64,000 nucleotides of DNA from Henricia sp. BOLD:AAB3569 (taxonomy: Eukaryota > Echinodermata > Asteroidea > Spinulosida > Echinasteridae): assembly GCA_037783545.1 (NCBI GenBank), contig JBBELK010000316.1:372001-436000 (forward strand), written 5' to 3'. The translations under genes were made by a program, and so were the position numbers. Under the pieces are notes generated by a model. It was not told where the DNA came from, did no database searches, and saw only the letters and a list, made by a program, of their open reading frames with translations. Shown in pieces: positions 1 to 64,000 of the stretch. Each line of letters starts with the position of its first letter. Position 1 is the first letter of the stretch.

Positions 1-528
1 ATTCTAGTACTAGCACAGGAAGTTAAGTTCGACGCACTAGACCGCTCGGCCATAACACCCCGCTTGGATGCCAAGCTGTATGTCCAGTGTGTTTTGCAAT
101 TAGGTTCAATGATCCCCAAAAGTATTTATTGGCAATAGAAAGGGACTTTCCCTGTGTTTCAGGTCGTCTGTTCAAAATGTTTGCCTACCTGTGCCAAAAA
201 TGACAGAATTGTGAAGAACATTAGGACTCTCTGTGGAATGTACTTTATAAAAAATGCATATTATCTACGCTAAATTGATGCTATGAAGATTCATATCTTA
301 TAACATTTTAAACAAGCTTAAATAGGGGTTCTTTGATTCTAAGCTCACAAATGAACCATAGCTTGATTTCTGAATATCGTATGATTTTGAAAAAAAGCAT
401 CATTTTGGGCTTAGATGTTATTTTTCTAAAATTGTAAAAAAAAAAAAACTTGGGTCAACTTTACAACCCTGCCAGTTTCTTTTGGATGGTCAAAATTAAT
501 TTAATTTTTTTTCTTTTCATATGCTCAG
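1..528. other. Intron or upstream flank, no feature seen
   Basis: AT-rich with an A-run at 438-448 and a T-rich tract just before 529. No exon recognised. Confidence 0.5.
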
Positions 529-3500
529 GTCAACTTGCAGCTTGTGGAGGAGGTGCCTACGGTGGCCCCGGTGGTGTAGGTCAAGGCATAGACTCCTCTC
601 AAGCCTTTCCTTCATTTGGCTCCATCTACGAACCCACCAAATCAGGAACCAGTGGTGGTAACGGTGGAAAAGGCGGCACGCACCTCCGCTTGCAATCGCA
701 GGAGATACGTATCGATGGTAGCCTCCTGGCTAACGGGGAACCAAGTTCCGGAAGTGGTGGCAGCGGTGGCAGCATTTGGGTTTCTGCGGGCGTTGACTTC
801 AGGGGAACAGGGTTGATTTCAGCAAGTGGTGGAGCTGGGGGATCGTCTGTTTGTGGTAGCGGAAGCGGAGGTCGAATTGCTGTCTACTCGGACTCAACTG
901 ACCCCTTCGTTGGTCATTATAATGCTGCGGGAGGCACAGGTCAGTCCAGCGGTCCCGGAGGTCCAGGATCCATCTATTTCCAAGAAAAGCGAGAAGGAGA
1001 GACTTTTGAAAAATTGATCGTGGACAACAGAAATGGGCAAACGACACTCTATTTTACACTGGAAGAGGATTGGAATGAAGGTGCTGTAGATGAAATTGAT
1101 TTGAGCGACAATGTTATGTTCCAACTGAATCCTGATGGTTCTAGGATGTTGTTTGACATGCGGAAGGTCGTGGGCGATGGCTCTGCTTTGGTGCATATTC
1201 ACAAGAATCAGACGGTCATTTTTGAGAGGATTTTAGAAGCAAATGATACAAGTGGGAAGACCTATGTTAATATCCGGGTTGACCAGGGAGGAGAAGCTAT
1301 TATGTCATCAAGAACTCAACTTGTTGGGAAGGGGACAGCGCACGTTGCTCTAGATCTATCAGGAAGATTAACTGGTGTCCAGGACCTCGCGCTGGGTGAT
1401 GATCGTGTTTTCAGAGTTTCTAAAACAGCCAGTGCTGTGGTTCTTGTTGATGATCAAAGTGGAGAAATGGGGAAGTTTACTTTTGCTTCGGTGGAGCTTT
1501 CAAGCGGCAGTCGGTGGGAATTTGAAGACAACATGGGCGCTCATCTGACAGTTGGAACCATGGATGTGAAATTTGGAGCCGGGATCTGGGCGGATTTCTT
1601 CCAGATCACTGCATTTGATCTTGATGTGGAAGTAGGAGCTGTTCTCTCATGTAGTGGGCCAGATCGACAAGGTTCTTCAGATCTTGATCAGTTGATTGGT
1701 AGTGGGAAAATGGAAGAAGGGATTGATTCTGGTGCCGGTCACGGAAGTTTTGGAGGAGTTGGCAAATCGGTTTCAAATAATGGTGGAAAACCTTACGGGT
1801 CACTCTACTACCCTACAGAAAAAGGAAGCAGGGGTAGTCTTAATGGAGGACGTGGTGGTGGCACGGTTTCTATCATGTGTGCCGAATTGATCATAGACGG
1901 GGAAATATCTGCGAGTGCTGGTGATGGGAAGAATGGTCATAGAAGTGGGGGAAGTGGCGGGAGCATCTTAATTCAGCTGCAGAACTTTGAAGGGTATGGG
2001 TTACTCTCCACAGATGGTGGAGATGGATTTGGAATTGGGGGCGGCGGATCTGGAGGACGGATTGCTGTTTACACGAACCTGACCAGTCTGTACGGTGGCA
2101 GGTACTCGGCTCTCGGTGGCAGGGTCTCTCAAGAATCCACGATTCCGGCTGGAGGTGGTAGTGGAACGGTCTTCCTGCAGGAATTAAAGAACGGAGTCCC
2201 ATTCAAGAGGCTTTTTATCGACAACCAAAACAGGCAGATAACTCAGTACGTCACTTTAAACGAAACGGGTACAGAATCCTACGAGTTTGACGAGGTACAT
2301 CTACCAAGGAAATCCTCTCTTCATATTGATAAAGAAACTCTTGATGCGCTCTTGGTGATACACAAAGTCTACGGTGACAGGACTGGCTTGCTACATGCTC
2401 ACGCGAGACAACACTTTATCGTCGAGGTGGTGGAAAGCACTCCAACGGTGACAAAAGCACCGGTCAATTTTATCATGGACGCTGGGTCAGAGATTGTCTT
2501 TCCAGCTACACTCTACGTCATCGGCTTTGGCATTCCAACAGAGAATTCAGATGTCGCGTCTCTTGAATACGACGGACGACTGACAAACGTCGCTAATCTG
2601 ATCATCAACCAGGCAGCTACGGTTCAAATCATGCAGACTGCGCACACGGCCATCATGGAAAACGGCACATACGTGGCTATAGGCAAACCTGGAATCTTTC
2701 AGTTTGGAAGCCTACTTCTCCTAACAGAATCCACCCTCAATTTTGCTCCCGACATGGGCATGAAGTTCTCTACAAGTGAGCTTCATGGCCGGTATGCATC
2801 AACAATTTCTGCTGAGCATGTCGAGCTACAGTCTTCGAGCTTCAATCTCGAAGAAGGCGCTTCCCTAACTTGTTCAGCTTCTGATCGTCCCGACGATGAA
2901 ATCTCGGATGTTAAAGGAAAAGGACATCCAGCTTCTGGAAACAGTGGCGGTGGTGGCGGCGGCCATGCGAACAGGGGAGGAATAGGTTACGACAGCTCCG
3001 TGAATCCTGTTGCTCCTGGTGGAGTGTCCTACGGCAGTTTATACAATCCTAGAGAACGGGGAAGCGACGGAGGTGCTGGTACAACACAGATTGGGGGACG
3101 AGGCGCAGGGTACATCACGATCAAAGTGGCTGGTCGGATTCAGCTGGATGGCGGCATCAAGGCACAGGGATCTTCCTCATCGGCTGGGAGCCTTGGCGGA
3201 GGGGGAAGCGGGGGATCTGTGAAGATTGAATGTTGGGAGCTTGACGGTCATGGTGTGGTCACAGCACACGGGGGTGACGGAGACGGGCCCCAGTCAGGGG
3301 GTGGTTCTGGAGGACGTGTTGCTATCTTCACCCAAGGCCTGAACCACTTCCAAGGAAACTACTTAGCATATGGTGGATCGGGAGGGACGTCTGGGACAAG
3401 ACCTCATGGCGAGCCAGGCTCAGTTTACCTCCAGGAGCTCAAAGGTGGAAAACCCTACAACAAACTGCTTATAGACAATTCAGAGAGGTCCTGGAATCAC

Positions 3501-4016
3501 TATTTTACACTTGACGAACTTGGAACGTCTAATTACACATTTGATGAAATTGTCATAACGAGAATGGGATCACTTCAGATGGTATCCGATGGGGAAGAGC
3601 GTAGCTTGACGGTGAAAACATTAAGTGGAGATCTGAGTGGGCTTCTTCATATGCACGCAAATCACACCTATAGTATTGACGTAGAAGAAAACAGCAAAAC
3701 GACAATCAAAGCGGAAGTCAATCTTCGTATCGACCCTGAATCGATTTGTGCCATGGCAACAACAGTTGACATCATCGGCCGTGGCCAACCAGCTTTGCTT
3801 TGGAACGGCCAACTTCTGGGAGTGCGACATTTACGAATTGCCTACGAACGAATGGTCATGATCGGTGCCGAAGCTCACACGGCATTAATCGTTGATGGGG
3901 CGTACGAGTACATTGACGATCCTGGAACATTTCGGTTTGCGAGTCTAGAGTTTGGTTCTCAGTCGACGGTGGCCTTCCCTCCACCGTTGGGAATTACGTT
4001 CAACGTAGGATTCTTA
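529..4016 (+). CDS. Exon 1 in window: glycine-rich modules 1-3
   Basis: Open for 1,162 codons. The acceptor is a T-rich tract ending in cag at 526-528, splitting a Gly codon (phase 1). The donor is GTAAGT at 4017. It holds three two-part modules of about 400 residues. Half A is glycine-rich, with the pattern YGSxYxP, then GGSGGS, then GGGSGGR. Half B is a beta-type segment with DNQNR, a YxFDE stretch, GDxTGLLH and a TGxxxL-like stretch. Half B of module 3 runs into exon 2. Alternatively the exon could be the first one, starting at the ATG at 486, where the T-rich tract would read as a signal peptide. Confidence 0.8.
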
Positions 4017-7000
4017 GTAAGTCCTAGTTCATTGGCATGTTTCGTTGCCTTACATACATTAACAGAATTTCATAAAGAGCTTTTGATATTTTTGTAGTTG
4101 CATGATATGTACATTGGTGTGCAAAATTATTTGAACACTTTAATCTGAACAAATTGGTTTACATTTTTTATCTGCCAGTCCTGCAATTTTTTGTTCTTAG
4201 TTTTCATCACAATCAACTAAAGCATCTAAAATATGCTTCAACAACGGAAAGCATGGCTTCAAATGTGTGACTTTGCTTCTTTTGATCTGTACTGATTTTC
4301 AGTGAATTTTTTTTTTTACAGGACATGAAATGGAGTTCCAGCTTCAGTGCAGAGTTCTTTGAAATCTTTGCCACTGACTACTTCTTGGAGCCAAGTGCAG
4401 AACTGATGTGCTCGGGCCGGGGCCCTGAAGATGGTGGCCCTGGAACAGGCGCAAAAGGCGCCGGAGCTGGCCATGCTACCAGAGGCGGAAATGGTAACAA
4501 TCATGATTTTTGGGGAGACACACCAAAAAGCGCCATTTGTAAAAGTTTCTCATTCCTGTATTTTATTTTTGAAGACAGATGACATGATTAAAAAACTGCT
4601 AAAAATAGGATTATCTCCATGTGTGATTGAGGATGTGTCATAAAAAACAAACCTGTGTATAAGTCAGCTCAGTTCCTCATATTTTTTCAGAAAAAAATAT
4701 GAAAACTGTCCCCGCTTTCAATTCAATTCAATTCATTTATTTCAATGTTGAATTCACACAATACAAAGATAATTTACTACAATAAACTGTAGAAAACATC
4801 TTAATATCAATGACGAGTACATATCAATGACGAGTTTAGAAGCATTTCTATCTTCAATTTGAGTAAGGTTTTTCCAGTAAAAATCTTGTATTACGGGCTT
4901 TAAATGGTTATCTTTAATAGCACCTGACGGAACTCAAGGAGGCTCTGTGTATGGCTCAATTTACGAACCCACCATAGGAGGCAGTCGGGGTGGTGCGGCA
5001 TCTAACGACTACCCTGGTCCTCGCGGCGGAGGCAGAATACGCATCGTTGTTGGTGCTATCTTGAATTTGGATGGGAAGATTTTGGCGGATGGGCTCGATG
5101 GCACAAATGGCGCTGGGGGAGGAAGTGGTGGTGCTGTATGGGTAACCACAGGTAAGGAGGGATTTTCGCGAGCTTGGGTGGAAAGCTTTTTATTGTTATT
5201 ATTATTATTATTTCTTCTTTCTGGTATTCATACCAAGGATTCCCCAATAGTGCTCATTGCACTGTCACTCGCAAGCGTGAGGAAACCCATGAAGAATTAG
5301 AATTAGAAATGACCAGAGACACCGGGGAATATCCCCTTGCTCTTTACGAAAGAATGCTCTGGGATCTTTAGAGTGCGTTACCATTATCTAAGACCCTGGA
5401 CCAACGGCTTTTCATCCCTTCCGAAGGATGGAGCAAGTGTGGTTGAGTGCCTTGCCCAAAGGGCACAGGTACCGCAGCCGAATGAATATATGATTGGAAT
5501 ATTCTAATAGTAAATTATTCGAATATCAAATATTTGTTAAGGCCCGTCTAAACGAACTAATATTTGTTGGCCAACAAGGACCAACATCAAGTTGGGCCAA
5601 GTAGCTCTCGCTCAACTTTGTTAGAGCTTGTTGGATGAAACGGACAAATAACAGATGAGAGTGCCTGTCACGTGAAGGCAGCAGCCAACCGCCGTCGAGA
5701 TATTTTGGGTCGTGTGGACGAGCGCATCCATGCAACGCCCAACAAGCTCCAACTTCGTGTTGGTCCTTGTTTGCCGACAAATGTTGGCTCGTGTAGACGG
5801 GCCTTTAGACTAGCTTGGTCCGAATTTGTATCAAATACTACACAGTGGAATGCAGTAAATTAGAAAATAAACTTGATCATTCTAGAAAAGAATTCTACAT
5901 ACATGTGACCCACACGGTCAAGTAAGGACTGCAACCCAATCTACATACACGTCCAGAAATCGAACCCGTGATGCCAGAGGTGTTTATTTTTCACTAACTT
6001 TTAAATGCAGGTCACTTCAGAGGCCACGGTGAGATTTCCTCCTCTGGTGGGCGTGGCCATGTCACATCAGGGGGCGGGGCAGGAGGTCGTATAGCAGTTC
6101 ACATCACCGAACTAGATGAATATCGCGGTGCGCTAAAGGCTCTTGGCACTGGTGGAACAAATCAGGGGGATTACGGCGGGACGGGAACAGTCTACGTAGA
6201 ACAACCAGCCAACGGGACTTGGTACACCAGACTGTATCTGAACAACCAAAATGCAGTGCCGCCAAAAGAGTTCATTTTTGCAGAGAGAAACCCAAGAACT
6301 GTGAGAAATGAAGAGACGGAACACAACTTCGCTGACTATGGATTGGATGAGCTTATGCTGTTGGGAAAGGTAAGACATTTGTAGATAAGTTATGATTACA
6401 CACACAATGTCAGTTCATTTTTATGTTAAAATGATAAAAGAAATAGGTGAGTACTGTCCGAATACTTTCAGCATTTCAAAGGCCCCGAGTATTTTAGGCC
6501 AAACTCGGGTGATTAACATCAAACCAAGTTTACCTGATGTACAATAGACCTTTATCACAGTGCGACCATCTTCCCTTTTCTCCTATTATAATTAACGTAA
6601 CCAAAACGAGGCTTGCAGAAAAAAAATAGTTTGGTCCCGTTTTAAAACTGTTCATTGTGTGCATCACAATGGCACAGGCGTTGTGCGATCAAGAAAGCGC
6701 GCAGCGTGTCTCAACGGGAGATTACATGCGCTATCACACGTTAGCGCAGACGCACTGATCGTGCCCGACACGTACTATGGGGAACAAGACAAAGATGGAC
6801 GCACCGTGATAAAGGTCTATTCTGAATGCAAAGAGTTTCACATTTACTGTATGTTCATAACTTGTATTGTTCAACATTTCCTTCAAGTACTTATCAAAAA
6901 AAGTACTTGACTGCAACACTGGCATAACTTTAGAACTATGCACATTTTTGTTGGATATTTTATCACACAGCTTGTCTTTAAGATAACATCAGATGGTAGC

Positions 7001-10000
7001 AATCCCAATCCTTCCATCTCGGTCCAAACAATCCTCGGTGACCGCTCATGCTTAATCCACGTTCAGTCCAACCAGACATTCTACATCGAGTACTCACAAG
7101 ATGAAAACCGACGCTCTCTTCCGCCGGCAAATTTCCACATCGAGGAAAACAGCGAAGTGTTCATTCCGGCCGATTTTAGAGTAATCGGCAATCATGATCC
7201 GCCATTTTATCTGGATGGACGCATGAGCGGAGTCTACAATTTCACCGTGGCCGAGGGGAAAAATTTTGTCGTGGGTCCTCACGCCACTAATGCACAGGTC
7301 AACAATGGGACATATGTTAATGAGCCTACGCCAGGTAATGATTTGCGTCATAATGTGACGAGACTATGTGAAATAAGTCGTATGTCGCTAAGTTTTTGTG
7401 ACCAGTTCTAGAAATCAGCGGCTGATCCAGGATCATTAAAATATGAAAATACAATGGAAATTCCGGGCGGTACCCTGGTACAGCCCAGATAGTCACTTAT
7501 ATTTTCCCTTTAAATGATCTCGATCCCCCGATGATTTTCGGTTATGGTCACGAAAAAACTTGGCGCAGACTGTGACATTTGACTCATTTTAGCACCTTTT
7601 TAGTCACAAACAACATTTATTATGAGTTGTTTTGTTACAAATTTTGTTCATTTAAGGGATAATTATTCATTATTTAATTGGTATTTAAAGGCACAGGCTC
7701 GTCAGCAATGCATGCGCGCCAAATTCGTGCCATGAAATACGCAGCTCCATGCCTTTTCTATGGAGCTGCGTATTTCGTGGCACGAATTTGGCAGGCGCGC
7801 ATTGCTGACGAGCCTGTGCCTTTAAGGACTCCTTCTCTACACCCGGTCGTAGTACCTGTGCCCTTGAGCAAGCTCAAGGCACTTAACCACAATTGCTCTA
7901 TCCTTTGGGAGGGATGTAAAGTCGTTGGTCCAGAGGACTCTTTCGTGAAGAGTAAGGGGATTATCCTCTGGCCGTCGGCTGCCAATGGCGCCACCCACCT
8001 ATGAATCTGGAAGTTTAGGTGGAAGACATTTGTGAGCTTCGTGCAATTCAGCCTACGGGCTGCAAAATGAAGTTCATTAAGCCCATTACATTGTGTAGAG
8101 AGCAGTTCACGTGAACGTACTCATATAAAGTGTGTGCTATATAAATGTAATTATTATATTATTAACATCCCAGGCGTTATTCGACTTGGCGTTCTGAAAC
8201 TCGAAGCGCAATCGCACCTCACGTATCCCAACCACATGCAACTTGAAGTTAATGACATCCTACTACGCTATCGGTCCAAAATCTCTGCCCAATCCATCAA
8301 CATCAGAGCTACGAACGTCCACATTGAAGGCGAGGCTGTGATTGACACGACAGGGCGTGGTCCAGGGGTGGAGTCTGGTGAAGGGGGCGGGGCAAGGTTG
8401 GAGGGGTCGTCTGTTGGGATAGGAGGCGGTCACGGTGGATTTGGTGGAGGTGCTGATCTGATGAACTACACTTCAGGTAAAGTTTGTATGTTAAGAGCTT
8501 GACTTTAGTCAAGTCACCAAAAGTTCAATTAGACGTAACACTAAAAGTATAGCAATATGTGGCACATATAATATCAAAGATACCATAGAGATTTAGCAAG
8601 TGTACGAATACGGATGTAAAAACCATTTACATCGAAGCACACACTGAACTGGGTTTCGCACTGCATGCCTGTATGCAGAGCTGCCAACCCTCCCGGATTT
8701 TGCAACAGATTCTTCGGAAAATGACTAATTTTGTGAGTCCTGACATGGATAAAAACTCTCCTGGATTGTCAATTAACAACCTATTTTTAGATGCACATGC
8801 TTGGAGTCACGGAATGAACCTCTTTTCCCAGATGTCTTCCCCAAAATCCGGGAGGGTTGGCAGCTTCAATTTCAATTTATTGTCCACAAAGGAAATTCTT
8901 GATATTTACATGGTTTCAACATAGATAGATACATTAAATTCTGTCTGTTTTCAGTTTATATTTCATGCTTTCATTTAAGGCTAATCCATTAAATTCAATC
9001 TAAATTCATAAATGACAAATACATTTCTCAATGTAGGAAATTAAAGATGAAATTAAACTGAAACTTCATTTAAAACTACTGACATATTGATATATAAAGC
9101 TAAATAACAAGAGAATAATTAGTGAAATTGGATAAAAATGGAAAGTTAAACAAAATTTGAACCTTTTTTTATTGTTGCATAAAGGTATCCCCTACGGCTC
9201 ATACACCAATTCATTCCACACGGGCAGTGGTGGTGGGGGACTAACCGGCGGGCAAGGAGGCAGTGTCATTACCATTTACGTCGGTCACTCTCTACACTTG
9301 GACGGGATCCTGCTGAATAATGGCGGCGATTCAAACGGTGGTCACGGGGGTGGGGGCAGCGGCGGTAGCGTGTACATCACTACGGTTTTGTTTTCGGGTC
9401 ACGGAGGGATTTTCGTAAACGGCGGTGGCGGTTTCGGTCAAGGTTTTGGTGGAGCTGGCGGAAGGATTGCCGTGCATGTGTCTTGGCTTAGAGAATATGC
9501 TGGGGATCTGATGGCATACGGTGGTCTTGGAGGGAACTCGCGGACTAAAACTGATCCGGGTCATGCGGCCGGAGGGACCGTGTACTACACCGACACAAAT
9601 CAAGGTCTGCGTTTCCGCAAAGCAAGTTTTGACAAACACGGCGGCACACTGTGGAAAGACGGCTTTACTAAACTCTACTTGGACAATCAAAACAGAAACC
9701 ACATCCTCCCAACGCTAATTGAAAATGACAATGGAACAGTCTTTGAATTCGACGAGATTGAGATCCACAATCACGTCGTGCTGTGGATCCACGGAGTCGA
9801 CTCGGAACTGATAGCGCACAAGTTCGTCGGTGACCGCACGGGCCAGATGCATTTAAGGTTCCAACAGAAAATGTACTGTGAAGTTGTGGAATCGCAGAGT
9901 GGGTTCACAATTGCGCCTGTCAGTTATCGGACAGATCTGAACACCGAGATTTTATTCCCAAGCACGCTTTTCCTTCTGGGAACCAGGACCCAATTTGAGG

Positions 10001-13000
10001 GCCTTGTAACAGGCGTTCACAGCTTGTTTGTTACCGAGGGCTCAGTTGCCACGTTCACATCCACTTCCCGAACTGCTCTTCTATCTAACGGAACTTACGA
10101 TCTCATAACAGCCCCTGGTAACATCAGTTTCAGCCAAATCACAGTCCAAAGGCTGTCGGTTGTTGAGTTCCGGGAGGTTCAGGATGACTTAACGATTACC
10201 GCTAGTCGACTGACGATAAAGTTCAATGGTCTCGTCAATATGAATCGAGGGTACATTGATACTGGAGATGCAACAATTGAAAGCGAAGGAGTCTTGAATC
10301 TCGATTATACTGGGTATCTCAGTGAAACTGGTAAGTTCACTTTTGCAATCTTGTCTTAAGACCTGAAGAAAAATCATAGGGTCCTGATCAGAACTTCTAA
10401 ACCAAGACCTCTACAGACAACTTTTGTGTTTGTATTTTTAAAGTGCCAAATAAACCGTACCACACTACACTACATGTACATGTACGTATACTCACAATAA
10501 TAAATAATAATAGGGATATTGGTATGTTGTCAATTTGATTTTTTTGTTTTTAAATGACCTTTTTTACCTATTTTTGTGACAAGGTGTCTCTCATGCAGAC
10601 ACAATTGTCTAACCATATACAAAATCATACAAGCAAAATGCATACCCTCAATAAAATATCTGCATATATTCCCAACTTATTGGGAGTAGTGTTTAGAAAG
10701 TATTTTTTTCTCCTATATGTCGTTAGGTCCTGGAAAGGGCTGGACATCTGAAGACGGGATTGGCTACGGAGCTGGTCATGGGGGGTACGGGGGTGCCCTT
10801 GAACCCCTAACCGGAGGCGAGCCTTATGGGTCCCTGTATGCCCCCTGGGAGAGGGGTAGCGGAGGAGGCAACGGGGGTGGTATTGGGGGTAGTGGTGGGG
10901 GCGAACTTCACTGGCAAAATGGAGCCTTGATCACCATAGACGGGTTTATTAATCTGAGAGGTCGGGATGGAATCGGTGGTAATTCGGCCGGTGGCAGCGG
11001 TGGGAGTATTTTGATTGAGACAACGGATTTCGGAGGGCATGGTGAAATCAACGTGAATGGGGGCAATGCGGCTAAGCCCACGGGCAACCAACACGGTCAA
11101 GGGTTCGGGGGTTCAGGTGGCCGGATTGGGATTCATGCTAGGTACCACTACAAGTTTGCGGGGTCATTTAGATCTTACGGAGGACACAGCGCCACAGGAA
11201 ACTATGGGGCTGCCGGGACTGTTTATAAGGAAGAAACTACTCGCGGACCGCAGTATGCAGAGCTGAAGTACGACCCAGACACACATGAGACCTCGATTGT
11301 TGGAGAGCATCGTTACTTGTTTGTGGACAACAATGACCAACACGTTCCATGGATCTTTACAATGCTTATGGAGGGCGAAAGTGATTTCTACGAATTGGAT
11401 GAAGCGCACATAACACGCCATGCAAATATCCGTATTCACCATCCTCGCAACGCCACTAATGTGACCGTCATCGTGCATAAATTCCTGGGCGATCGCACAG
11501 GGCTGTTTCATTTGAGAAAGAACCAGATCATTTACGTTGAGGTGGTTGAATCGAAGACGAATGAAAGTGTCGCTCCCTGTAGCTACAGAATTGATGCCGG
11601 TGCAGAGATTGTGTTCCCAGCTTCAGTGGACATCTTGGGGACAAGAACATCCTTCGCTGGACGAATAACAGGGGTACATCACCTTGGGATAGCTGATGCA
11701 GGCGATGTTATGTTCTCTTCAACGGGACAAACTGCTGTAGTGGAAAATCACAATTACGTCTTCATAACCAATCCAGGGAACTTTAGTTTCGCGACGTTAA
11801 CTGTGAAGCGAGGATCACGAGCAGAGTTCCAACAGATCACACATCAGATGAGAGTCATTGTGAGCGAGTTTCGAGTGAAGTACCAGGGCGAGCTATTCAT
11901 GAACGATGCAGAAATTGAATCGGCTGATGCGTGGATCGAAAGCCAGGGGATATTTCATCTTGACGCAAGAGGATTTTCCGCAGAGGAAGGGCCTGGCGGT
12001 GGATTCACCACAAGCGATGGAATTGGATTAGGAGCAGGGCATGGTGGGCAGGGCGGTGGTCCTCCCCCCTATGGAGGGGTGCCTTATGACTCGGTGTACA
12101 CCCCACGGGAAAAGGGAAGCGGAGGAGGGGATGGGGCAGGGGTTGGGGGTCGTGGTGGTGGTCTCCTGTGGTGGAAAATTGGCAACACTCTGGCTCTTAA
12201 TGGGGAACTGGCTCTCCGCGGAGGCAACGCAATGGGAACAAACGCCGGAGGAGGAAGCGGGGGTTCGGCATTGATTGAAACCACGAATATGACCGGCCAC
12301 GGTGTGATTGCCGTAACCGGAGGTGAAGGTGTCGGTAAGGGAGGCGGTGGCGCCGGTGGCAGAGTTGGCATTCATTGTCGGTGGAGGTATCAATTCGGTG
12401 GTCGGTTCTTAGACTACGGTGGTGGCGGCGGAGATGGGTTTGGGAACTCACACGGCGGTGCAGCAGGCACAACCTACAAAGAAGAAAATCTAAGACAGTT
12501 GGAATACAGACACAAGAAGTACGATAAGATTCACAATACTACATTTTTGGATGTCGACCACAAATTTGTACATGCTGATAACAATGGCCGGCCTGTTCCA
12601 CCCGCGACCATGGTATCCGAAGGCAGAACAGTGCTGTACGAGTTTGATGAAATGGAACTTAGTGGAGCAGCGAGGCTTGTGCTGTATCACCCAGATAATA
12701 CAACTAGAGTCAACTTGACCGTCCACAGGTTTATTGGTGACAAGACCGGCCAGCTTCATTTGCGGACCAACCAAACTGCTTTCATCGAAGTCGTAGAGTC
12801 ACTGTCTAATAAAACTGAGGCTCCATGCAGTTTCATCATTGACGATGGTTCGGAGGTAGTTTTTCCCGCCGAGGTGCATTTTCACGGCACCAACAGTACT
12901 CTTGCAGGATTCATGGTCGGTGTTCACCACTTGTACGTCGAGGATGGTGCGTGGATCGAATTCTTCTCAACGGCAAAAACCGGTCGGTTTGAAAACCGAG

Positions 13001-16000
13001 CATATGTTGACATCACCCCACCTGGTAACTTCTCGTTTGGAACTGCGACGATCAAGAAAGGAGGATTATGCGGCTTCAGTCGCATCACGAATACAATGAG
13101 CCTAGAATCGAGTGAGCTTCGTGTCAAATACAAAGGCGAGCTGTACGTTAATCATGCAGAGATACATTCTACGTATGCTTGGATAGAGAGCGAAGGCGTG
13201 TTCCATTTGGATGGTCATGGGTTTTTGGGAGAGCAAGGCCCTGGGGCAGGACAAACCATTTTAGGTGTTGGTTACGGAGCAGCACACGGTGGCGAAGGTG
13301 GTGGTGTGAACATTTCTCTCGTAAGTCAGCCGTATGGTTCCGTAGTGACGGGATTGGAGCTTGGTAGTGGGGGAGGGAATGGCGGAGGGGAAGGGGGCAG
13401 AGGTGGCGGGTTGCTTCATTGGATTGTGAGTCACCACTTGGAGCTGAACGGCCTGTTGTCGGCTAAAGGTGCCCCAGGAGTTGGTGGTAACGCGGGAGGT
13501 GGTAGCGGTGGAAGCGTGTTCTTAGAAACGACCAATGTGACAGGGCACGGAGAGATCAATGTCCGTGGTGGAGACGGTTTTGGTGGCGGAGGGGGCGGTG
13601 CGGGAGGAAGAGCAGCAATTCATTGTCGTTGGCGTTACACTTACGGGGGAAAATACGTCGATCGAGGTGGCAGTGGGGCCACGGTCCATTCCTTAGATCG
13701 TGGGGCTGCAGCAGGCACAGCGTACATTGAAGAAAACCTACGTCCTCTGGAGTATCGCATCCGCAAGTACCTGAAAACAACAAACACTACCCTCTTAGAC
13801 GTCGATCACAAGTACATCCACATTGACAACGAAGGCCTTTATGTCCCTGTTGCAACAATCCTGATTGAAGGAGACTCGCAATCCTACGAGTTTAATGAAA
13901 TGGAGTTGACGGGTGCCGCAAGACTATTGATCTATCATCCCCCGCAGCATCAGCATGTGAACGTCACAGTCCATCGTTTTATTGGCGACAAAACCGGGAA
14001 ATTGCATCTCAGAGGTGATCAAGCGGTTTATGTGGAGGTCATCGAGTCTCGATCCAACAGAACTGAAGCTCCTTGCAGCTTTTTGATCGACTATGGGTCT
14101 GAAATCGTCCTACCATCAGAGGTCCACTTACACGGAACTCGAACTGAACTTCATGGGCTTGTGACAGGCATACACAACCTCTACATCGAAGATGAAGCTG
14201 ACGTTATCTGTACATCGACATCTCAAACGGCTATTGTCGAGAATCGCGAATACATCCACATATCTGAAGAAGGAAACTTTTCAGTTCCTGAGCTTTTCAT
14301 CAAAAAAGGAGGCGTGATCACTTTTCAGAGAGTCCTTGATGACATCATTCTGAATGTCGATTTCCTTGAAATCAAGTACCAAGGCAAGTTGCTGATGAAT
14401 CATGGATTGATCGAGTCAGATCATGCCGACTTGGAAAGTGAAGGTGACTTGTTACTCAATGGTAAAGGTCATCCAAGTGGCCTAGGTCCTGGATCGGGTC
14501 AAACATCCTCGAAGGGATTTGGAATCGGTGGAAGTCACGGAGGTCAAGGAGGGTTCTTTGCAGGTGACTCAAGTGGCGATACTTACGGGTCGGTGTATAC
14601 CCCTCTTGATCTTGGGAGCGGCGGAGGACTGAGTTCTGATGGTCCGGGGGGAGCTGGTGGTGGATTGCTGCATTGGATCATCGGCAAACTGATTCATCTT
14701 AATGGGCTCGTATCGGCAAGCAGCCAAGACAGTCCTACCTCAAATGCAGGCGGTGGCAGCGGCGGTAGTATACTTATCGAGGCAACCAATATCACAGGTC
14801 ATGGGGAGATTCGTGCCAACGGCGGAAAAGGCTCCTATAGAGGTGCCGGCGGAGCTGGTGGTAGAATAGGAATCCATATCAGACACCAGAATAACTACGG
14901 TGGACTTTTCGTATCAAGAGGTGGCCAGTGTGGAAACACACATTCAGACCCAACTCTTGGAAATGGTGCTGCAGGGACGGTTTACAAGTATGAATCTCGT
15001 CGCGGACCACAGTACAGAGAGCTTAAATACTCCACTAAAAACATCACAGAGTTCAAACCTGAGCATTCTAAACTGAAGATCGACAATGGAGCTATCGAGG
15101 TGGACCATCCTGCCGTAGTTATGGAAGAAGGAACAATCTTCTACGAGTTTGACGAACTTCAAATCGAGGGTCACTCATATTTGCACTTCTACCACCCAGT
15201 AGCGGCACACAACGTCACCGTTGTTGTTCATGAATTGACCGGAAACAAACGGGGCTTTATTCGAGTCCAAAACCGCCAGCGTCTGTTTGTCCACATAGTA
15301 GAATCAACTCACACGTATCTAGACGCCCCTTGCGGGTTTCATGTAGACTGGGGTGGCGAGGTAGTACTTCCTACGACACTCGTTGTGCTGACAGAAGCAA
15401 TTATCATCGAAGGTCGCATCACAGGAGTAGAGGAGCTGATCATTGAAAGCGGCGGTGAAATCCAGTTCATTGGAGAAGCCCACACAGCCATCCTACCAGA
15501 AAAATCTCAGTGGTTTGTTGACGAACCCTATTCAGACCACACCCCAGGGCTGCTTACGACTGCAGTCATAACAGTCAACAATCAAGGAGTACTGAAGTTG
15601 ACTATGGACCCCACGTTACCCTTGATGGATGTTGGAAAACTCACGGTGAAGAATGGTGGAACTTTGGACTTGCAGACTCAGAAAGTTGAGATTGATGCGG
15701 GGGAGGTGGTGGTGGAGTATGCAGGGATTGTGACAAGCGATGGGCGAGGATGGGGTGCGGAACAAGGACCGGGTGCAGGGGCGACTGGCAGCAATGGGGC
15801 GTCTGGTGCAGGACATGGATCCAAAGGTATGTAAAAATACGAAGCAAGACCAGTTGCTGACATGATCATGCCTATGGGTCAATTATATGGCACTGCTCAA
15901 GTGTTACCTGGAAAGGTGTGCTTTGTACAGCTGAAACATTCTGCTAAATTTACTGCTATTACTGCTATTTCACGGCCTCGACATGAAAGCATGCACATGC

Positions 16001-19000
16001 TTAGAAACGGATATTGTTGCATCACTCAGCAAATTTTGCCTCTGAACTTGATGAACGTGCTGCAGTGCTTATAAGGTTACAGTCTATATAAAATAGCCGG
16101 AGCCTCCATTAGCATAAAGTCAGCTGCTAAGCTGCGCCATAAAATTTTAAAGAATCTTTGGTTTCAGCACTAGAACAAAATTTATAACAATAATAATCAA
16201 TAATAAACCTTTTGCATATTTGTAATGTTGTCATGAATGTAATCTGTGGCTTTTGTCGCTGATGACCAAAGCTGAAGCTGATCATTCATTGAACCTAGTG
16301 ATTACATAAAAAAATGTACTTCATTTTGATCGTGGAAACATGACACTAAACGACTCAAAAATACAGTTCAATTCATGTTGACCATCTGCATATCCACAGG
16401 TGGTACAGGTGGCGGTGTCAGTGGTGGGACTCCATACGATTCACTGTACACAGCAGATGAAGTGGGCAGTGGTGGCGGTGGACCTCGGGGTGGAAAAGGG
16501 GGAGGGAGGATCTTGATTCGTGCGGGGAAGGTCAGTTTTAATTTTAATAGGAGCTTGTTCAAATTTTTCAAGAAAATCAACAATCATATAAAATACCTCT
16601 CCAAAATACTATCCATCATTCCATGGGGGGGAAAAAACAGGAAATTTGCAATCTCCAATTGGGATATGGAAGCAAAAATATTGGTCACTGTACTGCTTTA
16701 TGGAACCAGATAAATTAGGTTAAGTGGTTAGGTTAAGGGCACAGGTACCACAACTGGGTGTCGAATCTGCAACACTTCCTATTCGACCAAGACCACCATG
16801 CCATGGTCTTAAAATTCCAGGAAAGTTGGCCACTATAATATTATCTAAGGCCTTTTTCCAAATCTCGGCTTCGTCTCTGTCTCTGGCTATGTTACCAAAC
16901 TTCGGCTCGGCTCCAGGCTTCATTTTGAGGCTTCGTTTTGGCCCAAATGAGGCTCTAAAACGAAGTCAACTAAAGAGGTGACTTCGGAAAATCACGTGAC
17001 AGCACCAAAAACTTTGAACTTTTGCAGGTTTGCAAAACTTTGCCGCCGACAAAACTTGTCTGCTAGCGCCCCAAAAAAGCAGGTGAAAAAGAGTGGTAGG
17101 CCTACTAGGCTGACTAGTGTTCCAAACGGTTTTTGGTTTGGCTTCGCTAAAGTGAAGCCGGAGACAGTTGAAGCCGGAGCCGCCTGGAGCCTGAAGACGG
17201 AGTCGAGATTTGGAAAAGGGCCTAAGATTATAGCCTGCCCAATACTGGTGGTGCATCTTTAATACCAAGTATTTTTGTTTTAACATTTTAGGCTATAACT
17301 TGTAATGGTCTGATTTCGGCCAGCGGTCTGTCGGGAGTCAGTCTGTCGTACAGCGGAGGCGGTAGCGGAGGCAGTATTATACTTGAAGCAGCCAATTTAA
17401 TCGGCCATGGACAAATACAGTGTGACGGCGGATCAGCATATACAGCAGCTAATTATGGTAGGTTGGCCTCTATGCAGGGCACACTATTTAAAATGCACAA
17501 AATAGAATGAATGGTATTGATTTTCTTCGTATTTTTTTTTTATCTCGCGAAAACCTGAATAGACTACTAAAGTGAAAACATCACCCTTTGTGTGTTGCCA
17601 TGGTTTTTGGGTCTACACTAAAACCAGTGAACTGTTTTCCTGCGTTATACCAATGGACGTTTCAGATTACCAGCGAATGTTTAGACCCAATTACCATGGC
17701 AACCGACGTCACACTTTAGTAGTCTATTGTCACACCAGTAATAAGGGAGCCTATCCACATTTTTCCTGAAAATGGATTTCATTCTAACCTAACAATCATA
17801 TAAAATTACCTCCCCAAAATACTATCCCTGGGGAGAAAATGGGAAATTTGCAATCTCCAATGTGGAAGCAAAAAGGTTGGTGTAATCACTGCACTGCTTT
17901 TAGTAACCGGATAAACTAGTTTTACAAAACATTGGTGTTTTTTTTACGATATCCTTGAAAATATACGGATTGAGAGCGTGAAGTTAAGAATGGTAATAAA
18001 AAAAAATATGACAAATATGAATAAATTGGGGTCAAATATGTGATCTGGACATGCTCCTTTAAATCAGCGTGATATTGTATTTAATTTCTATTCAGCAAAT
18101 GGTGGTGGCAGCGGTGGTCGTATCGCAATCCTCCTAACCAACCAATTCAGATTCAGGGGCATAATACAAGCCCTCGGTGGCCAGGGTACATCACACGGCG
18201 GTCCCGGCACCATCTATAAACGGATTACCCTCGGCGACAGCTCGGAGCATTTCCTCGAGGTGAACAATTCGAACTATCCATCTGGGATTGACTGTGATTC
18301 TCCTGTGGTCCTTGATGAAGCGGGACGCACAGAGTATTTCTTCAATCGGGTGACCCTGAAGAGAAAAGCATGCCTCACAATGATTCAGGTAGGTGCTGTA
18401 GTCGTATACTTTTGCCTCGGTAGCAAGTAGACCGAGCATAAAAAAAACCAGATTCATATATTTTTATTTTAATTTTATATGCATCTATGTTAAAACGTTT
18501 ATGACTGATGACAACTTTTCCTTAATGTTAATTTCAACTATTGGTAATCAAAAATTAAGCACGACATGCTTGAGTGCCTCTATTTGTGAATTGCTAAATT
18601 TGACGTTTTTGCTGAAAATAGAAAAAAACATATCTTGATAAGTATCTTTTGACTTTGAGTATTATTATCAAGTTTCACACTTATACGAAGCGATATGATT
18701 CTGATGATTCCATGACGGCAGCCTTAATAATGGCAACAGCGCTTTGATACTTTGGTCATAAATCAATATACGAAACCACCTAAAGAGGGCAAGTTTTATT
18801 CCTCAAGGGTGTACATTTTGTTCTTCTGTTATTGAAAATTTTAAAAACTGCATTAATAAAGCGAATTTTTTTGCTGTGATCTTGACCTAATTTTTTACCC
18901 TTCTTTATTTTTTAGACAAATACAGCCTACTCTCTGACCATTGGTCATGTATCTGGCGACAAGTCGGGTGTTCTTTATATCGGCAGCAACCACTTTGTCC

Positions 19001-22000
19001 ATATCGAGCCTCAGCAAAAGCGGTCCCAAGCTCCTGTCAACTTGATCATCGAACCGGGTGGCACGTGCATTCTGCCTCCCAAGTTTGTAGTCGTTGCAAG
19101 AGTGGAGACAAAGGGGGCCCTTTATGGTTTGGAAAGGCTCAAGGTTATCGGTCAACTATTGTTGCACAGGACGGGTTATTCGGCTTGCAGGAACTGCACT
19201 TTGGGAAGCGGAGAAAGGGGTCATTACTGGATGGGTGCTTTGAATGTGCGTAAACACGGTGTCTTGACTGTTGTCTCGAGTGGGGTGCGAGATTTGAACG
19301 GAGCGGCAACAAGGCTAGTCCTCTCCGAGAGGTTGGATGTTGATCACGGAGGCCATGTTCGAGTGGAAGATGGACTTGTTGTGTTTGCACGAGATGTCAA
19401 AGTTGAAAAGGCTGGTATAGTTGAAGGGAGCGGGTCTGGATATGGAGCTAGTAGTGGTCCGGGGGCTGGGTCGACTTGTGGTGGCGGATCTGGTGCAGGG
19501 CACGGTGGCGCTGGCGGGAGAACGCGTTGCAGCTTAGAGGTACGAGGCGGTACTTACGGATCGCAGTGCCTTCCGAAGTTAGTCGGCAGTGGCGGCGGAA
19601 ATTGCGGTCATGCGTATAAAGGTGGAAGCGGCGGGGGCGCTTTACAAATCATCTCCAGTCAGCTTTTAGTCATCGAAGGAAAAATTCAGGCTCACGGTTT
19701 GAAATACGAAACTGCTGGCGGCGGTGGTGGCAGCGGTGGATCGCTTTGGATTGATGGCAACTTCGTGGAAGGTTGGGGAGACATTTCGGCAAACGGAGGA
19801 GCAGCAACATATCACTCGTACAGAAGTGGATCGCACACTTATTATCATTACGGTGGGGGCGGAGCTGGCGGTCGTATTAGAAGCTTCTCTCCAAACATGC
19901 CTCATGCTGTGGTCACAGGCAGACGGCAGGTCAATGGTGGTCCTGCAGGGTCATACCCAGGTCAAGCGGGAACACTGTGCATCTCGGGGGACGAGTGCAG
20001 CGGACATGGGACATGGTTGAACACTTCCGTCTGTTTGTGTGATGATGGTTATTTTGGCAGTAACTGCCAAGTACCATGCAATGCTGATGTTACTTGTAAT
20101 GCTCGGGGAGAATGCGCATTGTACGGTGGCTGCGATTGTTTCCCTGGTTATGTTGGTTACCGGTGCGAGCACCAGTGTGACGGAAACACGACTTGTAATG
20201 GAAATGGAGAATGCACGCCTCACGGAGACTGTGTCTGTGACTCATGTTACCATGGGCCAGGTTGCTCTTTGGCATGTAGTGGGAACGGTGCTTGTACCAA
20301 CGGCATATGTCAGTGTGACTCGTGTTACATTGGTGAATACTGTCACTCCTTGTGCAACCATCACGGCGCATGCAGCGCTAACGGAACGTGTGATTGTGAC
20401 GAAAGCTGGCGTGGCGATTTCTGCACTATTGCTGGGTGTCCTGGAGTTGAGGAGGATTGTTCGGGCCGTGGAGTATGCAACGCAGCTATACATCAATGCT
20501 ACTGTGATCCGGGATGGAAGAGTCCTGACTGTTCTGAACCTGATTGTCCTGGAGAACCAAACTGCTTCAATAGAGGTTTCTGTAACGCGAGCGTTCTGCC
20601 TCCGCAGTGCCAGAATTGCACCAAAGGCTGGATGGGTGCCGATTGCAACGAAACGTGTCTTCATGGAAACCAAATACCAATAGATAGTGGCATTTGCGTC
20701 TGTGACCCGTGTTGGACAGCTAAAGGATGCGACATCCAGTGCTCTGGACACGGTTGGTGCAGTTCGGACAACACCACTTGTGAATGTGACCCTCTGGAAG
20801 GATGGCGAGGCGGAGTCTGCCAAATCCCCGGATGTCCTGGATTTGGGGTTGATTGCTCAGGCCACGGAGATTGCAACAGTGCAGTCCATGAGTGTTCATG
20901 CTACCCAGCTTGGACTGAAGTAGCGTGTCACGTCCCGGACTGTCCCGGTGAACCCGATTGCTTCGATCGTGGGTTCTGTAACGCGTCGTTGGACACGCCG
21001 GTCTGCCAGAACTGCTCTCGTGGGTGGATGGGACCTGCTTGTGATGATCCCTGTGTGAACGGAATCCAAACGCCAATGAATAGTGGTTACTGCAACTGTT
21101 CGGCCGGGTGGACTGGTGTAGGATGCGACTCGGAGTGCTCTGAACATGGAGTCATTGTTGACAAAGCTTGTGTCTGTGACTATGCGACTGGGTGGAAGGG
21201 CAAACTATGTGACATACCAGGATGTCCGGGAAAATTCAATTTGGATTGTTCAGGACATGGTGCCTGCGACAGTTCATTGCATAAATGCGTCTGTAATGAA
21301 GGCTGGACGGATTTGGGCTGTGAGATTCCGGATTGTCCCGGTAACCCGGATTGCGCTAATCGAGGACACTGCAATGAAACGTTTGATCTGCCGCATTGCA
21401 CCAACTGTAGCAGAGGGTGGATGGGGCCGGCGTGCGAAGACCCTTGCGTCAACGGTGAGCAGACGCCAATGGATAGTGGCTTTTGCAAATGCGATCCCGG
21501 CTGGGCGGGAGCTGGGTGCGATGCAGAGTGCTCCCTTCATGGAACGATCCTTCAAGGGGGTTGTGTTTGTGAACCAGCTTGGCGGGGGGACCTCTGCGAC
21601 ATCCCTAGCTGTCCAGGACTGTTTGACCTTCCGTGTAGTGGTAGAGGGGAATGCAACAGCGCCACTCACGAGTGCACATGTAATAACGGTTGGACAGGGG
21701 ACGGTTGCGAATTGCCGGACTGCCCCGGCAGCCCCAATTGTTACGAACGCGGCCACTGTAACGAAGCGTTTGACCCACCACAGTGCACCAACTGTACTAA
21801 GGGATGGATGGGGGTTGACTGCAACGAACCCTGCGTATTTGGCATCCAACAACCTATGGACAGTGGTATCTGTGTTTGCGAACCATGCTACTCGGGAAAA
21901 GGCTGCAATAGCGAGTGCACGGGCCACGGCAGCTGCGAAGACGACAAATGTCTATGCGATCCCGGCTGGCACGAGGATTTGTGCCAGCGGCCTGGATGCC

Positions 22001-25000
22001 CTGGTCTTGAAATAGACTGCACAGGGCACGGGGACTGCAATAGTGCTCTCCATATGTGTTTCTGCTATCCGGGGTGGGCCGGAGACGGTTGCGAACAAGC
22101 AGACTGCCCTGGGGACCCGGATTGCTCTGGACGTGGATTTTGCAATACGACTAACCGAGACACGCCTGTTTGCACCGATTGCATCAAAGGCTGGATGGGA
22201 CCTGAATGTAACGACCCTTGCACCCACGGCACCCAAGTTCCAAAAGATAGTGGATTCTGCGAATGCGAACCGTGTTGGACCGGTGCCGGATGCAACAGCG
22301 AATGCTCGGGCAATGGGGTCTGTGACGAGACCGGCCAACGATGTCTATGCTTCAACAATGCCAATCAAGCATTCTTTGGTCAGAAGTGTGAGACACGTGG
22401 CTGTCCGGGCCTGGACGCGGCTTGTAATCAACACGGCACATGTAACGCTGTGACGCAAGAATGTACTTGCTACCCTGGATGGACGGGCAGTGACTGCAGT
22501 GTTCCTGATTGCCCTGGAATTCCAAGTTGCTCAGGTAATATACGGTTTAATAACAAAAAAACTCTTGAAATATCATGGGCCAATTTCATAAAGCTGTTTA
22601 GCAGAAAAAATTGTTTAATCCAAAATTTGTTTGCTTTATAAAAACAGGTTACAGTCAAAATTGTATGTCAACTTGAGTTTTTAGCAAGAATAATAGAACA
22701 CCAGTCTTGAAATTGTAATACACGTCATTTATTAATTTGACTGGGGGGGGTGCGGGGGTGGGGGCTTGGGGGGGGGGGGGGTTCGAATAGTGCCGTCGGG
22801 CACTAGTTTTGAAACAGTAAAATGCCGGCTATACATAACATTGCATACATAACGAAGAATGCATTGATAAGTAGATGACCCCTTTTCAGATATGATCACT
22901 GTGTGATATACAACAACATAATACAATAACAATTGGCTATATTGTGCAACGAAAAATTGAATTATTCGAATTATTGAATTTTTATTTTGTAGAGCGGAAC
23001 TCCCTGTTCCGCGGGGGGTGGGGGATCGTCCGATCCACCAGATCCCGCCCCCTCACCCCTCCCCCCCCCCCCCCCCACCCCACCTGGTTACGGGCCTGGT
23101 TACCAAATATTTTATTTTGAGTTGACAAGAAAAACCTGACTAAATGTGTTGCTAGCAATGGTAACAAACACCACAAGATTTCTTTCCTGTGTAAAATGGT
23201 ACCTTTGTGGGATAAATTGCCAACTGAAGCAGATTTTTTTTTTTTTCTGCAGACAATTCACTTAAAGGAGCGTGACCAGAGTTTCTGGAAAATAGTTTTC
23301 GATGTAACTTACCAATATTATCAAGTAACTCCCATACACACCTCCCATGTCCCAAAAACCCGAAAACATTCGCAATTTCCAGTAAAAAATTGAACAAAAC
23401 TATCGAGTATGCTTTCAGCGGATAAACGTTGATACTGGAAAATTAGTTTACAAATAATCGGTGGATTTTCGACGATATCCTCGGAAATATGCGGCCTAGA
23501 AGCGCGGGAGTTTCAGTTTCGTAATCAGAAAAATATAACGGATGTTATGATATAAAAATCTCATGACCCATAAGGTAAGTCCCGGGGAGTTATGGGTAAA
23601 AAAAAGTGATCTGGTCACACTCCTTTAACACTAAAACCATGCATAGATTTTTCAGGTTTTCTGAAGTATTACTGCATCTATGTGGCTGAAATTTCTACAA
23701 GGCAGTTTATCAACATTATTCTTTAGTTATGTAATGCTGTTGTTCCTGTTTTTAAAAGTTTTCCAATCATGTAATCTGTCTTTAAATACAGTGTAAAAAC
23801 TTGTAAATTACTATAAGCACCTGAAACGGGGTTCAATTCTCCTAGCCCACAGACAGTTAAGCCATACACAATGGTATCTTGAGAGATTTTTTACGTTAAA
23901 CAAATTGAGCGACCATCATTTATTTTTGGTTTTTCTTATGTGGTAGGCCATGGCCTTTGCCTTAACGAAACACCAAGGCGCTGTCAGTGCTACCACGACT
24001 GGGCTGACGAAGTGTGCAACACGCCCTGCGAATTTGGCTACAACCACGGCGACCAGCGCGGCTGTGTTTGTGACCCATGCTACACGGGTACCGGATGTGG
24101 CAAAGTGTGCTCCGGAAATGGCGTTTGCACCAACGACACATGCGAATGCTTCTTTGAGTCCGGTTTCCGTGGCGATGGGTGTCATATCCCAGGATGCCCT
24201 GGGGTTGGCACTGATTGTAGCAACCATGGAACGTGTAACACGGCGACGTTTGAATGCTTGTGTGATCCTGGATGGAAAGGTATTTGAATTATATTGCATG
24301 TACATGGTAAATTGAGAATAGAGAAATAAAAAATAAAATTGCTCTTTTTGTTTCATAATTTTCTGTCTCCAGAATTGAAATAGATCATTTCTGTTCGACT
24401 ATGTAGTCATATTCATACGGTTACTTAGCAGTTTTGGTGAATGAATCATTGATTTATGGCATTGCATAACAAATGTGAACATTTGTCATTATCTACATTC
24501 TTTGCTTTTTGAAAATGTCCAATGAAATAGTGCATTTATTTTGTTTTTTTCATTTTCTGCACATTGGCCATTCAAGTATTTCAAGTGGGAATGGAGGAAT
24601 TTTCAAGTTCTTTGCAAAATTATGTAAGCTTACATTAGTGTCTTGTATCCTATATCCTTGAAGGTGTGGGATGCCATCAACCGGACTGCCCGAGAGAACC
24701 AGACTGTAATGGTCACGGTGAATGCCCAATCCCACCCGACGGCGAAAACCCCGTCTGCGTCAACTGCGACATTACGTTCATGGGAGACGGTTGCGAACTA
24801 CGCTGCATCTACGGTTCTCCATCCCGCGTCAACGCTACCTGGGAATGCATCTGTGAACCGTGCTATGCCGGGCTCTCGTGCGACAGACTTTGCAACGGAA
24901 AGAGTACAGTGTGCAAGGACGGCATATGCGACTGCGGGTTTGACGGTTGGCGTGGCGATACATGCACCTTACCCGGTTGCCCGGGTTTTGGTGAAGACTG

Positions 25001-28000
25001 CACGGGGCATGGGGAATGTAACCGAGCCAGCGGGACATGTTATTGTCTGAATGGCTGGGCCGGGATCGGATGTCAGGATCCAGATTGTCCCGGCACGCCA
25101 GATTGCAATGGGAGAGGGGTTTGCGTGCCTGAGGAACCGGTACCTGCCTGTCGTAACTGTGGTCCTAACTGGATGGGACCAGCCTGTGGTGTGCCATGTA
25201 TCTTTGGAAAAGAGGTAAAATTAATTCTACAAAAAACAAATTGTCTTTATATTTTAACCACTTGACGCCGGAGGACGTGTAAACACGTTCTGGCAATGTA
25301 GAGTCACAGGGGTGGTTGACGAGTTATAATGTCAGCTTTGCCGCTGTCGACATAAAACGCGTCTTCTCTCCACCATTCGTCTGATTACATGTATTTGACA
25401 ACAAGAAATAGCCACCCAGTTTAGGATTAGTCAATAGCCAGTCACTCCTGGTTGAGGGCTGACAGGCTTGCTGCCCCAAAAATGACATCACTTTTGATTC
25501 GCTTGACTGATTTTTTTAAAAACTATTTTTCATGTAAGATGATTTTCTATCAGGATCCGGGGAAACAGATTCTGAGCTTGCCTGGTTTGATCTAGACATT
25601 TTTGGAACACCCTGTATATTTTGTTGCCTCTTTATATTTCAGAGGTCTCGGGTTCGAATCCCGCTAAGGCCCTTTTTATTTGTCCCTATTTGTCTTTCAT
25701 CCCAAGTTTGGCTCTTTCTATTTGTTAGACACCACCTTACTCCGGTATCTGCAAGTGTGACCCATGCTACCACGGCCCACATTGTGACTTGCTGTGTTCA
25801 GGCATCGGCAAATGTAACCCTGATGGCTATTGTTACTGTGGATTCAAGGGAGGCCGGGGAAAGTTCTGTGATTCGCTGGGGTGTCCGGGACTCTACAACA
25901 CTGACTGCTCTGGCCGTGGGACGTGTTTGTTCGGTGAGTCATAACAAAAATTAAATGTGATCCGAACGTGCGAAATGAGTCTGATGTTGCGCAGGGTTGA
26001 ATTTCCGTGACCAGGGGCCATTTTCATGGTACTGTTTTGCAAAAAAAATTTGCTTAGAACAGAATTTCTTTCCTTTGTAAAATGGATCTCCAGCCAAAAT
26101 GTCAAATTGTTTTTTTGAAACGGTAGCAAAATATTAGTAAATACACGTCACATGCGATTTTGAAAAGAACAGATTACTTGTTTTTAAAAATGTACCTCAT
26201 TATTGTGGAAAGACCCATTCAGACAAATTAAATTATTGATTATGTATTAGATAAGTGCGTCTGCAGAGAGGGATGGGTCGGCGTAGGCTGTGAAATCCCC
26301 AACTGCCCCGGCGAGCCAAACTGCAACGGCCGTGGCAACTGTACTGGTCTGTCGTCCACGCTTGTCCCAGAATGTCGTAACTGCATCACAGGCTGGATGG
26401 GCGACGCCTGCGAAATACCTTGCGGACCCGAGCACGGTCGCCAATACCCCATGGACAGTGGAATCTGCCAGTGCACCAGCGGTTGTTGGCACGGTGTCAG
26501 CTGCGACATGATGTGTAACAATCGCGGCATTTGCACCAACGAGAAATGCCAGTGCGAAAACACTGCCGGGTTCAACCCCGGCAATTGGGGTGACTTCTGC
26601 GAAATTGCCAACTGTCCTGGAGTTGGTCAACCATGCTCTGACCACGGACTCTGCACCGTCTATCTTAAGTGTTTATGCGACGACGGTTGGATCGGCGAAG
26701 GGTGTCACATTCCCGACTGTCCCGGTGAACCGGACTGTAACGGTAACGGCGTATGTGACGGATCCGGTCCCATCCCTATCTGTAACTGTCACGCTTCTTG
26801 GATTGGTGATGGATGCCAATTCCCATGTGTTCATGGATCTGAACAACAAGATGGAACCTGTATGTGTGACTCGTGTTACTCGGGACCAGGCTGTGACAGA
26901 GAATGTGGTGGTCATGGATCATGTAGAAATGGCAACTGCATATGTGACTCTGCGTGGTGGGGTAAGTTGAGTCACTCTACTATTTTGGGTGTTTCAAAAT
27001 AACATGAAATATATCTGTAAACCAGAATTTCAAAATTTTAAGTGACTACAGATTTTAAACCTGTGTACATTATTCCTTTTGCGAAGTGACAATTATAAAA
27101 AAATGTTATAAGTATTTTTCAGCAGAGTCATTAATTTTTTATCAATTTAGATATATATCAAAGTGACAAATCAGCAAAATTGGTATTGTGCACGGGACAT
27201 TCTGTGGTTGACGTGAAATATGCATTACACATGGGGTACATATATTTTCAAAACGACAATTCCAGAATGGAATTTGTGGGTGTATCTAAGCTTGGCAATG
27301 CCCAACACACAAGACATTTCACACAAAAAATCAGTCTGTTAAATGGCATGATGCGAACCTGAAATTTTATTTTGAAACACCTACATGTAACTTTGGCAGC
27401 CATGCAGAGCAAACAATGCAATATACTTCACCATGATTATACATGCTACTTCCCTTAAATTTCTTAAAGAACATGGATTTCGTTCTAACCAAACAATCAC
27501 ATAAAATGCCTCTCCAAAATACTATCCATGGGAAGAAAACAGGAAATTTGCAATTTCCAATTTGGATGTGGAAGCAAAGAGATTAGTGTAATCACTGCAG
27601 TTCTTTATGGAACCAGATAAATAAGTTTACAAAACATAGGTGGTTTTTTGATGATATCCTTGAAAATGTACAGATTCAGAGCGGGAAATTTCAGAATGAT
27701 GAGAAAAATAAGACAAATGATATATATCAAAATCTCACAACCCATGGGAAAAATGGGGGTTAAAAAAATTTTCTCTTGTCAAGCTCCTTTAAGAAATGTT
27801 TACGATGCAAGCATGTTTTTTAATTTGCAAATTTCATTTTTGTTCTTCTGCTAATAGGCCCAGAGTGCACGTACAAAGGCTGCCCGGGCGTCGGCACAAA
27901 CTGCACTAGTCACGGCTATTGTAATGTGTTCGACCAGGAATGCTACTGTAAGAGTGGATGGAAGGAGTCAGGGTGCCAGGTGCCAGACTGTCCCGGAACA

Positions 28001-31000
28001 CCAGACTGCAGTAACAGAGGTCAGTGAAAGAGTGACCAGTTTAATCGCAATGACTGAAGTTGGTTTTTAAAAACAAATGTGTGTGCAGACACAATTTTTT
28101 ACCAAGCAAGGATTTTAAAGGTTTTCTGAAGCATTGATGCATCTATGTATCTGAAATTTCTGCAGGCTAATTTACCAACATTCTTATTGAGATATGTTAT
28201 GGCCTTATTCCTGGAATCTGTAAAAGTTTCATCTTGCAAATTATACATTGGGCCTTTACGGTCCAACTTCAGACTTATTTTGCTTGATTGCAGAACTGTT
28301 AATTCTCCATTTCAGGAACATGTGACGGTGATCATTACGACCCTCCGCGATGCGCAGACTGCCACCAAGGGTGGTTAGGCGAGAAATGCGAGATACCATG
28401 CACGCACGGTGAACAGGTACCAGCCAACAGCGGCTTCTGTCAGTGCTATGACTGCTACACGGGAACCAGTTGTGACGTGGAGTGCTCGAACCACGGCTCT
28501 TGCAATGGCACTCATTGCGTCTGTCAGGAAGGTTACAAAGGTATGTTGCTGAGGATTCTGGGAAGGTATTGAGTGTGCCTGATGAGCAGGGGTAATAATT
28601 TTGGGGGCCTTAAGTACCGCATAGGCCTTATGAGCTGACCACAGGAGCCATGCGTCTCTCAAACGGCCTTATAAGTTCAGAAGCCCAGAGGGGCACTTCA
28701 GGCAGAGTGGCACACACTGCCTCAGTGGCTCTTACAGAGGCGGGGATTGATTTCACAGAAGTTAAGACGAGTTCAGTACGTCTTAATTCCCACAGCAACA
28801 TCCCAAGATAAGAAGAGTGACCCTTCCTAAGACACATCTTAGCGCTTTGTGAAATCGGCCCCTGGTACAGTAAGCCCTGCCACAAGGGCTGTTTTCGAGC
28901 GCTCGTCCCTGGTGCTCCCAGGCATTGGGAACGTTACGTCACACACATGCGTACACACAATCGCGCTCAAAAGCGTTATCGGGATCCCTGGTGCACCACG
29001 GTCATTAGAAATTACATTGTTTTCCACAAAATAAATCACAGATATCGGATGAAAATAAATCATAAAAATATTTACAACGTTTGGTTTTGATGTGGAAGCT
29101 TGAACTTTTAAAATATCAACCTAAATTTCCAGAATTATTCTACAACGCGCCAGCCATTTTTGCTGAGTTGTCCCGACGACTCGGAGGTCGGGAGCAGTTG
29201 GTGCCACCATCTGGTGCACCAACGCGCTTTCGGGCGAGCACCAGGGATCCCTGGTGCCGCGCTCGAAAGCAGCCAAGGTGTTCATACACATAACTGACCA
29301 GTAAAATATGTTACAATATTGAGTATAATTTGTGTTTTTTTTACCTGTATACATTCATAAATGATTAAGAGCGTTTACAATGTAACACTTGATGTCTCCA
29401 GGGGAGTTCTGCGAATACCTAGATTGTCCTGGTGAACCCGACTGCAGTGACTACGGGACATGCATCCGACGCGACGGTCGGTCGGTCTGTCTGTGCAATC
29501 CTGGGTTTACGGCGAGTGATTGCAGTGAAATCTTCTGTGCAGGGGAACCGGAATGCAGTAACCAAGGTATGGTTATTCTTGGAGAAATGCATTGACTTGC
29601 ACGTAGGTAGGGGTTGTGAATTTGTTTTAGCGTGTTTCTACTAATGCACCTATCAATTGTTCCCCCCACCCCCCACCTCCAGGGTGGAGATTTTGACCCA
29701 TTGAAATACAATTTTCTGTGCATAAATAGCAAGGCGTGCATGTTTTGGGATTTTTGTCACGTAAATTTTGCCCCAGGGGTGAGGATTTTGTCACGCGAAA
29801 AGTGACAGTCCCCACCACAGTGTTGATGGAATTTGGATTGAATTGACGTACTGAAAATCACAGAATCCCAAAACCAGTTTCCACCCAAATCAATTCTATT
29901 TGGGTGGTCGTTTTACTCCATACCACTTTTTCTCAAAGCGACGCACGTCACATTTACACGTGAAAAAGCTCGGTGTGAGTCCACGCTTACTTTCAATTTG
30001 ATCTTCACTAAACAGGAAACTGCACTCTCACCGGCGCCATCCCACAGTGCGTCTGTTTTCACGGATTTAACGGCGAAGCCTGCAATCGTTGTCTACCACG
30101 TTATGCGGGTTACCGTTGCCAGGAATGTGCAGAAGGCTACATTGGGTGGAACACCAACTGCGCAGTTCTCTGTCTCCACGGTTATGCCACGGAGCCGGGC
30201 GGGAGCGAGTGCGAGTGTTACGCTGACGTGGAACATGGGCATTGGACCGGAGCTAGCTGTGATGAGTGTATTGAGGGATGGGCTTTGCCGGACTGTCGCT
30301 CGTGTCTTGGAGGTAAAACAACAGTCACCGTGTTTACACTGGTCCCGAGCTCGGGATCAAGATTGGTCCCCTGATAAGAATGCGTCAGTGTTAACCGCAA
30401 TGATCCTGAGTGCCGCGTTTACATTCTGTAGTTGATCTCGAGCGCAGTTCCAGAAGTTGCAGTCAAAGGTCATGCTCTGTCTGTGCATGTACTGATCAAT
30501 GTGTGCATGGGTTTTCCCCCGCTACAGCTGTGGAGCGGATATGGCAGGTTGCGCTAAAGATTAATTGCTTATCTAACCGCAAACTGTGAACCCTCCGCCA
30601 ACGCGAGACCAAAATCTCGGGTTCTGATCCGGGGCAAACTCAGTTTGTAATCCGGGGCTGATCCCGAGCTCGGTGTTCGACCCCGAGCTTGGGATCAAGT
30701 GTAAACAGGGTGAGTGTTGTGTTGGGAAGCACCTATCATAAATATTTTGCTTCACCGTTGGTCTTTTACCAGTGGATATCTCCTAAATTCGACAGTTAAA
30801 AATATGTTTTTGGTTTTGGTCCCCAAAACAAGACCCAATGTCCTGTGTATAGGTTTGCGTGTGGGCAAATATGCATGCATGCCATGTTCACTGGCAAGCT
30901 GCTTGAAACCAAAACTGCACTGTTCACCAAAAATTTCCTTCAAACCATTTTTTATGCATTAAACTTTTTGAAATCACTCTTTGAGACAGAAGGCATTTAA

Positions 31001-34000
31001 AGAATGTGTCCTGAAGTTACAAACTACAAGATGTCGGATGTAACAGGAGACACAAAAATAACGACCCCTAATAATATGGAAAAACCTGTATATCAATTAC
31101 TGTAAAAACTCGAAGAAAATTTAAGGCCGAAAATATTTGGAAATTTTGAAAGAATTGAGCCTAATTGTTTTGTGAGTACTATAGACCGTATAAAATAGCT
31201 GCCATCTTGTAGGGCAGTTTCTTTTTTCTTGATGACATGCATGGTTGCACAGTTTGTGCTTTCATTGCTGACCAATTTAAATGACAAGTTGCCCAACAAG
31301 ATGGCAGCTATTCGATACGGTCTACACTTGGAGCAGTTAGCATTTGCCAATTATTTAAAAGATTCAGGCTGCTCGAAATCCCAAGCGGTCAATCAGCTTG
31401 ATTTCAGATTTTATCTTGATTATGATCTCGTCTTTTTCATAGGATTCGTCGGTCTAGGTCACTGCTTCAGCTGCGTAACCAGCCACGGTGGCTATCGCGA
31501 CCCCTACGACGGCGAAGGCGGCCGTGAGCCCCTCCGACCGATCTTAGAATGCGTGTCTCACGAAGTAAACGGCACGGGCTACGTTGCTTGGTTTGGATAC
31601 GAGAACCAGAACCCACACAATGTCTATCTCGCGATTGGTCCCGATAATCGCTTCCAGGTGTCTTCGCTCATTCAGGGGAGTGTGGCTGGAGAAAACATGG
31701 GGCAACCGACTCGCTTTAAACCAGGCAACCACACAAATGTCTTCAGTGTCCGGTAAGGAGAGAATAACATTATCATAGCATTAAGGAATGCTATGAGAGA
31801 GCCCACTGACCAGGGGTAATATTGTGAACACCATGATATAGACCGTATCGAATAGCTGCCATCTTGTAGGGCAGTTTCTTTGTTCAGTGTGGCAGACGTG
31901 GTCGCACGTTTTGTGCTTACATTGTTGATCAATTGAAATGTCAAAAGTTGCCCTACAAGATGGCAGCTATAGACCTTTATCACGGTGCGTCCATCTTTGT
32001 CTTGTTTCCCACTGCATAGTACGTGTACGTGTCGGGCATGATCAGTGCGTGTGCGTGTCTGCGCGATAGGGTGTGCAGTCTTCCGTTGTTGTTTTGATGG
32101 AATCACTGTCCGCGCTGCGCGTTTTCTTGATCGCACCGCGCGCATGTCATCGTGATGCACACAATGAACATTTTCAACACGGGGCCAAAATATTTTATTT
32201 CGGCAAGCCTCGCTTTGGTTACGTTCATTTTAATAGGGGAAAAGGGAAGATGGCCGCACCGTGATAAAGGTCTATTCTATACGTGATTGTGTGCTCTATA
32301 AATATCCACAATTTTCCGGCTTCATTTTGCAGACTTTCCAGTGCAGAGGACAGAGCAACATGGTATCTGGCATATTCGGTCTCCAACCGAAGATACCAAG
32401 TCATGGCCTCGGCAAGTTTCCAAATTCCCTGCTCAGGCAACGAGATTTCGGAGAAAGAGGTATGAATGTGCATATATTGTCTTACAAAAGATACTATTTT
32501 CAATGTGCACTTGTGACTCATTTTGGCAAAATCAGCGGGTGATCCAGGATCTTTAAAATACACTGAAAATTAAGATGTGTGGGTGGCGCCATTGGCAGTT
32601 GATAGCCGGAGACACTGGGTAATCCCCTTACTCTTCACGAAATAGTGCTCTGGAGTCTTATGTGCATTACTCAACACACTGGACCAACAGCTTTACATCC
32701 CTTCCGAAGGATGGTGCAATTGTGGTTAAGAGCCTTGCTCAAGGGCACAGGTACCACGTCCAAGTACTGAATTTGCAACATCAAGTTTTCACCCCAATGT
32801 TGTGAGCCAATGACCTGAAGCACTCGTCCCACAGTACCCCATCCCAGTACCCCATTAAGTTAGGGTGACATTACATTTCTTTCAATGGTGTGATCTCTTC
32901 GACAATTGTCAAATTTTGTGTATTACAGAGAATTCCAGCCAATGAAACCGACCCTGGCTATTGTGCATGTCACCATGGCTACTGGGGACCGAGCTGCGAG
33001 TACACATGCATTGGAGGGGCCAACAACCCCTGTTACGGGAATGGTATCTGTGACCCTTTCACTGGCAACTGCACATGCAATGCTGGACTGCACCAGAGCG
33101 AGGACTGCAGAACTTGCGCAGAGGGGTGGATCGGTGAAGACTGCTCTGTGGGGCTGAACCAAGTTCCAAATCACAAAGAAGGATATTACTTCGGTAGTGC
33201 ATACGGACAAGGACATTTTACCACATTTGACGGTGCGTCTTACAAATACTACGGAACAGGGGAGCACCAATTGTTCAAAACACCTCACGTGGATGCGCAA
33301 ATCAGAAAGGTGCCTTGCAACCAATACTCTTACGCCACCTGCGTAAACAGTTTTGCTTTGAAAACTCAAAACAAGGTCGTAACGGTTCATGGAGGTTTTA
33401 CGGACAATGAAAACGATGGTTATCTGTGGATAAACGGGAAGGAATATAAACCTGGGTTTGCCATTGAGATCACGTCAAGTTGTTGGCTGACAAGAGAAGC
33501 TTACGATCACTATCGTTTGTACCTCGATGATGAGTGGTCCATTAACATCTACATCCGGGGAAGATACTTAGATGTCCAAGTTTTAGCCGAGCAGTCCGTT
33601 TGTCAGTCTATGCAAGGGTTGCTTGGTGCGTGCAATGGAAATCAACTGGATGATTTTGTGGCTCGAGATGGGAACACACTTGATAATGCGACCGCTATCC
33701 TCAACCAGAAAAACATCCATGACATCTTTGGAACTTCTTGGAAAGTAACTGGGAACACAACTCTTTTTGTGTATGGCTTCGGTGAATACAAAGAAATCCA
33801 AAACATTGAAAACTCTGCATCAGCGTACTGTCTCCAGTTCTCTGACTCCGTGGCTGTATCAACTCAGCTTTATACGTTCTCAGACTCGGATGTAACAATT
33901 GAATTTGATATCAAATTTAGCGCAGGCGTCGCAGACTGTGGCACAATACTCGCCTATGTCATAACTGAGACTTTCGCACTTGCCTATTGCGACACTTTCT

Positions 34001-37000
34001 TCAAAGTTCAGTACGGATCGCAGGAGTACACGACCGCTTTCGGTGCATTGAAAGACAAGTGGTATCACGTTGCCCTTGTCTGGCAGAAGTCAACAACTTT
34101 ACTGCAGATCTACTTGTTTGACACCCAAGACGACTTTGAAACTCAAATTTTCAATTTTGGAAGCTCAACAGTGTTCTCCCCAGGTGGTAAACTTGTACTA
34201 GGGCAGTGGTATCCAGCATCACAGTTTGGAGCAAGACAACCGCAAGCTGGCTTCTTCGGTCAGCTTGAAGAAATTAAGATTTGGAAGTCGTATTTCCAGC
34301 TGTCAAAACTGAAACAAAGACTTGGAGTCACGGCTGATGTCAGTGATGCGCAACTTGCTAGCTATTGGAGACTGAACGAGGGTCAGGGATTTGAGTTTTA
34401 CGACGCTGTTTCTTCAGGACATTTCACAATGCCTAAGAAACCCTGGAATGCCCCACAGTGGGGTTTTTCATCATTGGTGTTGAAGAAAGAAAGAGATGCA
34501 CTAACTACCTATGCAGTACCCAGTTCCGAGACACCAAAATGGAAACAATCGGAAACTATCTGTGACAAATTCATCCTAGCCGATTCATTCACCAAATGCC
34601 AACAGATGGGGCTGTCCGAGTTCTACCTGTTAGCGTGCATCCAAGACACCGCGACGAGCCAAGATTTCGATTCTGCTTTTGAAATTGTTCTGAATTTCGC
34701 AGATCAGTGCACTTTTACATCCAATGTAGTCTCATATCCAGCACAGCCATTTTGCAACGACTTCCCCACAAAGCATTTCCCACAATGGATTGGTCCTGAC
34801 TGTAAGAGCGAATGCATATCAGGATACGCAGTCACTGAGGTCCACTCAACTAACGTTAGCTGTGAATGTTATAGAGGCTACTGGGGCATAAATTGTAACT
34901 TTCAATGTGACGGTGGAGCGGGAACCCCCTGTGGGGATAGTGGTGTGTGTCTGAAAGTTGATGGCAGTTGTCAGTGTCCCATATACTCCACAACTGAGTC
35001 GGATTGTACCATTTGCCAGGAGGGGTGGTCTGGATCTGACTGCACAACTGCTGACCTGAGCGAACAGTCCGTTAGCGGTAAATCCGCTGTTGCGTCTGTT
35101 TTCAGCTACGGACATTACATCATGTATGATGGCACTGCCTACAATATGGAAGCCCCGGGGGAGTTTACTTTCTCAACCTCCTCTGAAACATCAATATTCG
35201 TGCGACAGGTTCCGTGCGGAGACGGCGTAGTATGCATCACGGGAGTATGGCTGCAACTGTACCCTACAAATCGACGTAGAAAAAGACAAACAACAAATGA
35301 CCTTAACTTGACCTTTAGGACTGCGTACGAAGCTGGCACGGACCATATCGTATTGATAAACGGAGAGCGTTTAAATTATGAGGAACCCCTTCACTTCAGT
35401 ACCGGCCACATAATGACTAAGACATCGCCGACTACGTACGTCATCTCAAAACAGTCCTCCAGCAAAGTGTCAATTACTGTCCAGGACCACTACATCAACA
35501 TACAGGTTGCTGTTGATCAGAATCTTTGTAAAAACAGCGAAGGTAGTCTTACAGGAAGCTGCGACAGCGACACCGACAACAACTTCCAGATTGGACCAGA
35601 TACATTTGTTCCTCTCGCAAACATCTCCTATGATATAATCAACGGGCCGTTTGCAGAGTATTGCACCATACCCCTGACTGAGCTGACGCAGTTTCTGTAC
35701 GAGTACGGCGAGAATCGGGAACCAAGAGAAATAAAACCTTCCGGAAATTCATTATTCTTCAACGGCACGGCTTGCATCAGTGAACCTCTTGTGGACATCT
35801 TTGAGACTGACTCGGACATCACTATTGAATTTCTCTTCAGAGGTGAAGACCCAAGTTCTCACGGAGGAACACTCCTGTCCTACCTTGGAACACACTCGTT
35901 TGCAATCACAAATGACGTAACACTCGAGGTTCATTACGCCAACTTGACCTTTGACACCGGAATTGTAACGGAGACTCAAAAGTGGGGATTCCTATCCTTG
36001 ATGTACTATCATGCTACTGGACACTTCTCACTGTACTATCTCGGTAATGATGGAACTCTGCAGGGTTCATCTTTCGAGCTCATCAGGGGGATTTTTCAAC
36101 CAGGTGGTACCTTGGCTCTAGGTCGTTGGCAACCGGGTCGCGACCCTGCGCGAGAGCAGCCACCCCTCACTGAATTAATTGGTCATATCGACGAACTGCG
36201 CATCTGGACTCGAACCTTTGATGTCCTAACCGTGTGGCAGAATGCTGGGCTCAACGTTCAACCAGATGCCCCTAATCTAGCTGGTTTATGGAAAATGTCG
36301 GCAGGTTACGGAAACGTCGTTGAAGAACCGGTTCACCAAAATCATCTCTACGTTCTCGAAGTTGAAGGACCAGTTTGGTCCCTGGGAGGTGTTTCCCTAG
36401 ATGCCCTACCAAAGTCTAGCGGTTATAACTATGCTGAAAAAGTCTACAACAAGTTCACAACTGATGAAGAGAGACTAACGGCTGAAAGTCAATGCAAGGA
36501 ACTTTTCTTAGAAGGACAGCTCGCTTCAGAATGCCAAGAACTCGGACCAGCATTTGGAACCTACTACTATCAAGTATGCCTCATGGATTACCTTGTTGAT
36601 AAAGGGTTATCATCACTAGAACCTACGGTTGAAGCTTTCTCCTCGTACTGCGAAGCATCTCTAAACCTCACTTCTTCCCCACTTACAAGGCTATGCCAGA
36701 ATATCACCAACTCGCAGATGTTTTTCGAACTTAGCTGCAGCAAGAAAATGTGTGCATTTGGCACAATCAGTTCACCAAGTGGCGCCTGCATCTGTGACTC
36801 GGCACATTGGGGTGACTCCTGTTCTTTGCCTTGTCCTGGAGGGCTGGTCAATCCTTGCAACCGACGTGGATCATGCGATCAGAAAACCGGGCATTGTATC
36901 TGCGAAACCACCTGGTCTGATACCAGCAATTGCACCGAGTGCCGACCGGGGTGGACCGGTCCCGATTGTTCCATGAGCGACACTGATAAAAAACCAAACG

Positions 37001-40000
37001 CCTCTATGCCCCTTTGTAATATTTTCGGACAGGGGCATTTTGTGAATTTTGACGGCACTCAGTTTGACTTCAAGGAGTATGGAGAATTCTATGTAACCCA
37101 GGACAAGATGACAGACTTTGCGATTCAAGTAAGAATCCTACCTTGTTACGATCGGTCGTCGTGTGTTGCAGCACTTGGAATACAGTTCCAGCAAGAGACG
37201 GTGGTTCTAAGGGCAGGTTATGTTACTGATAGCAGAGTACTTCTATGGCACAATGGACAACCAGTTACACAAAACGGCACAACCTTCACGATGCAGAACT
37301 TTATTCTGGAACATTTCTCCTCTCAAGAGTACGTAATTTCAAGTGGGTCAAATATCCAGTTGAGGCTTCGTCTCGTGGATCGATCGCTCAACATTCTGTT
37401 GAGCATTCCACCGAATTTCTGCAGCCAATCAGAGGGCATCTGTGGATCATGTGATGCAGATCCAGGCAATGACATCACTGACATTGATCTTATCAAAAGA
37501 AATGGCTATTGGAAAGTACCACTCAACCAGAGTTTGTTTCTGCCTATGTATGAGGAGAGTGGCTACTTTGAAGAACCAGTCCCAAGTGGCGCCGAGTTTT
37601 GTCTGCACCTCAATGACAGCTATCTATCATCTGAAGTCGTGGAAAATGCATTCACGGGAACTACCGATATCACTGTGGAGTTTTTCATTAAAGCTAGCAC
37701 TGACGATGGCATTATAATATCCTACAGCACCATAACATCCTTCACAGTTTTTGTTCATCTGGGAACCTTCCAAGTCTCCATAGGAGGAGAAATCTTCAAC
37801 ACAGTTTTGAGACCAGAGATCAATATTTGGAATCAAGTTTCAGTCGTTTGGAAACGAAGTCTCTTTAGAATAGAGGTCTATCTCTTGCTTTCAGATGGAA
37901 GTATTCTTCAAGCAGCACGCAATTTTGAAAATCGCATTGACGTCTTCCGTCCTGGTGGAAGGCTTGTGGTTGGTGGATGGCAGCCGGGTACGGGAGACAT
38001 CGTTAGTCCGCCGATATCAAGACCCTTCACTTGCAGCTTTGACGAGTTGAGAATCTGGCACAAGGCACTGACGGTCTTTGATGTGCAGCTGTATCGTGGA
38101 ATGAACATCCTGCCAGAACAGCGCCACATCATTGGCTTGTGGAAATTCAACGAGGGACAGGGCGAGATTATCTATGATCTGATTCATCAAGCGCACTTCC
38201 ATTTCTCAACTCAGTCTTGGATAACCTATCTTCCAACTTGGCGGTTCTCATACATCGACATCGAGTTGCTACCTCCCCGATATACCTACGTCTTCATTGA
38301 CATTGAGATTGAAACACAAGTGAGGCGTTTGTGTGTAGATGTCGTTCAGGCTTCATCGCTTTTAAACCAGTGTGGTGCCTTGGACGCGTCCAACTTTGAG
38401 TTCTACTTAGTGTCCTGCATAAGGGACTACGGCCTAGCAAGGAGCAAATACGCAGCACTGGCGTCATCATTAGCTGTTGCAGATTTCTGTTCAGTAAGAA
38501 TCAGCATTCCCTTGGACTTGTGGCCAGTGCGGAAACTCTGCAACCACTTCCAAGAGATTCCATTCCCAGTCTGGTTTGGGGAATCTTGTTCCAATCGGTG
38601 CTTCTTTTCAAACAACATACTCGGAGCCAACACCTCAAGACCTGTCGATAGTTGTCCATGTTTGCCAGGTTTCTGGGGGAACAGCTGCAACTTTATCTGT
38701 TCGGGAGGATTGCTATCACCCTGTAATCATCACGGAATCTGCTCCCAAACGTCTGGTACCTGCATCTGTGAGATCAACTGGAACGGCGACCCTGATTGCA
38801 AGACCTGTTTATCAGGTTGGCACGGTGAAGACTGCTCCTTACCAGTCCTTGAGACATCACCTACAACGACCATCCACAGATGTACTGTCTTCAGTAGTGG
38901 TTTCTATACCCTCTTCGACGGATCCAGTGTTGAATTTGCTGACATCGGGGACTACACATTTTACAAGAGTAACGATCTAACTCTACAGGTGCGACAGTCT
39001 CCCTGCCTAAACAAAAAATCATGCATCACTGCACTTGCGCTCCAAGTTCAAGAAGAAGTACTAGTCATCCATGCACCATCAGCTGTCACAGGGGAGCCCT
39101 TGGTGTTACTGAACAATGAAACTATCACGCTAGGTGCTAATCTGACATTCGGAATAGCAGAGCAGTATCTCTTAGCTCGTGTAGAATTTGGACGATTTGA
39201 CATCATAGGTTCAAACAGTCTTCACCTTGTACTGCGCATGTCGGATGTCTCAATTAATATTGAGTTCGAAACTTCACAACTGATGTGCACTAAGGTATCG
39301 GGTCTATGTGGGCCTTGCTTTCCAACAGAAGCTCCATGTACAATGAATGATCACGATCCAATGTGTACCCTGAGACATCTTGGTCTTGCCATATATTCAG
39401 CACGATTTACACTCACCCACTCCCTGACGCGCCAGTTCTGCGCTTCGTACCACATTTCTGCATCAACCAGTCTCCTGTATGCAGTTTTCTACGGACGTAC
39501 CTTTTCAGGTTACCCAATCGTATCTTACCCAACACCAGCCGGATTCGCACTCTTCTTTAATAACTCTGGAGTCATATCTAACCCTATCCCTAAAACTGTC
39601 ATAGCCTCTGATCACATCACAGTGCAGTTCTACGTTCAGTGCACTGGTACCCCGGTAGGAACCGTATTATCTATCACGAAACACAAAACATTCGCTGTGA
39701 CCGTCATCAATGGATTTTTCCATTTGCATTACGGTGATGTCGTTATCAACACAAATATACACGTAACAGTAAACATCTGGCTTCAGATCTCGTTGGTGTA
39801 CGATCAGACCACAGGCAGACTAGATTTTTACTGTGTTGACACAGCGAGGGTCGTCCAATACCGCTACTATGCCATCGGAACAGGTATTTTCGCCTCAGGA
39901 TGCACCATGGGCGTGGGTACATGGCAGCTACCAATCAACGGAGTCGGCGTACCACCGGCTGGGGTCTTCGTGGGTTTCATAGAGACTATTGGATTCTGGA

Positions 40001-43000
40001 ATCGACCATTTTCAGCTATAGATGTCATCAACAGTTGGGGATCTCTGGGAGTGCAGTTTGACTCGACAGTGGTTGCACTGTGGCCTTTGAACTTTGGAAT
40101 CGGGTCAGTCGCGTATGATGTCATCTCCAACGTTAACCTCGTCTTCCCTGTTAATCCCCGCATTACTCCATCATGGCGGACTTCTAGTGCTCCCATTTTG
40201 CAAATTTCACTCCAAGCACGATTTACAACCACCGTCGCATTCCCCTCACCAGAGCTCGAAGAGAAAGCTCATAAGCTTTGCACGAGTCTCATCCTCTCGG
40301 GGCCTTTGAAAGATCAATGCGGAACACTTAAGACCAGCGCACAGTATCACTACATCGCGTGTCTGGAAGAAATCGCTTCGACAACTTTACCTTCCAAATC
40401 CAAAGATGCCGTTCTCTCATTTGCAACAGAATGCCAAGAGGTTTTGGAGCTCCCCGACTGGCCTGGACAACTTCTGTGTAACGATTTCCCTGGTGAGCCT
40501 TTCCCCGTTTGGTCCGGGCCAAACTGCACCCAACGATGCAGCTTCGGAACATACACAACTTCTTGCATCTGCTTCTACGGCTACTGGGGACAGGAATGTG
40601 ATCAGATCTGTCCGGGCGGAGGACCGATCAACCCCTGTAATAGTAACGGTGTTTGTGATGTAGAAACAGGTGCATGTCTGTGCTTCAGTAACTGGAAGGG
40701 TGACCAAGAGTGTGGGTCTTGTTCGAGTGGGTGGACAGGTGCCGATTGTACTCTCCTGGTGTCGCAGCTGCCACCCGGACGCATTGATGCATCATGCTCT
40801 GTTAGATCACAGAGTGTGACCAACTTTGCTGGAGTGACTTTCGAAGTTGCAGATGCTGGGGTCTATCTTCTCATGGAACTTGGAGATGTGAAAATCCAGG
40901 TGAGATCATCAAATTACAAGTGGCTCTTTCCACAGTAATGGGGTACATTTGAAAAATAAGTCAATAATTATTTTCAGATGTCTTTAGTTTATCCCAAAAT
41001 TAAAGAAATTTCCTTGTACTATTCTCAGGAGATAACTTTTGCACAAAAAGGTAAGAAATTGCTGCCACAACATGCATTTTTGAAAATCTTGTGTACAAAT
41101 GTTCCTATTACGTATGTAACGTGGACAGACCATTTTGTGACATTTTTTTCTGTCTTTGTTACATACGTAATAGGAAAATTTGTGCACGGGGTTTTCAGAA
41201 ATGTATGTTGTAGGACTATTTTTCAAAAGTTATTTCCTCAGTTTAGCTGGATAATTTAAAAACAAAATTAAGACAATTGAACTGAACTGGGACCTAATAT
41301 CTTGTATGTCACAGAAATGTACCCCATTACTGTGGAAAGAGCCAAGTGTATTCTTAGCGTATTGCCTTAACTTCATTCTATATAATTTATACACAATCTC
41401 TTTCAAACCACTTGCATATCAACAGAACCTGTTGGCCCTAACAGTTTAAAAAAAAAAAAAAAACAACCAAAGCAGAAAAAATATGTCTGAGTATAGCCAC
41501 ACATTTTAGTCTTTAGAGAAAATTAATAACTTTTTTAGAATGACAATGTACTCAATAGCAAAGTTGGTATTGAAGTTGTATTAAGATAGACAGCTCCTAA
41601 ACTAACCAATGCAGTGTCGAGTTTATGCTAAACAGTTATTTCTGTTCCAACAATTTGGAATGGGACAGCCATTTGGTTAAAAGCCTTATCTTTTTTTCAG
41701 CTCGTTTCATAACTAGTTGGCATGTTTAGTGAAGGTATCTTTATTCTCTCTTTTCATAGATGAGTCAAGTTGTTTGTGCATCTGAATCTGTATGTCTAGA
41801 CGGACTTGGCCTGAGTTTTGCCAACCAAAATATAAGCATCAGACACTTTGGGGCAAACTACCACTCTGTTGTTCATGTCAACGGCCAGTTAACAGTTCCC
41901 GATGAACCAATCGTGCTAAAAGACGAAACAGAAAACACCGTCACTCTAGCAAGACTCTCGACGGAGACGTACGAAATCCAAGCAGGAGACCTCAGCATGT
42001 TTATTCACATTAACATCATGAAGACCCACATCATTGTCGATATTGAGATGCCGAGTGTGGTGTGCTGTAATGGAGTGGTGCTCGGCCTATGCGGACCTTG
42101 TCAGGATTGTGCAGGTGTAATTCCTACAATTCCAGAAGACACACCAGGTTTAGTTCTCATTAGCCCAACTGACGATGAAGACGATCTCTCAGGAAAGATT
42201 AATCAAGTCAGGGTTATAAAGGAAACCGTCTTTAGTGCTGATGAAACGCCTTACTATCCAAACTCCTACGCAGGTTACTGCCTGGCTTTTAGAGAATCGG
42301 CCGTTATTATAGAACATCTACGTTTGTCAATCAAGCGCTACACTTGTCTGGAGTTTCTTGTCAAGACCTGTGCCAGCGGATGCGGAGGAACCATTCTCTC
42401 ATACGCTTCTTCCAAGACGTTCTTTATATCTTCCATGCACGGATACATATCCATTCATTACGGCGACGTCAATATCACGACAGATTTGTATCTTGGTGTC
42501 GAAGTCTGGAACCTCGTCTCGTTGGTTTGGGACAGCCTTTCCTTAACAGTGAATGTGTACGTCTTCGATGCAGAGGGCCTGCCTACAAGGAGAACCTACT
42601 CCTTGGGTGTGGATATCTTCCCACAAGATGGAAGTCTGTGCCTTGGAGCATGGCAACCAGGGTTTGATGGAACCGGTGTGGAACCTGATGGTGCTTTTGT
42701 TGGAGTCATTGATGATCTGCGTGTGTGGGACAGGTAAGAAGCTGTAGAAATATATATTGACTGCGAGAAGGCGATTAGCTTAATGATTCAAACTGCCTTC
42801 TTAGCACCAGTGGTCGAGTGGTTAAGACGTCTGCCTAATATGCGGGAGATCGTGGGTTCGAGTCCCACCTGAGCACGCTATGAAGTTTTTCTGATAGTGT
42901 CTCGGGGAAGCACCGAGTATATACAGTGCTAATCAAGTTAGATTGACTGCTCATAAGGGTTATGGTGGAAACTAATGCCTGAGGTTGTCTTGAGATGGTA

Positions 43001-46000
43001 GGCCTGCAGGCTGACAGAAAATACCAGGCATAGTGTCTCAATTAAGATCATCAAGGGGCAGTAGTTGGTTCCAACACCAGAATCAAGAGCAGTCATTCTG
43101 TTTATGTACCTTATGCATTGATTGAACCCATTAAATAAAACAAAATACAGGATTATGTTCCCTCCACAAGTGAGTTACACAATGTACTACTCTGGCGTGT
43201 ATTATTGCCTTTTTGTGCAGTTTCTTCGACAGCAGTGCAATCCAGTCGCACTGGAACGCATTCATCGACTCCTCCGCTGCAGGCTTAACAGCTCTCTGGA
43301 AATTTGACGAAGGCGCTGGTAAGGTTTAAATTAAACATTTCCCTCCTTTTACCTCTTAGCATAGATCACAATTAGTTGCTTCGATGTTCATGTAATCATT
43401 CTTTCTTTATAATGATTTATTGGCGTAGTTTAATTTTGGACATCGCCTCTTCTTGCCCTGGTCTTTTTCTTTGTTTTTGTCTTTTAATCTTCTAATCCTT
43501 AAAACATGGAATTTTTTCAAGGTCGGCAATGAAGTTAATTTAAGGCCATGTTTGTGTACACTTGAGGAGAGCTGCTGCGCCAGTGGCATTTTTGGCCGAA
43601 AGTAGATGTTTCTTAAAGTGCTGTAAGTGGCGCGCGTCGTAGTGAAAGAGTTAATTTCAACATAAACGTTATGATGAAAGTGGTATGCAAAACACCATAA
43701 ATGTTCTTCAGACTATACAAAAAGTGCCATTTATGGTCTTACTTCCCAAATTTTAGGCTTGCAAATATGTTTGTTAATCTATTGTACTTTTATTTGAACT
43801 TGTTTTGCAGGTACATTGGCATATGATTCAGTCTCGGGCCGTCCGATTATCCTAACAAACGCATCCTATCCAGCTCCAGTGTGGCAGCCCTCTGACGCAC
43901 CAATACCTGCACCCATTAGTAGTAAAGGAGCATCTGGGACAGGCAGTGGTGGTGCTGAGGGTGGAGGCGCGGGAGGTGGTTTGGGAGGCAGAATACCACC
44001 CGTTGTTCCAGATTGGTTAGATGACTTCTGCAAAAGGATTACCCTTGCAGGACCTTTGTACAAGTGAGAAAACTTTTTGTTCATTTTCATTTAGGGCCGC
44101 CGAAAGTTGTCAACATTTTCACGATTCTACAAAACGTAGGAAGGGGGTGGGGGAAGGGGGTTCGAAGACCGCATGGAAGTGACATTTCATGGAAGTGACA
44201 AAGAAATGTTAATAAGTAGTATTTCTGAGAGGGAAGGGGGTCTTGAAAAATACTACTCTCTGTAGAAATGTGAAAATGTTGACAACTTTGGACGGCCACC
44301 TAAAATGAGTCTCCATTTCACATTGTAAACCTGGGGACTATTGACATCCTAAATGGATCATTAGAGTATTATATAAATTTATATAAATTTGATACCAACT
44401 AACGTGACACAAATGAGGAATTTCCTCTTTTCCATTTCTTTTCTGGAAATACTAACGGTGTTATTGCATAGTTGAGAGATTAATAAGGTGTTCTTTTGAC
44501 ACTGTCGAGTGACAGGCCTTTACACATTATGGTCAATTAAAGAAATTACAACTAAGTGAACTTGGGGCAGTGAAGGCTCAAGATAATAAAAGATAAATTT
44601 TATTTGCATTTTAGATGAAAGTAACTTGGTTTGGTTTATTGGTTTTATGGGACCATAGTGTCCATGTCGTAGAAAAAAGTTATCCTAGCCAACAATTTTA
44701 TAAATGTGATTGAGATTTTTGACAATTTTTTTCTCTGATATTTTTTTCTCAGTTCTTGTCCTATTGGCGAAGCTGCTCAACAACACTACTACCAAGCTTG
44801 CCTAGAAGCCGTTGCAACCACAAAAACCGTGGAACCGGCCCTTGAGCCAGTCATCGAGTATTCCGACTTCTGTCAAGTTGCTCTTGGGTTACCGACTTGG
44901 CCAGCACAACCACTTTGCAACGATTTCGGCGAAGCGGCATTTCCTCTGTGGATTGGCGACAGCTGCGATATCCTTTGTGCTTTTGGTTCTCGCCACCCTG
45001 ATGATAGAAACATCTGTGTGTGCGCCATCGGGTATTGGAGCATCAACTGTGACGAAGTTTGTCCCGGTGGTTCAAACCAACCTTGTAGCACCCACGGAGT
45101 CTGCGATACCTTAAGTGGAATCTGCGCGTGTTTGTCAAACTGGAATGGCGCCCCAGACTGCAACATTTGCACACCCGGTTTGTTCGGAGCAGACTGTTCC
45201 GTTTCAGCCGTTCAAGCGAGTCTGCAGATACGTGTCCATGTGCGAATTTCAGTCGTCGTTGGCATCTCGCAAATAACCACTTTTGGTGGCTACACGTTTC
45301 TGCATTATTCTGTCGGACAGTTCTACTTGCTACAGGTTGCTCACAGCTCGCTCATCATCCAAGCGAAGTACGTCCGGTGCTATGGCGGATACTCCTGCAT
45401 CAAATACCTTGGAGTGCGGTTTGGGGATCTAAATGTTGGTTTTGCGAAAGTTACAATTGGTGGTGCCCAAGTCTCGGGTGGGACTTTCATTATTTATGTC
45501 AATGGAGTACAATTTACCATTGATGGTACAGTAGAATTTGGCCACTCGGGGTACGTATTTACTCGTCTGTCATACTTAGAGCTCCTCGTAACAGGACCAA
45601 GTGACTTTCACCTGATTGTGAGGGCTGATGGGAAGTACATCTCCATAGAAACAAGCCTACCGGGAAGTCTGTGCTCTCTTGCAACAGGAGTACTCGCAGG
45701 TGGTTGTTGTAACTCAACTTACGCAGATGAACCCATGTTGACGCTTCCAGTTTCGCAACCCCGATTTGGACTTTGCGAGAGGAATGACGACATACAAATG
45801 CCAACTCCCCTGCCGCCAGCAGCAGAATTTAACTTTCCCAGGAATACTACAACGAACTTTACTTGCGAAAACCAAAGCACCTTGATTTCTGATCAGGCCA
45901 TCAAAGATTTCATGAATAGCTGGAAAGTGCAGGATTGTGATACAGTTATAACTTACCCAAACGTGAGCTCTGCTATGCAGCTTTACGCTGGCTATTCGCT

Positions 46001-49000
46001 ACACTTCCACCTGACTGCAATTTTCACTCGGCATGTCATTCATCTGGTACGGAAGACCTATGACCTCGCCTTTGAGCTGTTGGTCAGATGCTCGGATGTT
46101 GCCAAACACGGAGGTGTTGTGTTCTCCTACTCGCATTATACAACCTTTGCAGTGAGCGTTGAATCGACAGTGACGGTTTACATTGGAAATACAATCCATA
46201 ACACAAATCTCATTGTGCAGAACGGAAAATGGAACAAACTCGTCCTCGTGTATGAAGACTACAACGGGAAATTAAATATCTATCATTTTGATTCCGAAGG
46301 TCGGGTGAAACGTTACCAATTAGACGTTGCAGTGCACCTGTTCAGAGCTGCTGGATACCTCACTCTGGGGTCCTGGCAACCCGCTTGGAACCTGACAAAC
46401 CAGACGCCTTTGAGGTCATTTTCTGGTCAGATTGATGACTTCCGAATCTGGAACCGGTATCTGAGTCCCGCGGAAGTCCCAGGTCTCTGGAGTTACAAGC
46501 CAGGTCTCAACACTCCAGGATTGGTGCGTTACTGGCCATTCGATGAAGGAGAGGGATTTATGTCAGAAGACAGCGTTTTTGGTGACGGGCTTTACATGCC
46601 AGATGAGCCATTGCTTCAACCACGGTGGGTTGACTCAGATGGACCTGTCCCAGATGATAATTTGACACCATCTATTGATCCCAACTTTGACAGCATTGAC
46701 AAGGAAACGGAAATAAAAAATCTCTGCGGACGATTGTTACGTTCGCCTCCAATCTCAAATTCCTGCAGTGATCTTGACAATGTAGACATGTTTTATCTCC
46801 TCTGTATTCGAGAAGTTGCAGAGACACAGGACCTTGATCAGGCTTATAAGGTTGCCTTCGGATTTGCCGACATTTGCCAGACTGCGAAGAACTTAACCAA
46901 CTGGCCAGCATTGCCGCTCTGTCAAGAAGCACCTAAGTTGAGAGCAGGTACGCAGTGCAAGGATGACTGTTTGTTTGGTGTTAAGCTACCATCGGATAGC
47001 TGTTCATGCTTGAGTGGATTTTATGGAGACCACTGCGACAAAGTTTGTCCCGGGGGCTCAATTTCACCTTGTAGCTCTCAAGGGAGTTGTCTTTCATCAG
47101 GTGAATGCGAGTGTGACCTTAACTGGGCTGGTGAGCCAGCTTGCGGGATTTGTGCTACCGGATGGTATGGTCGTGACTGCACTATAACCACTACAATAGA
47201 AGTAACCACTGTGCGATTACAATACGTAGCCTTCATCACTATGCATGCGCAGTACACTCTGTTTGATGGGCTGAGCTTCTACCTAGCTGCCGTTGGCGAG
47301 TTCTTTCTGATTCAGAGTACCAACTTGGTTGTTCAGATTCGGCAAGTTCCATGTTACTACCAGTCGGTATGTGTCAATGCTGTAGCAGTGCAGATCTCCA
47401 ATTCCGTTGTTGTGGTCCATGCTCCATATCAAATAAATCAAGCAGCTGTGCTTTGGATAGACAGAATCAAAGTGGACATAACATATAAAACACTTGCAAT
47501 TCCAAACACTGACTGGATTATTGAGCATGCTGAAGTGAACTACTTGATACTGTACTCAAATCTTCAACCAGATTACCACGTCAAGATTCGTATCATTGGA
47601 CTGTACATTCAGGTGATTGTTTCAACACCCAAACATGTCTGCCTCAACTCGGCAGGTCTGTTAGGTAACTGTAATGGCGACTACACTGATGATCTCATCC
47701 AAAACGTCACAATGCAATGGCATGATACACCACAAGAGGAAATAGACACCCTATTGGCAGAAATGTGGCGAGTCTCCATCATTGATTCGCTGTTTGTCCA
47801 TCAGTATGAAACCTCCATCGAAACCAGTATTCCTTCCGGAGCAGTGTTTGCTTTGGTTTTAGAAAACTCTGGAGGTCGGACAGAACCTTTGAAGAATTTG
47901 TCTTCAATCATCTCAAAGGATGAACTCACTATGGAATTTTTGGTCAAACCGTATTCTTACGGTGGCGTCATCATCTCATTCGGACTCGAGTCGACATTTG
48001 CCATTATCAACGATGTCACGATCAAAATCAGCATCGGCGTGGATATATATGACACCGGGATCACAAATGATCTTCGATCTTGGAACCGAATATCGCTCGT
48101 CTTCATAAAACAGGAAAACAGACTGCAGTTTTACCATCACAGTTCTGTCGGAGTAGTAAGCTCTTGCCGTTTCACAATCAGCAATTGGTTTTGGCTCGAA
48201 ACGGGCTCAATTTTGTCAGTTGGCCAATGGCTACCAACCCCAGACAACCAAACTTACAACCTGAATACAACCTTTGTGGGAGAACTTGACGAGTTTAGAA
48301 TCTGGAGCACCTCCTTCCTTCCAGCTCTTGTCCAACTCACCGACATTAAAAATGTTGATGCAGTGAGATATTCAGACTCTCTTGTAGGCTTGTACAAGTT
48401 TGATATCGGACTGAGTAGTGTGATATCGGATCCCATCCACGGGAATAACATCCTCACCCCAACAGGGCCTTGGAAGAAACCCAGATGGACATATTCCAAT
48501 GCTGATATACAAGTTACACTGTTAGCTCCATTTGAGGCCGATTTTGGCAACGAGACACTTCAGAAGCAGGCTGAGGAGCTATGTGGAAGGCTCAACGCCA
48601 CTAATGGAGGACTGCGGCATATCTGTTCGGATTTAAGCCAGTCGGCATTGGATTTCTTCTACCTGACATGTCTGCAAAATGTTGCTGCGACGAAAACAAC
48701 CGAGGGCGCCTTTGCAACCCTGGCAGTGTTGATCGAGTATTGTCAAATCAACAGTGGTAACCAGCCAAACACTACCGTGTTATGTGAAGTTTTTTCGGAT
48801 ATTGCAATCCCAGAGTGGCTGTTACCATCTTGCACCAGTTGTGGATTTGGACTCCCTGATGAAAATGATTCCTGCGTTTGCACGTATGGATATTGGGGAA
48901 GTTACTGCACAAACATTTGTCCAGGTGGAACTGCTACACCTTGCTCGGACCACGGTCTCTGCAAGAATGATGGTCTTTGTTTGTGTGAGGTCAACTGGAA

Positions 49001-52000
49001 AGGTCAAACGGACTGCAATGCTTGTTCCCCTGATTGGCTTGGAGATGACTGTGTCGTTGCAACAACATCCTGGTACAAGCAGCCAATTGTAGGACTTAGA
49101 GTCGTTGCCCTGTGTGGTGCTCAAGGGAGGATCGTTACATTCGGCGGAGTGTCAATGTTTCTGCGACATGTTGGGGTATACAACATTATAAGCCATTTGT
49201 CTAGCAATCTACAAGTAAACTTGAGACTTGCTTGGTGTGCGACAGCAGAAGGTTTCACTACCTGCTTTGATGCCATTTCCATCCATCACCAGTCCCAAGT
49301 CTTAATCTTCCGTGCCTCGATCAACTCTGTCTCACACTATCAACCCTACATATGGCTTAATGGACGGTTAATACATCTTGATCAAACAACACACATCAGT
49401 AGAGACATTGTCGTTGTCCGAGTTAACATCATACAGTACAAGATCTACATCGGGTCTCTAAATGTTGCCATCCTCATTTCGATTCATCCACATCACTTTG
49501 CAGTCAGCTTCGATGTGCCTTCGGGAATTTGTAACACCATTGGAACCAGCATAGGAGGATTACTTAGTTCCTGTGATTCACTCAATGACATTGAGCGTGA
49601 TGACTGCTGGAACCGAGACACCGAAACCACAATGGTAGATGGAAGTTCAGCTTGCAGGCAAAATGTATCCCAGGATTCTGTTAACAAATACACTGAGAAG
49701 TTTTTGGAGGTAGACTTTGTGAATGCATCCTATGAGCATGATCTCCGTTTGCTGCCAGTTCTTGGTGCAGGCTACCATCTCCACTTCACGGACAGTCTTG
49801 CTATTTCAGAACCTTTGTACTCCTTCCCATCCAAGAGGTTTACTCTGGAGCTGTTTGTCAAAGTGGAACGATACGGTGGAGTTATACTGACATACTGCAC
49901 CACAGACAGTGTGTTCGCTCTTGTTAATCTACAAACAGGACTTGCAGTTTACTTCGATGATCAAATCCAGGGCCTAAAATTAAATCTTCAGGTAGAAAAG
50001 TGGACTCAGGTTTCACTTGCCTGGCATCAGTCAACGGAAATCCTTGAAGTGTATGTGTTTGACATTTACGGAACCCCAACTGTCCAAGCAGTTCAACTAA
50101 CCAAAGATGCTTTCCAAAGTGGTGGCCGCATGGTTTTAGGACAGTGGTACTCTGTAGCTCCAAAGCCAACCCCACCCCTGCCAAATGAGCCGTTTGTTGG
50201 ATCTATTGATGAAATACGAGTTTGGGACCGAATCACAAATCCATCGGTTATCACGGCAAGCTGGAAGCTGAATGTAGCACAAAGTACACCGGACTTAGCG
50301 ATGGCGTGGAAGTTGAATGAGGGCTTTGGGTCAGAAGCGATTGACCTCATTGGCGGAATAAAGTTGTACTTACCAAGGTGGAACAGACCCACATGGATTA
50401 TTACTGACGATGACTACCCAATAGATCGTAACCAACCCCTTGCTTATCCCAACTTTGACAACACCACCTTGGCGGCTAAAGCCACTACAAAATGTCATGA
50501 AATCTTCTTGAGTGGAAGTCTTCACAATTCAACCGTACCACTAGGAATTGCGGTGATCGACATGCACTACATCCAGTGCCTGCATGATATTGCTTTTCAT
50601 CGGGATCTCAGCGCTGCTGTTGAAGCAACAATCTCCCTCTCTGACTTGGCTCAATTTGAGCTCAACTTGGTGGAGTGGCCTGCCAGATATTTGTGCAACA
50701 GTTTCCCAGGTTGGGACTTTCCATACTTCATTGGGCCACAGTGTGACATTCCTTGCATCTTTGGACGAAGAAATCCGCTTGATGAATCCCGCTGTATCTG
50801 CGAAACCGGCTACTGGGGAGAAGCTTGCGATAATGTGTGTCCCGGAGGCGAGCTAAACCCTTGCAATAACCATGGCATCTGTAATGTAACTTCCGGTCTC
50901 TGTGAGTGCAACTCTCATTGGCTTGGACCAGAAGCCCAACGGAGTAATCGGACCTATGCATGCTCGGAGTGTTCACCCGGATGGTTTGGCGCAGATTGCT
51001 CCATAAGTACAATCAACCAAACTCGCACACAGGGAATCGCAATCCTCTTTGGTCATCTACATTTTACGACCCTTGACGGCGCCAGTTTCCACTTTGGAGT
51101 ACCTGGAATGTACTACCTTCTAACAACACACTCTACGACACTTCTGGTCCTCGTGGAGCCCTGCTTTGCAAGCGTTGCTTGCAGAGAAATCACGGAAGTT
51201 TCAGTTCAGGGAGGAAGAGTTACACTGTCAATTGGTGTCAGCCTTGGTGTTAATCGTGAAGCTTTGATTGTGCAGCAAAAGAACCAAGATTCATGGACTA
51301 CCATTGACGGGCTTGAAAAAGGCGTGAGAACGGCGGGGACATTGTCATACACCTGGAACGGACAACATTTGGTGAATATAACCACTAGCAATTCCATTGT
51401 GATAACTGTAGCATTATACTCGGGAATCATGTCACTGATTGTTGATACACCAAAGGGTGTTGACTTGGAGCCAGTAGCTGTATCTGGATCATGGGATGAA
51501 AACTGGATCAATGATGTAAATGTCGGACAGTATTATCAAGGGACAGGGGATATCCCCGATAAATGGCATCCTGTGGATGATGGTGATTTTCTGGCCGAGG
51601 TGTTATCGCAAACGTACTGTGACAAGGACCTGAGCCCATACTTCCTAGTAGCACCAGATGTTTCTCAATTCATCAGCAGTCACGCCCAGATTTTCACTGC
51701 TGCAGGCTACTTTCTCCGTTTCTATAACAACCACGTTGTGTTTGCAGGCCTTGAAATGAAGGAGCTAGACCAGTTCACTCTGCAGTGTTGGCTTCGCGTT
51801 GGAATCTCTTCGTCATCCATTCAAACGTTGCTTTCTTTTGAATCAGAAACGTCATTGGTTGTGCAGCTACATGGGAATACAGTGAGAGTCCTATTTGACG
51901 GATTTGTTGTCACAACGAATCTGGTTGTGAGAGCAGGGCCGTGGTTCCACCTCAGTACGTCCTGGCGAAGTTTTGACGGCAGGATAAATGTGGATCTATA

Positions 52001-53870
52001 TGCCTTCGACCTGAAAGCTATGCAGACATTCATAGTGTATGGCATCCACACTGCGAGACATGTGCAACCGAGTGGCAATCTTTATTTAGGCCAGCTTGCA
52101 GAAGGCAACAGTGGGTTCAACGGAGACCTGGACCTGATACATCTTAAGGAATACTACTCCCATGGGGAAGATTTTGTGAACAGTCGGGAGCAATACAATG
52201 AAGACCTGGTAGCAGGAATGCTGCTTCTAATTGCAATTGATGAAGGATCGGGTCTGATGACTTTACTGAAACAGAACAGACCACAAAATGGCATTAACGG
52301 AACGCTGCTTCCACAAGATACTCCGCCCACTTGGCTCCCATCTGATGCACCAATCAACACTGAGACGGATTATTCACCCGACTTCAACCCAACAACTCTT
52401 GAAACAGAGGCAACAGCCATCTGTGACGCTTATTTCTACCAAGATCCCATCTACAGTTCCTGCAAAGATTTAGAAAGTGCTCTTCTGTTTTACTACGAGG
52501 CTTGTCTTTTGGATGTTGCCGCAACCAATGACGTGAGCAGAGCCAATGTCTCGGCTTACATGTTTGCCCTCCTCTGTCAACGCACGCTTGACCTTTCCCC
52601 AGATAAATTCTGCGGATTCTTTGAATTCTGCAAGGAAAGTCCAGTAGAAACTAGTTTCCCCTGGTGGCTAATCCTCATCATCATCATCTGCATTCTGCTG
52701 TTGATATTGATAATCTTTCTAATTTGTTGCATCATCTACAAGAAGAAAAAAAATAAGCAGAAACAACAAATTCAAGTTGTTACAGGCCAGAGATACACTC
52801 GTCCACCATCAGGGTCATCCAGACCCGGAGCACACAGACGACTTTTTATGGAACTGTCGCAGAGATCTCTACGGCGTGTAGATCCTGTCAAATCGCTTGA
52901 TGATGACGCAGAGGCAAAACCAGAAAGCGAGACGACTTTTATGAACCTTCCGACTCAGGAGTACTCTGCTGATACTAAAGAGCCCCTTCTCAGCTCCTTC
53001 GCACCAACGGAGGAATCGAACCTGAACCAATCTGCGGCAACAGGTGGCCATGATCCCTACAGAGAGCAGTATGGGGCATGTGCGTTCCCTTCAAATATGA
53101 CGGACAAGAATTGGGAACCTTCTGAAGAGGTTTTCAATCCTTTCATTGACTATATTGATCTGCCCGAATATGAGCCATTCGATGTTCAACTTCCATCATA
53201 CGAAGAAAAACATACCCATTTGAGCCAGAACCCAATTGGAGTAAAATACCCCCCACCAAGACCTGCTTCCCAAAACACCTGGGTATCGGAGGAACCAGAT
53301 AACCTCTCCATTGGAGCAGGTACAGTTGACCTTTGCCCCACCGAGGTCATGAATGCTTTCGACTCGAAACTCCAGAAGCTGAATGATGCAATCGCAGTAG
53401 ATGATGGATCTCAAAGTTCAAGAGATGGTTTTGATTCTTCACTAACACGTAAGCTGTTGGACTCCGCCAGCAGCAGTCGGCCACAAACCCCATCAGAAGG
53501 GACCCATGTTGCCTTCATGAATGCTGCACCTCCATCAAACTCTTCATCATCTGGAAGCGAAGCTGAAGAAGAGGCATCTCCCCCAAAGCCTCCAAGACCC
53601 AGCTCTGCCATCAGCGAACCTGATGAATGGAAGGCCTTTGACAAGCCTCAAATTAAACCCAAATCATTGCGGCAGTTACTTCGCAAACAAAGTTCTACTC
53701 CTTCAACGACTTCATCCATCTCAGGTGCACCCAAAGGTGCTAGATCGGCCACACCTGCTGAAATCCTCGACCTTGAAGAAATAGAAGACCTGGAAAATCC
53801 ACCGCTGCCATCTGAGATGTATGAAAACCCATTGTTTGATTTGAGGGATGGCGAGGAATCCATTGTTTAA
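529..53870 (+). CDS. Giant modular single-pass membrane protein, 27 exons, 5' end uncertain
   Basis: Joined exons: 529-4016, 4322-4493, 4921-5151, 6011-6369, 6971-7334, 8174-8476, 9185-10330, 10727-15826, 16400-16530, 17292-17457, 18096-18388, 18916-22534, 23947-24279, 24664-25214, 25729-25933, 26251-26961, 27858-28019, 28316-28540, 29402-29566, 30016-30312, 31443-31752, 32333-32459, 32929-40899, 41760-42733, 43221-43318, 43811-44063, 44753-53870. All junctions are GT-AG and keep frame; most are phase 1, as usual in extracellular modular genes. About 12,289 residues are visible. Domain order is glycine-rich two-part modules, EGF-like array, one bacterial-type repeat, nine EGF-VWD-LamG-C8 cassettes, transmembrane helix, cytoplasmic tail. 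The expected topology is type I, with almost the whole chain outside the cell. I do not recognise it as a named gene. VWD, C8 and EGF domains also occur together in secreted adhesive and mucin-like proteins, so a matrix or adhesion role is plausible but inferred. It could in principle be two neighbouring genes; no poly(A) signal or new start was noted between the parts. Confidence 0.8.
4322..4493 (+). CDS. Exon 2: end of module 3, start of module 4
   Basis: The acceptor follows a run of T and acag at 4321; entry is phase 0 from TTC TTA. It encodes the DMKWSSSF segment, which aligns with the end of half B in the other modules, then a GxGAGHATRGGNG glycine stretch. The donor GTAACA at 4494 splits a Gly codon. 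Confidence 0.75.
4494..4920 (+). other. Intron 2, mostly unique sequence
   Basis: Contains a short ATTCA-type tandem at about 4720-4740; nothing else recognised. Intron 1 (4017-4321) is likewise empty. Confidence 0.5.
4921..5151 (+). CDS. Exon 3: glycine-rich half of module 4
   Basis: It starts after ttaatag with the APDGTQGG segment and carries VYGSIYEPT and GGGSGGAVWV, the hallmark positions of half A. The donor is GTAAGG at 5152, phase 1. Confidence 0.75.
5185..5510 (-). repeat. SINE-family copy in intron 3
   Basis: The ATT-rich tail (5190-5215) lies first, so the element points to the minus strand. The segments CCCCTTGCTCTTTACGAAAG and CATCCCTTCCGAAGGATGG are shared with copies at 7826-8165, 32575-32770 and 54707-54960. 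The body at 5220-5310 also recurs at 58207-58312. Confidence 0.7.
5540..5804. mobile_element. MITE with TTA target duplication (Harbinger-like)
   Basis: The ends AGGCCCGTCTA and TAGACGGGCCT are inverted repeats. The homology goes on inward (TTTGTTGGC, CAAGGACCAAC against GTTGGTCCTTG). The element is flanked by TTA at 5537-5539 and 5805-5807. A 3-bp TTA/TAA duplication is typical of PIF/Harbinger. No coding potential. Confidence 0.75.
6011..6369 (+). CDS. Exon 4: module 4, second part of half A and start of half B
   Basis: It continues with GHFRGHGEIS and GGGAGGRIAVHI, then the LNNQN segment that opens half B. The acceptor aaatgcag ends at 6010. The donor GTAAGA at 6370 is phase 0. It is too short in frame to stand out as an ORF; it was found by homology to its sister modules. 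Confidence 0.75.
6545..6819. mobile_element. TA-flanked MITE, family 1 copy A (intron 4)
   Basis: The ends TAGACCTTTATCACAGTGCG and CGCACCGTGATAAAGGTCTA are inverted. TA at both borders fits a Tc1/mariner-type insertion. A second copy is at 31970-32274. Confidence 0.8.
6971..7334 (+). CDS. Exon 5: module 4, half B
   Basis: The acceptor is cacacag at 6964-6970. It encodes LVFKITSDG, then ILGDRSCLIHVQ, equivalent to the GDRTGLLHxH core of other modules, and DGRMSGVYNF. It ends in the PTPG turn. Phase 1 donor GTAATG at 7335. Confidence 0.75.
7685..7825. mobile_element. Fold-back element with TTAA borders (intron 5)
   Basis: Two arms of about 63 nt, starting AAGGCACAGGCTCGTCAGCA and ending TGCTGACGAGCCTGTGCCTT, are nearly perfect inverted repeats around a short centre at 7752-7758. 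TTAA flanks both ends (7685-7688, 7822-7825), as in piggyBac-type insertion. Confidence 0.8.
7826..8165 (+). repeat. SINE-family copy in intron 5
   Basis: Contains CCTTGAGCAAG, a GGGAGGGATGTAAAG core, AGAGTAAGGGGATTATCCTC and a 3' tail of TATATAAATGTAATTATTA. It is the opposite orientation of the copies in introns 3 and 22. Confidence 0.7.
8174..8476 (+). CDS. Exon 6: end of module 4 and start of module 5
   Basis: It encodes GVIRLGVLKLEAQSHL, matching the NFSFATLTVKRG segment of other modules, followed by GxGPG and GIGGGHGGFGGG, which open module 5. Acceptor atcccag; donor GTAAAG at 8477, phase 1. Confidence 0.75.
8679..8864. mobile_element. MITE with 23-bp inverted ends (intron 6)
   Basis: The ends AGCTGCCAACCCTCCCGGAT and ATCCGGGAGGGTTGGCAGCT are inverted. 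About 186 bp, non-coding. No clear target duplication. Confidence 0.7.
9185..10330 (+). CDS. Exon 7: most of module 5
   Basis: Starts with GIPYGSYTNS and holds GGGGSGGSVYI, GGAGGRIAVHV, YLDNQNR, FEFDEIEIHN, VGDRTGQMHLR and VTGVHSLF: one complete module without internal introns. Donor GTAAGT at 10331, phase 1. Confidence 0.8.
10727..15826 (+). CDS. Exon 8 (5.1 kb): modules 6-9 and start of module 10
   Basis: An uninterrupted exon with four consecutive complete modules of about 1,250 nt each. They begin near GPGKG at 10727, GPGGG at about 11990, GPGAG at about 13240 and GPGSG at about 14485. Each has GxPYGSxY, GGGSGGS, THGHGEI-like, GGAGGRIGIH, an HKYxHxDN segment, YEFDE, GDKTGxLHLR, VVESxSNxTEAPCSF, VTGVHHLYIED and NFSF. 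Modules 6-8 are closest to one another, pointing to recent tandem duplication. The start of module 10 (GPGAGATGSNGASGAGHGSKG) ends the exon at a GTATGT donor, phase 1. Many NxT/S sites are present. Confidence 0.85.
15827..16399 (+). other. Intron 8, no recognised element
   Basis: AT-rich, no exon or repeat structure seen. The same holds for introns 7 (10331-10726), 11 (18389-18915) and 25 (43319-43810). Confidence 0.5.
16400..16530 (+). CDS. Exon 9: glycine-rich part of module 10
   Basis: Short exon encoding GGTGGGVSGGTPYDSLYTAD and GGKGGGRILIRAGK. Acceptor atccacag at 16399. The donor is GTCAGT, weaker than the other donors, phase 0. Both junctions match the neighbouring exons in frame. Confidence 0.7.
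16570..16715 (+). repeat. Truncated copy of the TTAA-family element (intron 9)
   Basis: Shares CAATCATATAAAATACCTC, AATACTATCC and TTTATGGAACCAGATAAAT with the copies at 17775-18062 and 27464-27792. The right end is missing. Confidence 0.65.
16849..17222. mobile_element. MITE with TAA target duplication (intron 9)
   Basis: The ends GGCCTTTTTCCAAATCTCGG and CGAGATTTGGAAAAGGGCC are imperfect inverted repeats. TAA flanks both (16846-16848, 17223-17225). Harbinger-like. Confidence 0.7.
17292..17457 (+). CDS. Exon 10: module 10, GGGSGGS segment
   Basis: Encodes AITCNGLISASG, then GGGSGGSIILEAANLIGHGQ, equivalent to the GSGGSILIETTxxxGHGEI segment of other modules. Acceptor acattttag; donor GTAGGT at 17458, phase 1. 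Confidence 0.75.
17560..17726. mobile_element. TA-flanked MITE of 167 bp (intron 10)
   Basis: The ends TAGACTACTAAAGTG and CACTTTAGTAGTCTA are perfect inverted repeats. Further inward TTGCCATGG pairs with CCATGGCAA. Confidence 0.75.
17775..18062 (+). mobile_element. TTAA-family element, copy B (intron 10)
   Basis: Ends TGATCTGGACATGCTCCTTTAA at 18041-18062. It shares its body with copies in introns 9 and 16. The left border is worn. Confidence 0.65.
18096..18388 (+). CDS. Exon 11: module 10, end of half A and start of half B
   Basis: Encodes ANGGGSGGRIAILL, GGQGTSHGGPGTIYK, the VNNSN segment and FFNRVTLKRKACLTMIQ. Acceptor ctattcag; donor GTAGGT at 18389, phase 0. Confidence 0.75.
18916..22534 (+). 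CDS. Exon 12: end of module 10, half of module 11, start of EGF array
   Basis: It opens with SLTIGHVSGDKSGVLYIG (half B of module 10). From about 19430 it has a final glycine-rich half A with added cysteines (CGGGSGAGHGG, GSGGGNCGH) but no half B. From about 19990 it changes to EGF-like repeats, which continue to the end. After four or five simple repeats the array settles into a four-EGF super-repeat of about 135 residues: GCPGxxxDCSGHGxCN; DCPGxPDCxxRGFCN with NCxxGWMG; PCxxGxxxPMDSGxCxC; ECSGHGxC with WRGDLC. Six GCPG-type units lie in this exon. The donor GTAATA at 22535 is phase 1. Confidence 0.85.
22535..23946 (+). other. Intron 12 with G-run and C-run tracts
   Basis: Holds G-runs at 22742-22782 and C-runs at 23052-23085, a decayed fragment starting GGGCCAATTTCATAAAGC (about 22577), and the TTAA element at 23262-23628. 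No exon seen between. Confidence 0.6.
23262..23628. mobile_element. TTAA-flanked MITE (intron 12)
   Basis: The ends TTAAAGGAGCGTGACCAGA and CTGGTCACACTCCTTTAA are inverted. TTAA at 23262-23265 and 23625-23628 suggests a piggyBac-type insertion. It has distant similarity to the introns 10 and 16 copies (GATATCCT...GAAAAT). Confidence 0.75.
23947..24279 (+). CDS. Exon 13: EGF-like repeats
   Basis: Encodes GHGLCLNETPRRCQCYHDW, CEFGYNHGDQRGCVCDPCY, CSGNGVCTNDTCECF and GCPGVGTDCSNHGTCN, so it continues the four-EGF super-repeat in register. Acceptor tggtag at 23946; donor GTATTT at 24280, phase 1. Confidence 0.8.
24280..24663 (+). other. Intron 13, nothing recognised
   Basis: AT-rich, no element seen. 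Confidence 0.45.
24664..25214 (+). CDS. Exon 14: EGF-like repeats
   Basis: Encodes DCPREPDCNGHGECP, ITFMGDGCELRCIYG, CICEPCYAGLSCDRLC, GCPGFGEDCTGHGECN and DCPGTPDCNGRGVC with NWMGPACG. Acceptor ccttgaag; donor GTAAAA at 25215, phase 0, inside the PC-xx-FGKE EGF. Confidence 0.8.
25215..25728 (+). other. Intron 14 with repeat fragment and B-box-like piece
   Basis: The segment 25257-25325 (CGTGTAAACACGTTCTGGCA) recurs at about 57078-57140. GGGTTCGAATCCCG at about 25649-25662 resembles a tRNA B box but has no tRNA around it. Confidence 0.5.
25729..25933 (+). CDS. Exon 15: EGF-like repeats
   Basis: Completes the split EGF with TPPYSGICKCDPCYHGPHC, then CSGIGKCNPDGYCYCG and GCPGLYNTDCSGRGTC. Acceptor tttgttag at 25728; donor GTGAGT at 25934, phase 1. 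Confidence 0.75.
25934..26250 (+). other. Intron 15 with decayed repeat ends
   Basis: GGGGCCATTTTCATGG at about 26014 is a worn repeat fragment. AAATGTACCTCATTATTGTGG (about 26187) is a diverged copy of the end of the fold-back element in intron 23. Confidence 0.45.
26251..26961 (+). CDS. Exon 16: EGF-like repeats
   Basis: Starts DKCVCREGWVGVGC and runs through more than one four-EGF super-repeat, including NCPGEPNCNGRGNC, GWMGDACEIPC, NCPGVGQPCSDHGLC and DCPGEPDCNGNGVC. Acceptor gtattag at 26250; donor GTAAGT at 26962, phase 1. Confidence 0.8.
27464..27792. mobile_element. TTAA-family element, copy C (intron 16)
   Basis: TTAA at 27464-27467 and 27789-27792. The body closely matches 17775-18062 (AATACTATCCATGGGAAGAA, GGAAATTTGCAAT). 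The ends are imperfectly inverted. Confidence 0.7.
27858..28019 (+). CDS. Exon 17: EGF-like repeat pair
   Basis: Encodes PECTYKGCPGVGTNCTSHG, CYCKSGWKESGC and DCPGTPDCSNRG. Acceptor ctaatag at 27857; the donor is GTCAGT at 28020, phase 1. Confidence 0.75.
28316..28540 (+). CDS. Exon 18: EGF-like repeats
   Basis: Encodes TCDGDHYDPPRCADCHQGW, then CTHGEQVPANSGFCQCYDCY and CSNHGSCNGTHCVCQEGY, in register with the super-repeat. Acceptor atttcag; donor GTATGT at 28541, phase 1. Confidence 0.75.
28887..29274. mobile_element. MITE with GGCTG...CAGCC ends (intron 18)
   Basis: The ends GGCTGTTTTCGAGCGC and GCGCTCGAAAGCAGCC are inverted. GGGATCCCTGGTGC occurs twice inside. The segment before it (28558-28860) is another worn repeat ending TTTGTGAAATCGGCCCC. 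Confidence 0.65.
29402..29566 (+). CDS. Exon 19: EGF-like repeats
   Basis: Encodes GEFCEYLDCPGEPDCSDYG, RSVCLCNPGFTASDC and FCAGEPECSNQG. The units depart from the strict super-repeat. Acceptor gtctccag; donor GTATGG at 29567, phase 1. Confidence 0.75.
29567..30015 (+). other. Intron 19, nothing recognised
   Basis: Has a C-rich stretch at 29660-29680. No exon or element identified. Confidence 0.45.
30016..30312 (+). CDS. Exon 20: last EGF/laminin-EGF-like repeats of the array
   Basis: Encodes NCTLTGAIPQCVCFHGF, RCLPRYAGYRCQECAEGY, CLHGYATEPGGSECECY and CDECIEGWALPDCRSC. The CxxC-spaced units look more laminin-EGF-like than the rest. Acceptor actaaacag at 30015; donor GTAAAA at 30313, phase 1. 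Confidence 0.75.
30326..30712. mobile_element. MITE starting 13 nt after the exon 20 donor
   Basis: The ends CACCGTGTTTACACTGGTCC and GATCAAGTGTAAACAGGGTG are inverted, with a GAGCTCGG core repeated in both arms. The end sequence resembles hAT-type MITEs, but no clear 8-bp duplication is visible. Confidence 0.65.
31182..31324. mobile_element. Short TA-flanked MITE, family 2 copy A (intron 20)
   Basis: The inverted ends TAGACCGTATAAAATAGCTG and CAGCTATTCGATACGGTCTA, plus GCCATCTTGTAGGGCA against TTGCCCAACAAGATGGC. About 143 bp. Confidence 0.8.
31443..31752 (+). CDS. Exon 21: bacterial-type beta repeat domain, first part
   Basis: Encodes GLGHCFSCVTSHGGYRD, then the pattern ILECVxxxxNGTGYVAWFGY, YENQNPHNVYLAIGPDNRF and GQPTRFKPGNHTNVFSVR. 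From memory this matches a repeat frequent in secreted bacterial proteins (LECV...GTYTAxFGYxNxN...GxxNxF...GQPTxFxPG...FSV); no domain name is claimed. Acceptor tttttcatag at 31442; donor GTAAGG at 31753, phase 2. Confidence 0.75.
31839..32288. mobile_element. Family 2 MITE copy B, split by another MITE
   Basis: The left part, 31839-31971, runs from TAGACCGTATCGAATAGCTG to AAGATGGCAGCTA. The right remnant TTCTATACG resumes at 32275, after the inserted family 1 element. Confidence 0.75.
31970..32274. mobile_element. TA-flanked MITE, family 1 copy B (intron 21)
   Basis: The ends TAGACCTTTATCACGGTGCG and GCACCGTGATAAAGGTCTA. Compared with copy A in intron 4 it lies in the opposite orientation (the CAAAACGAGGCTTGC-like part is on the other side). 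Confidence 0.8.
32333..32459 (+). CDS. Exon 22: end of the bacterial-type domain
   Basis: Joined in phase 2 to exon 21. It encodes LSSAEDRATWYLAYSVSNRR, YQVMASASFQIPCSG and NEISEKE. The WYLxxxxxxxRxxxASA stretch is the usual last strand of that repeat (W-L-NG-R-xxAS). Acceptor cattttgcag; donor GTATGA at 32460, phase 0. Confidence 0.7.
32575..32770 (-). repeat. SINE-family copy in intron 22
   Basis: GGTAATCCCCTTACTCTTCACG, TTTACATCCCTTCCGAAGG and GCTCAAGGGCACAGGTACC match the copies in introns 3 and 5. Confidence 0.7.
32929..40899 (+). CDS. Exon 23 (8.0 kb): cassettes 1-4 and start of cassette 5
   Basis: A single open exon of 2,657 codons. Approximate layout: cassette 1 EGF pair 32929-33160, VWD 33180-33680, LamG-like 33770-34440, C8-like 34540-34735; cassette 2 EGF 34770-35060, VWD 35080-35600, LamG 35690-36350, C8 36480-36690; cassette 3 EGF 36740-36975, VWD 37005-37490, LamG 37550-38200, C8 38300-38500; cassette 4 EGF 38560-38840, VWD 38870-39330, LamG 39430-40130, C8 40250-40440; cassette 5 EGF 40480-40770 and VWD start. 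VWD hallmark: YGQGHFTTFDG ... GLLGACNGNQLDDF. EGF hallmark: PCNxxGxC ... GWxGxDCS. C8-like hallmark: C, then FYLxxCIxD, then ADxC. A basic RRRKR site lies in VWD 2. Acceptor tgtattacag; donor GTGAGA at 40900, phase 0. Confidence 0.85.
40921..41344. mobile_element. Long fold-back element (intron 23)
   Basis: The 30-nt ends at 40921-40950 and 41315-41344 are perfect inverted repeats (TGGCTCTTTCCACAGTAATG...). Inside, 41102-41120 and 41158-41176 form a second perfect 19-bp pair (TTCCTATTACGTATGTAAC). Homology also links the stretches between, so the whole element can fold into one hairpin. Confidence 0.8.
41760..42733 (+). CDS. Exon 24: cassette 5, rest of VWD and LamG
   Basis: Joins KIQ of exon 23 to MSQVVCASESVCLDGLGLSF, restoring the VWD pattern IQVRQxPCxxxxxCITALALQ. 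It then reads GLCGPCQDC and a LamG-like segment (FLVKTCASGCGGTILSYASS, GSLCLGAWQPGFDG, VGVIDDLRVWDR). The donor GTAAGA at 42734 is phase 2. Confidence 0.8.
42805..43030 (+). repeat. tRNA-derived SINE (intron 24)
   Basis: GTGGTCGAGTGGTTAAGACG resembles an A box and GGGTTCGAGTCCCAC a B box, but the acceptor ends do not pair as in a working tRNA. A non-tRNA body follows. Confidence 0.6.
43221..43318 (+). CDS. Exon 25: cassette 5, end of LamG
   Basis: A 98-nt exon found from the cassette pattern. It encodes SFFDSSAIQSHWNAF and GLTALWKFDEGAG, equivalent to the LxGLWKFNEGQG strand in other cassettes. Acceptor tttgtgcag at 43220 (phase 2), donor GTAAGG at 43319 (phase 1). Confidence 0.75.
43811..44063 (+). 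CDS. Exon 26: cassette 5, glycine linker and C8 start
   Basis: Encodes TLAYDSVSGRPIIL, PVWQPSDAPIPAP, then a glycine-rich linker (GTGSGGAEGGGAGGGLGG) absent from the other eight cassettes, then LDDFCKRITLAGPLYK, the first helix of the C8-like unit. Donor GTGAGA at 44064, phase 2. Confidence 0.8.
44093..44300. mobile_element. MITE in intron 26
   Basis: The left end AGGGCCGCCGAAAGTTGTCA and right end TGACAACTTTGGACGGCCACC are imperfect inverted repeats; CAACATTTTCAC against GTGAAAATGTTG extends them. Confidence 0.65.
44753..53870 (+). CDS. Exon 27 (9.1 kb): cassettes 5 (end) to 9, membrane helix, tail, stop
   Basis: A final exon of 3,039 codons ending in TAA at 53868-53870. It completes the cassette 5 C8 (NSCPIGEAAQQHYYQACLEA). 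Approximate layout: cassette 6 EGF 44930-45205, VWD 45240-45740, LamG 45960-46590, C8 46690-46890; cassette 7 EGF 46930-47185, VWD 47220-47730, LamG 47790-48440, C8 48550-48750; cassette 8 EGF 48800-49060, VWD 49090-49640, LamG 49720-50360, C8 50455-50660; cassette 9 EGF 50720-51005, VWD 51030-51520, LamG 51600-52280, C8 52400-52630. Cassette 9 leads directly into the membrane helix. The four intron-free cassettes in one exon suggest duplication within an exon. Acceptor tttttttctcag at 44752. Confidence 0.88.
52662..52739 (+). other. Transmembrane helix of the giant protein
   Basis: Twenty-six residues starting WWLILIIIIC and ending ICCIIY, nearly all Ile/Leu, are followed at once by KKKKNKQK. 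The positive-inside pattern puts the large N-terminal part outside the cell and the C-terminus in the cytoplasm. Confidence 0.95.
52740..53867 (+). other. Cytoplasmic tail (376 residues) with interaction motifs
   Basis: The tail is polar, rich in Ser, Pro and Glu, and has no recognisable domain. Visible short motifs are LPEY (53160-53171) and LPSY (53190-53201), both LPxY; PPKPPRP (53580-53600), an SH3-ligand type; YENPLF (53820-53837), similar to NPxY/F adaptor sites; and a C-terminal ESIV (53856-53867), which fits a class I PDZ ligand (S/T-x-V). Motif calls are pattern matches only. Confidence 0.6.
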
Positions 53871-54210
53871 CACTGCTTAGTAGCAGAAATTCTCAACTCC
53901 AATGTAAGTAGATTTTGCCCTGCATTATAATGAAGAGATGAAATGTGGAATATATGCAGTGTATTTTTATGAAATTTATATATGTAGAGAAAAATTAGTA
54001 TTTTGATCAATTATGTATCATTGAGAAAAAACTGCTTGGATTGTTTTCTACCTTAGCAAAATTGTATGCGTGCTTTGACACAAAAAATTGGCTTTGATTA
54101 ATATTCTTGACACGATACATTTAGAAATGGTCGAGGTTTGCTTGCACAGTTCTGAAATTACTCAGATGGTCATATGGGAGAAGTAAAATAAATTAAAAAG
54201 TTGTATCTCT
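53871..54210 (+). other. 3' UTR of the giant gene with poly(A) signal
   Basis: AT-rich sequence follows the stop. AATAAA lies at 54187-54192, about 320 nt downstream, and is the first good candidate signal. The end position is estimated. Confidence 0.55.
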
Positions 54211-54706
54211 TTACAAGTAATCAGTGTTTTCTAATGAACTAATTGTGCCTCTTTTTGTACACTGTAATTTTTGTAAAAAATGAAGTTCCTGCCGTGTTTA
54301 TAAATTGCATATTTTGTATTGTCTGTTTGAGACTGTTCTTTCCAAAGGAGTTCAAAATATACATATGTATATTTAAGATTATATTGTTTTGTAATGGGTG
54401 ACAATGTTTGAAAATGTTATATTGTGTAAATTTAGTTTAAAAGTGCAGTACATATGTCTTTCAGATAAAACTCTGCATTAGAAAATTGCTTTGTTCCGCG
54501 ATGAGTAAATAATTAATGAAGCATGCACACACTTCACGAAGATCAAACAAAAATGTTAATTGGTTTATTAGTTAGTGCAGGACAGATGGCCACCAACCAC
54601 CGTTAAATGGGAATTGTTAGCTAATCTGCCAATTTGATTTAAATCAAGTGTGGCTAGAGCTGTGACATTGTAATTTCAAACCAGAATACAACGCTAGCCT
54701 TCAGTA

Positions 54707-54960
54707 GGGTACCGTGGCCGAGTGGTTTGGGTCACTGACTCGCAACACTCGGGTGAAAACTTGGGGTTGCGGGTTCGATACCCGGCCAGCCATGGTACCC
54801 GAGGCCTTGAGCAAGGCACTTGACACACTAGCTCCATCCTTCGGAAGGGATGTAAAGCCATAGCTTATGTTGATGTTTGATTAGTTATTGGGCGCCTGAT
54901 ACGCAGCCGGGGCTGTATACTCCCCTGGGAGCTGAGATGGTGTATGGAGTGATTTAGGCA
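54707..54960 (+). repeat. tRNA-derived SINE downstream of the giant gene
   Basis: Has an A-box-like GTGGCCGAGTGGTTTGGG and B box GGGTTCGATACCC, followed by CCTTGAGCAAGGCACTTGAC and ATCCTTCGGAAGGGATGT, the core shared by the intronic SINE copies. It links the tRNA-like head to that core. Confidence 0.7.
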
Positions 54961-56270
54961 CCTTGATTAGTCCATATCATAAGTCATCTTTGTAACGAAA
55001 CAAAAATGAGTAATTTAAGAAATTAGCTGCAAAAATGCATACTTGTCTAAAGCCTTGGCATTTATTTAAAATTTGCCACCCAAAACCTGTATATTTGTGC
55101 AACTTTCAGAATATCTATATGGACTGTTTTTCACCATTGTTGGGATATTATTATACTGAACAGTAATTAACTTCTTTAGATTAATTTTTTTTTCGTACAC
55201 AGTTAGAATTAATAAAAAGCACATTTTTCCCCACAGTATTTTATTTTATCATGTAGTGAATTTAAGACAGTGCTAATAACGAGATTAGAATGACAAATGC
55301 ATTAGTTTCACGAGCAATAATAAAATAAAAAATTAATTTTCTACACAATTTAAAGTTTTATATTGAAAAAGCTTTGTTATAAAAAATGTCATTTCCCAAC
55401 ACCCAATTTTACCATCTACTAAAACCGCACAGAAAAGATCATTATCTAGATTTTGTAAAACAGGAATTTAGTATTAAAAGATGTACCAAAAAGGATATTA
55501 CATGTTGTATTTGAATATTCTACCTGATTTTAATGTAAATACAATATAATTATTTGATATGAAATTAAAAAGTTAGTAATCCACATGTACACCCAATATA
55601 ATATTTCTTTGATTAAACACATAAGTATGAGAATATAGATATAGGCCGTGTATAGGATTTACATAATATTGGATGGCTTTGATGGCACTCTTCATGAAAA
55701 TACCGAACTTGACTCGTGCTATATATTTTTACCCGAAAAGACATCCAATATTATTATTGTTATATAAAATTAAGCTTATACCGTTCATTTCCAACGTTAC
55801 TGTTGTACAGTTTTTGTTTTTTTTACTGTACTCGCCCATTGCGCCTACACGCACAGTGCATTCACTTGATGCACAGTGCGTACGCATGTGGTTCGATGCA
55901 TCCAGCGTGCATGCGCATCAGATTGGGGCTCGAAGGAAAATACCAATTTGGGAAATTTGTTGGTACAGTAAACTCTTAATATATTAATACTGTATAGAGT
56001 TTTTGAAAGGAATGCATTAATATGACCTGTATATATCCAGATAGGGCAATTACCATTTTGCATACACAATGAATACCAAAAAAACTGCTGGGGACTTTGA
56101 GAACTGTTGGTTGCTAGGCACTGGCGTGCACCACTTAGCAACAACAGCATAGTATGTGGACTTTTTAAAATGCACCTCCATTTGAACGTGAAGAATTTGG
56201 GAAGTTAGCGAAAGTGCACATGCAAAAGTCTAATTACTCTCGTGTTCACGCTTCAGCCCTAGACCAGCCA
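54961..56270. other. AT-rich intergenic region between convergent genes
   Basis: No coding or repeat structure that I can support between the SINE and the ADI1 3' end. Confidence 0.5.
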
Positions 56271-56276
56271 TTTATT
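56271..56276 (-). terminator. Poly(A) signal of ADI1
   Basis: TTTATT on the plus strand reads AATAAA on the minus strand, 90 nt after the ADI1 stop codon. Confidence 0.55.
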
Positions 56277-56365
56277 CCCTTAAATGGCTTTCCACTCCAA
56301 CCCATCTAAACATGTAAAATACTGGCCGTAGCATGAAATGAAAGATTGGCGCGAGGTATCCGATA

Positions 56366-58564
56366 TTAGTTACCAAGCTGTTTGACGTATTCGACACGCG
56401 CTGGATGCTCGTCTGCAGGTCGGTTGATGGCAGTCCAGACAGGGTCGCCGACGAAAAGACGCATGGCTTTGACGTAATTCTGTCAACAAAAGATACGAAA
56501 AGGGCAAATTCACAACAATCAGTTTTACTGCATGCACAGTCGAACCTGTCAAAATTCCTCAATTCGTAACTTTAACACGATTAACTTTAACATATATTGT
56601 GGGAGCACGTGTGGTCTAGTGGGTATACAGCCATGCTCGTGATCGAGGGGTTATGGGTTCGAGCCCCACTTGTGCCAACATGTTTGTGTCCGTGGGCAAG
56701 ACACCTAATTCCCAATTGCCTCGTCAACCCATATTTTAGAAGCTGTCAGGGGAATGCTACAATGTAAGTGCTGATAGGATTGTGCGCAACTAGCCAGGCA
56801 GCCACCTAGTTGAAGCGAGATGATTCTGGGAATTACATAAGGGCAGTGATAATAGTGGCTACGGCACCTTTGAATGACAGTCATGTTAGATACTGTGCGC
56901 CTTATAAATGCTGTACCATTATTATTATATACGTGTCGTGTTCATTTAATGTGCTACGTGACAGGTTGTTTTTGTTTGATTGTGCATGGCACGTGTATTG
57001 TACAATATTTTGCGAAGGGTTCTGAAATCTTTGTGAAATCAACTCCAGTCCTCGTCAAATCATCATTAGGCCATTTACCACTTGACTTGTAAACACGTTT
57101 CTGGCAATGTATAGTCACAGGAGCGGTTGACAAGGACTCGACTACTGTGGATGGCCTGTCAGTGTAGCAAATATCGCTCCGTGGCAGCCACCTCGGAGTG
57201 TTTTAAAGTAATCTCTTGAGGTGAGAAGATTCATACAATGAATGTAGAAATGACTTGGTCTTAACTGTTGGCCTATCACATTTGCCTTTTAAAAAATTTG
57301 TATTTTTTTTGTTGCCGAAAACAATCCTGACGTCCACTGGTTAACTTTGATTTGTACCTTGGAGTCGAGTGTGAATCGGTGGTATATCCCGGCTGGTAGA
57401 GTGATCAAATCGCCCTTCTGTAGCTCGATGCGCACCCATTTCTCACCCTTATTGCGCACATCAAAATATCCACTGCCCTCTAGTGCCAGACGAACCTCCT
57501 CATCTGCGTGCATGTGCTCCTTGAAGAATATCTTCAGCTTTTTTTGGTAAAAAAGAAAAACAAAGTTAACTGAACTCTGAAGTCTACTTTTAAACTTGTC
57601 GTTTTTTTCTACAAAACAAAGAAAAATGTCGGCATAGTTGTGAGGTCGCCACTCTATTCATCAGCCATTGCTCATCAATAGGGTAGCGAGGTCATGGACA
57701 TTGCGACTAACCCGTGTTTGTCCTCCAGATCTGGAAGAGAACAATAGAGCCTCATGCTATTCTGCTAACAGTCAGGGGCATTTCTGCATGCGGCTCTATT
57801 GTTCTCTCCTCGATCTGGAGGACAAACACGGAAGGGTCTCAAACCGTGACAGCGTGAAACTGCCCTATACCAACATCTACGTCAAGTAGCAATACTAGCA
57901 CTCGCCTTTTCCTCATAGTTGGGCAGCGTATCCTTTGCAATTTCGATGACATCATGATATGAGTAGCCTCGATCAGTCCTAATCTTAGCCAATGTGCCTT
58001 CCGCCTCCAGATTGTCAGGGTCCACCTACAGTGCATTGAAAATTTAGTTGGTCTTGGATTTTAATACAATAAAAAGGATGGGAAGCCTTTGTATAAAGAC
58101 TGATCCAGTAAGCCCCTCTCACGTAGAACCACGTCTTCAAAATGCGCAGAAGACATTAGATTGTTTAGATCGCCAAAACACAACGTGGATCACCATTTTC
58201 CTTCAAAATTATTATTATTATTTCTTTCTGGTAATTATTCATATCAAGGATTGCTCATTGCATAGTATCACTCGCAAGTGTGAGGAAAACCAAGAATTAG
58301 ACTTAGAAATGGCAGTTTTTAGGGTAGGCCTAGCCCCGCGAGCAGTGCTTCGGGTGGGCAAGCCCCACCCGAAGCACTGCTCGCGGGGCTAGGGTAGGCC
58401 TATTTAATAAGAAACATCCATTTTATTTTTAGTTTTAATCATACCTTCCAGTACAAAACACCGAGCTTTTTCAGGAAGTCCAACTCGAGAAACTGCGGCG
58501 GGTCAAGTTGGTGTGGCAGCCGCTGATCGTCATCAGAATCATCCATGTACCACGCACGCACCAT
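56366..58564 (-). CDS. ADI1: Acireductone dioxygenase (methionine salvage)
   Basis: Four exons on the minus strand: 58564-58445, 58025-57906, 57537-57358 and 56479-56366, all phase 0 and giving 177 residues (human ADI1 has 179). It starts [19 protein letters not shown] and ends at TAA 56368-56366. It is a cupin enzyme that oxidises the acireductone of the methionine salvage cycle to 2-keto-4-methylthiobutyrate and formate with Fe(II); the Ni(II) form is off-pathway. The metal ligands are present as H88, H90, E94 and H133 in HMHADEE and AGIYHRF, numbering as in mammalian ADI1. [17 protein letters not shown] and [18 protein letters not shown] are further family signatures. Intron 2 has a GC donor (AAG|GCGAGT). 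The start is the first ATG and matches the family N-terminus. The gene converges on the giant gene, about 2.5 kb from its stop. It acts in cytoplasm and nucleus in animals. Confidence 0.96.
56607..56930 (+). repeat. tRNA-derived SINE in ADI1 intron 3
   Basis: TGTGGTCTAGTGGGTATAC (A-box-like) and GGGTTCGAGCCCCAC (B box), then a unique body and a tail GCCTTATAAATGCTG with ATT repeats. It lies antisense to ADI1. Confidence 0.65.
57712..57831. repeat. Inverted repeat in ADI1 intron 2
   Basis: The arms CCGTGTTTGTCCTCCAGATC and GATCTGGAGGACAAACACGG are perfect over 20 nt. AGAGAACAATAGAGCC against GGCTCTATTGTTCTCT extends them. Confidence 0.75.
58207..58312 (-). repeat. SINE-family fragment in ADI1 intron 1
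   Basis: ATTATTATTATTTCTTTCTGG, CAAGGATTGCTCATTGCA and CACTCGCAAGTGTGAGGAAA match 5195-5300. Confidence 0.6.
58321..58401. repeat. Perfect GC-rich hairpin with flanking direct repeats
   Basis: The arms at 58331-58358 and 58364-58391 are perfect 28-bp inverted repeats (TAGCCCCGCGAGCAGTGCTT...) around a 5-nt loop. AGGGTAGGCC occurs on both sides (58321-58330, 58391-58400). It lies in ADI1 intron 1. Confidence 0.8.
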
Positions 58565-60050
58565 TTTTAGTAATAAAGTCTAGTTGCAATAAAGATGATC
58601 AATGCCGCTGCTGTATTGCAGTTGTCGTGGCGGCAGATTTCCCACAATCTGACAATACAGCTACAGTTCTAGTTTTGTTCAAACTCACTCAAGCATGTCA
58701 AGTCTCAAGCGGTACTTTCATCACACAGTGCCGGATGCCGCGACCGTGTAGCAAACATGCATAGAGCTATATGGCGCTATATTGTGTACACGCACGAAGT
58801 CGAAGTACTTCCGGTTCCACACTAGACTGGTCCCCTGTCCATGTGCTCACTAGTGGCGCAAATCCATATTAAAGAGGAAGAATCCCCCTTGACGAAAATC
58901 CAGCATTTAGGTTTTTTTCGATAGTCCAAACATCCCTCTTGCCGACATGGATTTTTATTATTTTTTAATTGTCGGTTTTAAGTGGATAAATTGCAAGCAA
59001 AAGTGCGCTTTTCGAAAATGAGATTTTCGAGATTTCTGAAACGCTCATTAGGTATTCATGATATGCGCGTGACCCCGTGACGCAATCCTGAGAAAGAGAA
59101 GTCAACACGATTGTTAGCTCCATACGTTTACACGCAAAAAACTTGGAAAACCAGCTCTGTTAGATGGTGTTTTTTGAAGAATTGTTTGGGTCCAAAAAGC
59201 CAGAGATATATGCCCAGTAGTTGCGTGGTTGTATGTTTTACCAGACACTATGAAAAAAAAGAAAAGCAGAAACATTTTCTTTATTATTTCGAAGAATGAG
59301 AAAAATGAGTCGCGTGAAGGTGTACTTATAGGCGAACTTGTACCGGGTAGGCTGCCGTGAGTTGGGTTAGGCCTATGTGTACGGCTAGGCTGGGTGTGTG
59401 CGCGCGTATAGGGGCTATGCATCACACATCACAATTTTTGAACTAGCTGCATGCGCAGTCTATTCATTTTCATTGACGATTCGGCACGTAAATCTGACGC
59501 AATTTAACAAGCATAACAGCAACCGCTTGATGAATTTTTGCAACAAAGGTATATTTGAAATCTGTTGCAGCTGGTCTGTTGTTGAAAGTGGTTTAACTCG
59601 AAATATATATTTTGATTTTTTTTCCCAAGTCGCTAACAACGGTCGAGCTGGTGCAACAGTCAACTTGAAGTTGACCAAGTACAACGCTCGACCGTTTGCC
59701 AACTGCCGCTGTGGCACTCATGTGTTTTGCTTCAGTAAAAATCATAACTTTGTCTCAGTCGTCTTTTTTTCCATCAAACTCTCACTGTTTCGTGGTTTAC
59801 AGTTCATAACAAGATGTGGACTCCTAAATTCATACCCAATAAAACTTTTTTTCAATTTCAAGACGGCCGTTCGTGTCAAAACCAACGGCCACGATTCACT
59901 GAAATTTACTTCAAAAGAACATCATTGTGAGCCACAATTTCATTTTTTGTTTCACAAAAAGATAACAATAAATTGTTATCATAATACAGAAAGTATTTTT
60001 CACGTTTGTAATTTATCTACCCTGTATATCCACCCTGTATATCAATGACA
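58565..60050. other. ADI1 upstream region, no gene recognised
   Basis: Presumably holds the ADI1 5' UTR and promoter next to 58564; no TATA or known site is identified. An imperfect palindrome at 59643-59695 (GGTCGAGC...GCTCGACC around GTCAACTTGAAGTTGAC) stands out. Its longest reading frame has no recognisable domain. Confidence 0.45.
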
Positions 60051-60182
60051 GCATGCAGCCCTAGCGCTGCGCGCGCGCCCTGTAAGGGCAGTGGCCGGCG
60101 ACGAGCGAAGTTCTTATGTGAGGTGCGGGAACCAGTCTAAAAACACGTGCTCCGTTCGCGCGTAATTTGAAGTGTGACAAAT

Positions 60183-60307
60183 ATGACTAGACTACCGTTT
60201 TGCGTGATGAGCCCCTCGGAAAATGGGCTTATAAATTCACAACTTATCCAGGTGGGCAGTAAATCATTGTACATCAGTCACATTTCTCGAGATGTAGCCC
60301 TTCTCAG
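60183..60307 (+). other. Possible first coding exon (weak)
   Basis: The ATG at 60183 opens 41 codons (MTRLPFCVMSPSENG...DVALL), running into AG|GTAGGT at 60306-60313. A CpG-rich stretch precedes it (60060-60130). No second exon or homology was established. Confidence 0.2.
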
Positions 60308-60423
60308 GTAGGTAGAGTTTCTAGAATTTGTATTGCAACTTTGAGGATAAAATGTTTGTTTTAGAAAAGATTAAACAAATAGGCCTAAATACTGCATGAG
60401 GAAGCCAAGCTATAGGACCTACG

Positions 60424-60535
60424 TTACGTCGGTATAGTCGCCTGGTCCGTAACCTCGCCACCCTCGTCATCAGCCATTGTTCATCGGGTGTTGATCAGGT
60501 TATACGGACCTGGCGACTGTACCGATATTTACGTA
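60424..60535. repeat. Imperfect inverted repeat
   Basis: TTACGTCGGTATAGTCGCC and GGCGACTGTACCGATATTTAC pair. The centre (CATCAGCCATTG) recurs at about 57660 in ADI1 intron 2. Confidence 0.6.
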
Positions 60536-60539
60536 ATTT

Positions 60540-63500
60540 GCCGGTCATGGCTCTTGTGATGAACAAAACACGAGACTAAAAAGTGTTTTCTAAGAAAATC
60601 TTTATTATTTTTTCCCCACTCATCTGCTCATAAATTGAAATTTGGGTTTTTCTGTCAAATCTGCAGTTACTGATGCTTGAAAAAAGAAATCAGATTAAAG
60701 AAACATTTATAATGATACAAAGTTTTGATTTTTAAAGATCTTGCCGAGATCTTTAAAATGGCCACGAGTTCATTAAATAAATCTTTACTTCCAGGAGTTG
60801 GGGCCGGGCAGTGTTGGTGCAAGCAGCCAGTGTCGGTTGATGCAAATGTTCAAATTTTTGAACTTTTCATACCTATAGCCTACTTTTCTCATGGCAGGTA
60901 TCGTACTTGCGGATGCAAGCAAGAAAACGTAATTCCAAACAGTACCCACAATGAGATTGTGCATGATGTATAAAAGTTATTTCAAAAATCTAAACGATAC
61001 ATCGTAATGTATCACAAACAGACTACAGTCACTGAAACACCCCAATGATGTGGTACTAAAGTTGGCATTCTTTCTTTGGGTCGTCTTGTTTCTGTTTAGG
61101 TCGTGTTTTGTAGTTTTTGTACTCCATTTGACTTTGAAAGAAGCGAACGGAGACATTCCCAGTAATTTTTTCCTAAATTTCTAATAATCACTTCTGCTTT
61201 ACCAAACATTATTAAACTGTAACGTTTTGCAAGCTAAAAGCTTGAGTTATGATGTTATGCCAAATACCGCAAAAATGTATTTATGTATGATTCTTTATGA
61301 ACAAACATTCAGTGTTTCCAATATTTCTTCTCAAATTAGTACGATCTTTACACTAAGTTTAAAAGAACACTCGTTAATTAAAGAATATCATGGCTAATAC
61401 ACATAACACAAGCGTAAATAAAGTGGCATGCTTTCTTGTATATGAATGTCACGATTTAAATGACATTATAAGTTCACATCATCAATCATATGGATATATC
61501 GCTGCTTGTATAAGATTTTCAATCCTTACTACTTGGTGCAGGCTACTTATTATTGAAAAGCACTGTGCTTAAATGCCATCTTTAAGCAAATCTGCAAAAA
61601 AAATACACCATTTACTAAATATCTCTAATTACTGTTTAATATGTTAACATTTTAAGAGATGGATGCTGGGATTGTTCCCATTGAACTACGTACTACATAT
61701 AAGTTATACATGTACATAAAATCATATTTGATAAACCTTTTGAACCATTTAACACGCAAAATTAAAAACGATTAACCAACTTCATACGGAATAGTAATTT
61801 GAGTATATGGATTATTCATTCTTGTACTTGTCGTACTGTGTCTATTCACCTATTAACAAACATTTCCATGCACAGTGGGCTAAATCTACGAACGTTTAAA
61901 GAACCTTAAGACTGACGATTTATTAAAAAAAAAATTAACAATTATATCATTTTTTATACATTATCGTCTTGTACTATACGTTTACATGATTGAGTTTTCG
62001 TTGATTACTTTTAAGTCACTCTTCTGTTGAACAAAGAGAAAATGTCACACAGATGTCCCACAAAGCTAATTATTTCCATCTACACTGTATCACAAATCAA
62101 ATGATAGTAAATTGAGATTGTATCATCTGCATTGACTACAGTATGTAAAAATATCATGGATACTTGCCTTAAGTATACTGGAAAGTTGTGAATTTCTTTA
62201 GTTTTTAAGTCAATATAAACCTTTGCTCACAAACAAAAACTTGAAATATCACATATAGTTAATTATTTCTGATTATTTCTGCATTCAAAACAGTATAGTG
62301 CATACCGCGTCGTGAATGGGCGAAAACTACTTCCATTTGTCCAGAGCATTATGGTAAGTAAACGTGAAATATCTTGCAATTATTAGGAAGGTTTCGGTCG
62401 CATACGGTTAGGCAAAACGACGACTATTAGTGAAATTTACGTCATCGATTTGTGCGTACTTGTGGCGTTTACACAAATATCCCAAGTGTTGTTTTGTTGT
62501 TTACACTGATAGCAACGCCTCTACACCTTAGTAAAAAAGGTGTCGTAATCACTAACCGTGCACACCGAAACCTCACTATTGTTAAATATTTTCATCGTAT
62601 CTTCGGCAACTATAAGACCTTATATGTCATTAACTATATAGAGTATTAGCTTTTACTTTATAATCAACTTAAGATGATAGATAAGATGTGATATTCGACG
62701 TGGGAGGGGAGAAAAAAAACACATACACAAAGTGCACACACAAATAAGGAGTGAAAATCTAGTCCACATATATCCGCCGAGTCGTCGTCCCCGTGACGAC
62801 AGCGGTGAACGGCAGGTCAACAAAATCTAGCATACTTATATTAGTTAATCATCGTTACTTAGTAAATAAAGCGTGCGTTCATATCACTTAAAGGTACACA
62901 CCGGCCTACTGTTTACATGATTTAATGATGTAGCAGCATTGACAATACTTTTTTAATGGTCGTTGTGAAAACAAAATCATCAAAATATCCCGTAATTTAC
63001 TTAAAAAGTGCAAAATTAACAAAAACGGTCAAAAGACGGGTTATACGCTTTACCGGCCGTTGCAACTACGCGCGAGCTTCACGACTTTGTCACAAACGAT
63101 TCGCTCTTTTCCTACTCGGGATATCTCAAATTTTCTGATCACGATTTCACTGGACAGCCCGGACGACCGATTATGAATTTCCGTTTTCTCTGGAGAAGTT
63201 AGCATTATTTTTTTTCTTCACGAACGTACACCAACCAACCCGCCGTGTGTGCACTCGGGATATTTGCCGTGCTGCGCGGCGAGATCCACCGTACATTGTA
63301 GTTTGCCATACTAGCACGCGCTCGCTGAGTCCCATTCTCCAGACTCTCGAAACAAATATTTCTGTTCGAATTTTCATACTTATGTTCAACTTTGTTTCAT
63401 ACCTGTATAACAAGTCTCTCTTTTGTCAACTACTTATAAATATTGTGGAAAAATCAGAGTTGAATTTGGTGCAGTTCTGCAGTAAGAAACTTTCATGCGA

Positions 63501-63540
63501 CTGGAGACATGCGACTGACACAAAACTAACTCGCAAGACC
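60540..63540. other. AT-rich region without a supported gene
   Basis: Only short frames are present. A GC-richer minus-strand stretch at 62760-62834 reads 24 codons to a stop and might be a terminal exon; nothing else supports it. Confidence 0.4.
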
Positions 63541-63542
63541 AT

Positions 63543-63581
63543 GTGACTTTTCGGAACCAGAATCTGGTTCCGAAAAGTCAC
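63543..63581. repeat. Perfect palindrome, 19-bp arms
   Basis: GTGACTTTTCGGAACCAGA at 63543-63561 and its exact complement at 63563-63581, one base apart. Confidence 0.85.
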
Positions 63582-63699
63582 GTGACCTCTGTTTTTTGAA
63601 AATTGCTAAAAAACGGCAAAATTCCGTTGTTTCTTTTCAGGATATGTTCAGTTTATTTCGGAAGGGCATTCAGAATCTGGTATGGGTCAATTTCGAGCC

Positions 63700-64000
63700 C
63701 AAACTAGCCCAACGAAGCCGATGTGTACCTTTAACGAAGATCGAACGAAGAGCGACCGCTAACGAAGATCGAATGAAGCCGTGGAAGGTCGTACATGTGC
63801 GTCGCGCATCAAGCGCTGAGCTTCAAGCGTCTAGACGCCCTGTGTGGTTTTCCAGCGGCGCGTCAAAAAACAACCCTTGCTAGGTGCTCGACGCACAACG
63901 CGCTTGTGCAACAGGCCCGCCGAATCGCTTCGTCGAACGAAGGGAGCCGTTCACATTACAAATTTGCTTCGTCGATTGAAGCGATCTCTTCGTCGAATAA
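63700..64000. repeat. Probable edge of a repeat, cut by window end
   Basis: Repeated CGAAGATCGAACGAAG / CTTCGTCGAA words in both orientations at 63737-63777 and 63933-63998 suggest part of an inverted-repeat element. Confidence 0.35.

Follow-up and report, generated by a model that had tools for sequence, protein, structure and literature searches.

In this report, the window is the whole stretch of 64,000 nucleotides that was analysed (C316:372001-436000), which belongs to a genome of 740.7 Mb in 2,104 contigs; positions are counted from its first base, with negative numbers upstream of it. One of its strands carries a series of long open frames, including runs of 1,219, 1,714, 1,241, 2,689, and 3,043 codons. 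We trained a small splice-aware gene finder on the long open runs and afterwards on its own exons, and it gave a chain of 27 exons on the forward strand (529-53867; 36,755 coding bases, 12,252 residues, no internal stops), which is followed by a TAA at 53868-53870. It is important to consider that the finder permits GT or GC donors and AG acceptors only and thereby imposes the splice dinucleotides; the GT-AG introns are present by construction, and the independent test of the model is consequently the other haplotype. An earlier note on this DNA had proposed that 27 exons join in frame from 529 to about 53,870, and our own model reproduces this chain, together with the order that the note gave for the protein: glycine-rich modules, EGF repeats, nine VWD cassettes, a membrane helix, and a tail, with Pfam matches to EGF_TEN, VWD, and Laminin_G_3.

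The same note had described a single membrane-protein gene of about 12,300 residues. One in-frame membrane-protein gene with this domain order is well supported, but the chain is not the whole gene: position 529 is a phase-1 intron acceptor, not a start, and exons of the same kind run 90 kb upstream of the window on the same contig, up to a signal-peptide exon. The gene starts with the ATG at -90353 (C316:281,647), opening with MRLKRLAVVLLVLVVSQLGQTTSPC, and this methionine gives the most hydrophobic start among the 256 methionines of the model. The 5' boundary is sharp, with UBR5 exons upstream (E 1.3e-112 to UBR5 chains); the frame there ends in ...KTKAFGFV at -93742, which we take to be the end of UBR5. 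Downstream, an acireductone dioxygenase (ARD) frame lies on the reverse strand at 57289-57657 (Pfam PF03079, E 2.1e-30), and the giant gene sits between these two neighbours. Our full model comprises 106 exons over about 144 kb, with 65,415 coding bases before the stop and 21,805 residues (calculated mass of 2.32 MDa, 210 N-glycosylation sequons), the earlier chain making up its 3' 56%; because the gene extends 90 kb past the window, the size proposed before was too small. Alternative intron penalties gave 104 or 111 exons and 21,667 or 21,872 residues, and, as parts of certain modules are absent, the model may have missed small exons. In order, the protein consists of a signal peptide, about 31 glycine-rich modules of about 400 residues, about 43 EGF units, nine EGF-VWD-LamG-C8-like cassettes, a membrane helix, and a 373-residue tail. 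The signal peptide and the one membrane helix, assigned by hydropathy and reading rather than with a dedicated predictor, give a single-pass cell-surface layout. Titin, MUC16, and PKZILLA are of the same size class, titin and PKZILLA being larger and MUC16 in the same range.

The stretch occurs a second time on contig C80, which we took to be the allelic contig. A paralogue was rejected, since C80 is collinear in the compared parts, up to and beyond the ARD side. At 60806-66714 (5.9 kb, on the ARD side), the haplotypes are 99.97% identical, compared with about 97% for the gene's large exons. The comparison covered exons 1-22 and 61-106, and 67 of its 68 exons are kept as modelled on the other haplotype. 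All 46 exons from 61 to 106 keep their AG and GT (or stop), have a net length change divisible by three, and contain no stop, with a dS of 0.068, a dN of 0.011, and a dN/dS of 0.165 over 15,106 codons. For exons 1-22, 21 fit as first modelled, with a dN/dS of 0.17 over 2,310 codons; the sole misfit was exon 11, whose donor had been misplaced in the model and whose corrected donor is a GT in both haplotypes. Along the collinear chain, the 45.3 kb of aligned exon hold 12 gaps, six of which are not multiples of three singly but cancel with their neighbours to multiples of three, and the 27.1 kb of aligned intron hold 381 gaps, 52 of them multiples of three (both counts cover gaps within alignment pieces, not between pieces). 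Some intron stretches, for example 5300-5473, 17747-18016, and 27468-27766, match several other places of the allelic contig, so these are repeats common to introns. A very long repetitive gene, on a contig that has an allelic contig, might be suspected of being a decayed or mis-assembled array. We regard this as extremely improbable: the two contigs agree and are collinear across the compared parts, the dN/dS is 0.17, there are no stops, and the net frame is kept in each compared exon (68 of 106).

After the signal peptide come the glycine-rich modules (GRMs). With an HMM built from eleven modules and iterated on the model, we detected head-to-tail copies, each about 390-410 residues long, between residues 34 and 13,795. 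The gaps that separate them are mostly of 30 residues or fewer (seven are larger, from 50 to 789). The count is about 31 modules, of which the last is incomplete, together with an N-terminal cap; the window contains 11 of the modules. Here, all on the forward strand, the 3' end of intron 79/80 (1-528, exon 79 being at -853 to -299, C316:371147-371701) is followed by the GRM exons 80 (529-4016), 81 (4322-4493), 82 (4921-5151), 83 (6011-6369), 84 (6971-7334), 85 (8174-8476), and 86 (9185-10330), then by exon 87 (10727-15826), with four whole modules starting at 10759, 12022, 13267, and 14518, and by exons 88, 89, and 90 (16400-16530, 17292-17457, and 18096-18349). Exons 80-86 and 88-90 are supported by the model and the other haplotype, and exon 80 also by the module HMM. 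In exon 91 (18916-22534), Pfam and the module HMM place the end of the GRM array, at about 19984, and the start of the EGF array. The regularity of the modules provides a test of the exon joins: exons 76-79 make up one module and exon 80 opens the next, and the HMM crosses the window edge with one module from -10216 to -299 and another from 543. Some upstream modules are split by other domains, including a discoidin domain in exons 4-5 (Pfam E 9.5e-23). Separately, the first module is divided from the remainder of the array by about 800 residues (-79259 to -75262, exons 8-9), whose repeats look beta-rich but do not have the glycine-rich part. A further HMM match at residue 18,708 (exon 105) is far from the array and was taken as chance.

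The EGF array contains 1,717 residues with 286 Cys and, by regular expression, 43 EGF C-terminal halves. According to Pfam and the model, it continues from exon 91 through exons 92-95 (23947-24279, 24664-25139, 25729-25933, and 26251-26961) and exons 96-99 (27858-28019, 28316-28540, 29402-29566, and 30016-30312). Its units match the Pfam teneurin EGF model (EGF_TEN, PF25024, E 5e-86). Teneurins, however, have an N-terminal membrane helix and C-terminal barrel and YD repeats, whereas the helix of the giant protein is C-terminal (a type I layout), and no teneurin barrel or YD family appeared in Pfam scans of eight exon-sized pieces. The link from the EGF array to the VWD cassettes, formed by exons 100 and 101 (31443-31752 and 32333-32459), is the weakest place of the model: neither exon has a Pfam domain, coding signal is lacking in exon 101, and the two haplotypes do not differ in that exon or its flanks.

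A rival reading is that the locus holds two or more genes, such as a module gene and an EGF/VWD membrane gene, or that a main isoform uses part of the chain, for instance from an internal promoter. In its favour are the length of intron 76/77 (6.8 kb), the weakness of exon 101, and two in-frame ATGs with hydrophobic runs, one preceding exon 80 (486) and one preceding exon 100 at the EGF-VWD join (31232). We identified 28 in-frame ATGs upstream of exons, of which the best is that at 486, with three weaker ones at -25568, 31232, and -29267; three of these four candidates were checked (486, -25568, and 31232), and the frame of each is broken by gaps in the other haplotype. A start at or near 529 was therefore rejected, there being an acceptor at that place and a broken signal-peptide-like frame at 486, and so was a second start at the fairly hydrophobic 31232. 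Moreover, the join of exons 76 and 77 splits one conserved module motif, the HMM matching a module across it, the protein has a single membrane helix, near its end, and the phase is kept at all joins. Two genes that meet between the EGF array and the VWD cassettes are not favoured, because exons 99-102 are in phase with their splice sites kept in both haplotypes and the 31232 frame is broken. A division of the locus is thus quite improbable, and we consider it very likely that the chain is a single gene.

Beyond the linker, the nine EGF-VWD-LamG-C8-like cassettes have their EGF parts from 32983 to 50814. Exon 102 (32929-40899) holds cassettes 1-4 and the start of cassette 5, with EGF motifs at 32983, 34882, 36808, 38674, and 40585; the model assigns part of cassette 5 to exons 103, 104, and 105 (41760-42733, 43221-43318, and 43811-44063); and exon 106 (44753-53867) holds the end of cassette 5, cassettes 6-9 (starting at about 45037, 46990, 48894, and 50814), the membrane helix, and the tail, up to the stop. 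Intron 103/104 also contains an Rfam tRNA match (42804-42875, forward strand, 46.5 bits), for which ARAGORN makes no call and which is possibly a tRNA-derived repeat. The VWD domains match PF00094 with E 7.9e-38 (three stretches of exon 102), 5e-15 (one stretch of exon 106), and 8.2e-17 (cassette 3), and a Laminin-G/pentraxin (ConA-like) domain was matched by Pfam Laminin_G_3. In the structure model of cassette 3 (36805-38670), the VWD occupies residues 71-225 (as in Pfam), a LamG/pentraxin-like domain about 260-487, and C8-like helices 500-581; the C8-like part does not follow the VWD directly, since the LamG/pentraxin-like domain lies in between.

The model and the fold comparison support the reading that the cassettes are mucin/VWF-type D assemblies into which a pentraxin-like domain would have been inserted. 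They resemble the D assemblies of the gel-forming mucins and VWF (MUC5B, MUC5AC, MUC2, and VWF) but differ in the pentraxin/LamG-like domain between VWD and C8, in the membrane anchor of the giant protein, and in opening with an EGF in place of TIL/E. The motifs CGLCG and GDPH are typical of VWF and mucin D assemblies, and neither occurs anywhere in the model of 21,805 residues; a partial motif, GICG or GLCG without the first Cys, is present in cassettes 3, 4, and 5, and GLLG in two cassettes. GDPH is also named in the abstract of PMC10880436. Elsewhere in the genome, C298:3469540-3589456 (a region that includes L041) carries four tandem VWD matches with open frames near 1,200 codons. The one examined there contains GDPH in intact form as well as a hydrophobic helix at the C-terminus, and no module or cassette layout was seen in it. 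Large adhesive proteins with VWD and related domains have been reported from a flatworm and a sea star and are described as secreted: Mlig-ap2 has 14,794 residues, 46 repeats, and TSP-1 repeats, whereas Mlig-ap1 and Sfp1 have VWD, C8, and EGF domains, and Mlig-ap1 also has lysine/arginine-rich regions (PMC6410801). The giant protein resembles these three by description, and it is membrane-anchored, while the word "transmembrane" is absent from that text.

The membrane helix spans about 29 residues (52659-52745, by hydropathy) and is followed by KKKKNK; nowhere else in the model does the mean hydropathy over 20 residues exceed 2.2. The cytoplasmic tail of about 373 residues (52746-53867) contains the stretches NPF, LPSY, and SPPKPPRP, presumably motifs for endocytic or SH3-type adaptors. 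Cassette 2 carries a basic site, RRRKR (35272-35286), within its VWD; the site is identical in both haplotypes and is presumably furin-like. A single gene could then encode a secreted matrix or mucus polymer, in which cleavage at this site frees approximately the first 16,450 residues, polymerising like gel-forming mucins; the site itself and the D-assembly fold speak for it. However, the helix and the long tail would retain the remainder, with most of the cassettes, and CGLCG and GDPH are missing, with partial GICG or GLCG in three cassettes, so that we regard the secreted polymer as unlikely.

With regard to the origin of the modules, Pfam gave no match above the cut-off, its one weak listing, Adeno_E1B_55K, scoring 17.5 bits where 24.5 are required, and a sequence search of the PDB found no relative up to E 1. 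A two-module query against the whole genome gave 48 matches, all of which map to the giant-gene locus or the allelic one. Of 65 candidates, 55 received a score, so a distant module copy elsewhere is possible. A segment of 611 residues of exon 87 was modelled as a beta-helix, and the best Foldseek match of this model to bacterial beta-helix adhesins has an E of 0.019, in a fold comparison that took in only chains preselected by Foldseek, so that a likeness to folds outside this list is possible. Model and fold comparison thus support that the modules may be beta-helices like those of bacterial adhesins (HMW1, EtpA, FHA, pertactin, and antigen 43), the likeness being in fold only; the same list of fold matches also has beta-helical enzymes, an antifreeze protein, and tailspikes.

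By sequence, the module is shared with bacterial proteins. In the bacterial and archaeal genomes scanned, at least four bacterial loci carry it among the matches listed (at least 592 pattern matches): L030, from a Patescibacteria MAG; L031, from an unclassified bacterium; L032, from a Verrucomicrobia MAG; and L033, from an uncultured bacterium. A module HMM made from the animal sequences only scores them at 227, 569, 340, and 100 bits, respectively, and all 84 shuffled or reversed controls at less than 4 bits. Shuffles with the glycines fixed (50 controls each) reach maxima of 22, 54, 27, and -1 bits, in the same order; the bacterial scores are well above these, so the likeness is not due to glycine content alone, although glycine spacing adds some of it. 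The motif order of the bacterial proteins is the same as that of the animal module, and the layout is tandem in L030-L032, but the L031 chain runs on into invasin-D3 and TIG domains, in contrast to the EGF or VWD of the animal protein. All four host genomes have module matches (2, 6, 2, and 24). Those of the L033 genome (G004) are spread over several contigs and may represent a family of surface genes of this kind. L031 is listed against the NCBIfam model of the AgmC N-terminal domain (NF047640) with E 6.6e-10, but its 38.5 bits fall far below the cut-off of 275; of the seven window modules, one is listed, at E 2.1, short of the curated score. A link to this domain may be taken as an indirect lead; we found no paper on AgmC in the open-licence literature. 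Contamination was rejected as the source of the modules: spliced exons encode them on both contigs, and on one of these the exons are flanked by UBR5 and ARD.

The host itself can be placed by its mitochondrial DNA. On one contig, COX1 recurs at a spacing of 16,221 bases, which is the size of a mitochondrial genome, and AAA occurs at Asn sites in COX1 (13 AAA codons, several at sites that we take to be conserved Asn), as in the echinoderm code. The code supports an echinoderm origin, and the order of the tRNA genes beside COX1 appears to follow the sea star arrangement. An echinoderm ancestor might have acquired a beta-helix adhesin module of bacterial type from bacteria; the module would then have been multiplied about thirty-fold in one gene and fused to EGF units and pentraxin-inserted D-assembly cassettes, giving a cell-surface protein of 2.3 MDa with an adhesin rod hundreds of nanometres long; we offer this history tentatively and consider it rather doubtful. 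Transfer in the opposite direction, or retention of the module on both sides, are the alternatives.

Our main reading, to which we assign a probability of about 70%, is that the UBR5-ARD interval of this echinoderm, perhaps a sea star, contains one gene of about 144 kb for a protein of about 21,800 residues with a single pass through the membrane, built of modules, EGF units, cassettes, helix, and tail, whose presumed function is adhesion or tethering at the cell surface. The computation shows the exon chain, its preservation on both haplotypes for 68 exons, the array of modules, and their bacterial relatives. The fold matches make the role proposed in the earlier note more specific, and we slightly prefer adhesion or tethering to a shed matrix polymer or some other receptor function. 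The approximately 31 beta-helix modules would together make a rigid rod, at most a few hundred nanometres long: a beta-helix takes about 23 residues and 0.48 nm per turn, and 31 modules of about 405 residues would then reach roughly 260 nm. The EGF array would serve as a disulphide-rich stem, and the cassettes as a belt near the membrane, possibly binding calcium and sugars, which may self-associate like D assemblies. The tail would connect to endocytic or SH3-type adaptors, and the basic site of cassette 2 may permit furin-type cleavage into two chains. With a few sets of search terms, no report of such a protein was found in the open-licence literature.

If the gene is expressed as one message, its product would probably be among the largest membrane-anchored animal proteins predicted, and how a coding sequence of 65 kb is transcribed, spliced, and translated, and its product secreted, would become testable in an echinoderm. 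The D assembly split by a pentraxin-like domain bears on the evolution of mucin and VWF assembly. Finally, a module family common to bacteria and an animal, seen there in one gene of the genome and without a Pfam or NCBIfam model at the cut-off, raises the question of whether it was acquired.
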